From: Xestospongia muta
Taxonomy: Eukaryota; Porifera; Demospongiae; Haplosclerida; Petrosiidae
DNA length: 64,000 bases
Direction: 5' to 3'
Assembly: GCA_963693285.1 (NCBI GenBank)
Contig: OY848918.1
Coordinates: forward strand, 8,373,156-8,437,155
Shown: positions 1-64,000 of the stretch, one piece after another
Layout of the letters: each line of letters starts with the position of its first letter
Numbering within the stretch: position 1 is the first letter of the stretch
Position numbers and translations under genes: made by a program
The notes under the pieces: generated by a model
What the model was told of the DNA's origin: nothing
Databases searched by the model: none
What the model saw: the letters and a program-made list of their open reading frames with translations, nothing else

Positions 1-29
1 AATTTTTATAATTATCTTCTCTATCACAG

Positions 30-330
30 CTAATGTAAACTAACAAACCTCATGTTTAGCCGGTAATATCCAAACATGTTACATTACTGAATTATTTACT
101 TAACAGCGAGTATACCAGTCAGTATGTTCCTCTCTTCTCTATTAACTGCTGTTATTACAACACTTATTTTCTATCTCATTATGAGAAGGAGGAGCTACAA
201 TAAAGACACTCCACCCGCTACCACTACCCAATTAAGTCCGATATATGATGATATTAAGTTACCAGAAAACTCACAACAGAAAGAGATCATTGATTTAAAA
301 CAAAATACTGCTTATGGATATATTAATTAG
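30..330 (+). pseudogene. Class S receptor, 3' end (5' part outside window)
   Basis: Last two exons of a class S receptor whose 5' part would lie left of the window: small exon 30-62 and TM/tail exon 107-330. The last exon encodes a hydrophobic segment beginning MFLSSLL, an RRR stop-transfer, a SPIYDDI motif and a terminal YGYIN. Both exons have phase-1 boundaries as in the intact genes. Exon 30-62 carries an in-frame TAA where the copies at 16499-16531 and 56750-56782 have CAA, so the transcript would stop before the membrane unless this symmetric exon is skipped. Called a pseudogene on that basis. Confidence 0.7.
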
Positions 331-360
331 GGAATTTCATACTTTATATCATAAAATAGA

Positions 361-540
361 CATGTTTGGACATGATTGTGTCAATTTTTGGGTGCTTCTT
401 GGTGTAACTCGACTGATGATGTAACAACTTGTTCTTTGACATCACTATGTGTCATAGAGCTAATAATGTTAGGTTTGGTTTAGGGTTTAGATGATGTCAT
501 AACATGTGATGTCATAGAATTAGATTTTATTAATTTAAAT
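361..540. repeat. TGATGTCA-rich 3' flank of class S genes
   Basis: About 180 bp with repeated TGATGTCA/TGACATCA words just downstream of the tail exon. The same segment lies at 15960-16200 and 56215-56460 behind the two minus-strand class S genes. The words resemble CRE/ATF sites with one change; a regulatory role is a guess. Confidence 0.4.
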
Positions 541-940
541 GACCTAGGATGGTAAGTTTATTGAAACTAAAGAGAGATTCATTCAACCTAATTATGCGCA
601 TTATGTGTGTGTCAGTTTATCATATGCTATAATTGTCTACAATGTTGAGATCAGGACAACCAGTGATAATATATTCATTGATCAGTAGTCTTAGTACTGG
701 TGGTAATATCACCAGGATTAATGTATCTACCGGTCTCTCTCAGTCAGTAGTCTAGAGTATCAGTACAGAGTAGTAGGGTCTGATATTATCAATAGGACCC
801 TATAGTCAATATTGAGTTTACTCTAGATGGTAAGAATCAAATGTTTTAAATATCTTAAGTAATGTGCTTTACTAGGTCTACAAACTGTACCATTAATCAC
901 TTATACAATTACAAAGATAGATGAAACTTTTATGTGACTA
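541..940 (+). pseudogene. FN3-1 and FN3-2a exon fragment
   Basis: 641-829 matches the second half of the FN3-1 exon (VEIRTTSDN start, donor after TTTACTCTAGATG) but has an insertion, stops and a frameshift. 868-935 matches the start of the next exon (FN3-2a) before homology ends. It is the inverted counterpart of 15560-15840 (-) and 55815-56080 (-), with similar damage. It lies downstream of a tail exon, so it belongs to no complete gene here. Confidence 0.65.
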
Positions 941-949
941 TTGTGGTAG

Positions 950-1190
950 CAGCAGGCTGTAGCTAATAACTATATCTACAGGCTGTCCTTGGTTATTTCA
1001 TTAAGGTTTATATCATTTCTCTTTAGAAAATTCATTATTTACTGTTTAGTTTCATTATCTATGATAACATATTATTGTTATGACAGCATGTACAAACTAG
1101 ATGAGTTGGATTCTAAACTAACATTGTTCCGTGAACAACACTTAATGCTATAAGCTCTATACTTTATATGTAATATGTATAATAAAAGTA
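950..1190 (-). repeat. Inverted copy of 20820-21060
   Basis: Nearly the reverse complement of 20820-21060 and of 61260-61500, containing the recurrent GTAGCAGCAGGCTGTAGCTA stretch. It is part of a rearranged inverted duplication that places pieces of 15.5-21 kb at the left end of the window. Confidence 0.65.
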
Positions 1191-1195
1191 GTAAC

Positions 1196-1955
1196 TTTTC
1201 TTTCCATGTTTATGATTCCATGACTACTCTGTCATCTGATTGTGTCATTTACAATATAATAGTTGGTAAGTGTGATATTATATAATATAAATTCTAAGTG
1301 TATTTCAATTCAATGTTTTTATTTTATTTACTAAATTGCTTTTCATTTCCATATTAAAATGTTGTGACTACTTGTCATCTGATTGTGTCATTTACAATAT
1401 AATAGGAATTAAGTGTGATATAATGTAATATAAATTCTAAGTTTATTTCAATGCAATATTTTTATTTTATTTATTTAATTGCTTTTTTCTTTCCATGTTT
1501 ATGATTCCATGACTACTTGTCATCTGATTGTATCATTACGATATAATAGTCGGTAAGTGTTATGTAATGTAATAAAAATTCTAAGTGTATTTCAATTCAA
1601 TGTTTTCATTTATTTACTAAATTGCTTTTTGTTTCCATATTAATAATGCTGTGACTACTTGTCATCTGATTGTGTCATTTACAATATAATAGGAATTAAG
1701 TGTGATATAATGTAATATAAATTCTAAGTGTATTTCAATTCAATGTTTTCATTTATTTACTAAATTGCTTTTTGTTTCCATATTAATAATGCTGTGACTA
1801 CTTGTGATATCATTGTGTCATTTACGATATAATAGGATGTAAGTGTGATATAATGTAATATAATTTTTTTCTAAGCATATTTTAATGTGATATTTTTATT
1901 TTATTTATTTAATTGCTTCTTTCTTTCCATGTTTTTGATTCCATGACTCTTTTCA
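1196..1955. repeat. Minisatellite, about 145 bp period, five units plus a partial
   Basis: Units start near 1196, 1341, 1485, 1627 and 1769, with a partial from 1918. Each contains CATCTGATTGTGTCATTTAC or a variant, then AAATTCTAAGTGTATTTCAA and an AT-rich end. Two subtypes differ in the first 30 bp (CCATGTTTATGATTCCATGA against CCATATTAATAATGCTGTGA) and run A-B-A-B-B-A. The array interrupts a segment that is continuous around 20800 and 61250. Confidence 0.8.
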
Positions 1956-2770
1956 AAAAAAAATTTCTTGCTTGATTAATTACTTTACAACTCGAATATA
2001 TAATATGTATATACTCAGCCATTCAAATGACTTCAATACATTTAATATAGTTGTCTTGAAACACTAGGCAAATATTTGATTCCAATATTACTATTATAGC
2101 TACCCTTGTATTTTGATTCCTTACTTTATCAATTCCTCTCAGCTATGTTTTACTGGACATGTCATGCATATGATACCCATAGTGTCCACTGGTTACATGT
2201 TACATGTTACAGTCTGGGAGGAGGGGTAGTAACAAATTTTAAAATATACATATCAGAAAAATAAAATGTAATAGTCAATAAATGTATAAATAAAATCAAC
2301 AACACATCTTTATATCATTATCAGGTGAAGAAAACATTGATTTGACTCAATGGGGTGGACCTCATCTGTTGTAGTAGCAGCAGGTTGTAGCTAGTCACTG
2401 GCTCTACAGACTACCTTTCTATTATTTAATACTAAATAGATCATGCTTGTTGTTGTATGCTGTCATTGTTTGAGTTTCTCTCTCTCTCTTCTTATTTCTC
2501 AGTCATATTTACAGTTTTGCAAGAATAAATAATATATGAAGTAAATATATGATATAGGAGGAAATGAAGTACATCATATAATGTTATAATAGTTAATGTA
2601 AACTATACTAACCACATAGTGTAATTATTGAGTTATGTGTGGGTGTTGTTGAGATGTAGATGTCTACTAGTACAAGTACATGTGTGTGTATTTTGGAAGA
2701 TGATCTGATTAGTTTTTATGATATATCTTATACATTACAACTAAAACAATTAATCAAGTTTTTAATATAA
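1956..2770 (-). repeat. Inverted copies of interspersed families B and C
   Basis: Reverse complement of 20000-20800. It joins family B (TTACATTTTATTTTTCTGAT type, see 20430-20800) and family C (CATGTACTTGTACTAGTAGA type, see 20005-20270), including the CT/GA microsatellite near 2476-2490. No coding potential is visible. Confidence 0.65.
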
Positions 2771-2958
2771 TGCTTACAAACATTACTTGACAAAGATATT
2801 GTTATAGAAACAAACAATACATAGTATAAAAGAGTAGTGATCAATTATGGTGAGATAATTTGTAGTTATTACTACAATCATGTCAATGGATAATGTAGAC
2901 CATTCCTACATACCTGTATATACAATGTTTTATCATCTGCCTAATGTGTTGATTATAG
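2771..2958. other. AT-rich spacer, shared with 19.79-19.98 kb
   Basis: No gene seen. This is the inverted equivalent of 19790-19980 and 60250-60440. Confidence 0.4.
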
Positions 2959-3459
2959 GACCCACATCTACTACCTTCAGTACTTGTTATACTTACTGTA
3001 ACAAGTCTCCCTACAGATAGACCAGTAGTGGTATGTTATATATTACTATAAATTGTTGTTCACTATTTCTCTTATATTTACATAGTACTAAGTAATGGAG
3101 TTATTACTGGTATTATTATTAGTAATGTTATCTTACTAGTACTAATAATAATAATTGTTATTTTAACTATTGTAGTAATCTTGATATATAAAGGTCAGTA
3201 CTATATAGTAGTGAGTTGTACTATTACCACTGTATGTTTGTGTGTCCTACTAGTGTCCAGTACTAAATAGAGTAGAGGTGAGACTAGTCAAGTGATAAAA
3301 GAGCTCTTTTCAGAAAAAAAATGAAGGCTATGGTATAATTAAAGGATCAGATGATCAGTCACCAATTGAAGTAACAGAGAATGTAGCATATAGTACAGTG
3401 GAACAATAACCATCACTTAATACTCCTACAGTTTATGAGACAATAAATTATGATAACTA
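2959..3459 (+). pseudogene. Third receptor class: TM and tyrosine tail fragment
   Basis: Exon-like blocks 2959-3030, 3086-3193 and 3314-3408. The middle block encodes a strong TM segment, LSNGVITGIIISNVILLVLI onward, ending LIYK at a GTCAGT donor. The last follows a polypyrimidine/CAG acceptor and encodes KKNEGYGII, later NVAYSTVEQ and a stop; 3409-3459 adds PTVYETINYDN after that stop. VAYSTV and TVYETI are YxxV/I motifs. The TM and tail differ from classes S and L. Phase between the first two blocks does not fit cleanly, and inverted copies at 19.5-19.8 and 59.9-60.2 kb are frameshifted and lack about 200 bp, so this is probably a relic. Confidence 0.5.
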
Positions 3460-3600
3460 GTGTTTGATAATTTTATATAATTTACTCTATAGCATGATTT
3501 TCTAAGTAATTATGTTTTATTTTAAAAAGTTCTTTTTTCAAAATAATAATAAATTGTAGTATATATCATATTTAAGTTTCAATCATACACTATTATAAAT

Positions 3601-3725
3601 AGCTGTGGCAGTCGATAGGAGGAAGAGGGCAATCTACCAAAGGCAGCGAATATAATAATCTATCATATTTGAATGGTACTATTAGATTGTAACATTATCA
3701 ACTAACCTCGAGTAAGAGCCAAATA
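3601..3725 (-). repeat. Conserved 120-bp segment (four copies)
   Basis: Contains GCAGTCGATAGGAGGAAGAG; recurs inverted at 19220-19345 and 59690-59815 and, diverged, at 47790-47910. The 47.8 kb copy has an open minus-strand frame here, the others contain stops. May be an old exon of the third class. Confidence 0.45.
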
Positions 3726-3804
3726 ATAAAATGTGTAATGTTGTCATGTACCTACATTTAAATATACTCTGTTAAGAGTAGGATCAATTCTATATTATAT
3801 CGTG

Positions 3805-3925
3805 ACAATGGGTGGAGTGTCTTTGTTATACCTAGCTCTTCCTTCTCACAAGAAGATAGACATTAAGTGTAGTAATAACAGCAGTTAATAGAGAAGAGAG
3901 GAATATACTGACTGGAATAGCAACT
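3805..3925 (-). pseudogene. Class S TM exon relic, antisense to neighbours
   Basis: Minus-strand remains of the class S TM exon: CCAGTCAGTATATTCCTCTC, the TM codons, then RRK and an in-frame TAG in AGAGCTAGGTATAAC. The relic at 41823-42050 has the same AGCTAGGTA lesion and the same upstream flank (TTCAATTCACACCAATTTAT), so the damage predates the split. Confidence 0.65.
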
Positions 3926-4079
3926 TTAGTGAATTAAGAAAAGTGACATATTTCGTGTTCAATTCACACCAATTTATCTTGTCACTCTAATTATTTTATG
4001 CACAAAATTAGTAAATTACTACGTGTATATTAATCATCATCAAATATAAAAACATCAACATTATAGGTGACATTTACAT

Positions 4080-4245
4080 TAGGAAGTGTATATTTGTCCA
4101 GTAGGAAGTGATACATTGTTGTGTATAGTTAATGTTTAAGAAGTATTTATAGGTCCAACAGGAAGTGATAGATTGCTGTGTATAGTTAATGTTTGGGCAG
4201 TGCCTAAAGGTCCAACAGGAAGTGATACATTGCTGTGTAATGAAA
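4080..4245. repeat. Tandem repeat, about 60 bp x 3
   Basis: Three imperfect units around GGTCCAACAGGAAGTGATA followed by CATTGCTGTGTATAGTTAAT. One unit also occurs at 42120-42190, next to the same class S relic. Confidence 0.7.
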
Positions 4246-4261
4246 TAATATCTGTAAAAAA

Positions 4262-4343
4262 ATTATGTGATCACTTTGCATCATTATAGGAGCTGTCAGT
4301 ATTAATTATTAATCACTAATATTCTCAATATTCATTGTGACAT

Positions 4344-4379
<36 letters not shown>

Positions 4380-4790
4380 TATACATGCATACACCCACAC
4401 ATACACACATATATGTAGTTAATGTATGTTTATTTAATATATTTACATCATCTGATATATCATCCTTATATCAAAGGTAAACTTATTTTATCTCATAAAC
4501 AAACCCACATTACTATAGACCATATAAAGCATAGATCAATATAGTAACTTGTGTACTATTTAAAATTAGTGTTAATTGACTAATGATATGTGTATGGTTA
4601 GCATATGTAATAGTGGAAAGGTAAGTGGTAACTGACTGGGTATTTCAATTATTATTATTGTCATAACATGAAACTGATAATGATAAAGTTCATTTTATCT
4701 TACCACAATATTATCAATGAAATATAATAACACAATGAACATGAAACTTACAATAAATCATCAAAGAAATTACCTAAAAATCAACCAGGT
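4262..4790 (+). repeat. Interspersed repeat family A
   Basis: Begins GATCACTTTGCATCATTATA, GAGCTGTCAGTATTAATTAT, has an (AT)n/(AC)n tract in the middle (4348-4410), then TAATGTATGTTTATTTAATA and ends near ATCATCAAAGAAATTA. Other copies: 23290-24010, 31115-31560, 39830-40335 and 63565-64000, with short pieces at 10810-10860 and 35215-35300. Several sit just after class L 3' ends, so it may be 3' flank carried by gene duplication. Confidence 0.65.
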
Positions 4791-4837
4791 ATTTATAAAT
4801 CAAGGGAGAAAATACTGTAAAATTAATTCCATCTACC

Positions 4838-5574
4838 AGTTAATATACTAGGAGATGGATACTTTAATGAGACTATAAGTTATTTAAATATTATTGTAAA
4901 GTGTGTTATGTTTACTTCTCATACAATTATTATTCTTAAAGAATCAATAATTATTAGTGTTATCACATTATCATCTAAATATCACAGTAAGACTGCTTAT
5001 AAATAAGTAATATTATTTATATAAAAGTATAATCAAAATCATTTATAAGTGTGGATAGTTCATATTCTACAACAGTAATGATCACAAGTGATTCACTTAA
5101 CAATAGTAAATACAAGTTAAATGATTGTGCAAATTCTGGTAATAAATATAGTGACTACAAGTCTTTTTAAGTCTTTGTTAACTTCAACAACTGCTATGTC
5201 TTCACAATCAACTAGCAGTATGTCGTATATAATGTTATCTATTTCTTTACATTGAAAATGTAAATCATTTAACTTCTTTATATGATTTCAGTGACTGTAT
5301 GTTCAATTGTACATACTTAAGCTTGTCCAAGTACATTATTGATAACATTATAAATTAAGGTTATGTATTTTCAACAAACCTCGTGTTTATTTGGTAATTT
5401 ATAAAACAAACATGGCCTTCTTCAACCATGCTAAAAGCATTGAAAAAGTTACTTGCTTAAGATTTTTAAGGGTTGTCCCTCCTAGTAAAATTCACACAAG
5501 TTAATGTAATATCTCCCTCCATCGACTAATTAATGTTTATTAAAACAGGAATATTATAACCAAAACATATACTA

Positions 5575-5612
<38 letters not shown>

Positions 5613-6231
5613 GCACACACACACATATATATATGTATGTATCATAAATTAATCATCAAATAACACTAAGTACAAATCTATCATAATTTATTTGATTTAT
5701 GATGAGTATAGAAACTACAAATACTTTGATGTCATTGTTAACTTCAACAAATACTGCATCTTCACATTTAACTAGTATGTTTGTATAACTGTGATCACTT
5801 TTAAAATTAAAATAGTAATTTTAAATATTTACTTTGACAGTGACAGTACATTGACCAATAACTACTGCTGTTTGTCCAAGTATGTCTTCACTACAGTACA
5901 ATTAGATATATTTCCATTATAGCTAATGAAAAACAACAAACACCATATTTAGCAGGTAATAAAACAAACATGTTACATTACTGAATTACATTACTTAACA
6001 GTGAGTATATGTATACCAGTCAGTATGTTCCTCTCTTCTCTATTAACTGCTGTTATTACTACAGTTATTGTCTATCTCATTATGAGGAGGAGAAGCTACA
6101 ATAAAGATACTCCACCCACAACTATGACACAATTAGATCCAATATATGATGATGTTAAGTTACCAGAGACATCAGAACAGAAAGAGATCATTGAATTACA
6201 AGGAAATACTGCTTATAGATATATTAATTAA
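4838..6231 (+). pseudogene. Class S receptor, 3' half only
   Basis: Starts abruptly inside FN3-2b (VNILGDGYFNETISYLNII, 4840-4900) without any leader, Ig or FN3-1 exon. Degenerate stalk exons follow near 5032-5106 and 5150-5220, then repeat D (5405-5550), an (AT)n tract (5572-5610) and further stalk-like pieces (5709-5774, 5841-5880). The last two exons, 5923-5955 and 6002-6231, are clean and in phase and encode ICIPVSMFLSSLLTAVITT, MRRRS, DPIYDDVKLPE and a terminal YRYIN. 40382-41125 carries a parallel fragment. The 5' truncation makes a functional receptor unlikely. Confidence 0.65.
5405..5550. repeat. Repeat D (two copies)
   Basis: TGCTTAAGATTTTTAAGGGT and flanks match 46800-46940. Both copies lie inside receptor relics. 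Function unknown. Confidence 0.5.
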
Positions 6232-7320
6232 GAACATGTGTTAACTTTATAATATGTAATTACTAAACTCAGTCAAGTTATGTGATGGCAGTATGTTGTA
6301 ATAAAGAATGAAAATACTAATTTAGAAAGCAATCATAAAGAATCATATTGGTGACAAAATAATTATGCTACATCTACTGATAACAAATAATGCTATGAAT
6401 AATATTATTAGGTGTAGTGCTATACTCTAGATAATAAATAATTATATTACTCTTTTATTTCTATCATTGAACTAACAAGTTCACATTTATTATCTAAAGT
6501 ATATTCTGTTATATGATACACATTTAAAAATATTATAAAGCAAGATGTTATAGTGTGTGACTTAAAAATACATGTACTAATTTATCGTTAAAATATTAAT
6601 ATAGAAAATATAAATATTACTAGTTATATATAATATGAACAATAATTTTAGTTTGTATCATTATCATCTGTTATCAGTATTATCTGGTCAACACACATTG
6701 TATATTGTTTTTATTTTTACTTATATTAATGATTGTTTATTTTAGAAAAATGATGTTGACAAAAACATTATCCTTTTATGAAATATAATCCTGATAAATA
6801 AATACACCCACATATTTATTAAGCAATAACAATAACATATATTACATTAAAATATAATCCATATTAATATGACATGCTATATAGACCACATGTTATATAT
6901 TATATACTATACTACAATATAAGTTACTATTTAAAACTAGTGCTTGTATTTTCAATGATATAATTGTATTATTTATACAATATACTAATTAACCCTCATC
7001 ACAACATGTGGTGAGGATTACAGTACTTGGTCTGTTACAGCTTATAATTGACTAAAGTATTTAGTTCTAAAATGTTATTGAAATTATTAAAAAGGGAAAT
7101 GTTGATTATCGTTAGTTTGATGATAATGAGAATACCAATGAATTAAAAAATAGAACAAAGTAATATAACAGTAAATAAATTTAAACAAATGGTTAATGTA
7201 ATTTACTTTCACTTTCCAAGTATGCACATGTACATCTATAGATCCATCAATACTCACACATACAGTAATGTAATATTTAATAGAAGTTAAATATTATTTA
7301 GTATTAATTTAGTAAATGTG
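6232..7320. other. Gene-free spacer shared with 41127-41800
   Basis: The first about 780 bp (to the AATTAACCCTCATCACAACA stretch) match 41127-41800 closely. No ORF, RNA gene or mobile element recognised. Confidence 0.5.
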
Positions 7321-8095
7321 CCTAGTCCCTCTTTTACAACTATAGTCATCACAAGTGATACATCAACTATTAGTAAGTATAAAATATTTATTATCATTCT
7401 TAGCTCATGATGAATATAGAAAGTTTGGTCTTTTCATGTCTTTATTACAAAATAAAACTACAACAAGCATAATACGTTTAAACTCAGCTACCATGTCCTC
7501 AAAATTTGTTATAATTTAAGTATTACAGTATTATGAAATATATACTTTTTGTATAACAATTTACAGTCTTTCAAGTTCATTTTCTACAAATTTTTTAATT
7601 ATTATATAACATTGCTATTTCTATTTTGACAATAGCAGTAATCAATGCGCAACATACAATATGATTACGTCCCTCCTCCAGTGCCTCCTTAGTCAGCTAT
7701 TAATGACCAGCCACCTCAAATACCTTTGTTCCATGGAGGAGATGAACCGCCTATATTACCTTTTAATAAACCTGTGACTATACAATACTATGAAGTCAAG
7801 AGAGAGCACATGACACCTTGTGTACCACCTCATACTAGTACAACAGCAGAAGGAGACTACTCCATCTTAATTTATCTCAATAATGAGATAATCAAATAAT
7901 TAGAAAGCATTATAATGAAATAAGATGATAAAAACAAAATTTAAATAAATCATTACTATCACATGTCATGATATATCAATGTTGCTATAGTTACCATTCT
8001 CTTCTTTATTATTAACAGAGGCTATCTATAAGAGGTGTTATGATACAAGCTCAGTTAGGAGACTTGGAGACATCAAAGGAATTAACTGGACCATT
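7321..8095 (+). pseudogene. Class L tail pseudogene, TM exon deleted
   Basis: Stalk exons resembling class L exons 6-8 lie at 7321-7600. At 7646 the TM exon begins (CAGTAATCA) but jumps at once into the cytoplasmic exon (GATTACGTCCCTCCTCCAGT), so TM and exons 10-11 are missing. The tail frame has TAG directly after VPPVPP (CCTCCTTAG) but still shows QYYEVKREHM and GDYSIL. The final exon, about 8022-8073 (RLSIRGVMIQAQLGDLE), runs into the end of repeat A (CATCAAAGGAATTAACTGGA). The same tail junction recurs at 45891-45960. Confidence 0.7.
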
Positions 8096-8540
8096 TACTT
8101 ATATAACAAGTGAATTAACAGGTTTTGAAATTGTTATCACAAAACTAATCAGACAATCTTCCAAATACATACACATGTACTTGTATAGTAGACATTCATA
8201 CAGGCCGCTATTATCAGTGCTGTATATCATTATCCTGTTTCTAAAACACTAAAACAGTCAGCAACAAGACTATAGTCTAAGCATGTTCATGTGTTATTGC
8301 ATAACTTACTTTTGTAAGCATGTTTACACATTTTCATGTTTCTTATTTTGACCTTATTTGGTCTTGTTATTGATCATGCATATTGCTGATGTTGCTCTTT
8401 GTTTTGTATTTAAGCAGCTTATTTGACTTGTGTTATTAGTGTTCTGACTTAAAACCATCAAGAGTTATAGTTCTAAAGAGACACTATATACTAGTAGACA
8501 TCTACATCTCAACAACATCCACACATAATTGTTCCTTCAG
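8096..8540. repeat. Family A end and family C pieces
   Basis: 8075-8130 continues repeat A. 8150-8210 and 8490-8530 match family C (CATACACATGTACTTGTA; ACATCTACATCTCAACAACA). The 70-aa ORF here spans a receptor exon and repeats and is not a gene. Confidence 0.5.
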
Positions 8541-8734
8541 TGACATTACACATATTTATTTACATAAATATAGTAAACATTTGTGTTGCTATGTATACCT
8601 CATATAATGAAAGTAAACAACATCAATATTATACATTGTTGTCATTATTCATATAGTTATACTAATAATACAATTTTGAACGTTATACTAAACTCAACTT
8701 ATTAACACCCAGTATATTACCGCCCACAGATAAA
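8541..8734 (+). promoter_or_regulatory. Class S-type promoter/5' region
   Basis: This stretch of about 195 bp is nearly identical upstream of all four genes with an MxRxD leader: here, 48815-49013 (+), 18216-18420 (-) and 58482-58690 (-). It ends ATATTACCGCCCACAGATAA then AATGG; the CCGCCC (8720-8725) stands out in such AT-rich DNA. No clear TATA box. Promoter role inferred from conservation and position. Confidence 0.5.
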
Positions 8735-10608
8735 ATGGAGAGGTATGATACAACAGTTATTTATCTTGTCTTCCTTGTCAGAGGTAAGTGCTATTATGAA
8801 CAAAATGTACAATGCTATAAATATTATTATATGTAGTTTATATAGAAGCTTCAGTTACAAGTCTAGGCTGTAATCATGGAGTATGTCCACAGACACAAGG
8901 AGCAATCACTTGTACAATAACAGGAAGTGTAGCAGCTTGGTATTCTCCTCCATCAGATAGTACTCCCATTGCTACAGTAAGTTCTGGACAAGTTAGTAAT
9001 GTTGATAGTACAGGGTTTACTGCTGCTTTTGTGAGCAATACTTCTGGACTAACAACTAATTTAAGTTTTACTGCTACTACTGCTAAGAATGGAACTCAAG
9101 TAAGGTGTGTTGATTTTATAGATACAAACTCAATGACTTGTACTATTATGATATCAGGTATGTCACTAACAATATCATATATAACTAACATGTACTATCA
9201 TTATAAGGTCCTCCAAGTGATGCTCCTACAGGACTGGGTTTTACAGCACTCACAAACACTTCACTCACTCTCTACTGGTCACCTCCTACTCTTCATCCTA
9301 ACTGTATAGTTAACTTCACTGTTGAGATCAGAACAACCTGTGATAATATATTGATCAGTAATCTTAGTACTGATAGTAATATTACCAGTATTAATGTATC
9401 TACTGGTCTCTCTCAGTCAGTAGAGTATCAGTACAGAGTAGTAGGGTCTGATATTATCAATACATGTACAAAGCTAAGAACAGGAATCAAATTTCATATC
9501 CTATACAATACTTACACAATAAATTAAACATGTCATTTATTTGATACCAAAATGAGCATTGAACTTACCATTAGTTTTAACACATTTAATTTCAGGAGCT
9601 AGTCATCATCCCTTTATATAAGATTCTATAGTTACATCAGGTTTTTATTAATTCCATTATAGTTATCTTTAGATCCCACCTATGATGAAGTAAACAAGAA
9701 ACCATAGCCTTTATCTTTACAATATGACGAAGTGCCTCCTCCAGTGCCTCCTTAATTCACCTGATAATGATCAACCACCTCTAATACCTCTGTTCCATGG
9801 TGGAGATGAACCTCCTGTATCGCAATATAAGGGACCTGTGACAGCTCGATACTCTGAAGTCAAGAGAGAAGATATGGCACCTCATTTACTTGTGCCTCTT
9901 GTGGCGCTTCATGCACTACCTCACACGAGTACAGCAGCTAAAGGAGATTATTCAGTATTAAGGAGAGATGATATATCTAATGTACCACTACATAATTTGA
10001 CAGCTAGAGGAGACTACTCTGTTATAAAGAGAGATGATGTATCTAATGTACCACCTTATAGCACATCAATTGGCCATGGAGGTGACTATTCTATCTTGAA
10101 GAGAGAAGAGAGGGGGATTAGTTAAACATTGGTCAACAATCATAGTCTAATTTACAATATTATTATAGAGTGGTGAAAATAATTCTCAGTTATAACAGAC
10201 TGGTTTGTATTCAACTCTAAATATTGAAGTAAGAGATAATACAGTCCACTATATATCATAAAAATCTTACATCATATTAGATAAACAAACCAATTGAAGC
10301 CAAAGATGAGCCAAGAGGAACTGGAAGTATAATAATATATGCTGAACTAGGTAATATCCCTAAGAATAGACCAATGGCACCTTCTACATCAAATTTAGAG
10401 CAGTCTGTTGTCTACTCTGATATCAAGGTACCAACTGATCCTAATAAGGTATCACAGTCAATACATATTAATGCTGCTATAGTTACCATTCCTTCTTTGT
10501 CACAAGCAGAGGCTTTCTACAAGAGGTGCATTGATACAGGCTCAGTTAGGAGACTTGGAAATTCCTCCACCACGTCCTCCTAAACCTGGTCCCAAACCTG
10601 GTTCTTAA
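8735..10608 (+). pseudogene. Chimeric receptor: class S leader, class L tail, middle lost
   Basis: Exon 1 8735-8783 (MERYDTTVIYLVFLVR), Ig exon 8846-9157, FN3-1 from 9208. FN3-1 runs to about 9463 (RVVGSD), then homology stops. FN3-2, stalk and TM exons are absent, and sequence resumes at tail exon 12 (9663). That exon has a TAG after NKKP and a 1-nt insertion after PPVPP that moves the rest to another frame; downstream it is open to 10125 and shows ARYSEVKRED and three GDYSVxxRxD repeats. Exon 13 (10169-10228) has a TAA; exons 14 (10281-10448; IIIYAEL, SVVYSDI) and 15 (10510-10608; PPPRPPKPGPKPGS) are open. Leader and tail come from different classes, so it is a recombinant, probably dead as a membrane receptor. 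Confidence 0.75.
9955..10125 (+). repeat. Triplicated tyrosine-motif module in tail exon
   Basis: In the frame open to 10125 the tail reads KGDYSVLRRDDISNVP, RGDYSVIKRDDVSNVP and GGDYSILKREERG. Other class L tails have a single EGNYSVLKREE unit. This is an internal expansion of a YxxL/I motif. Confidence 0.75.
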
Positions 10609-10863
10609 AGTAATGGAAGACAGTCAATGGCAATAACCTCCTCCATACATCACCTGTAAAATGAGAACAATATTATAACTCACTGATGGCTTGTATAATG
10701 TTGAATCTGTCACTGTTTAGTTCATTATTTTATTCTGTCAGGTCTTATTATAAGTCATTTTTGTAATTTGGTGTTCATTATAAGACTAGTTATTAATTTA
10801 CCAATTGAGCCCCATATGATCACTTTGTATAATTATAGCAGCTGTCATATTATCATTCATTTA
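10609..10863. other. Spacer with a short repeat A piece
   Basis: 3' flank of the chimeric gene. 10810-10860 matches the start of family A. Nothing else seen. Confidence 0.4.
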
Positions 10864-11280
10864 TGGGACGCCGTAAAACTAAATAGTTGATACATTATTA
10901 ATTTATGGTGAGGATTTATAAATATTACAATAAATATAATAAATATGAGCAAAGGTTTACAAATGCACATGGGAATTTATAGTGATATTAGAGATTTGTA
11001 AAGGTTGCCACAAATTTATATTATAAATTCACATAAGAATTTATAAATACTGTTGAGAAATTATAAAAATTGCTAGGAATTTATAAATACAGTAAGAATT
11101 TATAAATGCAGCAGTTACAAGTCTCTAACATCATTTATAAATTACCACGTGCATTTATAAACCTCAAGTACATTTATAAATCTCTGTTCATATTTATTAT
11201 GTTTATTGTAGTATTTACAAATCCTGAGCAGATAATTAAATATCTATAAACTATTTAGTTTTGACACAAACGATTCCCCA
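10864..11280. mobile_element. MITE-like element with terminal inverted repeats
   Basis: Left end TGGGACGCCGTAAAACTAAA with TAGTT, right end AACTATTTAGTTTTGACACA continuing to CCCCA. The ends pair through AAAACTAAATAGTT / AACTATTTAGTTTT and the outer TGGG/CCCA, with TA on both sides as a possible TA target duplication (Tc1/mariner habit). The interior repeats AATTTATAAAT-like words. There is no ORF and no second copy in the window. Family assignment is tentative. Confidence 0.55.
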
Positions 11281-12552
11281 TAATAGATGGCTCTTAATGG
11301 TTACATTAATAACCTTTATTGAATAGAACACTATACTAACAGATATAAAATCAATGATCAAATATATGACGGGAACATTAAGTTATTACAGCTGCTATTT
11401 GTCAAATAGTGATATATATAGTTTTGTTTGCATATCTTACTTGAGTGCATCCTTATTAAAACAACTATCAAAATGAGTCTACTCATCATCCCATAGTCAC
11501 ATGATCTATGTCATGTCAATAGCTGGTCAATCATCCTCTATTTATATATAAATATTGCAATAACTTAGATTTAACACATGTACTACTACACCTAATATAG
11601 TTGCTCTGATTGTTATATCAGGAACTTAAAACATGTGTATACCTTGTGTAGGGATAATATTTCATTTAGTAATTATAATACAATTATGAATATGTTACTG
11701 AAATATTATTGACCTTGTTGATTAACTATGATGACATATCATAGTTAATTACCCTAAAATGACCAGTATATGCACTTGTATTACATATAGATAATACATT
11801 ATAATAATACATAGTTATATTAGTACATGTAAATGATATGTAATGTAATTTAAACCAAAGTTTAAATGTTGTTAATGGGGATGGATCTGAGCCTTAGCAT
11901 GCATGGGCAGTTCAGATAAGAGCACATACTTTGCTGTAATCACTTGTGAAGTAACAGCTTTACCCAGCTGCCACTCCCAGTAATGGTATAGCTTGGTCCA
12001 TTGATAACTTCCATGTCACTTCAGATGTGACCGAAGATCAGAAAATGTATGAACTAAGACCAGGACAAACTATTATCATATCCACATTAATTGTGTCTAT
12101 AATATATGTTATATAGTGCTAGTTTATAATTTATATTAATTATTTAATACCTTGTTATGTTAAGTGTAGATGGTTCGATATGACTAATCCAGGAAATTTT
12201 CTTCGTCATAACAAGAAGACATTTTGTTTAATAAGAACAGACAATAATGTCCTATATGGAAACAACAATGAAATAAAATTATAAACTTCATGTTGATATG
12301 TAAAGTAAATATGTGATAATTATTATGACACTATTGATAAAGTATATAAATCTAAGATTGTTTGTGTTTTTTTCCTTTACTATATGATGACAACAACAAC
12401 AGTATAAAAAGAATGGTAAACATTATATAGACCTTAAAATAAATATATGTAACTAATGACCCCTTTAATAAAGTACAGAACGTAAAAGTATATGTATACA
12501 TACTTAGATTGCTCCTGTTCCATATATATCATTTCAAGACTGATCATTAGTT
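11281..12552. other. Gene-free AT-rich spacer
   Basis: No gene, RNA or repeat family recognised. A few words are shared with 24.8 kb and 32.1 kb (ATTACATATAGATAATACA). Confidence 0.4.
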
Positions 12553-12856
12553 TTGATCACTCTTGTCTGGAACCAGTAGAACATCATAACCATGGCAACT
12601 GTGATGAGATCAATGATAGTGGAGGGTGGACCATGAATCTTATTACAGACGTTATTGGTTTACAATTCCACCAATTTTATCCTCCCAATTAATTCAATTG
12701 TTATGTTTCCTATAATAATATATTCAATCTGTTAATAATATTTACGATCTTGGTTTTGACTCCTTTTGACCATTTATAGTCAATATATTGTATTACTTGA
12801 GAGAAAAAGAGAAAGAAAATTTATATACTAAAGTTATCCTCTCATATAACATGTAC

Positions 12857-12864
12857 ATATAATA

Positions 12865-12945
<81 letters not shown>
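12857..12945. repeat. (AT)n microsatellite
   Basis: About 85 bp of nearly pure AT dinucleotides; reduced to a short remnant at 53335-53352 in copy 2. Confidence 0.95.
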
Positions 12946-12947
<2 letters not shown>

Positions 12948-13456
12948 CACCAGACTATCTATTGATCCCAAAACCATTTATTGTATCATGTAATATATAT
13001 ATTATTGTTAGATATAAATTCATGTACAGTAACACATCAATTGAACTTCAGCACCTATTAGACTATTTAGATTAGATTAGGAGTAGTCATTATTATATCA
13101 ATATCATTGTACACGTAGACTAGCTCCATGAGTAACTTGTCTTAATATAATGTCATCCTACTGGTCTCTATTCTCTAGACCCTAACCCCTAAACATAGCA
13201 ACACACTTTAGAATAGTAACCATGTACATGTAACATTGGTACATAATGCATTACACATAGATAAGCCCTATTTGTAACATATCCATTGTCAATGATCATT
13301 GTACAGACATATACTTGTAATAATCTATATAGTAATGTCTATACTGTAACAGAGTTGGAATTTAATTGGATTTAATGTACATGTATTAAATAATATATGA
13401 GTACCTCTAGTGGGTTTCATATGTAACCTGAATGGTTGTTGACTTTACGTACATTC

Positions 13457-13560
13457 AATATGATGATAGTGTTTCTATAAATAGTAAATAGCATGTCGTG
13501 TGTTTCTATAAATAGTATATAGCATGTCGTGTGTTTCTATAAATTTAGTATTTAGAATTG
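13457..13560. repeat. Tandem repeat, about 36 bp x 3
   Basis: Units GTTTCTATAAATAGTAAATA + GCATGTCGTGT. Copy 2 (about 53873-53930) has one unit fewer. Confidence 0.85.
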
Positions 13561-13830
13561 TCATGGTAACATTCTGATTAGGCATTACCTCTATTGTTAT
13601 ATGTATATATAATACAGATCTGTTTGATCATGTTGATGAAGTATATCATTATTGTTGACTTTAATATATATATATAAAGCACATCCAAATCATTTGGCCA
13701 TATTGATAAAGTAATATATCCTTAATGTCAAATACAATATTAGAAAAGATTTTTTTGTTTTTAAATCAATTCATTCCACAAAGTATATGACATTGAGGTT
13801 ACTAAACTAACATTTTCAAAACAAAATTCT

Positions 13831-14057
13831 CTAATTGATTAGCTTATTTAATAAATAATATTGAGGAGGAGGGTCATACATTATTGGATCATCTTGGATA
13901 AGCACTATGAGGACACTTCTGGATACCAAAAGACTAGGGGAAGGAGGTTCAAGAAGGGAGATATGAGCCTTAGAGATGTTGCTGAGAGATTTTGATGATA
14001 TATTGATGCTACATTCTGTGCCTGTGCTATTATGTAGGTATAATCCAATTGTCATCC
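13831..14057 (-). CDS. Unidentified conserved terminal exon
   Basis: Open frame to a TAG at 13831, preceded by an AG acceptor (AAGATAG, then TAGGATGACAATT). It encodes 74-75 residues: MTIxxYLHNSTGTECSINIS, then EPPSPSLLVSRSVLIVLIQD, DPIMY and a YYLLNKLIN end. The copy at 54203-54427 has the same length and only five residue differences with no stop, unlike the decayed receptor fragments nearby. The VxVLIxDDP pattern weakly recalls Calx-beta type domains. I do not recognise the gene. Possible upstream exons: 14709-14840 and a tiny one at about 14511-14526 (encodes SPTSG, GTAAGT donor). Confidence 0.4.
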
Positions 14058-14708
14058 TACTATCTTCTTTGCATTCTTTGTATTGGACTGATATTACCCA
14101 TCCCTACATTTACATCATTTTTTAAAAATATTTTTTTACTAGTTTGCTTGTTTTATTTTTAATGTAAATGTTTTGATAGTGAATCGTGAAAGCTTTGGTA
14201 AATATGCTGGATAACAATGAGATTCCATGTTTAACCAGCTCGCACAAAATGTTCTTATATATTGTGATGAAGACATTATTATTAATAACTAATTAAATAA
14301 AGTGATAAAAGGAAAGTAGCTGGGAACTTAGAACTATTTCATCATAGGTTATGGCATTGATACTCTATGGTTATGAACAACAAGTAAAATCAATGAATCT
14401 TAGCTAGGCTTACAGTCACTGGTTTATCAACCATAGAACAATGATTCTGAAACTTCTTTTAAGCTCAACATCAAAGTAGGAAATAGTCTATACTTACTGC
14501 CAGAAGTAGGAGACTAATATTCTCAGGTTGCATCTGTTTCTTTCCTTTAATATTAATTATTCATAATGACTTCTCTAATAGATAGTAAATACTGAAATTA
14601 CCTGATTCTGTACCAAAAGCGCTCAAAATGTGAAATACAAAAGAGGATAGTTCATTTCAAATTGTACTAGATTGTGAAAATGATGGCAAATCTTTTACTT
14701 ATAATTAT

Positions 14709-14840
14709 TTACTTATTATTACTTATTGTTATAACAAAAATATAAGAATTGTATAGCAATTCGGTATTTTCACCAACTTCTACTGTGATGCTTAGAAACA
14801 GTGCTTTAGCCTGTAAATCAGTCACAACATAAGCATTACC
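14709..14840 (-). CDS. Unidentified exon, conserved in both block copies
   Basis: After a TTTCTAG acceptor, 44 codons are open: GNAYVVTDLQAKALFLSITV, then EVGENTELLYNSY and a hydrophobic end. The counterpart at 55080-55214 is equally open; the one difference in the core (ACC/ACT) is silent. Same strand as 13831-14057, so perhaps the same gene. A beta-strand-rich extracellular segment is possible. Intervening exons were not resolved. Confidence 0.35.
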   Translation of the reverse strand, partial: GNAYVVTDLQAKALFLSITVEVGENTELLYNSYIFVITISNNK

Positions 14841-14904
14841 CTAGAAAGGAAGACTGACAAGTATCGAGACATTATAATGTGTTTTGGTTGAGATATTCTG
14901 TGTT

Positions 14905-15345
14905 TTTTGCCAATAAAAATTATGATCAATCCGCACCATCTCTACATAAGGCACTGCTATTGTGTGCCTGATATTACATTGAGCAATCTTTACAATGACA
15001 ATAGCAGTAATCACTACCAAATGATTATTACTAAATTATTATCAGATGATAATGTGACAACACTAGTATTCATAATTATTGATTCTTTAGAAATGATAAC
15101 TGTATGAGAAGTAAATATAACACACTTTATAATAATATTTAAATAACCTATAGTCTTATTAGGGTATCCATCTCCTAGTATATTAACTGGTACCACTGTT
15201 GTAATGTAGGTATATCCAGCTAGTACTCCAGTCAATGTAATGTTAATAACAGTAGTTATATCAACAATTAATGAACCTGACATGTTGTGATAGACTTTAT
15301 AGTACAAGAGAGGAGGATGAGAGGAGAGAGGAGGTGACTAAATCA
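14905..15345 (-). pseudogene. FN3-2b exon fragment fused to a plus-strand TM-exon start
   Basis: 15345 to 15014 (minus) encodes the FN3-2b exon, SPPLSSHPPLLYYKVYHNMS through NILGDGYPNKTIGYLNIIIK to SSDNN. At 15000-15030 it abuts plus-strand GACAATAGCAGTAATCACTA, the start of a class L TM exon in opposite orientation. So two fragments are joined head to head. Copy at 55388-55720. Confidence 0.65.
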
Positions 15346-15382
15346 AACTAGAATATTATCAACTAATTATAAATATTATACC

Positions 15383-15510
15383 TCCAACACATATTTCCTT
15401 AAAAGTATTTTGACCACTAACATGACCTCAGTAATGTAAGGAATTTCTTTCATTATAAAACATAAAGAGTTTTAACCTATTTAGACTACTTTATTAGTAT
15501 ATTTAAGACA
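15383..15510. repeat. About 125-bp insertion relative to block copy 2
   Basis: Copy 2 runs from TTATACCTCCCAAAAAATAA straight into AATAATATAGTCATCTATGC at 55752-55780. Here about 125 bp of unrelated AT-rich DNA lies between, at the FN3-2a donor. No clear terminal repeats. Confidence 0.6.
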
Positions 15511-15559
15511 GACAAAAAATAAAAATAATATAGTCATCTATGCTCTTTGTAATTGTATA

Positions 15560-15840
15560 AGTGATTAGTGGTACAGTTTGTAGAACTATTAAAGCATGTT
15601 ACTTAAGATATTATAACATTTGATTCTTACCATCTAGAGTAAACTCAGTATTGACTATAGGGTCCTATTGATAATATCAGGCCCTACTACTCTGTACTGA
15701 TACTCTAGACTACTGGCTGAGAGAGACCAGTAGATACATTAATACTGGTGATATTACTACCAGTACTAAGACTACTGATCAATATATTATCACTGGTTGT
15801 CATGATCTCAACATTGTAGACAATTATAGCATATGATAAA
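15560..15840 (-). pseudogene. FN3-1 / FN3-2a exon fragments
   Basis: Minus-strand remains of the second half of FN3-1 (about 15815-15633) and the FN3-2a exon (about 15590-15511). They carry the same extra TCTAG-type insertion and broken NRLGPYS region as 641-829 and 55880-56070. They sit 3' of the intact class S gene on the same strand. Confidence 0.65.
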
Positions 15841-15959
15841 CTGACACACACATAACGCGCATAATTAGGTTAAATGAATCTCTCTTTAGTTTCAATATAC
15901 TTACCATCCTAGGTCTTTTGAATACATAAAATCTTTTTTTCATCAAGCAATATATATAA

Positions 15960-16200
15960 CTTGTATATGTAACACTTAAAAATGGGGGTGGTTCTTGGTG
16001 TAACTTGACTATGATGACATTATGATGAAATGACACGTAGTGATGTCATCACATATTATGACATCATCTAAACCCTAAACCAAACCTAACATTATTAGCT
16101 CTATGACACATAGTGATGTCATCATAGAACAAGTTGTTACATCATCAGTCGAGTTACACCAAGGAGGACCCAAACATTGACACAATCATGTCCAAAAATG
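15960..16200. repeat. TGATGTCA-rich 3' flank
   Basis: GTAGTGATGTCATCACATAT followed by TATGACATCATCT forms a short palindrome; ACACATAGTGATGTCATCAT repeats the word about 85 bp on. Same as 361-540 inverted and 56215-56460. Confidence 0.45.
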
Positions 16201-16230
16201 TCTATTTTATGAGATAAAGTATGAAATTCC

Positions 16231-18215
16231 CTAATTAATATATCCATAAGCAGTATTTTGTTTTAAATCAATGATCTCTTTCTGTTGTGAGTTTTCTGGT
16301 AACTTAATATCATCATATATCAGACCTAATTGGGTAGTAGTAGTGGGTGGAGTGTCTTTATTGTAGCTCCTCCTTCTCATAATGAGATAGAAAATAAGTG
16401 TAGTAATAACAGCAGTTAATAGAGAAGAGAGGAACATACTGACTGGTATACTCCCTGTTAAGTAAATAATTCAGTAATGTAACATGTTTGTATATTACCG
16501 GCTAAACATGAGGTTTGTTGGTTTACATTAGCTGTGATAGACAAGATAATTATAAAAATTTAGTTCTATTATTACTATGTACCTGGACATGTTGAAATAG
16601 TTACAGTTGAAGATACAGTCACTTTCAAAGTAGAAATCATTAAAGAACTTAAATAAATTGTATCTACAATGTAAAAAATATATAATGTTCAATGAGATTA
16701 TATATGACATACTGCTAGTTGACTGTGAAGACATAGTACTTGTTGAAGTTGACAAGGACATGAAAGGACATGTACACGTAGTTGCTATATTCATTATATA
16801 TATATATGTATATATATCATTGAATCAATACTTACATATTCTGTATGAATCACTTGTGATCATTACTGTTGTAGAATATGAGCTATGTAGATTTATCAAT
16901 GATTTTGATACTATTACAGTTTATATAAGTAATATTACCTATTTGTAAATAGTTTTTACCATCATATTTAGAAGATGATATGACAACTCTAGTACTAGTT
17001 ATTATTAATTCCTCATCATTAATGATAACTGTAAGAGAAGTAAACATAACACATTTTATAATAATATTTAAATAACCTATAGTCTTATTAGGGTATCCAT
17101 CTCCTAGTATATTAACTGGTACCACTGTTATAATGTAGGTATATCCAGCTAGTACTCCAGTCAATGTAATGTTAGTAACAGTAGTTATATTAACAGTTAG
17201 TGAACCTGATATGTTGTGATAGACTTTGTAGTACAAGAGAGGAGGACGAAAGGAGAGAGGAGGACACTAAATGAAACTAGAATATTATCAAGTGATTGCT
17301 AATAATATTATACCTCCCAAACAATAAAAATAGTATAGTTCTCTGTGTTGTTTGTAATATTATAAATGATTAATGGTACAGCTTGTAGAACTAGCAAAGC
17401 ACATTACTTAAGATTTAAAAATCATTTGATTCTTACTATCCAAAGTGAACATAGTATATTGACTATAGGGTCCTAATCTGTTGAGAGTATCAGACCCTAC
17501 TACTCTGTACTGGTACTCTACTGACTGAGAGAGATCACTAGATACATTAATACTAGTGATATTACTACCAGTACTAAGACTATTGATCAATATATTATCA
17601 CTGGTTGTCCTCATCTCAACAGTGTAGTTAACTATACAGTTAGGATGAAGAGTAGGAGGTGACCAGTAGAGAGTGACTGAAGTGTTTGTGATAGCTGTAA
17701 ATCCCAGTCCTATAGGAACATCACTTGGAGGACCTTATAATGATAGTACATGTTAGTTATATATGATATTGTTAGTGACATACCTGATATCATAATAGCA
17801 CAAGTCATTGAATTTGTATCTATTACATCAACACATCTGACTTGTGTTCCATTCTTATCAGTAGTGGCAGTAAAACTTAAATTAGTTGTTAGTCCAGAAG
17901 TATTGCTCACAAAAGCAGCAGTAAACCCAGTATTATCAACATTACTAACTTGTTCAGAACTTACTGTAGCAATGGGATTACTATCTGATGGAGGAGTATA
18001 CCAAGCTGCTACAATTCCTGTTATTGTACAAGTGAGTGCTCCTTGTGTCTGTGGACATACTCCATGATTACAGTCTAGACTTGTAACTGAAGCCTCTATA
18101 TAAACTATATATAATGATATTTATAGCATCGTACATTTTGTTCATAATAGCTCAAGATACACTTACCTATGACAAAGAAGAGAAGATAAATAACTGTTGC
18201 ATCATACCTCTCCAT
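16231..18215 (-). CDS. Class S receptor (Ig-FN3-FN3-TM, YDDI tail), intact
   Basis: Ten exons: 18167-18215, 17784-18095, 17437-17733, 17314-17390, 16960-17266, 16836-16910, 16713-16784, 16583-16663, 16499-16531, 16231-16454; total 1527 nt, 508 aa, all phases consistent. Signal peptide MERYDATVIYLLFFVIG (1-17). Ig-like 17-120 (CNHGVCPQTQ, LTCTITG, W, NGTQVRC). FN3-1 121-219 (TLYWSPP, YQYRVVGSD, LGPYSQYTMF). FN3-2 220-320. Ser/Thr-rich stalk 348-434 (STSTSTMSSQSTSS). TM 441-460, then RRR. Tail tyrosines 481 (LIYDDI, fits the ITIM consensus) and 504 (YGYI). Many NxS/T sites. No enzyme domain, so signalling would need SH2-type partners. Role as an immune or self/non-self receptor is inferred from architecture and clustering. 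Confidence 0.87.
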
Positions 18216-18420
18216 TTTATCTGTGGGCGGTAATATACTGGATGTTAATGGGTTGAGTTTAGTATAACGTTCAAAATTGTATTATTAGTATAACTATATG
18301 AATAATGACAGCAATGTATAATATTGATATTGTTTACTTTCATTATATGAGGTATACAAAGCAACACAAATTGTTACTATATTTACGTAAATGAATATAT
18401 ATGTAATGTCAATAAATTAT
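18216..18420 (-). promoter_or_regulatory. Class S promoter/5' region
   Basis: Same about 200-bp segment as 8541-8734, ending in CCGCCCACAGATAAAATGG on the minus strand. Confidence 0.5.
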
Positions 18421-18659
18421 TAAAGGAAAAATTGTTTTATAAGCTACATAGTACAACGTTAGCAATATGTTTACAGCTTCAATTAAAAAGTAGGTTACCA
18501 ATTAAAGTCAAATTTTTAGTACAGGAGGTTTTGGTGAGATGACTATTCATGTAAGATCTCTGACAGCTCCAATCATTTTATTAGTTTGAAAATGTATTCA
18601 ACTAAATTTTCACATGCAAGCAAAATCATTTAAAAATGTGCAATCTGTAAAAACAGTAT

Positions 18660-18765
18660 ATTTCCTTTCTCTCTTAGTCTAGTAACTTAAATGTCTTCAT
18701 ATTGTGGTTTTTCCTCCTCTTCATAGCAAATGTGAAAAGATGTACTATGTATTAAGTGCATGGTA
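18660..18765 (-). pseudogene. Ancient class S tail relic upstream of the gene
   Basis: Minus strand reads GCTATGAAGAGGAGGAAAAA, later GACATTTAAGTTACTAGACT and GAGAAAGGAAATA: a decayed match to ATGAGGAGGAGGAGC...GATGTTAAGTTACCAGAG...AAGGAAATACT of the class S tail. The same relic sits 5' of the other two intact class S genes (58915-59020 minus; 48510-48605 plus). Confidence 0.45.
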
Positions 18766-19014
18766 ATACAAGATATATTATTGTCAATATAAAAACAAAG
18801 TCACAATACTCTGTATATATTGGTAACGAGTCCAATCAGTATTATACTTAAACAATAGATTATTTATGCATAATAAAAATGTATTATCAAATTAATAAAT
18901 GTTAATACATGTATAGACGAACTAACCTGATAAGAACATGTTATTGTTTTTGTGTGGTATTGCAACTAAAAACTAATCTAATTTTACAATATTATATTAA
19001 CTTTCCATTTATCA

Positions 19015-19115
19015 TAAGTATTGGACATGGTCCAATAACAGCTTTGATATTAATATTATAATATTGACCAGGAGTTAGTCCAGTAATAATAACACTGGTA
19101 TTAATAACTGTATTG
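19015..19115 (-). pseudogene. Isolated FN3 C-terminal fragment
   Basis: Minus strand encodes NTSVIITGLTPGQYYNINIK followed by AVIGPCPILM, the typical end of an FN3 domain (GLxPGxxY). It differs from FN3-1 and FN3-2 and may belong to the third receptor class. Copies: 59280-59360 and 59465-59560 (-), 48070-48150 (+). Confidence 0.5.
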
Positions 19116-19474
19116 GTCAATGGATTTGTCAAAAAAAATTATAATTTGGAATTGATTCTACTCTAACAGAATATATTAAAATGTAGGCATATGATAATAT
19201 TAGACATTTTATTAATTGGCTCTTTACTCGAGGTTAGTTGATAATGTCACAATCTAATAGTACCATTCAAATATGATAGATTATTATATTCGCTGCCTTT
19301 GGTAGATTGCCCTCTTCCTCCTATCGACTGCCACAGCCATTTATAATAGTGATGTATGATTGAAACTTAAATATGATATATACTACAATTATTATTTTGA
19401 AAAAAGAACTTTTTAAAGTAAAACATAATTCCTTAGAAAATTATGCTATAGAGTAAATTATATAAAATTATCAA

Positions 19475-19780
19475 ACACTAGTTATCATAATTTATTGTCT
19501 CATAAACTGTAGGAGTATTAAGTGATGGTTATTGCTCCATACTGATATTTATATATCAAGATTAGTACAATAGTTAAAATAACAAATATTATTAGTACTA
19601 GTAAGATAACAATACTAATAATAATAACCAGGAATAACTCCATCACTTATTACTAGATATAAGAGAAATAGTGAACAATAATTTATAGTAATATATAACA
19701 TACCACTACTGGTCTATCTGTAGTGAGACTTGTTACAGTAGGTATAACAAGTACTGAAGGTAGTAGATGCGAGTCCTCTA
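19475..19780 (-). pseudogene. Third-class TM/tail fragment, inverted copy
   Basis: Corresponds to 2959-3459: about 19777-19706, TM about 19652-19557, then directly TATCAGTATGGAGCAATAAC and TATGAGACAATAAATTATGA. The donor-to-tail region of about 200 bp is missing and an extra T shifts the TM frame. Copy at 59940-60245. Confidence 0.55.
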
Positions 19781-20004
19781 ATCAACACATTAGATGATAA
19801 AACATTGTATATACAGGTATGTAGGGATGATCTACATTATTCATTGACATGATTGTAGTAATAACTACAAATTATCTCACCAAAACTGATCACTACTCTT
19901 TTATACTATGTATTGTTTCTTTCTATAACAATATCTTTGTCAAGTAATGTTTGTAAGCATTATATTAAAAACTTGATTAATTGCAAAATTAAAGTAGTTG
20001 TATA

Positions 20005-20270
20005 TCATAAAAACTAATCAGACCATCTTCCAAAATACATACACATGTACTTGTACTAGTAGACATCTACATCTCAACAACACCCACACATAACTCAATA
20101 ATTACACTATGTAGTTAGTATAGTTTACATTAACTATTATAACATTATATGATGTACTTTATTTCCTCCTATATCATATATTTACTTCATATATTATTTA
20201 TTCTTGCAAAACTGTAAATATGACTGAGAAATAAGAAGAGAGAGAGAGAAACTCAAACAATGACAGCATA
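20005..20270 (+). repeat. Interspersed family C
   Basis: CATGTACTTGTACTAGTAGA, CATCTACATCTCAACAACAC, later CTTATTTCCTCC-like AT-rich DNA and an (AG)n run (20237-20252). Other copies: 24095-24200, 24330-24480, 31610-31700, 46020-46280, 60490-60725, inverted at 2480-2720. No ORF. Confidence 0.65.
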
Positions 20271-20429
20271 CAACAACAAGCATGATCCATTTGTTTATAG
20301 TATTAAATAATAGAAAGGTAGCCTATAGAGCCAGTGACTAGCTACAACCTGCTGCTACTACAATAGATGAGGTCCACCCCATTGAGTCAAATCAATGTTT
20401 TCTTCACCTGATAATGATATAAAGATGTG

Positions 20430-20800
20430 TTGTTGATTTTATTTATACATTTATTGACTATTACATTTTATTTTTCTGATATGTATATTTTAAAATTTGT
20501 TACTACCCCTCCTCCCAGACTGTAACATGTAACATGTAACATGTAACATGTAACCAGTGGACACTATGGGTATCATATGCATGACATGTCCAGTAAAACA
20601 TAGCTGAGAGGAATTGATAAAGTAAGGAATCAAAATACAAGGGTAGCTATAATAGTAATATTGGAATCAAATATTTTCCTAGTGTTTCAAGACAACTATA
20701 TTAAATGTATTGAAGTCATTTGAATGGCTGAGTATATACATATTATATACTCGAGTTGTAAAGTAATTAATCAAGCAAGAAATTTTTTTTGAAAAGATGT
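20430..20800 (+). repeat. Interspersed family B
   Basis: TTATTTTTCTGATATGTATA, then TAACATGTAACATGTAACAT (short tandem 20522-20556), GACATGTCCAGTAAAACATA, TTTCAAGACAACTATATTAA. Other copies 32735-33095, 60890-61245, 61560-61905, inverted 1956-2330; shorter at 21110-21205 and 46440-46540. Non-coding, perhaps an old non-autonomous element. Confidence 0.6.
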
Positions 20801-21470
20801 GGTTGCTACTTTTATTATACATATTACATATAAAGTATAGAGCTTATAGCATTAAGTGTTGTTTATGAAACAATGTTAGTTTGGGATCCAACTCATCTAG
20901 TTTATACATGCTGTCATAACAATAATATGTTATCATAGATAATAAAACTAAACAGTAAATAATGAATTTTCTAAAGAGAAATGATACAAACCTTAATAAA
21001 AATAACCAAGGACAGCCTATAGATATAGTTATTAGCTACAGACTGCTGCTACCACAATAGTCACATAAAAGTTTCCTTGATTAGAAATATGTGTTGTTTA
21101 TTTTATTGTTTGATTGATTACTTGAATGGCTGGATATCATATACATATATAAATAAGTTATAAAGTAAATCACTAAACAAGAAATTTTAATTTTGAAAAG
21201 ATTTGGCTGTTTTATCAGGTGCCTTTGTCAGCAATATTGTGCAAATCTACAGAGATAGAGAGTCCATAAATAAAAAGGAATTGAATAAACAAATAAAGAT
21301 AAGTATATACTTTTAAACATGAGGATAATATGAGGATGAATAGTTAAGCTATATACTAGTACTGGACAAAAGATTAATAGTACATGTACTACATAAACAA
21401 AGAAGAAAAATAATAATGTGCTTTTAAACATGAGAACAATATGAATAGTTGTACTAGACAAAAGATTATA
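20801..21470. other. Spacer with repeat fragments
   Basis: 20820-21060 is the segment found inverted at 950-1190; 21110-21460 is repeat B-linked sequence also at 33100-33260 and 61900-62165. The 77-81 aa minus-strand ORFs here are hydrophobic low-complexity readings of a repeat and are not called. Confidence 0.45.
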
Positions 21471-23136
21471 TTCTGTTATTGGGGCTATTGGAGATATTAC
21501 TGTTTTAATAGTAATTGTTGTAGTACTAGTTCTAACTGTTTATATAATGATTAGAAGACAAAATAAAAGTCAGATTTTCTTATAATTTTTAATACTTTAA
21601 AACTCTCAATATAGATAACAAACCAAGTGGTAGTCCATTAACTGTTTCTCTGAGGTAAGCTCATATATACTAATATTCATTTTAATGAACATACTTTAGA
21701 AATATCAAAGACAATAATGGAGAGGAGGTATAGTATTGTTACTTAAAAGCATGTTAATAGCTAATGAAATAACTGAACATTTATTTATATAACAGTGGGA
21801 TTGATCATAATGGACGCACTATTAGTTTAAGTCAATCAAACTTCAGGAATTAGTTATCATTTCTTAAAATAATTCAAACTTTTAGTAATCCATTATAGTG
21901 AAGTCCACAGTCAAATACAACAACCTTTTTTCATTCCAACCACATCACATAAGAACAATGCCTGTTTGTCATTCAGTCATACAATGTATAGTTCCTAAAC
22001 ATTATTTCACATCTTGATTTTAATGAATTAATAATAATAATTTTAATAGATGAATTAATAATAAAATTAATAATTCATCATAATTAAGGATTCATGAGTT
22101 AGCAAAGTAAAAGGTAGAGTAAATCATGTTGTCAATGATTCAAATTTTATGTCAAATGGATGTGTTTGGTACTGTACCTCTATTTACACCTCACTGCTTT
22201 ACCTTACACCCTATAGTATATTTACACCCCTAAAACAAGAATAAGTATACAATATTTACATCCCATTTTTAACAGTGTAGTCATCATTTCTTAAAATAAT
22301 TCAAACTTTTATTAATCCATTATAGTTATCATTAGAGTCCACCTATGCTGAAGTAAACAAAAAACAACAACATCTATCTCTACAATATGATGAAGTTTCT
22401 CCTCCAGTGCCTCCATTCTCAACTGATAATGAACAACCACCTTCTATACCTCTATTCTATGGATCTTGTTATAATGGACTTGTGACAACTCAATAGTCTG
22501 AAGTCAAGAGAGAACACATGACACCTCATGTACCACCTCATACTGTACAACAGTAGAAGGAGACTACTCCATCTTAAAGAGAGAGGAGAGAGAGGCAAAT
22601 CAGTGAACTATTTATTAATAGACTATCATAGTTAATTTATAGTAATACCTTTATAAAGAGAGGAGAAATCCTTCAACAACAGATTGCAAAAGACACTGGT
22701 TTGTATTCAACTCTAAATAATGAAGTAAGACATAATTAATTCAGTCCATGATAAATATATTAGATAAACAAACTAACTGGAGTTGGAGCTGAGACAAAAG
22801 GAGCTGGAGGTATAATATATGATGAACTAGACAATGCTCCTAAGAACTGACCAATGGCACCTCTTACATCACATTTAGAGCAATCTGTTATCTACTCTGA
22901 TATCAAGGTGTCAGTCAACTGATCACAATAAGGTAACACATGTCATGATATATCATTGTTGCTATAGGTACCATTCTCTTCTTTGTCATTAACAGAGGCT
23001 CTCTACAAGAGGTGCTAAGATACAGGCTCACTTAGGAGAAATGGAGATTTCTCCATCACATCCTCCTAAACTTGGTCCTGAACCAGGTTCACAAGGCAAT
23101 AGAGGACAATCAATTTCCTCCATAAATAACCTCTAA
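21471..23136 (+). pseudogene. Class L TM/tail pseudogene (block copy 1)
   Basis: Only the 3' part: truncated TM exon 21471-21568 (IGAIGDITVLIVIVVVLVLT...IRRQNK), exon 10 21615-21654, exon 11 21700-21727, exon 12 22326-22594, exon 13 22659-22724 (TGLYSTLNNE), exon 14 22764-22932, exon 15 22996-23136. Exon 12 has TAG in place of the Tyr codon in TTQYSEV; exon 14 has TGA after NAPKN; the exon 12 donor is GC. The copy at 62176-63408 shares both stops, so the gene was dead before the block duplicated. Confidence 0.8.
21870..22285. repeat. About 420-bp insertion flanked by a 45-bp direct repeat
   Basis: ATCATTTCTTAAAATAATTC + AAACTTTTAGTAATCCATTATAGT occurs at about 21857-21900 and again at about 22275-22325; copy 2 has it once (62565-62602). 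The intervening DNA is AT-rich with TTAATAATAAT repeats. Looks like a local duplication or insertion inside intron 11. Confidence 0.6.
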
Positions 23137-23289
23137 CATTAACTTGCTTCTAACATGTATAAATGTGAAATGTAGCTAGATAGTTGGTTATTCTATTCTG
23201 TCATGTTTATAAATTAATAGTATGATTTCCACTGTCACACAGTATCATTTCTTTATTAAATATAAATTATTAACTAGTATTTATATACG

Positions 23290-24010
23290 TATGAACTTCA
23301 TATGATCACATTTTGTATCATTAAAGCAGCTGTCAGTATCAATCATAGGCAAGTATTAATCATTAGTACCCTCATTAATGTGTATGTAGGTATGTAATAT
23401 ATATTTATATATATATGATCTTCATATGATCATTTTGTATCATTATATCAGCTGTCAATATCAATCATTAGTAAGTATTAATCATTAGTACCCTCAATAA
23501 CATAGTAACACACACACACACACACACACATACTCACACACACGCACATTTAGCTAATGTATGTTTATTTAATATATTTACATCATCTGATGCATCATCC
23601 TTATATCAAAGATAAAATTATTTATCTTCATAAACAAACAAACAAACAAACAAACAAACAAACACACATAGCAACCAAACTTTGTGATGATGTAATAACT
23701 TAACTACAGACCACGTAAAATATAAGATAGTGTAGAAAGTACTTCGTCTCCAAATTAATTACTATCTATTTGGATTGATTGATGATATGTGTGTGAAAGG
23801 TTACTGGTAACTGACTGATCTTGTATTTCTATTTAACTCCAGTAATGTCTTTGAGATGAACATTGTCATGACATGAAACTAATTATGATAATGACAAAGT
23901 TGATTATAATAAGTTTGAACTTATTTCAATAATGAGATTATTAATTAGAAAATATAATATAATAACATAACATGATAAACACAAACTTTCAATAAATCAT
24001 CAAAGGAATT
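23290..24010 (+). repeat. Interspersed family A, with internal duplication
   Basis: The first 100 bp (ATCATTAAAGCAGCTGTCAG) is repeated at 23435-23500. Contains (CA)n at 23510-23531 and (AAAC)n at 23634-23663. Ends TCAAAGGAATTAACTGGATC. Confidence 0.7.
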
Positions 24011-24094
24011 AACTGGATCAGTTACTTATATAACAAGTGAATTAACATGTTTTTGAAATATTTTATCACAAAACTAATCAAACCATCTTCCATA

Positions 24095-24480
24095 AACATA
24101 CACATATACTTGTACTAGTAGACATTTACATCTCAACAACACATTCAGTAATTATAACAAGTGGTCTGTTCTGTTTGCGTTAACTATGTTCTTCTTATAC
24201 TAGTAAACATTAGATCTCACACCACCCATACATAACAAAGTAATTTCACTATAAGTATTATATTATCAAATAGGTTTAATATATCATCAAATTCTTGGAT
24301 TTTTCCCACAAAAGCTGTATTCAAAGCATCTTCACAAGTAACATATAGATGTACTACATGTATTGAGTCAACAACACCCACACACAGAGTAATTATAATA
24401 TGTGGTCTGTTCTGTTTACATTCACTATGTACTTCTTATACTAGTAAACATTAGATCTCGCACCACACACACATAACTGT
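24095..24480 (+). repeat. Family C, tandem pair
   Basis: GTGGTCTGTTCTGTTTGCGT and TAGTAAACATTAGATCTCAC occur at 24158-24215 and again at 24400-24458, about 240 bp apart. Confidence 0.6.
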
Positions 24481-26400
24481 CATACTGTATTTAACATGAT
24501 ATATTATAATTAAACTAAATAAACATACTATAATACTAGCACTATTAATAATATTGCCATTAAGTGTTTACACAATACTACAGATTCCTATAGTCATTGA
24601 TAGTTTAATGATTAAAGTACACTATTACAGCTGCCCTCAAGTGTATTCTCATTTCCCTCCTTCATTTGTTCCATTCAGTCATGTATTCGCTACACCTATC
24701 ATAATCATGATAACCACACACTGGACATATATTAAACTGGTATGTACTAGTATTAGTGATAATAATATAATTAAGGATATGTATACTATAATAACACTGA
24801 TCATATTTACTGATCAACTATGACAATAAGATCGCTGTGGTAATTTACACTAAAGATCAGTATATGTACTTGTATTACATATAGATAATACACAATAATG
24901 CAGTTATATAAGTATATGTATTATTTATATGTATTAGATAGTACTTAATTGACAATTTATATTGTGTTTACATGTGACCTACTAATAATATTAAAACACT
25001 GCCAATGTTGCATTTGTTACATATTTCAATTTAATGTAAACAACATATTTTGTACAAACATTAATTAAAATCATAATCAATATCATTTTTACTATTAAAT
25101 CAATAAATGTTATAATATCATGATGACTATACCTTATAATATTAAGTGTTGCTCATTAAACAATGTTAGTTTATTTGTTATTGTTATAATGATAAGTTTT
25201 CACAGATAATGATACAAAACTGAAATAATTAATGAACAGTGTTCCTAGTATGTCTTATATAAAAAAGAGTAAATTAAATGATACAAACATTAACATAAAT
25301 ATATATCTAATGAACACAAAGTACATAAGTACATGAACATATATCAAGACTATTCTATTCTACATATTTTATTCCAATACTATTTCAACAGAACCTTAAG
25401 TAGTACATTATGACATATATGATAATATAAATGATCATCTGATATCAAGGCAGCTATGATGACCCTGTAAGACAATAGACATTAATATTTAATAACATAG
25501 TAATAATAATGAATGTACTACTTAAATTGAAAGCCATCTAGTAATTGTGATAAGGAAAAAGAGTCTATCTATATTTGTGAGAAGAGGTACAAAATTGAAA
25601 TAAATGATTTGGTTAATATGAGATAGAAGAAGATACATTATTATATTAAAGTTTTCCACAAAATTACAGCCTATTGTAAAAGTATAATATAATAATATTG
25701 TTAAAGCTACTTTTTCTATCTATGTTCACCGAGTCATTATTTCAACTTTGTATCACTACTCATAAATATAGATAGACTCTTTTGTTATGTGAAAAAAATT
25801 ATAATTATCACATAAAAAGCATTTTTTCTATCTCATGTTTACCAAGCTATTATTTTCTTTACATTATCATTTGTGGAGTATTGGCAGTCATTCAGTATTT
25901 TTCTCAAACAAGCTAATTACTTCAGCCATAACTATATATCATGTAGATATTAACATATATCAAAGATCAAAAATGTTTATAGATCAGCTAACAACTAAAC
26001 AAATAACTCATGTATGTATTATTACTTGTCCAGATGATGATGTTTTCTAATCATAAACAGAAAATACTACATGAGTATGCAACATGGTTGGCAACATAAT
26101 TAAATATAAGCAATCAATATTCCTCCAAGAAGTCTAAATAGAATTTTTCAAAATTTTCATTTTTTTAAATGTTTAATCAAAAGATGCAGAATTCAAACCC
26201 TTAAATACTATGTTGTATCATTCACCTTAGTCTCGTTAAAAGTTTAACCAAACAATCACCACAAACAAACAAATGTGATGAAGTATGCAAGACAGGTTTA
26301 CTTTCTCTTTTATCTTATACTTAAGTTATCATTCACATACACATTGCAATAAATGTGTATACTTACCTATAGATAGCACAGAAGTTTAACAGGTATTATT
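24481..26400. other. Gene-free region apart from one foldback
   Basis: No receptor exons. ORFs of 89 aa (24554) and 71 aa (25835) have no recognisable domain, splice context or second copy. Confidence 0.4.
25537..25880. mobile_element. Foldback/MITE-like inverted repeat
   Basis: The left arm 25540-25630 (GTGATAAGGAAAAAGAGTCT, ATCTATATTTGTGAGAAGAG) is the imperfect reverse complement of 25700-25800 (CATAAATATAGATAGACTCT). A further partial arm follows at 25818-25880. The loop is about 70 bp. No ORF; no other copy seen. Confidence 0.55.
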
Positions 26401-26451
26401 GCCATTTATAAATCCATTGTATCATAACAATAATCAACCTATGCAGTAAAA

Positions 26452-27300
26452 ATGAAAGAGTATGGTACAATATTGATTTGTCTTCTATTACCAGTCATAA
26501 GTGAGTTAATATATAATATTTGTTAGTATGGCTTTATAGTGAACATAGAAGCTTCAGTTATAAGAAATATGAAGAAGTATGCATGACTGGTTTACTTTCT
26601 CTTTTTTTATACATAGGTAGCACAGAAGCTTCAGTTACAAGTCTAGACTGTAATCATGGAGTATGTCCACAGACACAAGGAGCACTCACTTGTACAATAA
26701 CAGGAAGTGTAGCAGTTTGGTATTCTCCTCCATCAGATAGTACTCTCGTTTCTACAGTAAGTTCTGGACAAGTTAGTAATGTTGATAATACTTGGTTTAC
26801 TGCTGCTTTTGTGAGCAATACTTCTGGACTAACAACTAATCTAAGTTTTACTGCCACTACTGATAAGAATGGAACACAAGTCAGGTGTGCTGATTTAATA
26901 GATACAAACTCAAGTACTTGTACTATTATGATATCAGGTATGTCACTAACAGTATCATATATAAATATCATGTACTATCATTATAAGGTCCTCCAAGTGA
27001 GTCTACATTTCATTTAGTTACCTCCTTTCTTGTACTACAAAGTCTATCACAACATATCAGGTTTACTAACTGTTAATATAACTACTGTTACTAACATTAC
27101 ATTGACTGGAGTACTAGCTGGATATATCTACATTATAACAGTGGTACCAAATAATATACTAGGAGATGGATACCCTAATAAGACTATAGGTTATTTAAAT
27201 ATTATTGTAAGTATGTTATGTTTATTTCTCATACAGTTATCATTAATGATGAATCAATGATAATTAGTGTCAACATATTATAGAATATCATAGAAAGACT
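26452..27300 (+). pseudogene. Truncated class L gene: leader, Ig, part of FN3-2
   Basis: Exon 1 26452-26500 (MKEYGTILICLLLPVI), Ig exon 26626-26937 intact. The FN3-1 exon begins at 26988 (GTCCTCCAAGTGAG) but after 14 nt is fused to intron 4/exon 5 sequence (TCTACATTTCATTTAG), removing FN3-1 and FN3-2a. Reading through gives a stop about 60 nt on; exon 5 at 27018 has the wrong phase for exon 2. FN3-2b then shifts frame at IIVSMLC. No TM follows. At best a secreted Ig domain. A TATAAAT lies at 26407-26413. Confidence 0.7.
26548..26625 (+). other. Duplicated Ig-exon acceptor with possible second start
   Basis: AACATAGAAGCTTCAGTTAT appears just upstream of the true acceptor (GTAGCACAG then AAGCTTC). 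Using the first acceptor leads to an early stop after RNMKKY. Between them an ATG (26583) reads MTGLLSLFLYIGSTEASV in frame with the Ig exon, an alternative signal peptide. The same arrangement is at 28112-28189. Confidence 0.5.
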
Positions 27301-27440
27301 ATTTCAAGTGATTTATCTAGAATAAGTAAGTACAGATTTAGTTAATATATATTTTTAAATAAATATAGTAATTGCGTGTCCTTTCATGTTCTTGTAAACT
27401 CCAACTTTACTCTAATTTCAAGTCAGTAATATTATTATAT
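27301..27440 (+). pseudogene. Degenerate stalk exons
   Basis: TTCAAGTGATTTATCTAGAA with GTAAGTA and ATATAGTAATTGCGTGTCCT are decayed matches to class S exons 6 and 7. Same sequence at 36130-36250. Confidence 0.4.
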
Positions 27441-28015
27441 AAATGTACCTAACTCTTTCAACAACCGTAGCAATACTTAATAATGTTTTCATTATATAAT
27501 GTTGAATATGTTAAGAATCCATCAGTCCTTTGATGTTTATTACTAGAATCCACTAATTCTACATATTCACTCTATATATGTAATTTGTTCATGCAATCAT
27601 TACATTTATGACTTCATACATGCAATTATTAATTTGATTATTTCCACTTTCATAATGACAGTATTATTATAATACTTTATTAGTTATTTTTTAATTTTTT
27701 TATTAGTCAATAAAGTAAACTTTCATCTTCATATATATCAGTAGAAGAGCTCTCATCAAATTCCAACAATTGATTATAAACACATTCAATACAGGTAGAT
27801 CAAAGTCAAACTTGTATGTTGACAACCATTGTAGTTAACACAGAAGTCAATTTGAAGAACAGCATAAGTATTTACAATGAGTAACACAATAGTTGAGTTA
27901 TAATGTAAACTCAACCCACAAAACACACCACCTCTTTACATAAATAAGTCTAACAGGTATTATTGCCATGTATAAATCCATTGTATCATAACAATAATCT
28001 ACCTATGCAGTAAAA
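27441..28015 (+). promoter_or_regulatory. Class L 5' region with TATA-like box
   Basis: Shared with 36240-36794 and, more diverged, 51200-51731. The last 110 bp are best conserved (AACTCAACCCACAAAACACA, CTTTACATAAATAAGTCTAA). TATAAAT at 27971-27977 lies 45 bp before the ATG. Unrelated to the class S 5' region. Confidence 0.5.
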
Positions 28016-30951
28016 ATGAAAGAGTGTGGTACAATATTGATTTGTCTTCTATTACCAGTCATAAGTGAGTTAATATATAATATTTGTTAGTATGGCTTTA
28101 TAGTGAACATAGAAGCTTCAGTTACAAGAAATATGAAGAAGTATACATGACTGGTTTACTTTCTCTTTTTTTATACGTAGGTAGCACAGAAGCTTCAGTT
28201 ACAAGTCTAGACTGTAATCATGGAGTATGTCCACAGACACAAGGAGCACTCACTTGTACAATAACAGGAAGTGCAGCAGCTTGGTATTCTCCTCCATCAG
28301 ATGATAATGCCATTGCTACAGTAAGTTCTGGACAAGTTAGTAATAGTAACAGTGAGTTTACTGCTGCTCTTGTGAGTGTTAACAATCCTGGGCTAACAAG
28401 TAATTTAAGTTTTACTGCTACTACTGATAAGAATGGAACACAAGTCAGGTGTGCTGATTTAATAGATACAAACTCAATGACTTGTACTATTATGATATCA
28501 GGTATGTCACTAACAGTATCATATATGACTAACATGTACTATCATTATAAGGTCCTCCTAGTGATGTTCCTACAGGACTGGGTTTTACAGCTCTCACAAA
28601 CACTTCAGTCATTCTCTACTGGTCACCTCCTACTTTTCATCCTAACTGTATAGTTAATTACACTGTTGAGATCAGGACAACCAGTGATAATATATTGATC
28701 GGTAATCTTAGTACTGGTAGTAATATCACCAGTATTAATGTATCTACTGGTCTCTCTCAGTCAGTAGAGTATCAATACAGAGTAGTAGGGTCTGATGGTA
28801 TCAATAGATTAGGACCCTATAGTCAATATACTATGTTCACTTTAGATGGTAAGAGTTAGATTATTTTAGTTCCCTTGAGGAGTGCTAATTTTTAGTTCTA
28901 CAGGCTGTACCACTAATTACTTATAATATCACAAAGAATACAGACAACTACATTATTGTTATAATTTGGGAGGTATGTATTTCTGTTTATAATAACTGAG
29001 TCTAGTTTTTTATTTAGTCTCCTCCACTCTCCATTCATCCTCCTCTCTTGTACTATAAAGTCTATCACAACATATCAGGTTCACTAACTGTTAATATAAC
29101 TACTGTTACTAACATTACATTGACTGGAGTACTAGCTGGATATATCTACATTATAACAGTGGTACCAGTTAATATACTAGGAGATGGATACCCTAATAAG
29201 ACTATAGGTTATTTAAATATTATTATAAAGTATGTTATATTTACTTCTCATACAGTTATCATTCCTAAACAACCAATAATTACTAGTACTAATATTGTAA
29301 CAATATCATCTGAACATTGTAAGAGTGTAACATACAAAATTAATTACATATTATTTGTATTAGTAACACCAGTAAATGTATCTAGTCTCTTTTCAATTAT
29401 AAGTAAGTGAAAAACATTTATTATCACTTATACTTAATGATGAGTATAGACACTTTGGTCCCTTTGATGTCTTTATTACAAAGTGCAACTAAAACAGGTA
29501 CAATAACTTTAAACTCAACAGGTATGTCCTCAAAAATTATTATAATTTAAGTATTACAATATAATGAAATGTCTATATATATGCTCTATTTTTTGTATAG
29601 CAGTTTCTATCTATAGCCTGTCAGGTTCATCTCCTACAAGTAATTTAATCAATCTAATATAACATTGCTATTTGTATTTGACAATAGCAGTAATCACTAC
29701 CACAACATCATCAACATCTGCTGGAATATATTATGTTATTGGGACTGTTGGAGGTATTATTGTTTTCATACTAATTGCTGTAGTACTAGTTTTAACTGGT
29801 TGTATAATGATTAGAAGACAAAATAAAAGTCAGGTGTTCCTATAATTACTTAATCCATTAATACTCTCAATATAGACAACAAAGCAAGTGGTACTCCAGT
29901 AACCATTTCTCTGAGGTAAGCTCATATATACTAATATTCATCTTAATGATTAAACTTTAGAAACATTAAAGACAATAACAGAGAAGAGGTATGATGTTAT
30001 TACTTATATGTACATAGTTAATACCTGCATGAGTAAATAAATGAACATTTATTGATACAAAAATGTGATTGATCATCATGACTCACTATTAGTTTATGTC
30101 AATCTAATTTGGAGTTACTCATCATTTCTTAAAATAATTTGGTCTTTACTATAGTTATCTTCAGACCCCACCTATGATAAAGTAAACAATAAACCACAAC
30201 CTCTATCTCTACAATATGATGAGGTTCCTCCTCCAGTGCCTCCTTATTTAGCTGATAATGACCAGCCACCTCCTGAAACACTGTTCCATTCTGAGGATAA
30301 TCCTTATGTATCCCATTATAATGATGAACCTGTGATAGCTCAGTATTCTGAAGTCAAGAAAGAGCATATAGCACTTCATACAGCTGAAGGAAATTATTCT
30401 GTTTTGAAGAGAGAAGAGAGAGAAGTCAGTTAAATGTAGGTACATAATCACATGACCATATTATTATTGTAGAGCAGAGAGAATAACTCTCAGATACAAA
30501 AGACTGGTTTGTATTCAACTCTAAATAATGAAGTAAGAGATAATACAGTCAACTATATCATAATAACTTACATTATATTAGTTAAAAAAACCAATTGGAG
30601 CCAGAGCTGAGCCAAGAGGAGTTAGAAATATAGTATATGCTGAACTGGGCAATGTCCCTAAGAACAGACCAATGGCACCTCCTCCATCTAATTTAGAGCA
30701 GTCTGTTATCTACTCTGATATCAAAGCACCAACTGATCCTAATAAGGTATCTTATATGATATAACAATGTTGCCATAATCTTCTTTAATTGTCACTAACA
30801 GAGGCTCTCTACAAAAGGTATTATGATACAGGCTCAGTTAGGAGAAATGGAGCTACCTCCACCACGTCCTCCTAATCCTGGTCCCAAACCTGGTTTCCAT
30901 GGCAGTGGAGGCCAGTCAACAACAGTAATTCCCTCTATACATCACCTGTAA
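28016..30951 (+). CDS. Class L receptor (Ig-FN3-FN3-TM, multi-ITIM tail), frameshifted tail
   Basis: Fifteen exons: 28016-28064, 28190-28501, 28552-28848, 28896-28972, 29018-29318, 29364-29402, 29450-29521, 29601-29639, 29688-29828, 29876-29915, 29961-29988, 30156-30424, 30473-30532, 30582-30746, 30802-30951. Signal peptide MKECGTILICLLLPVI, Ig (LTCTITG, NGTQVRC), FN3-1 (SVILYWSPP, YQYRVVGSD), FN3-2 (YYKVYHNISG), short stalk, TM (IGTVGGIIVFILIAVVLVLT, then RRQNK). Exon 12 lacks one base after PTYD relative to 38872-39141, so as given the tail stops at PTYDK before the ITIM-like motifs; the downstream frame still encodes LQYDEVPPPVPP, AQYSEV, GNYSVL, GLYSTL, IVYAEL, VIYSDI and PPPRPPNPGPKP. 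Either a tail-less form, a pseudogene, or a sequencing error. Confidence 0.75.
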
Positions 30952-31114
30952 AATGATTATAACTGACTGCTGACTTATACAATGTTAAATATGTCACTTT
31001 TTTAGTTCATTATTTTATTTTGTCATGTTTTAGATGTCAATAGTTTTTAGCTATTGTTAAACTAGTATCATTTATTTATTAACTATAATATGTTAACTAG
31101 TATTTGTTTACATA
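30952..31114. other. 3' flank
   Basis: Nearly identical to 39666-39829; no polyadenylation signal singled out. Confidence 0.35.
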
Positions 31115-31560
31115 TGAACTTAATATGATCACTTTGTATCATTATAGCAGCTGTCAGTATTAATTATTATTCACTAGTATTCTCAATATTCATTGTGATT
31201 TTAGCTAATGTATGTTTGTTCAATATATTTACATTATCTGATATATCATCCTTTTATCAAAGGTAAACTTATTTTATCTTCATAAACAAACACACAGTAC
31301 TATAGACCATATAAAGCATAGAACAGTATACAAAGTAATTTGTGTACTACTTCAAATTAGTGTCAATTGATGATACATGTATATTAGCATATGTAATAGT
31401 GGAAGGTAAATAGTAACTGACTGGGTATTTCATTTATTATTATTGTCATAACATGAAACTGATAATGATAAAGTTAATTATAAATAGTTTTATCTTACCA
31501 CAATATTATCAATGAAATATAATAAAACAATGAACATTTACAAAAAAGTGAAATAAAACA
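31115..31560 (+). repeat. Interspersed family A
   Basis: From ATATGATCACTTTGTATCAT to ACAATGAACATTTACAAAAA; lacks the central microsatellite. Confidence 0.7.
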
Positions 31561-32490
31561 AGTGAGTTAACAGGTTTTGAACTTTTAGTCACAAAAATAT
31601 AATATATAATACATACACATGTACTTGTTCTAGTATACATTAGATCTAAACAACACTCATACATAGTTCATTATAACATGTGATCAGTTCAGTTTACATT
31701 GACTATTATAACAAAAAATATAACTCATAGTATATAAACTAAGACATAAATATATATATATACGTATATTATACATACATATATCTAGATAAGACTATTG
31801 GTACGTTGGACTAGTTACAATTAATATGACATATTTCATATTTTAAACATTTGGTATACTCTATGTTTGTGAAGAACTAAGGGTATTGTTATCCTATTGA
31901 AAGATAAGATGTCATAATTTATGATAGTCTCATGCTCTATTGGACACATGTTGTACTGATAGTCTTGCTGTAACACATGCTAGGTACTACCATTAGTTAT
32001 TATAATACAATTAAGGAAACGTATCTGTAATAATAGTAAGCTGCTTCCTTGTTTGACAACATCTGTTTACTAAAAGACCAGTATATACATTTATATTACA
32101 TATAGATAATACATAAGAGTCTGTATGATATGTATACTGTCTATAGGTATTAATGTAGTACTAAATTGGTATATACATGTATATGATATGTATTGTATCT
32201 ATAATATGTGCTATATAGTACCAATTGATGATTTATATTAACATGTATGTGTTGTATATTATAAATTGATAATGAAATAAACATTGATGATATTGTTACA
32301 TTTTTCAACTAATTATTTAATTGTAAACAGTACATGTTGTACAAACATTATTTGAACTATAATCAATACTACTTTTATTATACATGTTACATATAAAGTA
32401 TATGACTTATAGCATTAAGTGTTGTTCATGGAACAATGTTAGTTTAGGATCCAACTAATCCAGACAATACTTGATGTCATAACAATAATA
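31561..32490. other. Gene-free spacer
   Basis: A family C piece at 31610-31700; 32150-32480 is closely repeated at 35395-35735 and partly at 33310-33600. No gene seen. Confidence 0.4.
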
Positions 32491-32496
32491 TGTTAA

Positions 32497-32631
32497 GAGC
32501 TGACCAAAGAGGAGTTAGAAATATAGTATATGCTGAACTGGCCAATGTCCCTAAGTACAGACCAATGACACCTCCTACATCAAATTTAGAGCAGTCTGTT
32601 ATCTACACTGATATCAAAGCACCAACAGAAG
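32497..32631 (+). pseudogene. Lone class L exon 14 fragment
   Basis: Encodes RGVRNIVYAELANVPKYRP and later EQSVIYTDIKAP, both ITIM-like motifs, without flanking tail exons. It then runs directly into CTAGCCTGTAGAAGCAATAA of the repeat B neighbourhood. An orphan exon from a rearrangement. Confidence 0.7.
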
Positions 32632-33260
32632 GCTAGCCTGTAGAAGCAATAACTAGATAAGCCTGCTGTCACCACAATAGACAAAGCCCGCCCCACTGAG
32701 TCACACCAATCTACTTTCACTAAATAATGATAAAAAGATGTCTTATTTATTTTATTTATTTATTGACTAATATATCTTATTTTTCTGATGTATATAGTTT
32801 AATTTTTTTGCTACCCTTCCCCCAGACCAACTCTCAGTAATGTAACATCTATCCAATGGACCATATTGTGTGCATTAAAAGCATGACTGAGTGAATTAAA
32901 TTAAGGAGGGAAATCAGAATAGTAGGTAATTGTAATGGTGGTCTCAGAACCAGATATTTTCCTAGTGAAACTTCTGATTTCAAGACTACTGTATTAAATT
33001 TATTAAAGTCATTTGAATTGCTAGGTATATTCATATATATTTCAGTTGTAAAGTAATCTACCAAATAAGAAATTTTATTTGAAATTTCTGGCTGTCATTG
33101 GCTATCTTCATCAGTAATATTATAGAAAGCATAGAGAGACAGTCAATAAATAAACCTAAAATGAATAAACAACTAAAAATAAGAATGTACTTTAAAACAC
33201 GAGGACAATATGAGGATGAATAGTTAAGCTATATACTAGGACTGGATAAAAAGTTAATAT
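32632..33260 (+). repeat. Family B and linked sequence
   Basis: Matches 20320-20800 followed by 21140-21390 without the intervening 340 bp, so this copy is the more compact form. Confidence 0.55.
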
Positions 33261-33620
33261 TACTTGTACTACATAATACATAACGAACATTACATACTGA
33301 GTTATATTAATGTATGAAGTATATGATATGTACTATCTATATATATTATGTAATACTTAGTTGGCAATTTATATTGATTGTGTATGTGTTTGTATATTAT
33401 GAACTCATAATGAAATAAACACATTTCAACTAATTACTTAATTGTAAACAGTATACCTTTTACAAACATTATTTGAACTACAATCAATACCACTTTTATT
33501 ATACATGTTACATACATGGTATATAGCTTATAGCATTAAGTGTTGTTCATGGAACAATGTTAGTTTGTGATCCAACTAATCCAGGCAATACTTGGTGTCT
33601 TAAATATAATATGTTGTAAC
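33261..33620. other. Spacer, duplicated sequence
   Basis: Related to 32150-32480 and 35395-35735. No gene seen. Confidence 0.35.
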
Positions 33621-34827
33621 AAAACAAGTCAGGTGTGTTGATGCAATAAATATAAACTCAATGACTTGTACTATTATGATATCAGGTGTGTCACTAACAG
33701 TATCATATATAACTAACAATGTACTATCATTATAAGGTCCTTCAAGGATACTCCTACAGGACTGGGTTTTACAGCCTCTCACAAACACTTTAGTCACTCT
33801 CTACTGATCAACTCCTACTCTTCATTCTAACTGTATAGTCAATATACTGCCTTCACCCTCTCCTCTCAGTCACCTCCTATCTCCTCTCATCCTCCTCTCT
33901 TGTACTACAAAGTCTACAACATATCAAGTTCACTAACTGTTAATATAACTACTGTTACTAATATTACATTGACTGGAGTACTAGCTGGATATACCTACAT
34001 TATAACTGTGGTACCAGTTAATATACTAGGAGATGGATACCCTAATAAGACTATAGGTTATTTAAATATTATTATAAAGTGTGTTATGTTTACTTCTAAT
34101 ACAGTTATCATTCCTAAACAACCAATAATCACTAGTGTTGTAATAACATCATTTAATGAAAGTAATCAATGTATTATTTATTAGTAAATGTACTTACTAC
34201 TTTCCCTATTATTGTAGTCATCACAACAAGTGTTGTATTAAATAGTAGTAAGTATAAATATCTATTAATGTATATAGTTTATGATATCTATAGAAACTAT
34301 AATTTCAATGATGTTACTGTCAATTCCAACAAGTATTACATCTTTTTACTTAACTGGTAAGACCTTAAAACCCATTTGAAGAAATAATTATTTATGTTTT
34401 TCACAGACACTTCCTCGAGTTCCTCAGTCATTCAAATTCCTACAGTTAATGTAACATCAACTGTTTGTACATGTTCAAGTAAGTTATAGTCAAAGTGTAA
34501 GTGTACAATTATATTTCTACTGTAGCTAATGACAAACAACAAACATCATGTTTAACAGGTAATAAAACAAACATGTTACATTACTGAATTATTTACTTAA
34601 CAGTGAGTATACCAGTCAGTATGTTCCTCTCTTCTCTATTAACTGCTGTTATTACTACATTTATTGTCTATCTAATTATGAGGAGGAGGAGTTACAATAA
34701 AGACACTCCACCCACTACTACTATCCAATTAGGTCCAATATATGATGATGTTAAGTTACCAGACACTTCAGAACAAAAAGAGATCATTGAATTACAAGGA
34801 AATACTGCTTATGGATATATTAATTAA
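33621..34827 (+). pseudogene. Class S receptor, 5'-truncated
   Basis: Begins in the last 65 bp of an Ig exon (to 33685, with a TAA in it), then FN3-1 from 33737 for about 110 bp, fused near 33850 to the FN3-2b exon. From there exons are clean and phase-consistent: 33870-34161, 34218-34247, 34294-34356, 34407-34478, 34526-34558, 34604-34827. They encode YYKVYNISSSLTV, GDGYPNKTIGYL, a Ser/Thr stalk, TM SMFLSSLLTAVITTFIVYLI, RRRS, PIYDDVKLPD and YGYIN. No start exon is present; it could only be expressed from a foreign first exon. Confidence 0.75.
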
Positions 34828-35214
34828 GAACAAGTGTTAACTTAATTTTATTATGCATAATTACTAAAGTCAGTCAAATTATATGATGACAGTACTCTTC
34901 ATGTTTTGTTATAAAATGATTCACTTAAAAAAGAATCACAGTAGTGTCAAAATAGATATAGATAATTATTTTTATCATTGAACTAACAAGTTCATATCAA
35001 TTTATTATCTAAAGTATATTCTGTTATATGATACACATTACACATGTAAAAGTATTGTAATACAAGATGTTACATTGTGTGACTATAAAGTATATGTACT
35101 AATGTCATTGTTATATACAGTATGAACTTCATTGCAATCTTATTAACAACTATTAATGTTATCATTATTGTCTGGTTGAAAACATTGCATTATGGATCAT
35201 ATGAAGTTCCCTCC
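34828..35214. other. 3' flank, no gene
   Basis: Partly matches 6232-6700 and 41127-41470. Confidence 0.35.
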
Positions 35215-35301
35215 ACCATGAACTTCATATGATAACTTTTTATCATTATAGCAGCTGTCAATATTAATTATTATTCATTAGTATTCTCAATATTCATTGT
35301 G

Positions 35302-35335
<34 letters not shown>

Positions 35336-35342
35336 ATAAATA

Positions 35343-35382
<40 letters not shown>

Positions 35383-35385
35383 ATG
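35215..35385. repeat. Family A start plus (GT)n and (AT)n
   Basis: Start of family A to 35300, then (GT)n 35304-35331 and (AT)n 35341-35379. The 66-aa ORF across it is low-complexity and not called. Confidence 0.8.
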
Positions 35386-35849
35386 GTGTGTATACTGTCT
35401 ATAGGTATTAATGTAGTACTAAATTGGTATATACATGTATATGATATGTACTGTATCTATTATATGTGCTATATAGTACTAATTGATAATTTATATTAAC
35501 ATGTATGTGTTGTATATTATAAATTGATAATGAAATAAACATTAGTGATGTTGTTACATATTTCAACTAATTACTTATTGTAAACAGTACATGTTGTACA
35601 AATATTACTTGAAGTATAATCAATACTACTTTTATTATACATGTTATATATATAGCTTATAGTATTAGGTGTTGTTCATGGAACAATGTTAGTTTGTGAT
35701 CCAACTAATCTAGGTAATACTTGATGTCTTAACAATAATATGTTGTAATGGAAAACAAATCAATAATCATGGACTAAAAATATATAGTGAACTGCACGAT
35801 TGTTGGGAGTTGGGATTGTTTACAATAGCTGAGTCTACATTTCATTTAG
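35386..35849. other. Spacer, copy of 32150-32480
   Basis: Contains TTGTTCATGGAACAATGTTA; no gene recognised. Confidence 0.35.
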
Positions 35850-36175
35850 TTACCTCCTCTCTTGTACTATAAAGTCTATCACAACATATCAGGTTCACTA
35901 ACTGTTAATATAACTACTGTTACTAACATTACATTGACTGGAGTACTAGCTGGATATACCTACATTATAACAGTGGTACCAGTTAATATACTAAGAGATG
36001 GATACCCTACTAAGACTCTAGGTTATTTAAATATTATTATAAAGTGTCTTATGTTTACTTCTCATACAATTATCATTCATGATGAATCAATGATAATAAG
36101 TGTCAACATATTATAGAATATCACAGAAAGACTATTTCAAGTGATTTATCTAGAATAAGTAAGTACAGATTTAGT
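35850..36175 (+). pseudogene. Orphan FN3-2b exon with stalk remnant
   Basis: After a CATTTAG acceptor the exon encodes LPPLLYYKVYHNISGSLTVN through VNILRDGYPTKTLGYLNIII, then HDESMIISVNIL and a stop at 36114-36116. No Ig, FN3-1 or TM exon adjoins. It has the same 3' neighbourhood as the truncated gene at 26452-27300, so both derive from one fused precursor. Confidence 0.65.
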
Positions 36176-36239
36176 TAATATATATTTTTAAATGAATATA
36201 GTAATTGCGTGCCCTTTCATGATCTTGTAAACTCCAACT

Positions 36240-36794
36240 TTACTCTAATTTCAAGTCAGTAATATTAATATATAAATGTACCTAGCTCTTTCAACAACTG
36301 TAGCAATTTTTAATAAATTTTTCATCATATAATGTTGAATATGTTAAGAATTTGTCAGTCCTTTGATGTTTATTACTAGACTCCACTAATTCTACATATT
36401 CACTGCTCACTCTATATATGTAACTTCTTTTAAGCAATCATTACATTTATGACTCCATACATGCAATTATTAATATGATTATTTTCATTTTCATATTGAC
36501 AGTATTCTTCTAATTTTTAAATATTAGTCAGTAAAGTGAAATTTTAATACATTTTCATGTTCCTATATATATCAGTAGAAGAGTTCTCATATTCAATACA
36601 TATCAAAGTAAAACAACTATTGTAGTCAATTTTAAGAACAGCATAAGTATTTACAATAAGTAATCTAATAGTTGAGTCATAATGTAAACTCAACCCACAA
36701 AACACACCACCTCTTTACATAAATAAGTCTAACAGGCATCTTTACCATGTATAAAACCATTGTATCCTAACAATAATCTATCCATGTAGTCAAA
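36240..36794 (+). promoter_or_regulatory. Class L 5' region
   Basis: As 27441-28015; TATAAAA at 36750-36756, 45 bp before the ATG. Confidence 0.5.
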
Positions 36795-39665
36795 ATGAAA
36801 AAGTTTGCTACAATGTTGATTTGTCTTCTATTACCAGTAATAAGTGAGTTAATATATAATATTTGTCAGTATGACTTTATAGTGAACATAGAAGCTTCAG
36901 TTACAAGACTAGAATGTAATCATGGAGTATGTCCACAGACACAAGGAGCACTCACTTGTACAATAACAGGAAGTGTAGCAGCTTGGTATTCTCCTCCATC
37001 AGATAGTACTCCCATTGCTACAATAAGTTCTGGACAAGTTAGTAATGTTCATAATACTGAGTTTACTGCTGCTTTTGTGAGCAATACTTCTGGACTAACA
37101 ACTAATTTAAGTTTTACTGCCACTACTGATAAGAACGGAACACAAGTCAGGTGTCTTGATGTAACAGATACAAACTCAACGACTTGTACTATTATGATAT
37201 CAGGTATATCATTAACAGTATCATATATAACTAACATGTACTATCATTATAAGGTTCTCCAAGTGATGCTCCTACAGGACTAGAATTTACAGCTCTCACA
37301 AACACTTCAGTCACACTCTACTGGTCACCTCCTACTCTTCATCCTAACTGTATAGTTAACTACACTGTTGAGATCAGGACAACCAGTGATAATATATTGA
37401 TCGGTAATCTTAGTACTGGTAGTAATATCACCAGTATTAATGTATCTACTGGTCTCACTCAGTCAGTAGAGTATCAATACAGAGTAGTAGGATCTGATGG
37501 TATCAATAGATTAGGACCCTATAGTCAATATACTATGTTCACTTTAGATGGTAAGAGTTAGATTATTCTAGATCCCTTGAAGAGTGCTAATTTTTAGTTC
37601 TACAGGCTGTACCACTAATCACTTATAATATCACAAAGAATACAGACAACTACACAATTATTGTAATTTGGGAGGTATGTATTTTTGTTTATAATAACTG
37701 AGTCTAGTTTTTATTTAGTCTCCTCCACTCTCCTCTTGTCCTCCTCTATTGTACTATAAAGTCTATCATAACATATCAAGTTCACTAACTGTTAATATAA
37801 CTACTGTTACTAACATTACATTGACTGGAGTACTAGCTGGATATATCTACATTATAACAGTGGTACCAGTTAATATACTAGGAGATGGATACCCTAATAA
37901 GACTATAGGTTATTTAAATATTATTTTAAAGTATGTTATGTTTACTTCTCATACAGTTATCATTCCTAAACAACCAATAATTACTAGTACTAGTATTGTA
38001 ACAATATCATCTGAACATTGTAAGAGTGTAACATACAAAATTAATTACATATTATTTGTATTAGTAACACCAGTAAATGTATCTAGTCTCTTTTCTACAA
38101 CTGTAAATCATACATAATTTATTAGTAAGTACAAAACATTTATTATCACTATAACTTAATGTTGAATATAGAAACTTTGGTCCCTTTGATGTCTTTATTA
38201 CAAAGTGCAACTAAACAAGTACAATATCTTTAAACTCAACAGGTATGTCCTTAGAAATTATTATAATTTAAGTATTACAATATAATGAAATGTCTATATA
38301 TATACTCTTTTTTTTGTATAGCAGTTTCTATCTATAGCCTGTCAGGTTCATCTCCTACAAGTAATTTAATTAATCTAATATAACATTGCTATTTCTATTT
38401 GACAATAGCAGTAATCACTACCACAACATCATCAACATCTGCTGGAATATATTATACTATTGGGACTGTTGGAGGGATTATTGTTTTTATACTAATTGCT
38501 GTAGTACTAGTTTTAACTGGTTGTATAATGATTAGAAGACAAAATAAAAGTCAGGTGTTCCTATAATTACTTAATCCTTTAATACTCTCAATATAGACAA
38601 CAAAGCAAGTGGTAGTCCAGTAACTGTTTCTCTGAGGTAAGCTCATATATACTAATATTCATCTTAATGATTAAACTTTAGAAACGTTAAAGACAATAAC
38701 AGAGAAGAGGTATGATGATATTATTTATATGTACATAGTTAATACCTGCATGAGTAAATGAACATTTATTGATACAAAAGTTGGATTGATCATCATGACT
38801 CACTATTAGTTTATGTCAATCTAATTTGGAGTTACTCATCATTTCTTAAAATAATTTGGTCATTACTATAGTTATCTTCAGACCCCACCTATGATGAAGT
38901 AAACAAGAAACCACAACCTCTATCTCTACAATATGATGAAGTCCCACCTCCAGTGCCTCCTTATTTAGCTGATAATGACCAACCACCTCCTGAAACACTG
39001 TTCCATTCTGAGGATAATCCTTCTGTACCCCATTATAATGATGAACCTGTGATAGGTCAGTATTCTGAAGTCAAGAGAGAGCATATAGCACTTCATACAG
39101 CTGAAGGAAATTATTCTGTTTTGAAGAGAGAAGAGAGAGAAGTCAGTTAAACATAGGTACAAAATCACATGACCATATTATTGTAGAGCAGAGAGAATAA
39201 TTCTCAGTTACAAAAGACTGGTTTGTATTCAACTCTAAATAATGAAGTAAATGATAATACAGTCAACTATATTATAATAACTTACATTATATTAGTTAAA
39301 AAAACCAATTGGAGCCAGAGCTGAGCCAAGAGGAGTTAGTAATATAGTATATGCAGAACTGGGCAATGTCCCTAAGAACAGACCAATGGCACCTCCTACA
39401 TCAAATTTAGAGCAGTCTGTTATTTACTCTGATATCAAAGCACCAACTGACCCTAATAAGGTATCTTATGTGATATAACAATGTTGCCATAATCTTCTTT
39501 AATTGTCACTAACAGAGACTCTCTACAAAAGGTATTATGATACAGGCTCAGTTAGGAGAAATGGAGCTACCTCCACCACGTCCTCCTAAACCTGGTCCCA
39601 AACCTGGTTTCCATGGCAGTGGAGGCCAGTCAACAACAGTAATTCCCTCTATACATCACCTGTAA
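36795..39665 (+). CDS. Class L receptor, complete tail, damaged stalk exons
   Basis: Exons: 36795-36843, 36892-37203, 37254-37550, 37598-37674, 37719-38019, 38065-38135, 38172-38242, 38322-38360, 38409-38549, 38597-38636, 38682-38709, 38872-39141, 39187-39246, 39296-39460, 39516-39665. Leader MKKFATMLICLLLPVI, Ig, FN3-1, FN3-2, TM (IGTVGGIIVFILIAVVLVLT) as in the sister gene. The tail is intact: PTYDEV, LQYDEVPPPVPP, GQYSEV, GNYSVL, GLYSTL, IVYAEL, VIYSDI, then RLSTKGIMIQAQLGEMELPP and PPRPPKPGPKPG. LQYDEV, IVYAEL and VIYSDI fit [SIVL]xYxx[ILV]. Exon 6 has TAA (38115-38117) and exon 7 lacks one base (71 not 72 nt). Both are phase 1-1, so skipping them restores the frame; if included, the product is truncated before the membrane. 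Confidence 0.75.
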
Positions 39666-39829
39666 AATGATTATAACTGACTGCTGACTTATACAATGTT
39701 AAATATGTCACTTTTTTAGTTCATTATTTTATTTTGTCATGTTTTAGATGTCAATAGTTTTTAGCTATTGTTAAACTAGTATCATTTATTTATTAACTAT
39801 AATATGTTAACTAGTATTTGTTTACATAT
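39666..39829. other. 3' flank
   Basis: Same as 30952-31114. Confidence 0.35.
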
Positions 39830-39909
39830 GAACTTAATATGATCACTTTGTATCATTATAGCAGCTGTCAGTATTAATTATTAATCACTAGTATTCTCAA
39901 TATTCATTG

Positions 39910-39942
<33 letters not shown>

Positions 39943-40335
39943 CATATATATTTAGCTAATGTATGTTTATTTAATATATTTACATTATTTGATACATCCT
40001 CCATATATCAAAGGTAAACTTATTTTATCTTCATAAACAAACACACACAGTACTATAGACCACATATAGCATAGAACAGTATACAAAGTAACTTTGTACT
40101 ACTTCAAATTAGTGTTAATTGACTGATGATATATGTATGATTAGCATATACAATAGTGGAAAGGTAAGTGGTAACTGACTGGGTATTTCGTTTTATTATT
40201 ATTGTCATAACATGAAACTGATAATGATAAAGTTAATTATAAATAGTTTTATATTACCACAATATTATCAATGAAATATAATAACACAACAAACATGAAA
40301 CTTACAATAAATCATCAAAGGAATTAACTAAAAAT
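39830..40335 (+). repeat. Interspersed family A with (AT)n
   Basis: (AT)n at 39912-39941 at the family's usual microsatellite position; ends ATCATCAAAGGAATTAACTA. Confidence 0.75.
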
Positions 40336-40381
40336 CAACCAGGTATTTATAAATCAAGGGAGAAAATGCTGTAAAATTAAT

Positions 40382-41127
40382 TCCATCTACCAGTTAATAT
40401 ACTAGGAGATGGATACCCTAATGAGACTATAAGTTATTTAAATATTATTGTAAAGTGTGTTATGTTTACTTCTCATACAATTATCATTCTTAAAGAATCA
40501 ATAATTATTAGTGTTGTCACATTATCATCTAAATATCACAGTAAGACTGCTTATAAATAAGTAATATTATTTATATAAAATCATAATCAAAATCATTGAT
40601 AAGTGTGGATAGTTCATATTCTACAACAGTAATGATCACAAGTGATTCAATTAACAATAGTAAGTACAAGTTAAATGATTGTGCAAATTTTGCTAATAAA
40701 TATAGCAACTGTTTGTCTTTTCAAGTCCTTGTAACTTCCATCAAGTACTATGTCTTCACACTCAACTAGCAGTATGTCATATATAATCTCAATGAACAGT
40801 TATCTATTTCTTTACATTACAGATACAATTTATTTAAGTTCATTATATGATTTCAGTGACTGTATCTTCAACTATAACTATTTCAACCTGTCCAAGTACA
40901 TTATTAATAACATTATATAAATTAAGGCTATGTATTTTCATTATAAGTAATGAAAATCAACAAACCTCGTGTTTATCAGATAATTAATAAAACAAACATC
41001 TCCTTCTTCAACCATGATACTATGACACAATTAGGTCCAATATATGATGATGTTAAGTTACCAGAGACCTCTGAACAGAAAAAGATCATTGAATTGCAAG
41101 GAAATACTGCTTATGGATATATTAATT
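40382..41127 (+). pseudogene. Class S 3' fragment, TM part deleted
   Basis: Parallel to 4838-6231: FN3-2b end (VNILGDGYPNETISYLNII), stalk pieces near 40590-40660, 40700-40770 and 40820-40890, remnant of the small exon near 40945-40985, then a jump at about 41016 into the tail (TMTQLGPIYDDVKLPETSEQ, AYGYIN to 41127). The TM-coding half of the last exon is missing. Confidence 0.65.
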
Positions 41128-41822
41128 AAGAACATGTGTTAACTTTATTATATATAATTACTAAACTTAGTCAAGTTATATGACAGCAGTATGTTTAATG
41201 TCTTGTTATGAAGAGTGAAAATACTAACTTAGAAAACAATCATAAAGAATCATATTGGTGACAAAATAATTATGCTACATCTACTGATACCAAATAATGC
41301 TATGAACACTTTATTAATAATAATATAAGGTGTAATGCTCATTGTACTCTAGATAATAGATAGTTATATTACTCTTTTATTTCTATCATTGAACTAACAA
41401 GAAAATATAAATATTACTAGTTATATATAATATAAACAATTATTTTTGTCTGCATCATTATCATCTGTTATCAGTATTATCTGGTCAACAAACATTATCT
41501 TTAATCATTATCTTTAGTTATATTAATGATTGTTGATTTTAGAAAATGATGTTGACATGAACATCATCCTTTTATGAAATATAATCCTGATAAATAAATA
41601 CACCCACATATTAATTAAGCAATAACAATAACATATATTACATTAAAATATAATTTATATTAATATGACATGTTATATAGACCACATGTTATATATTATA
41701 CACTAATCTATACTATACTCCAATACAAGTTACTATTTAAAACTAGTGCTTTTCAATGATGTAATTGAGTTATTTACATAATATAATAATTAACCCTCTC
41801 CACAGAAAGTTAACACATGTTC
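41128..41822. other. Spacer shared with 6232-7020
   Basis: Ends where the minus-strand relic begins, after AATTAACCCTCTCCACAGAA. Confidence 0.45.
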
Positions 41823-42050
41823 TTAATTAATATATCCATAAGCAGTATTTCCTTGAAATTCAATGATCTTGTTCTGTTCTGAGGTCTCTGGTAACTTAAC
41901 ATCGTCATATATTGGACCTAATTGGGTAGTAGTAGTGGGTGGAGTGTCTTTGTTGTACCTAGCTCCTCCTTCTCACAAGAAGGTAGACAATAAGTGTAGT
42001 AACAACAGCAGTTAATAGAGAAGAGAGGAACATACTGACTGGTATAGCAA
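41823..42050 (-). pseudogene. Class S TM/tail exon relic, inverted
   Basis: Full-length last exon on the minus strand after a CTACAG acceptor: IPVSMFLSSLLTAVVTT, then VYLLVRRRS followed by TAG (AGCTAGGTACAAC), later GPIYDDVKLPE and AYGYIN. It forms an inverted pair with the plus-strand tail ending at 41127, about 700 bp away. Confidence 0.7.
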
Positions 42051-43076
42051 CTGTAGCGAATTAAGAAAAGTGACATATTTTGTGTTCAATTCACACCAAT
42101 TTATCTTGTTACTCTCTAGTTAGTGTTAAGAAAGAGCTTATAGGTCTGGTAAGAAGTGATAAATTGCTGTGTAATGAAATAATATCTATAAAAATTATGC
42201 ACACTTCATTGATTAGTTCTACAAGATGCATCTAAAATTAATTATAATAAAAAATAATAATACAGAAAACTACATTAGTTTATTTAGTAATATAATAATT
42301 AGTCTACATGTTACTAAATAGAGATTACACTAATAATCACTAGAATAAAACACAACAATACTGTATCATTATCTCTTCATTATAGATTAAGTATAGGTCA
42401 AATGTTCTTACATGTTGGGTATCAAGGATAGTTCCACCTATACTGTAGATTTACAGATGTAGGGTAGGGCACTATAGCTAGCACCTATCATGGCAATGAA
42501 AGGTGACATATCTAGCTATGTTAAATTTGACAGTAAAGTTAATTATATGTCATATTTTTGTCATATTTCCTTAAATCATTGAAATGATATTGCATTAAAA
42601 CATCACTGTTATATAAAATAAAATATACATTTCTATAATAAATGTGTTTTTAAGCATGTTTAAATCCATCTGGGAATATCATCTAGTCGATTTCGAGATT
42701 AGAAAGGCCCTCAGACTCTCTTTAGAAGTTGCCTCTTAGCTTGTGATGATCATACTATGACAAAATGAATGTGCTGAACAACATTAAAATTTAACTAACC
42801 AGAGATATCATTAGTCAGAAATACTGGATTTAGTGCTTTCAGTTCTTTTAATAAAGTATCAAGAACTCTCTTGCTTTCAATACTGTTGTATGTTTTGCTA
42901 ATGCATAGGCAAAAATAAGAAGTAAAACACAAAAAACAAATATTAAAACTAACCCATTCCCTATCTGGAAACCAGTGAAGGACTCATTCTCACTCTAAAG
43001 AACGTTATATACTCGTCTTGTCTCTCACTGTGGTAGTGAAGTGATAAATCAAGAACATAGAAACTTTGTAACTTAC
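42051..43076. other. Spacer, possible last exons of the minus-strand gene
   Basis: 42120-42190 is one unit of the 4080-4245 repeat. A minus-strand open block at about 42910-42803 (KTYNSIESKRVLDTLLKELK, LNPVFLTNDIS) between a CATTAG acceptor and a GTTAGT donor could be a downstream exon of the next gene, joined through an 11-nt microexon near 42970-42980. Tentative. Confidence 0.35.
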
Positions 43077-43601
43077 GCTAACTGTATTGGATATTTCTCT
43101 GGCCATACTTTTTTCTTCCCGGTTCACACAGGGGTCAGATGTACATGGAGTACATGGACTACCAAAGAATTTACACTTAGGTCTACACAAACACAACAAG
43201 TTTAAATAATAATTGTAAGCACAACTAGTCAATATTTATGTAACACAATACTTAACAAAGTCTGTACTTTCTACTGTACAAATTTTAACAAAATGTCTAA
43301 CAATAATACTAACTGGATAACGTACCGTCAGTGGAAACTTGTGAAGGAAGAGGTGTTAATGTTGGTGTAGTTGATTGGTAAGACTTTAGAACTGGCTCTG
43401 TTGATTTTGTAAGTACTTTGAATTTATAACTATTGCTAGGTTGCTTATTTCTTCTATTGCGATTGACAGGTGGTTTTTTCTCCAGACTTTGGATACGGGT
43501 AACGCTGTCTCTTTCTTCTGGCATTTGTCCGTACCTTTTTGAATCTTCCTCAGAGCTGGAGCTACAACTAGTTTGTAAAAGTGTATGTTTTACCGTTCCA
43601 T
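43077..43601 (-). CDS. Unidentified spliced gene (partial model)
   Basis: Four exons fit in phase: 43594-43601 (ATG GAA CG), 43326-43567, 43252-43273, 43077-43182. The product starts MERCSSSSEEDSKRYGQMPE, continues with a basic stretch (PPVNRNRRNKQP), a Ser/Thr/Pro-rich part (STTPTLTPLPS), then VESTDFVKPKCKFFGSPCTP, CTSDPC and REEKSMAREISNTVS. Acidic-serine start, basic patch and a Cys cluster suggest a nuclear or DNA-associated protein, without a recognised domain. GC is visibly higher than in the receptor DNA. It may be an accessory gene of the adjacent transposon relic. The start is uncertain; a 5' exon may be missing. Confidence 0.45.
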
Positions 43602-43665
43602 TTCAGGTTCAAAAAAGAAGACATGTCAGTATAGGAACGCAGACTCGTTAGAACTTTAGCTGTCT

Positions 43666-43929
43666 TTACAATTCACACCACGATTGAAGCGTATGCTCAA
43701 CGTTTGTGGGTGGAGTAAGTAGGCGTTCCTTTACATTCCTGAGAATACCATTGATGAATTGATTAAGTTTATGTCGAAAGTATTCAGCAAAGTATTCAAC
43801 ATTCAACTCACATTTTAACAAGTTTGCAATCTCATTGTATATGGCTAAAAAAAGTAACTGTTCACCAATAGAAGTCAAACCTTTCATTTTTATTTTGTTT
43901 CTCCAGAATGCCTTACTGTTCATGAACAT
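43666..43929 (-). CDS. Unidentified ORF, 87 aa
   Basis: MFMNSKAFWRNKIKMKGLTS, then EYFRHKLNQFINGILRNV; ends QSWCEL. Not recognised. It lies just 5' of and on the same strand as 43077-43601, so it could be part of that gene or of the transposon. No second copy here. Confidence 0.3.
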   Translation of the reverse strand: MFMNSKAFWRNKIKMKGLTSIGEQLLFLAIYNEIANLLKCELNVEYFAEYFRHKLNQFINGILRNVKERLLTPPTNVEHTLQSWCEL

Positions 43930-44089
43930 ATCTCATGTTCACTTTCACAATGGAACTGCAGGTGCTTAAACAATTAATTTCCTAACCATTCTGTAAAGAC
44001 ATTTTGTCAACCATGTTGTTCTGCTTTGTTGAAGTCTGTTTGTTTTTCTTCTGGCAAGTGTATTTACTACCCATTAAAAGTTTACTGCT

Positions 44090-44865
44090 ATTACCCTTTG
44101 AAAATGTATATACAGCAAATGGTTCTACGTCCTGGTTTTATCGACTTATGTAGACAGCTGAAATACAAACTTAACTGATGTTTATGATGGAGAAATTTGA
44201 AAAACTCATATGAACATCAGTTACAAAATCCCAATGAACACAGTTGCACTAATGCTGAATATGGATTGGTTTAAGCATCTCACATACTCTGTTGGGATGA
44301 TATACCTAACAATTATGAACTTATCACATATGTCTCGCTTTAAAAGGGAGATTGTCTTAACAGTAGGAATATTACCTAGACCTCGATTCATGAGCCAAAC
44401 CTTCACATGAACATCCTTTAGATACACTTGTATCTGAGCTCATTCGACTACAAAATGGGATAATAATGATTGTGTTTTCATCAACTTCAACATATGAAAT
44501 TCCTATTATATGCTCTTACACATTGGGATGTAGCAATCTTTGGATCATTTCCTACTCCTTTGTATACCCAATTAGAACGCAACAGTAGCTTTCTTCCTGT
44601 AAAGATACATCACTTTGGTCCTGTTTCTTTCAGTGTTGTAGATGAGGTTTCAAACTTAACAATAGCTATTTGTTTATGGTATCTCCCCCATCGCCAATTT
44701 GGTAGGATAGGTAAGCCTGTGCAATTCTGGTGTGTTGATAAATTTGAACATCCAAGTTATTATAGTTTTGTTCCTATACGCTTAATAAAGCAGCGTTGTT
44801 CATATTCAAAGATCTGCATCCATGAGGATGGTTGTTACAGAGTGAAAAAATCTTTGTTCTCTTAA
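44090..44865 (+). pseudogene. Tnp2-like (EnSpm/CACTA-type) transposase relic
   Basis: Pieces in order: VLRPGFIDLCRQ near 44122, TDVYDGEI followed by TGA where Trp is expected (about 44176-44202), then TVALMLNMDWFKHLTYSVGM, IYLTIMNLSHMSRFKRE and VLTVGILPRPR (44240-44390) to a stop at 44408. After a large internal loss, 44470-44865 encodes HFGPVSFSVVDEVSN, GKPVQFWCVDKFE, YSFVPIRLIKQRCSY. The NxDWFxxxxYSVGxxYLxIMNLPxxxRFKxExxxxVGxxPGP pattern is that of Tnp2-type transposases. Stops and the deletion make it inactive. No terminal inverted repeats identified. Confidence 0.65.
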
Positions 44866-45295
44866 CAAATAATGTATTTTTCACACTTGCACTCAGACAA
44901 AGTTTCATGTATTATTACTATTGACCCAAGTTAGCATGAATTTCTATACTAAATTAAATTCAATAATATTTATATCTCATTCTATATATTAACCAAATAT
45001 GACCTATCTATCCATTTCCTACATCTACTAATAGGTGACAGATTTGACACATTATAGGTAACAAATTATTTCAGATATCATTAGCTGACCAAAATGTGGC
45101 ATATACTGTATCAGGATAACTACAGTAAATCTTGAGGATACCTCAGGCTCAACTATCCTGTACATTTCCAATAAGCCAAATTTTCAGGATAGTTAGCTTT
45201 TTGTCTAGTGAATGTAGATTCAGCAAAGACACCACCTCCATTAATAAGTCTATTCATTATATTGCAATATCATAAGTTCATGACCCATTTAGACT
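44866..45295. other. Spacer
   Basis: Near 45110-45210 several CAGGATA/TATCCTG words in both orientations; possibly the end of the transposon. No gene. Confidence 0.3.
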
Positions 45296-45960
45296 ACCAA
45301 TGTAATCAAAATAGATTAGTGTGTTGCAACATATTTGATTTCTCTTCTCTTACTTATCATAAGTGTGCTAATATATTATAACACAATATTTGTAGTTCAT
45401 TTCCTATAGTTACAAGTCTAGACTTGTAATCATGGAGTATGTCTCAGACACAAGGAGCACTCACTTGTACAATAACAGGCAGTATAGCAGAATAAATATC
45501 TCCTCCATCAGATAATAGTGCCATTACTACACTAACTTATATGATGACATCCCTCCTCCAGTGTCTCTTTACTCAACTAATAATAACCAGCCGTCTCAAA
45601 TACCTCTGTTCCATGGAGGAGATGAACCGCCTATATTAGCTTATGATAGACTGTGACTACACAATACTATGAAGTCAAGAAGAGCACATGACACCTTGTG
45701 TACCACCTCATAACTAGTACAACAGCAGAAGGAGACTAACTATTCCATCTTAACTTACCTCAATAATGATGATCAATTAATTAGAAAACATGATGTAATA
45801 AAATAAGATGATGAAAAAAAAAACTTTATAAATCATTATTATCACATGTCATGATATATCAACATTTCATTCTCTTCTTTGTTATTAACAGAGGCTATTT
45901 ATAAGAGGTGCTATGATGCAGCCTGAGTTAGGAGACTTGGAGAGATCAAGGAATTAACTG
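45296..45960 (+). pseudogene. Class L relic: Ig exon joined straight to tail exon
   Basis: Decayed leader (45318-45366, ATG lost), Ig exon start at about 45408 (TTACAAGTCTAGACTTGTAA, QGALTCTITGS) with stops, breaking near 45540 into tail exon 12 (GACATCCCTCCTCCAGTGTC, IPLFHGGDEPPI, YYEVK) with frameshifts. A last-exon piece at about 45891-45945 (RGAMMQPELGDLE) runs into repeat A. The tail part shares its junctions with 7650-8095. Confidence 0.65.
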
Positions 45961-46233
45961 GACCATTTACTTATATTACAAATGAATTAACAGATTTTAA
46001 AATGTTTATCACAAAACTAATCAGATCATCTTACAAATACATACACATGTACTTGTACTAGTAGACATCTACATCTCAACAACACCCACACATAACTCAA
46101 CAATTACTGGTTAGTATAGTTTACATTAACTATTATAACATTATATGATATATTTCATTTCCTCCTATATCATATATATATACTCCATATATTATTTATC
46201 CTTGCAAAAATGTAAATCCTACTGAGAAATAAG

Positions 46234-46283
<50 letters not shown>

Positions 46284-46604
46284 CACAAACTGACAACATA
46301 CATTGACAAGCACAGTATATTTGTTTATAGTACTAATTAATAGAAGGATAGCCTGTAGAAACAGTGATTAGCTACACTCTGCTGCTACCACAATAGTTAG
46401 ATTAAAGTTTACTTCAACTGATAATAATTAAAAAATGTATTGTTTATTTTATTTATTGATTGATTGATTGATTAGCATATGGTTATCATGTGTGTGTGAC
46501 CTTGTCTAGTAAAAACATGGCTGAGTAGAATTAATACAGCAATACAGTACAGCAATACAGAATTAATACAGCAATACAGTACAAATCTAAAGCGCTAATG
46601 TCGT
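45961..46604. repeat. Families A end, C and B fragments, (GA)n
   Basis: Family A end to about 46000, family C 46020-46280 including (GA)n 46229-46281, family B piece 46440-46540. 46530-46580 has a short tandem of AATACAGCAATACAG. Confidence 0.6.
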
Positions 46605-46770
46605 CATCGTCATCTAAATATCATGGTAAGTCTATTTACAAATAGGTAATATTACTTTTATGAATTTATAATAGCATCAAAATCACTGATAAATGTACAT
46701 AGTTCATATTCTACAACAGTAATGATCACAAGTGATTCATCTTGAATAAGTAAGTACAGATTCAGTGGTC
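46605..46770 (+). pseudogene. Class S exon 5 end and exon 6 fragment
   Basis: TCATCTAAATATCATG with a GTAAGT donor, then a TTATAATAG acceptor and ASKSLINVHSSYSTTVMITS, ending at GTAAGT. No further class S exons follow. Confidence 0.5.
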
Positions 46771-46799
46771 ATGCGTATTTTCATGCATATTATGTGCGT

Positions 46800-46940
46800 A
46801 TTGTAGTAACTGACCTTCAACCAGGCTAAAAGCAGTCATAAAATTATCCTGCTTAAGATTTTTCTGGTTTTTCCTCCCTGCAAAATTTAGAGAAATTATT
46901 GTAATATATCTCCTTCCATTACTTAATCAATGTTTGTTAA
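46800..46940. repeat. Repeat D, second copy
   Basis: See 5405-5550. Confidence 0.5.
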
Positions 46941-46944
46941 AACA

Positions 46945-47175
46945 TTGAATAATGAAGTAAGACATAATTAATTCAGTCCATGATAAATATATTTGATAAA
47001 CAAACCAACTGGAGCTGGAGCTAAGCAAAAAGGAGCTGGAGGTATAATATATGCTGAACTAGGCAATGTTCCTAAGAACAGACCAATGGCACCTCCTAGA
47101 TCAAATTTAGATCAGTCTGTTATCTACTCTGATATCAATCAATGTGTCAACTGGCCCTAATAAGATATCACATGT
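46945..47175 (+). pseudogene. Class L exon 13-14 fragment
   Basis: End of exon 13 (LNNE, GTAAGA donor), then INKPTGAGAKQKGAGGIIYA onward with IIYAELGNVPKNRP and QSVIYSDI, ending in a damaged donor region (TCAATCAATG insertion). Both ITIM-like motifs remain readable. Confidence 0.6.
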
Positions 47176-47765
47176 ATATTTTAATGTTAATATACATTGT
47201 GTACATAGAGTCTATTCAAGTTCATATTACCAGATTAAGAAAGGCTTGCTAGGAACCATTGAGGATTACCTCCAATTTTCACTGTTGGAAATATCTATGT
47301 GACATGACATCATGACTAATGTCTAGTGATAGTTGTTGAATAACTGGATAATTAGTAACTATTATAGTACATACCTTCACCTGAATTGTTATTAGTCAAT
47401 TTATATTACTATTGTATTCCTTAATTAATGTGTCTTGTAGGCAGGAACCAGTCTCACCCCACTTCCAATATAATATCAACCAGACCATTTAGTGGCATTA
47501 CATAATATGAATCTCAATTCTCATGTGCTACTCCTCATTTGAAACATATTAAAAGTTAGCTTAATTTTCTTTTTCAAAAAAATAATTGTAGATCTAATAT
47601 ATTATATTAGTTGTAAGTTTCAATGAAGATTCTGTTGCACTAATGATAGTGTAATGGCATTGTGAAGAGGATTAAAGACACACAACATGTTTTATATAAT
47701 GATATATTGTCTGGAGTTGTTCATACCTTCTCCTTAAATGTAACATGCAAATCAAGAAAAGTGTC
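47176..47765. other. Gene-free spacer
   Basis: No feature recognised. Confidence 0.35.
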
Positions 47766-48041
47766 CTATTGTAGCAAATAAATGGAGCTAGTATTAGCAA
47801 TAGCTGTGGCTATGAGAATAGGAAGAAGAGGAAAATCTGCCTGATGTTGTGAATATCTATCATGTTTGAATGGTACTGTTATGATTGTGACATTACTAAC
47901 TAACCTAGGTAAAGGTATAGTGTAGTAATTAATAAAATGTACAATGCTGTCTGTGTACCTGCAATTTAATATAATTGTTAATATATTATTAATTAAAATG
48001 TGATCAATTACATTGTTTATTGTGATAAACCTATTGATCAA
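47766..48041 (-). CDS. Unidentified ORF over the conserved 120-bp segment
   Basis: Minus-strand frame RLVSNVTIITVPFKHDRYSQ, HQADFPLLPILIATAIA to a TAG at 47766, preceded by a TTTACCTAG acceptor. Matches in the opposite orientation 3601-3725 and, in the same orientation relative to repeats, 19220-19345 and 59690-59815, which have stops. It could be an exon of the third receptor class. Weakly supported. Confidence 0.25.
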   Translation of the reverse strand: MINRFITINNVIDHILINNILTIILNCRYTDSIVHFINYYTIPLPRLVSNVTIITVPFKHDRYSQHQADFPLLPILIATAIANTSSIYLLQ

Positions 48042-48059
48042 TATAGTTATTAATTAACC

Positions 48060-48160
48060 AATGCAGTTATTAATACTACTAATACCAGTGTTATTATTAC
48101 TGGACTAACTCCTGGTCAATATTACAATATTAATACCATTGGACCATTGAATATATTGGT
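48060..48160 (+). pseudogene. FN3 C-terminal fragment, third type
   Basis: INTTNTSVIITGLTPGQYYN then INTIGPLN; plus-strand counterpart of 19015-19115. Confidence 0.45.
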
Positions 48161-48509
48161 TAAGCACTTTAGTGCATTTCATATAATATTGTAAACATAT
48201 AGATTAATTTTTAGTTACAAATACCATAATACATAATAACAATGCCATGTTTTTTATCGTGTCAATACATCTGTATTAATATTTATTGATTTTGATTTTA
48301 CTTCCAACAATAACATAAAATATTGAGTTCAATTAAAAATACATATTATAACTATCCAAACTATTTATTTTAATTATACATACACAATTTATTGTTTAGG
48401 TGTAGTACTAACTGGACTCATTACCAATATATACAAAGTATTGTGACCTTGTTATTATATCAACAATGATATATCTCGTGTGACCACACATTTAATACTT
48501 ACCATATCT
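48161..48509. other. Spacer
   Basis: No feature seen. Confidence 0.3.
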
Positions 48510-48605
48510 TTTCACATTTGCTATGAAGAGAAGGAGCCACACCTCACATCATTATAAAGACATTTAAGTTACCAGAGAGAAAGGAAATATACTGGTTATA
48601 CATAT
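48510..48605 (+). pseudogene. Ancient class S tail relic upstream of the gene
   Basis: GCTATGAAGAGAAGGAGCCA, ACATTTAAGTTACCAGAGAG, AAGGAAATATACTGG: closest of the three relics to the class S tail codons. Confidence 0.5.
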
Positions 48606-48814
48606 TACATGTATTTTACATGTATTTAGTTGAATATATTTTCAAAGTATTACAATGATTGAGGCTATCAAAGATCTTACATGAACAGTCATCTCACCAA
48701 AACTTCCTGTACTAAAAATTTGACTTTAACTGGTAGCCTACTTTTTATTTGCAGCTGTAAACATATTACTAACATTGTACTATGTAGCTTATAAAACGAT
48801 TGTTTCTTAAATAA

Positions 48815-49013
48815 TTCACTGATATTACACATATTTATTTACATAAATATAGTAAACATTTGTGTTGCTATGCATACCTCATTTAATGAAAGTAAACAAT
48901 ATCAATATTATACATTGTTGTCATTATTTATATAGTTATACTAATAATACAATTTTGAACGTTATACTAAACTCAACCTATTAACACGTAGCATATTACC
49001 GCCCACAGATAAA
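48815..49013 (+). promoter_or_regulatory. Class S promoter/5' region
   Basis: As 8541-8734; CCGCCC at 48999-49004, ATG at 49014. Confidence 0.5.
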
Positions 49014-50405
49014 ATGGTGAGGTATGACGCAACAGTTGTTTATCTTCTCTTCCTTGTCATAGGTAAGTGTATCTTATGCTGTTATGAACAAAATGTACAA
49101 TGCTATAAATATCGTTATATATAGTTTATATAGAAGCTTCAGTTACAAGTCTAGACTGTAATCATGAAGTATGTCCACAGACACAAGGAGCACTCACTTG
49201 TACAATAACAGGAAGTGTAGCAGCTTGGTATTCTCCTCCATCAGATAGTACTCCCATTGCTACAGTCACTTCTGGACAAGTTAGTAATGTTGATAATACT
49301 GGGTTTACTGCTTCTCTTGTGAGCAATACTTCTGGACTAACAACTATTTTAAGCTTTATTGCCACTACTGATAAGAATGGAACACAAGTCAGTTGTGTTG
49401 ATGTAATAGATACAAACTCAATGACTTGTACTATTATGATATCAGGTATGTCACTAACAATATCATATATAACTAACATGTACTATCATTATAAGGTCCT
49501 GCAAGTGATGTTCCTACAGGACTGGGTTTTACAGCTCTCACAAACATTTCAGTCACTCTCTACTGGTCACCTACTCTTCATCCTAACTGTATAGTTAACT
49601 ACACTGTTGAGATCAGAACAACCAGTGATAATATATTGATCAATAGTCTTAGTACTGGTAGTAATATAACCAGTATTAATGTGTCTACTGGTCTCAATCA
49701 GTCAGTAGAGTATCAATACAGAGTAGTAGGGTCTGATGCTATCAACAGATTAGGACCCTATAGTGAATATACTATGTTCTCTCTGGATGGTAAGAATTAA
49801 TTAGTTTTAATATTATAATAAGTAATGTGCTTTATTAGTTCTAGAAGCTGTACCACTAATCACTTATGCAATTACAAACAACATAGACAGCTATAATATT
49901 TTTATTTTTTGGGAGGTATATTATTTATAATTACTTGAAATATTATTCTAGTTTCATTTAGTCTCCTCCTCTCTCCTCTCGTCCTCCTCTCTTGTACTAC
50001 AAAGTCTATCACAACATATCAGGTTCACTAACTGCTAATATAACTACTGTTACTAACATTACATTGACTGGAGTACTAGTTGGATATACCTACATTATAA
50101 CAGTGGTACCAGTTAATATACTAGGAGATGGATACCCTAATAAGACTATAGGTTATTTAAATATAATTATAAAGTGTGTTATGCTTATTTCTCATATAGT
50201 TATCATTCCTAATGAGGAATCAATAATAACTAGTACTAGAGTTGTCATATCCTCATCTAAATATCATAGTAAGACTATCTACAAATAGGTAATATTACTT
50301 ATATAAACTATAATAGTATCAAAATCATTGATAATTATACATTGTTCATATTCTACAACAGTAATGATCACAAGTGATTCATACAGAATATGTAAGTATT
50401 GATTC

Positions 50406-50440
<35 letters not shown>

Positions 50441-51003
50441 GAATATAGCAACTACATGTACATGTCCTTTCAAGTCTTCATCAACTTCAACAAGTACTAT
50501 GTCTTCACACTCAACTAGCAGTATGTCATATATAATCTCATTGAACATTATCTATTTTTTTACATTGTAGATACAATTTATTTAAGTTCTTTAATGATTT
50601 CTACTTTGAAAGTGACTGTATCTTCAACTGTAACTAATTCAACTTGTCCAGGTACATTATAATAATAGTTAAAGTTTATATAATTCTCTTGCCCATTACA
50701 GCTATTGTAAACCAACAAACATCATGTTTAGCAGGTAATAAAACAAACATGTTACATTAATAAATTATTTACTTAACAGTGAGTATACCAGTCAGTATGT
50801 TCCTCTCTTCTCTATTAACTGCTGTTATTACTACACTTATTGTCTATCTCATTATGAGGAGGAGGAGCTACAATAAAGACACTCCACCCATTACTACTAC
50901 CCAATTAGGTCCAATATATGATGATGTTAAGTTACCAGAGACCTTAGAACAAAAAGAGATCATTGAATTACAAGGAAATACTGCTTATGGATATATTACT
51001 TAG
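49014..51003 (+). CDS. Class S receptor, intact
   Basis: Exons 49014-49062, 49134-49445, 49496-49789, 49839-49915, 49962-50268, 50317-50391, 50449-50520, 50571-50651, 50702-50734, 50780-51003; 1524 nt, 507 aa. Leader MVRYDATVVYLLFLVIG. Ig-like domain with CNHEVCPQTQ and NGTQVSC. FN3-1 lacks one Pro codon (YWSPTLHP). FN3-2 YYKVYHNISGSLTANITTVT. Stalk TTCTCPFKSSSTSTSTMSS. TM about 440-459, then MRRRS. Tail GPIYDDVKLPETLEQKEIIE with Tyr480, and Tyr503 in YGYIT (terminal Thr instead of Asn). An (AT)n tract lies in intron 6. Acts at the cell surface by inference; partners unknown. Confidence 0.88.
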
Positions 51004-51199
51004 AGAATTTCATACTTTATATCATAAAAAAGACATTTTTGAATATAATTGTGTCAATTTTTAAGTGTTACACGTATAAGTTATACATAATATTTGATGA
51101 AAATTAGATTTTATTAATTTAAATGACCTAAGATGGTAAGTATGTTGAGACTAAAGAGAGACTTGTAGTTATTATTACAATAAAAATGGAGATTAATAA
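51004..51199. other. 3' flank
   Basis: Part of the 361-600 type flank with the TGATGTCA words deleted. Confidence 0.35.
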
Positions 51200-51731
51200 C
51201 TTCAGGTCAGTAAGATTGGTAAATGTACATAATCCTTTTAACAAATGCAGCAAGATTTAACAGAAATTTAATTTATTTTATGTTGATTATGTTAAGAATC
51301 TATAAATCCTTTATACTAGACTCCACATCTTTATTGCTCAACATATATAATTTTGTAATTTGTTCAAACAACACTTGCAGTTATTACTCAATAAACTTCA
51401 TTCAATTTCTAGTTTGATTGTTTCCACTTTCACAGTGAAAGTATTTTAATGAGTAAATAATCTTTATCATTAGTCAGTAAAGTGGAAGTATAATGCAATG
51501 TTAATTCTCCTATATATTATTAGTAAAAGAATTCTCATCAAAGGTCCAGCAATTGCTTTAAAACACATACAATACAAGCATGTCAAACTCAAATTTGTAT
51601 ATTGACCAATTAATCCTAATATAAACTCAACTCACATAACACACCACCTCCAAATATAAATAAGTCTAACAGGTATCATTGTTGTTCATAAATCGATTGT
51701 GTCATAATGATAGTCTACCTATCAAGTCAAA
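51200..51731 (+). promoter_or_regulatory. Class L 5' region, diverged
   Basis: Matches 27441-28015; the TATA-like box reads CATAAAT (51688-51694) here. Confidence 0.45.
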
Positions 51732-52990
51732 ATGAAAAAGTATAGTATAATATTGATTTGTCTTCTCTTACCAGTCATAAGTGAGTCAATATATTATAAC
51801 ACAATATTTGTAATTTATTTCTTATGGTTTATATAGAAGCTTCAGTTATAAGTCTAGACTGTAATCATGGAGTATGTCCACAGACACAAGGAGCACTCAC
51901 TTGTACAATAACAGGAAGTAGAGCATATTGGTATTCTCTTCCATTTGCTACAGTAAGTTCTGGACAAATAAATAATAATAATACTGTGTTTACTGCTGCT
52001 CTTGTGAGTGTTAATAAACCTGGACTAACAACTAATTTAAGTTTTATTGCCACTACTGATAAGAATGGAACACAAGTCAGGTGTGTTGATGTAGTAGATA
52101 CAAACTCAATGATTTGTTATGATGTTATGTATGTCGTTAACAATATCATATATAACTAACATGTACTATCAATATAAGGTCCTCCAAGTGATGCTCCTAC
52201 AGGACTGGTTGTTACAGGTCACACAACCATTTAGTCATCTTTACTGGTCACCTCCTACTCTTCATCCTAACTGTATAGTTAACTACACTGTTGAGATCAT
52301 GACAACCAGTGATAATATATTGATCAGTAATCTTAATACTAGTAGTAATGTCAGCTGGATTTATCTACATTATAAGAGTGGTACCAGTTAATATACTAGG
52401 AGATGGATACCCTAATAAGACTATAGGTTATTTAAATATTATTATAAAATATGTTATGTTTACTTCTCATACAGTTATCATTCCTGATGAGGAACCAATA
52501 ATTACTAGTACTAGTATTGTAACAATATCATCTGAACATTGTAAAAGTGTTCAATATAACATAAAAAATTAATTACATATCATTTGTATTAGTAACACCA
52601 GTAAATGTAACTAGTCTCTTTTCTACAACTGTAAGTGATACATCAATTATTAGTAAGTGTAAAACATTTATTATCACTTACTTAATGATGAGTATAGAAA
52701 CTTTGGTCCCTTTGATGTCTTTATTACAAAGTGCAACTAAAACAAGTACAATATCTTTAAACTCAACAGGTATGTCCTTAGAAATTATTATAATTTAAGT
52801 ATTACAATATAATGAAATGTCTATTTCTATTTGACAATAGCAGTAATCTCTACCACAACATCAATAACATCTACTGAAATGTATTATGTTATTGGGACTG
52901 TTGGAAGTATTATTGTTTTCATACTAATTACTGTAGTACTAGTTCTAACTGGTTGTATAATGATTAGAAGACAAAATAAAAGTCAGGTGT
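51732..52990 (+). pseudogene. Class L receptor with chimeric FN3 and no tail
   Basis: Exon 1 51732-51780 (MKKYSIILICLLLPVI), Ig exon from 51837. The Ig exon end is damaged (MICYDVMY; the usual TMTCTIMISG and donor phase are lost), and the next exon, from 52179, has a frameshift with TAG. FN3-1 is cut at about 52352 and joined inside FN3-2b (SSNVSWIYLHYKSGTS in one frame), making one hybrid FN3. Exon 6 52593-52652 and exon 7 52698-52769 are intact, exon 8 is deleted, TM exon 52841-52981 is intact (IGTVGSIIVFILITVVLVLT). The tail is gone: homology ends at about 53015 where the segmental duplication starts. Confidence 0.75.
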
Positions 52991-54202
52991 TCCTATAATT
53001 ACTTAATCCTTTTCTTAATTACTTAATCAATTTCGATCACTCTTGTCTGGAACCAGTAAAACATCATAACCATGGCAACTGTGATGAGATCAATGATAGT
53101 GGAGGGTGGACCATGAATCTTATTACAGATGTTATTGGTTTACAATTCCACCAATTTTATCCTCCCAATTAATTCACTTGTTATGTTTCCTATAATAATA
53201 TATTCAATCTGTTAATAATATTCACGATCTTGGTTTTGACTCCTTTTGACCATTTGTAGTCAATATATTGTATTACTTGAGAGAAAGAGAGAGAGAAAAT
53301 TTATATACTAAAGTTATCCTCTCGTATAACACATATATATAATATATATATACCAGACTATCTGTTGATCCCAAAACCATTTATTGTATCATGTAATATA
53401 TATATTATTGTTAGATATAAATTCATGTACAGTAACACATCAATTGAACTTCAGCACCTATTAGACTATTTAGATTAGATTAAGAGTAGTCATTATTATA
53501 TCAATATCATTGTATATGTAGACTAGCTCCATGAGTAACTTGTCCTAAAATGATGTCATCCTACTGATCTCTATTCTCTAAACCCTAACTCCTAAACATA
53601 GCAACACACTTTAGAATAGTAACCATGTACATGGAACATTGGTACATAATGCATTACACATAGATAAGCCCTATTTGTAACATATCCATTGTCAATGATC
53701 ATTGTACAGACATATACTTGTAATAATCTATATAGTAATATCTGTACAGTAACAGTGTTGGAATTTAATTGGATTTAATGTACATGTATTAAATAATATA
53801 TGAGTACCTCTAGTGGGTTTCATATGTAACCTGAATAGTTGTTCCCTTTACGTACATTCAATATGATGATACTGCTTCTATAAATAGTAAATAGCATGTC
53901 GTGTGTTTCTATAAATTTAGTATTTAGAATTGTCATGGTTACATTCAATTAGGCATTACCTCTATTGTTATATGTATATATAATACAGATCTGTTTGATC
54001 ATGTTGATGAGGTATATCATTATTGTTGACTTTAATATATATATATAAAGCACATCCAAATCATTTGGCCATATTGATAAAGTAATATATCATTAATGTC
54101 AAATACAATATTAGAAAAGATTTTTTTCATTTTTAAATCAATTCCTTCCACAAAGTATACGACATTGAGGTTACTAAACTAACATTTTCAAAACAAAATT
54201 CT

Positions 54203-54429
54203 CTAATTGATTAGCTTATTTAATAAATAATATTGAAGAGGAGGTTCATACATTATTGGATCATCTTGGATAAGCACTATGAGGACACTTCTGGATACCA
54301 AAAGACTAGGGGAAGGAGGTTCAAGAAGGGAGATATGAGCCTTAGAGATGTTGCTGAGAGATCTTGATGATATATTGATGCTACATTCTGTGCCTGTGCT
54401 ATTATGTAGGTATGATGCAATTGTCATCC
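54203..54429 (-). CDS. Unidentified conserved terminal exon (copy 2)
   Basis: Counterpart of 13831-14057: same length, open, with G4A, L5S, K22R, D61E and P64L differences. Begins MTIASYLHNSTGTECSINIS and ends YYLLNKLIN. Function not recognised. Confidence 0.4.
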
Positions 54430-55079
54430 TACTATCTTGTTTGCATTCTTTGTATTGGACTGATAATACCCATCCCTACATTTACTTCATTTTTTAAAAA
54501 TATTTTTTTACTAGTTTGCTTGTTTTTTTTTTAATATAAATGTTTTGATAGTGAATTGTGAAAGCTTTGGTAAATACGCTGGATAACAATGAGATTCCAT
54601 GTTTAACCAGCTCACACAAAACGTTCTTATATATTATGATGAAGACATTATTATTAATAACTAATTAAATAAAGTGATAAAAGGAAAGTAGCTGGGAACT
54701 TAGAACTATTTCATCATAGGTTATGGCATTGATACTCTATGGTTATGAACAACAAGTAAAATCAATGAATCTTAGCTAGGCTTACAGTCACTGGTTTATC
54801 AACCATAGAACAATGATTCTGAAACTTCTTTTAAGCTCAACATCAAAGTAGGAAATAGTCTATACTTACTGCCAGAAGTAGGAGACTAATATTCTCAGGT
54901 TGCATCTGTTTCTTTCCTTTAATATTAATTATTCATAATGACTTCTCTAATAGATAGTAAATACTGAAATTACCTGATTCTGTATCAAAAGCGCTCAAAA
55001 TGTGAGATACAAAAGAAGAAAGTTCATTTCAAATTGTACTAGATTGTGAAAATGATGGCAAAACTTTTACTTTAATTAT

Positions 55080-55214
55080 TTACTTACTATTATTACTTAT
55101 TGTTATAACAAAACAATAAGAATTGTATAGCAATTCAGTATTTTCACCAACTTCTACTGTGATGCTTAGAAACAGTGCTTTAGCCTGTAAATCAGTCACA
55201 ACATAAGCATTACC
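55080..55214 (-). CDS. Unidentified exon (copy 2)
   Basis: Counterpart of 14709-14840: GNAYVVTDLQAKALFLSITV, EVGENTELLYNSYCF; three nt longer near its end and still open. Confidence 0.35.
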   Translation of the reverse strand, partial: GNAYVVTDLQAKALFLSITVEVGENTELLYNSYCFVITISNNSK

Positions 55215-55387
55215 CTAGAAAGGAAGACTGACAAGTATTGAGACATTATAATGTGTTTTGGTTGAGATATTCTGTGTTTTTTGCCAATACAATTAATGAT
55301 CAATTCGCACCATCTCTACATAAGGCACTGCTTTCGTGTGCCTGATATTATATTGAGCAATCTTTACAATGACAATAGCAGTAATCA

Positions 55388-55720
55388 CTACCAAATGATT
55401 ATTACTAAATTATTATCAGATGATAATGTGACAACACTAGTATTCATAATTATTGATTCTTTAGAAATGATAACTGTATGAGAAGTAAACATAACACACT
55501 TTATAATAATATTTAAATAACCTATAGTCTTATTAGGGTATCCATCTCCTAGTATATTAACTGGTACCACTGTTATAATGTAGATATATCCAGCTAGTAC
55601 TCCAGTCAATGTAATGTTAGTAACAGTAGTTATATCAACAATTAGTGAACCTGATATGTTGTGATAGACTTTGTAGTACAAGAGAGGAGGACGAGAGGAG
55701 AGAGGAGGTGACTAAATGAA
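55388..55720 (-). pseudogene. FN3-2b exon fragment (copy 2)
   Basis: YYKVYHNISGSLIVDITTVT through GDGYPNKTIGYLNIIIK to the same inverted junction with a plus-strand TM-exon start as 15000-15030. Confidence 0.65.
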
Positions 55721-55814
55721 ACTAGAATATTATCAATTAATTATAAATATTATACCTCCCAAAAAATAAAATAATATAGTCATCTATGCTCTTTGTAATT
55801 GTATAAGTGATTAG

Positions 55815-56085
55815 TGGTACAGTTTGTAGAACTATTAAAGCACATTACTTAAGATATTTAAAACATTTGATTCTTACCATCTAGAGTAAACTCAATATTG
55901 ACTATAGGGTCCTATTGATAATATCAGGCCCTACTACTCTGTACTGATACTCTAGACTACTGGCTGAGAGAGATCAGTAGATACATTAATACTGGTGATA
56001 TTACTACCAGTACTAAGACTACTGATTAATGAATATATTATCACTGGTTGTCCTGATCTCAACATTGTAGACAATTATAGCATAT
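55815..56085 (-). pseudogene. FN3-1 / FN3-2a fragments (copy 2)
   Basis: Same damaged exons as 15560-15840; here also an extra TGAATAT near 56030. Confidence 0.6.
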
Positions 56086-56214
56086 GATAAACTGACACAC
56101 ACATAACGCGCATAATTAGGTTAAATGAATCTCTCTTTAGTTTCAATATACTTACCATCCTAGGTCTTTTGAATTAATAAAATCTAATTTTCATCAAACA
56201 ATATATATAACTTG

Positions 56215-56460
56215 TATATGTAACACTTAAAAATGGGGGTGGTTCTTGGTGTAACTTGACTATGATGACATTATGATGAAATGACACATAGTGATGTCAT
56301 CACATATTATGACATCATCTAAACCCTAAACCAAACCTAACATTATTAGCTCTATGACACATAGTGATGTCATCATAGAACAAGTTGTTACATCATCAGT
56401 CGAGTTACACCAAGAAGCACCCAAAAATTGACACAATCATATCCAAAAATGTCTATTTTA
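56215..56460. repeat. TGATGTCA-rich 3' flank
   Basis: Third copy of the segment at 361-540 and 15960-16200. Confidence 0.45.
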
Positions 56461-56481
56461 TGAGATAAAGTATGAAATTCC

Positions 56482-57043
56482 CTAATTAATATATCCATAA
56501 GCAGTATTTTCTTTTAAATCAATGATCTCTTTTTGTTGTGAGTTTTCTGGTAACTTAATATTATCATATATTGGACCTAATTGGGTAGTAGTAGTGGATG
56601 GAGTGTCTTTATTGTAGCTCCTCCTTCTCATAATGAGATAGAAAATAAGTGTAGTAATAATAGCAGTTAATAGAGAAGAGAGGAACATACTGACTGGTAT
56701 ACTCACTGTTAAGTAAATAATTCAGTAATGTAACATGTTTGTATATTACCGGCTAAACATGAGGTTTGTTGGTTTACATTAGCTGTGATAGACAAGATAA
56801 TTATAAAAATTTTAGTTCTATTATTACTATGTACCTGGACATGTTGAAGTAGTTACAGTTGAAGATACAGTCACTTTCAAAGTAGAAATCATTAAAGAAC
56901 TTAAATAAATTGTATCTACAATGTAAAAAATAGATAGTGTTCAATGAGATTATATATGACATACTGCTAGTTGACTGTGAAGACATAGTACTTGTTGAAG
57001 TTGACAAGGACTTGAAAGGACATGTATACGTAGTCGCTATATT

Positions 57044-57083
<40 letters not shown>

Positions 57084-58481
57084 TTGAATCAATACTTACA
57101 TATTCTGGATGAATCACTTGTGATCATTACCTTTGTAGAATATGAACTATGCAGATTTATCAATGATATTGATACTATTACATTTTATATAAGTAATATT
57201 ACCTATTTGTAAATAGTCTTACCATCATATTTAGAAGATGATATGACAACTCTAGTACTAGTTATTATTAATTCCTCATCATTAATGATAACTGTAAGAG
57301 AAGTAAACATAACACATTTGATTATAATATTTAAATAACCTATAGTCTTATTAGGGTATCCATCTCCTAGTATATTAACTGCTACCACTGTTATAATGTA
57401 GGTATATCTAGCTAGTCCTCCAGTCAATGTAATGTTAGTAACAGTAGTTATATTAACAGTTAGTGAACCTGATATGTTGTGATAGACTTTGTAGTACAAG
57501 AGAGGAGGATAAGAGGAGAGAGGAGGACACTAAATGAAACTAGAATATTATCAAGTGATTGCTAATAATATTATACCTCCCAAACAATAAAAATATTATA
57601 GTTCTCTGTGTTGTTTGTAATATTATAAATGATTAATGGTACAGCTTGTAGAACTAGCAAAGCACATTACTTAAGATTTAAAAATCATTTGATTCTTACT
57701 ATCCAAAGTGAACATAGTATATTGATTATAGGGTCCTAATCTGTTGAGAGTATCAGACCCTACTACTCTGTACTGATACTCTATTGACTGAGAGAGACCA
57801 CTAGATACATTAATACTGGTGATATTACTACCAGTACTAAGACTACTGATCAATATATTATCACTGGTTGTCCTCATCTCAACAGTGTAGTTAACTATGC
57901 AGTTAGGATGAAGAGTAGGAGGTGACCAGTAGAGAGTAACTGAAGTGTTTGTGAGAGCTGTAAATCCCAGTCCTGTAGGAACATCACTTGGAGGACCTTA
58001 TAATGATAGTACATGTTAGTTATATATGATATTGTTAGTGACATACCTGATATCATAATAGTACAAGTCATTGAGTTTGTATCTATTACATCAGCACATC
58101 TGACTTGTGTTCCATTCTTATCAGTAGTGGCAGTAAAACTTAAATTAGTTGTTAGTCCAGAAGTATTGCTCACAAAAGCAGCAGTAAACCCAGTATTATC
58201 AACATTACTAACTAGTCTAGAGGTTGTTACTATAGCAATGGGATTACTATCTGATGGAGGAGTATACCAAGCTGCTACAATTCCTGTTATTGTACAAGTG
58301 AGTGCTCCTTGTGTCTGTGGACATACTCCATGATTACAGTCTAGACTTGTAACTGAAGCTTCTATATAAACTATATATAATGATATTTATAGCATCGTAC
58401 ATTTTGTTCATAATAGTTCAAGATACACTTACCTATGACAAAGAAGAGAAGATAAATAACTGTTGCATCATGCCTCTCCAT
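56482..58481 (-). CDS. Class S receptor, intact (copy 2)
   Basis: Exons 58433-58481, 58047-58361, 57700-57996, 57577-57653, 57223-57529, 57100-57174, 56965-57036, 56835-56915, 56750-56782, 56482-56705; 1530 nt, 509 aa. Leader MERHDATVIYLLFFVIG. The Ig exon is one codon longer than its twin (TIVTTSRLVSN region). FN3-2b has LARYTYIITVVAVN in place of LAGYTYIITVVPVN. Tail GPIYDNIKLPE (Tyr482) and YGYIN (Tyr505). The twin at 16231-18215 reads LIYDDI, so the membrane-proximal tyrosine context differs between two otherwise near-identical genes. Intron 6 carries an (AT)n tract. Confidence 0.87.
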
Positions 58482-58690
58482 TTTATCTGTGGGCGGTAAT
58501 ATACTGGGTGTTAATGGTTGAGCTTAGTATAACGTTCAAAATTGATTTATTAGTATAACTATATGAATAATGACAAGAATGTATAATATTGATATTGTTT
58601 ACTTTCATTATATGAGGTATACATAGCAACACAAATTTTTACTATATTTATGTAAATAAATATATGTAATGTCAATAAATTATTAAAGGA
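58482..58690 (-). promoter_or_regulatory. Class S promoter/5' region
   Basis: As 18216-18420; the CCGCCC is conserved. Confidence 0.5.
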
Positions 58691-58914
58691 AAAATTGTTT
58701 TATAAGCTACATAGTACAATGTTAGCAATATGTTTACAGCTCCAATTAAAAGTAGGTTACCAATTAAAGTCAAATTTTTAGTACAGGAAGTTTTGGTGAG
58801 ATGGCTATTCATGTAAAATCTCTGACAGCTCCAATCATTTTATTAGTTTGAAAATGTATTCAACTAAATTTTCACATGCAAGCAAAATCATTTAAAAATG
58901 TGCAATTTGTAAAA

Positions 58915-59020
58915 ACAGTATATTTCCTTTCTCTCTTAGTCTAGTAACTTAAATGTCTTCATATTGTGGTTTTTCCTCCTCTTCATAGCAAATGTGAAAA
59001 GATGTACTATGTATTAAGTG
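58915..59020 (-). pseudogene. Ancient class S tail relic (copy 2)
   Basis: As 18660-18765. Confidence 0.4.
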
Positions 59021-59274
59021 CATGGTAATACAAGATATATTATTGTTGATATAAAAACAAAGTCACAATACTCTGTATATATTGGTAACGAGTCCAGTCA
59101 GTATTATACTTAAACAATACATTATTTATGCATAATAAAAATGTATTATCAAATTAATAAATGTTAATACATGTATAGATGAACTAACCTGATAAGAACA
59201 TGTTATTGTTTTTGTGTGGTATTGCAACTAAAAACTAATTTAATTTTGCAATATTATATAAATCACCATTTATC

Positions 59275-59570
59275 ATAAGTACTGGACCAAGTCCAATGAT
59301 ATTAACAGCTGTGATATTAATATTGTAATATTGACCAGGAGTTAGTCCAGTAATAATAACTTGATAAAAAAAAGAACTTGATAAAAAACGTGTCACTATT
59401 AATGGCATCATAACTATATAAGGAGTTTATCCTATTTCTGTACAATATTATATCAACTTTCCATTTATCATAAGTACTGGACCAGGTCCAATAACAGCTT
59501 TGATATTAATATTATAATATTGACCAGGAGTTAGTCCAGTAATAATAACACTGGTATTAGTATATACTAT
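59275..59570 (-). pseudogene. FN3 fragment, tandemly duplicated
   Basis: Two copies of NTSVIITGLTPGQYYNINIK-type sequence, about 59560-59465 and 59360-59280, about 185 bp apart. Copy 1 of the block has one (19015-19115), so this duplication followed the block duplication. Confidence 0.55.
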
Positions 59571-59939
59571 TAATAACTGTATTGGTCAATGGATTTGTCA
59601 AAAAAAATTATAATATGGAATTGATTCTACTCTAACAGAATATATTAAAATGTAGGCATATGATAACATTATACATTTTATTAATTGGCTCTTTACTCGA
59701 GGTTAGTTGATAATGTCACAATCTAATAGTACCATTCAAATATGATAGATTATTATATTCGCTGCCTTTGGTAGATTGCCCTCTTCCTCCTATCGACTGC
59801 CACAGCTATTTATAATAGTGATGTATGATTGAAACTTAAATATGATATATACTACAATTATTATTTTGAAAAAAGAACTTTTTAAAATAAAACATAATTT
59901 CTTAGAACATTATGCTATAGAATACATTATATAAAATTA

Positions 59940-60245
59940 TCAAACACTAGTTATCATAATTTATTGTCTCATAAACTGGAGGAGTATTAAGTGATGGTTA
60001 TTGCTCCATACTGATATTTATATATCAAGATTACTACAATAGTTAAAATAACAATTATTATTAGTACTAGTAAGATACAATACTAATAATAATAACCAGC
60101 AATAACTCCATCACTTAGTACTAGATATAAGAGAAATAGTGAACAACAATTTATAGTAATATATAACATACCACTACTGGTCTATCTGTAGGGAGACTTG
60201 TTACAGTAGGTATAACAAGTACTGAAGGTAGTAGATGGGGATCCT
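59940..60245 (-). pseudogene. Third-class TM/tail fragment (copy 2)
   Basis: As 19475-19780, with the same TM frameshift and deletion plus one more lost base in the TM region. Confidence 0.5.
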
Positions 60246-60489
60246 ATAATCAACACATTAGATGATAAAACACTGTATATACAGGTATGTAGGGATGATC
60301 TAGATTATCCATTGACATGATTGTAGTAATAACTACAAATTATCTCACCAAAACTGATCACTACTCTTTTATACTATGTATTGTTTGTTTCTATAACAAT
60401 ATCTTTGTCAAGTAATGTTTGTAAGCATTATATTAAAAACTTGATTAATTGTAAAATTAAAGTAGTTGTATATCATAAAAACTAATCAG

Positions 60490-61905
60490 ACCATCTTCCA
60501 AACACACACACATGTACTTGTACTAGTAGACATCTACATCTCAACAACACCCACACATAACTCAATAATTACACTATGTGGTTAGTATAGTTTACATCAA
60601 CTATTATAACATTATATGATGTACTTTATTTCCTTCTATATCATATATTTACTCCATATATTATTTATTCTTGCAAAACTGTAAATATGACTGAGAAATA
60701 AGAAGAGAGAGAGAGAAACTCAAACAATGACAGCATACAACAACAAGCATGATCCATTTGTTTATAGTATTAAATAATAGAAAGGTAGCCTATAGAGCCA
60801 GCGACTAGCTACAACCTGCTGCTTCTACAACAGATGAGGCCCACCCCATTGAGTCAAATCAATGTTTCCTTCACCTGATAATGATATAAAAATGTGTTGT
60901 TGATTTTATTTATACATTTATTGACTATTGCATTTTATTTTTCTGATATGTATATTTTAAAATTTGTTACTACTCCTCCTCCCAGACTGTAACATGTAAC
61001 ATGTAACCAGTGGACACTATGGGTATCATATGCATGACATGTCCAGTAAAACATGGCTGAGAGGAATTGATAAAGTAAGGAATCAAAATACAAGGGTAGC
61101 TATAATAGTAATATTGGAATCAAATATTTTCCTAGTGTTTCAAGACAACTATATTAAATGTATTGAAGTCATTTGAATGGCTGAGTATATGCATATTATA
61201 TATACAAGTTGTAAAGTAATTAATCAAGCAAGAAATTTTTTTTGAAAAGATGTGGTTGCTACTTTTATTATACATATTACATATAAAGTATAGAGCTTAT
61301 AGCATTAAGTGTTGTTTATGGAACAATGTTAGTTTAGGATCCAACTCATCTAGTTTATACATGCTGTCATAACAATAATATGTTATTATAGATAATGAAA
61401 CTAAACAGTAAATAGTGAATTTTCTAAAGAGAAATGATACAAACCTTAATGAAATAACCAAGGACAGCCTGTAGATATAGTTATTAGCTACAGCCTGCTG
61501 CTACTACAATAGTCACATAAAAGTTTCCTTGATTAGAAATACGTGTTGTTTATTTTATTGATTGATTGATTATTGCATTTTATTTTTCTGATGTATATTT
61601 TATATTTTTACTAAACCTCCCCCTCCTCCCATACTGTAACATGTGACCATTAGAGCATATGGTTATCATGTGTGTGTGACCTTGTCTAGTAAAAACATGG
61701 CTGAGTAGAATTAATAAAGATGAGAATCAGAATGCAAGGGTATTTGTAATGGTGATCTTGGAACCAAATATTCTCCCTTTAAAAACATCTGGTTTCAAGA
61801 CTACTGTATTGAATGTATTGAAGTCACTAGAATGGTTGGATATAATATACATATATAAATAAGTTGTAAAGTAATTCACTAAACAAGAAATTTTAATTTT
61901 GAAAA
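60490..61905 (+). repeat. Families C and B, two B copies
   Basis: Family C 60490-60725; family B 60890-61245 and again 61560-61905. The second is longer than its counterpart at 21110-21205, so copy 1 lost about 300 bp there. Confidence 0.55.
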
Positions 61906-62175
61906 GATTTGGCTGTTTTATCAGGTGCCTTTGTCAGCAATATTGTACAAATCTACAGAGAGAGAGAGAGTCCATAAATAAAAATGAATTGAATAAACAA
62001 ATAAAGATATGAATATACTTTTAAACATGAGGACAATATGAGGATGAATAGTTAAGCTATATACTAGTACTGGATAAAAGATTAATAGTACATGTACTAC
62101 ATAAACAAAGAAGAATAATAATGTGCTTTTAAACATGAGAACAATATGAATAGTTGTACTAGACAAAAGATTGTA

Positions 62176-63408
62176 TTCTGTTATTGGGGCTATTGGAGGT
62201 ATTACTGTTTTAATAGTAATTGTTGTAGTACTAGTTCTAACTGTTTATATATAATGATTAGAAGACAAAATAAAAGTCAGATTTTCTTATAATTTTAAAT
62301 GCTTTAAAACTCCCAATATAGGTAACAAACCAAGTGGTAGTCCATTAACTGTTTCTCTGAGGTAAGCTCATATATACTAATATTCATTTTAATGAACATA
62401 CTTTAGAAATATCAAAAACAATAACAGAGAGGAGGTATAGTATTCTTACTTAAAAGCATGTACATAGCTAATGAAATAACTAAACATTTATTTATATAAA
62501 AGTGGGATTGATCATAATGGACACACTATTAGTTTAAGTCAATCAAATTTCAGGAATTAGTCATTTCTTAAAATAATTCAAACTTTTATTAATCCATTAT
62601 AGTTATCATCAGAGTCCACCTATGCTGAAGTAAAGAAAAAACAACAACATCTATCTCTACAATATGATGAAGTTTCTCCTCCAGTGCCTCCATTCTCAAC
62701 TGATAATGAACAACCACCTTCTATACCTCTATTCTATGGATCTTGTTATAATTGACCTGTGACAGCTCAATAGTCTGAAGTCAAGAGAGAACACATGACA
62801 CCTCGTGTACCACCTCATACTAGTACAACAGTAGAAGGAGACTAGTCCATCTTAAAGAGAGAGGAGAGAGAGGTAAATCAGTGAACTATTAATAGACTAT
62901 CATAGTTAATTTATAAAATACCTTTATAAAGAGAGGAGAAATCCTGCAACAACAGATTGCAAAAGACACTGGTTTGTATTCAACTCTAAATAATGAAGTA
63001 AGACATAATTAATTCAGTCCATGATAAATATATTAGATAAACAAACTAACTGGAGCTGGAGCTGAGCCAAAAGGAGCTGGAGGTATAATATATGCTGAAC
63101 TAGGCAATGCTCCTACTAAGAACTGACCAATGGCACCTCCTACATCCAATTTAGAGCAGTCTGTTATCTACTCTGATATCAAGGTGTCAACTGATCCCAA
63201 TAAGGTAACACATGTCATGATATATCATTGTTGCTATAGTTACCATTCTCTTCTTTGTCATTAACAGAGGCTCTCTACAAGAGGTACTAAGATACAGGCT
63301 CACTTAGGAGAAATGGAGATTCCTCCATCGTGTCCTCCTTAACTTGGTCCTGAACCAGGTTCCCAAGGCAATAGAGGACAATCAATTTCCTCCATAAATA
63401 ACCTCTAA
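62176..63408 (+). pseudogene. Class L TM/tail pseudogene (copy 2)
   Basis: Exons: TM fragment 62176-62275, 62322-62361, 62407-62434, 62603-62872, 62932-62997, 63037-63204, 63268-63408. Stops in exon 12 (TGA after SCYN, TAG for the Tyr of QYSEV, TAG for the Tyr of GDYSIL), TGA in exon 14 after KN, TAA in exon 15 after PP. The exon 12 donor is a normal GTAAAT here. GLYSTLNNE and IIYAEL remain. Confidence 0.8.
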
Positions 63409-63564
63409 CATTAACTTGCTTCTAACATGTATAAATGTCAAATGTAGCTAGATAGTTGGTTATTCTATTCTTTCATGTTTATAAATTAATAGCATGATTT
63501 TCACTGTCACACAGTATCATTTCTTTATTAAATATAAAATGTTAACTAGTATTTATATACATGT

Positions 63565-64000
63565 GAACTTCATATGATCATATTTTGTATCATTAAAGCA
63601 GCTGTCAGTATCAATCATAGGCAAGTATTAATCATTAGTACCCTCATTAATGTGTATGTATGTATGTAATATATATATATATATATATATATATGATCTT
63701 CATATGATCATTTTGTATCATTATATCAGCTGTCAATATTAATCATTAGTAAGTAATAATCATTGGTACCCTCAATAACATTGTAATACACACACACATA
63801 TTTAGCTAATGTATGTTTATTTAATATATTTATATCATCTGATACATCATCCTTATATCAAAGATAAAATTATTTATCTTCATAAACAAACAAACAAACA
63901 AACAAACAAACACACATAGCAACCAAACTTTGTGATGATGTAATAACTTAACTACAGACCACATAAAGTATAAGACAATATACAAAGTACTTTGTCTCCA
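63565..64000 (+). repeat. Interspersed family A, cut by the window end
   Basis: Copy of 23290-23752 with (AT)n at 63667-63695 and (AAAC)n at 63886-63911. Confidence 0.7.

What the first reader, a model, noticed from the sequence alone, without database searches (positions are those of the whole stretch)
8735..58481. Clustered receptor family with one ectodomain type and two alternative signalling tails
At least eight partial or full genes share nearly identical Ig-FN3-FN3 exons but carry either a short YDDV/YGYI tail (class S) or a long multi-tyrosine tail (class L). This is the layout of paired inhibitory/activating immune receptors known in vertebrates, here in what looks like a sponge-like genome. 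Seen directly: exon structure, tails, clustering. Inferred: an immune or allorecognition role.
Basis: partly seen in the sequence, partly recalled or inferred. Interest (0 to 1): 0.92.

Follow-up and report, generated by a model that had tools for sequence, protein, structure and literature searches.

The report
Huge receptor cluster with paired tails
An animal genome, probably a sponge's, carries a large cluster of cell-surface receptors in which a shared outer part is joined to either of two quite different signalling tails, much like the paired immune receptors of vertebrates.

Summary
The window lies in a cluster of about 1.4 Mb on one chromosome-size contig. Of 111 main-type Ig exons picked there, 48 lead into a short tail (S) and 52 into a long tail (L). 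S and L genes share only a cassette of about 1.15 kb (Ig, FN3, FN3; 88-89% DNA identity); promoter, signal peptide, stalk, membrane segment and tail are class-specific. In a tree of 19 units the shared part sorts by chromosomal neighbourhood, not by tail (AU test against L as one clade, p 0.002), as gene conversion would leave it. The Ig exon is modelled as a V-set domain. The L tail keeps two ITIMs (21 of 21 and 22 of 22 copies), 25 residues apart in 18 of 18. The S tail keeps an NTxYxxI motif in 30 of 31. The genome encodes an SHP2-like phosphatase. Not supported: a classical activating arm (no ITAM, no charged membrane residue) and 'one ectodomain type' (several exist cluster-wide). Immune or allorecognition use is inferred; no transcript was available.

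The parts
28016..30960 (+). Complete L-class gene: signal peptide exon 28016-28063, Ig 28189-28503, FN3-1 28551-28847, FN3-2 28904-28972 + 29018-29227, membrane exon 29687-29833, juxtamembrane 29878-29916, tail exons T1 30161-30430, T2 30482-30547, T3 30585-30746 (two ITIMs), T4 from 30807 (end approximate)
36795..39690 (+). Complete L-class gene: signal peptide 36795-36842, Ig 36891-37205, FN3-1 37253-37549, FN3-2 37606-37674 + 37719-37928, membrane exon 38408-38554, T1 38878-39147, T2 39196-39261, T3 39299-39460 (IVYAEL, VIYSDI), T4 from 39518 (end approximate)
49014..51003 (+). Complete S-class gene: own signal peptide exon from 49014 (MVRYDATVVYLLFLVI), Ig 49133-49447, FN3-1 49495-49788, FN3-2 49847-49915 + 49962-50171, stalk exons within 50481-50736, membrane+tail exon 50779-51000 (PIYDDV, TAYGYI)
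16237..18215 (-). Complete S-class gene, minus strand (Ig 17782-18096, FN3-1 17438-17734, FN3-2, stalk, membrane+tail 16237-16452)
56488..58481 (-). Complete S-class gene, minus strand (Ig 58045-58362, FN3-1 57701-57997, FN3-2, stalk, membrane+tail 56488-56706); 5' end set by homology with the S gene at 49014
8845..10580 (+). Truncated L-class gene: Ig, incomplete FN3-1, T1 in two pieces, T2, T3 (IIYAEL, VVYSDI), T4; no FN3-2 or membrane exon found
26452..27209 (+). Partial gene: L-type signal peptide, Ig, FN3-2 second half, no tail
51732..52986 (+). Partial gene: L-type signal peptide, Ig (1-99), part of FN3-1, L membrane exon
33625..34821 (+). Partial unit: Ig and FN3-1 fragments, FN3-2, S membrane+tail exon 34603-34821
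21466..23066 (+). Orphan L membrane exon and tail exons without ectodomain
62171..63338 (+). Orphan L membrane exon (split) and tail exons without ectodomain
109..324 (+). Orphan S membrane+tail exon
6007..6225 (+). Orphan S membrane+tail exon
49120..50274 (+). Shared ectodomain cassette in this S gene: the stretch (-12 to +1142 from Ig exon start) that aligns with the L gene at 36891 (88.4% identity); sequence on both sides is class-specific

Best explanation
This is a tandem cluster of single-pass membrane receptors: signal peptide, V-set Ig domain, two FN3 domains, stalk, membrane helix, tail. One ligand-binding cassette is used by two gene classes. L genes end in a long tail with up to seven YxxPhi tyrosine motifs, including two ITIMs 25 residues apart. 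When these are phosphorylated they would dock the two SH2 domains of an SHP2-type phosphatase and send an inhibitory signal. S genes end in a short tail with a conserved NTxYxxI (switch-motif-like) tyrosine and give a different output, competing for the same ligands. Local gene conversion keeps the ectodomains of both classes alike while parts of the Ig vary. Shown: the exon structures, the shared cassette, the phylogenetic mixing, the V-set fold (as a model), the motif conservation, the presence of SHP-type phosphatase genes. Inferred: gene conversion as the cause of the mixing, expression, splicing, phosphorylation, SHP docking, the different output of S, and use in self/non-self or microbe recognition.
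Against: No transcript or protein evidence. S has no ITAM and no charged membrane residue, so it is not a classical activating partner. The S-tail YxxPhi count alone is not above chance (p 0.18). dN/dS is 1.45 in the L membrane exon (10 copies), 0.85 in T1 (7 window-region copies) and 0.87 in FN3-2 (window region), which also fits relaxed constraint. For the short FN3-2 exon the AU test does not reject one L clade (p 0.13, 25 rows), and only one inner branch of the Ig+FN3-1 tree is well supported. Many copies are broken. ITIM conservation is partly due to the youth of copies; some orphan T3 exons keep the motifs too, and rows were found with a profile of the same exon.
Confidence: 0.6

Rival explanations
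1. Both classes are inhibitory or modulatory receptors; there is no activating arm. S is a short ITSM-type variant, L a long ITIM type, differing in strength or in cell type through their separate promoters.
For: S tails carry NTxYxxI in 30 of 31 copies, with a second tyrosine 17-23 residues before it, no ITAM and no charged membrane residue. Upstream sequence and signal peptide are class-specific too.
Against: Two tail classes in nearly equal numbers on one mixed ectodomain are easier to understand if outputs differ. S lacks a strict ITIM in the gene tested.
Confidence: 0.35
2. A clonal-identity (allorecognition) locus: homophilic or paired V-set recognition between individuals, as proposed for Hydractinia Alr and the Botryllus fuhc receptors.
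For: V-set domain; dN/dS 1.6-1.7 in Ig loops BC, CC' and FG, but 0.83 in C'-D and 0.68 elsewhere (partition partly chosen after seeing the variability); ITIM-type motifs also reported for Alr and FcoR (PMC12065747, passages).
Against: No polymorphism data; one assembly only. Hits on other long contigs in the protein search cannot be read as alleles, because that database is clustered at 90%. Strands against loops as a whole show no excess in loops (1.05 against 0.86).
Confidence: 0.35
3. Recognition of microbes or symbionts: germline-diversified Ig receptors that bind bacterial surfaces, with ITIM brakes.
For: High copy number, several Ig variants on one FN3 backbone (e and f on type a), fast Ig evolution. 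Paired CEACAMs in mammals are discussed as part of defence against bacterial pathogens (PMC2832619, passages).
Against: No ligand or expression evidence.
Confidence: 0.3
4. Adhesion or developmental receptors whose tandem array expanded by unequal crossing-over; the two-tail pattern is a by-product of recombination, not of a shared ligand.
For: Many orphan tails and truncated genes, one chimera with L-type 5' part and S tail (Ig at C2:8450189), S tails joined to several ectodomain types.
Against: Cassette borders lie close to the ends of the ectodomain exons and both flanks stay class-specific. FN3-1 and S-tail exons are under constraint. The two-tail pattern occurs on ectodomain types a and b.
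Confidence: 0.15

Closest known systems
Mammalian CEACAM1/CEACAM3-type paired receptors (PMC2832619, passages read); Siglec-11/16 (PMC5701461, start of abstract seen)
   Same: IgSF genes in families, ectodomain kept alike by gene conversion across genes with different cytoplasmic exons, ITIM-bearing class.
   Different: Two FN3 domains follow the V domain here; upstream sequence, signal peptide, stalk and membrane exon also differ between classes; no ITAM-type partner; about 50 genes per class. No sequence kinship shown.
Hydractinia Alr family (as described in PMC12065747 and PMC11999971, passages)
   Same: Large clustered IgSF family in a non-bilaterian with V-set domains and ITIM/ITAM-type motifs.
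   Different: [quoted passage not shown] here one Ig domain and two FN3. Alr sequences were not compared.
Botryllus fester co-receptors (FcoR; PMC12065747, passages)
   Same: Variable-type Ig domain, type I membrane protein, tails with ITIM, hemITAM or core YxxPhi motif, multigene family.
   Different: FcoRs have sushi and C2 Ig domains; there the ITIM/hemITAM choice is partly by alternative splicing at some loci, here by separate genes.
PD-1 (ITIM Y223 and ITSM Y248; PMC7078208, start of abstract seen)
   Same: Tyrosine spacing of 25 equals that of the two L-class ITIMs; TxYxxI of the S tail fits the ITSM consensus (recalled).
   Different: Convergent motif arrangement only; no homology shown.
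Sponge aggregation factors (Grice et al. 2017, as cited in PMC12065747; paper itself not read)
   Same: Same question: how sponges tell self from non-self.
   Different: Recalled as extracellular proteoglycan-type molecules; the present genes encode single-pass receptors with tyrosine motifs.

Membership tests
Paired activating/inhibitory immune receptors | Clustered genes with highly similar ectodomains and different cytoplasmic tails | tested here: met
Paired activating/inhibitory immune receptors | Ectodomains mixed across the two tail classes (as by gene conversion) | tested here: met
   (19 units; AU p 0.00175 on Ig+FN3-1; not rejected for FN3-2 alone, 25 rows, p 0.13)
Paired activating/inhibitory immune receptors | One class bears ITIMs | tested here: met
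   (motif level only)
Paired activating/inhibitory immune receptors | Other class signals activation through an ITAM or a charged membrane residue that binds an ITAM adaptor | tested here: not met
   no charged residue in the membrane stretch of 31 S copies, tyrosines 17-23 apart. Non-classical activation stays open
Paired activating/inhibitory immune receptors | Both classes bind the same ligand and give opposite outputs in the same cells | not testable with these tools
   needs expression and binding data
Ig superfamily, V-set | V-type Ig sandwich with B-F cysteines and C-strand tryptophan | tested here: met
   (C88 invariant, C23 in 90% or more of 39 rows; type d lacks the tryptophan); the PDB is rich in antibodies, and Pfam Ig models are weak
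FN3 domain proteins | Matches to PF00041 above cut-off for both domains | tested here: inconclusive
   FN3-1 37.2 bits; FN3-2 alone 22.6-22.9 bits, below the cut-off of 25
ITIM receptors acting through SHP phosphatases | Tandem ITIMs at a spacing two SH2 domains can bridge | tested here: met
   spacing 25 in 18 of 18
ITIM receptors acting through SHP phosphatases | An SHP-type phosphatase in the genome | tested here: met
ITIM receptors acting through SHP phosphatases | Phosphorylation-dependent SHP recruitment | not testable with these tools
   needs biochemistry
Hydractinia Alr family | V-set plus I-set Ig domains in one ectodomain | tested here: not met
   one Ig exon per unit followed by FN3 exons
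Hydractinia Alr family | Sequence kinship with Alr proteins | not tested
   no Alr sequence was held
Botryllus FcoR family | Sushi and C2 Ig domains between V domain and membrane | tested here: not met
   FN3 instead
Ig-domain receptor tyrosine kinases | Cytoplasmic kinase domain | tested here: not met
   no Pfam family at E 0.1 in the 229-residue conceptual L tail; the S tail is 48 residues

The most novel reading that the evidence does not exclude
A sponge has independently evolved a paired-receptor system for self/non-self or microbe recognition. About a hundred germline V-set receptors share a gene-converted ligand-binding cassette between an ITIM class that recruits an SHP2 orthologue and a short switch-motif class. 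This would place the ITIM/SHP logic of immune recognition at the base of animals, beside unrelated receptors in cnidarians, ascidians and vertebrates.
Probability: 0.45. Interest if true: 0.95.

Novelty: new variant of a known kind. Interest (0 to 1): 0.86.

Why it matters
A review seen here (PMC12065747, passages) says that candidate allorecognition proteins of sponges, cnidarians and ascidians are not conserved, and that ITIM/ITAM signalling is the common thread from cnidarians to mammals. For sponges it cites work on aggregation factors. A sponge cluster with a V-set ectodomain, conserved tandem ITIMs, a second tail class on the same ectodomain and an SHP2-like gene would extend that thread to the base of animals, and would give sponge self/non-self recognition a concrete, testable receptor locus. 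The design (cassette mixed across classes, everything else class-specific) is what selection for one ligand set with two outputs would leave. Eight of nine literature searches bore on this (one search was on PD-1/SHP-2). None of the listed titles or abstract starts describes such a family in a sponge; several searches list only the best 10 to 15 of 35 to 944 papers, and the library lacks most subscription journals.

Tried and rejected
Activating arm for S: rejected as classical (no ITAM, no charged membrane residue). Reading copies on other long contigs in the protein search as alleles: not possible, because that database is clustered at 90% identity and only the best 120 of 180 were listed. 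Naming the species: COX1 with TGA=W found on C28, but no named reference to compare. A profile search of solved structures with the Ig alignment (16 sequences at E up to 1, best 0.004) and Pfam (PF00047 in 2 and Ig_3 in 4 of 39 members, no better represented than unrelated families) gave only weak Ig hits; the fold model carries the point. Tail exon T4 has two possible acceptors giving two frames; the frame with a proline-rich end is open in the diverged copy at C2:7554 kb, but it is not settled. The exact stalk exons were not settled. At two junctions the site I first marked is not kept in all ten L genes (membrane-exon donor without GT in 3, T1 acceptor without AG in 2); a GT and an AG a few bases upstream are kept in all ten and are probably the real sites. 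Splitting Ig sites by strand against loop alone showed no excess in loops; the partition by named loops was partly chosen after seeing the variability. Counts rest on rows picked by eye (111 of 150 Ig, 112 of 150 S, 83 of 104 T1 rows): Ig and S mostly near-full, T1 including partial ones; shorter matches and those outside the cluster were dropped.
Full report
WHERE IT LIES. The window is C2:8373156-8437155 of a genome of 158 Mb in 28 contigs; window G+C is about 29%. The genome's mitochondrial COX1 reads TGA as tryptophan. The size, the code and the look of the COX1 protein fit a sponge (recalled), but no species was identified. I held the window plus 40 kb to its right (L029-L032), 8 kb further right (L033) and 200 kb from the left end of the cluster (L009-L028).

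THE OBSERVATION. Exon-wise tblastn shows in the window seven full Ig exons, one nearly full one and several fragments. Each complete unit runs signal peptide, Ig, FN3-1, FN3-2 (split over two exons), then one of two endings. Ending S is a stalk in small exons and a single exon that holds the membrane helix and a 48-residue tail (...PIYDDV...NTAYGYIT). Ending L is a separate membrane exon, short juxtamembrane exons and tail exons T1 to T4. Two L genes and three S genes in the window look complete (for the S gene at 58 kb the first exon is placed by homology only); the rest are truncated genes and orphan tails.

SCALE. Searching the whole genome, 148 of 150 listed Ig matches, 148 of 150 listed S matches, 103 of 104 T1 matches and 93 of 95 T3 matches fall in C2:7.37-8.75 Mb. 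For Ig and S only 150 of 272 and of 222 candidates were scored, so these are lower bounds. I picked 111 Ig matches by eye, most of them near-full. The next element on the same strand within 6 kb is an L tail for 52, an S tail for 48, another Ig for 6 and nothing for 5. Median distance from Ig start to tail is 1562 for S and 1991 for L.

THE SHARED CASSETTE. Twelve pairs among eleven genes were compared. The four S-L pairs without the chimera align from 12 nt before the Ig exon (in one pair in two pieces) to 1124-1158 nt after its start, at 87.8-89.4% identity including introns; beyond that only short scattered pieces match. S-S and L-L pairs align through the gene at 89.7-96.7%, apart from one L-L upstream piece at 81%. 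The chimera (Ig at C2:8450189) has an S tail but matches L genes for about 190 nt upstream of the Ig exon too; its FN3-2 is cut. Even the first exon differs by class: S genes start MVRYDATVVYLLFLVI or similar (two genes read), L genes MKKFATMLICLLLPVI or similar.

GENE CONVERSION. In a tree of Ig+FN3-1 exons of 19 type-a units (9 S, 10 L) the tail label needs 6 changes, as in shuffled labels (mean 6.6; 223 of 500 as low for L, 208 for S). Forcing L into one clade is rejected (AU p 0.00175). The label 'which part of the cluster' needs 2 changes, and 0 of 500 shuffles do as well; one clade for the left part is not rejected (p 0.17). Only one of 16 inner branches is well supported, and on the short FN3-2 exon (25 rows) one L clade is not rejected (p 0.13). 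The pattern is what gene conversion between neighbours, regardless of tail, would leave; conversion itself was not tested by another method.

MORE THAN ONE ECTODOMAIN. Iterated profiles on the held DNA give 71 units with two or more modules. Mean identities between types a, b, c and d are 16-31% in Ig, 25-33% in FN3-1 and 20-40% in FN3-2. Type a occurs with S (8) and L (9) as full sets. Type b occurs with a diverged S-b tail (6) and with L (2, one lacking a full FN3-1). Type c occurs with the common S tail (3, plus 2 without Ig; 3 more without a tail). Six S units have other Ig variants (e, f, g), five of them on the type-a FN3 pair. So both tails recur on two ectodomain lineages, and 'one ectodomain type' holds only locally.

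SELECTION. Nei-Gojobori dN/dS: Ig type a 0.95 (23 copies; 1.05 in the window region), type c 1.14, types b and d 0.56 and 0.64; FN3-1 type a 0.50; FN3-2 type a 0.63 (0.87 in the window region); S tail type a 0.43, S-b 0.70; T1 0.61 (0.85 in the window region); L membrane exon 1.45 (10 copies). In the Ig of type a, loops BC, CC' and FG reach 1.64-1.69, the C'-D stretch 0.83, the four together 1.27, the rest 0.68; all strands together 1.05, all loops 0.86. The partition by named loops was partly post hoc. Constraint on FN3-1 and the S tail argues for working proteins. The values near or above 1 could be diversification or relaxed constraint.

THE TAILS. The 186-residue conceptual L tail (without T4) has seven YxxPhi motifs against 1.58 expected by shuffling (p 5e-5) and three strict ITIMs against 0.42 (p 0.006). 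The two ITIMs in T3 are kept in 21 of 21 and 22 of 22 rows that cover them (25 rows in all, found by profile, some of them orphan exons) and are 25 residues apart in 18 of 18 rows that cover both. GT is kept after T1, T2 and T3 in all ten L genes aligned, so the stop after T1 is probably spliced out; this needs RNA. The S tail has two YxxPhi motifs (not above chance, p 0.18), but NTxYxxI occurs in 30 of 31 full copies, including the S-b tails that are on average 36% identical to S-a. Its two tyrosines are 23 apart in 24 of 31 copies and 17-22 in the others. No S copy has a charged residue within its membrane stretch of 25-26 residues. No Pfam domain is found in the conceptual L tail.

PARTNERS. 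SH2 and PTP matches coincide at C5:8741-8743 kb, at three neighbouring places at C3:11956-11962 kb and, in pieces, at C8:8077-8079 kb. The C5 ORF (SH2-SH2-PTP) matches PTPN11 (SHP2) chains of the PDB best, at E 1.2e-196. The first C3 ORF has the same domains; the other two and the C8 place were not fetched.

READING. The best-supported explanation is a two-class receptor system with a common ligand cassette; L inhibits through SHP, S gives another output. What S does, what is bound and in which cells is not known. It works like vertebrate paired receptors, but I do not file it as one: the activating feature was tested and not met. Closest in design are CEACAM and Siglec pairs, Hydractinia Alr and Botryllus FcoR. 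No sequence kinship with any of them was shown or tested, and the domain sets differ.

Noticed in passing
C2:9.41-9.70 Mb, C11:3.76-3.99 Mb, C12:0.98-1.33 Mb, C7:0.31-0.72 Mb: Large arrays of protein tyrosine phosphatase exons, on C7, C11 and C12 overlapping or beside fn3 exons: possible expansions of receptor phosphatases.
   Followed up: no
C3:11956215-11961741: Three neighbouring SH2-SH2-PTP places beside the one at C5; the first reads VQCSNGVGRTG where the C5 gene reads VHCSAGIGRTG, so its catalytic motif may be altered.
   Followed up: partly
C2:8508027-8508847; C2:8563624-8564444; C2:8302175-8302562: Places where L tail exons and an S membrane+tail exon follow each other within about 0.8 kb or less, as if one gene had both endings; the S exon has a stop inside in the first two.
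   Followed up: no
window 13834-14103 (-) and 54206-54475 (-): Two near-identical 90-residue ORFs downstream of S genes on the minus strand, with tyrosines near the end (MYDPPPQYY / MYEPPLQYY) and no Pfam family above cut-off: possibly a third tail or a relic.
   Followed up: partly
window 43312-44862: ORFs on both strands not matched by the receptor exons, without a Pfam family above cut-off.
   Followed up: partly
C8:6.53-6.58 Mb and C6:0.115-0.238 Mb: Clusters of SH2-domain matches in long open frames, possibly expanded kinases or adaptors that could read such tails.
   Followed up: no
C1:509671, C1:33166668, C2:14850334-14852530: Isolated relatives outside the cluster: an S tail, an Ig exon, and an Ig exon with L tail pieces.
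   Followed up: no
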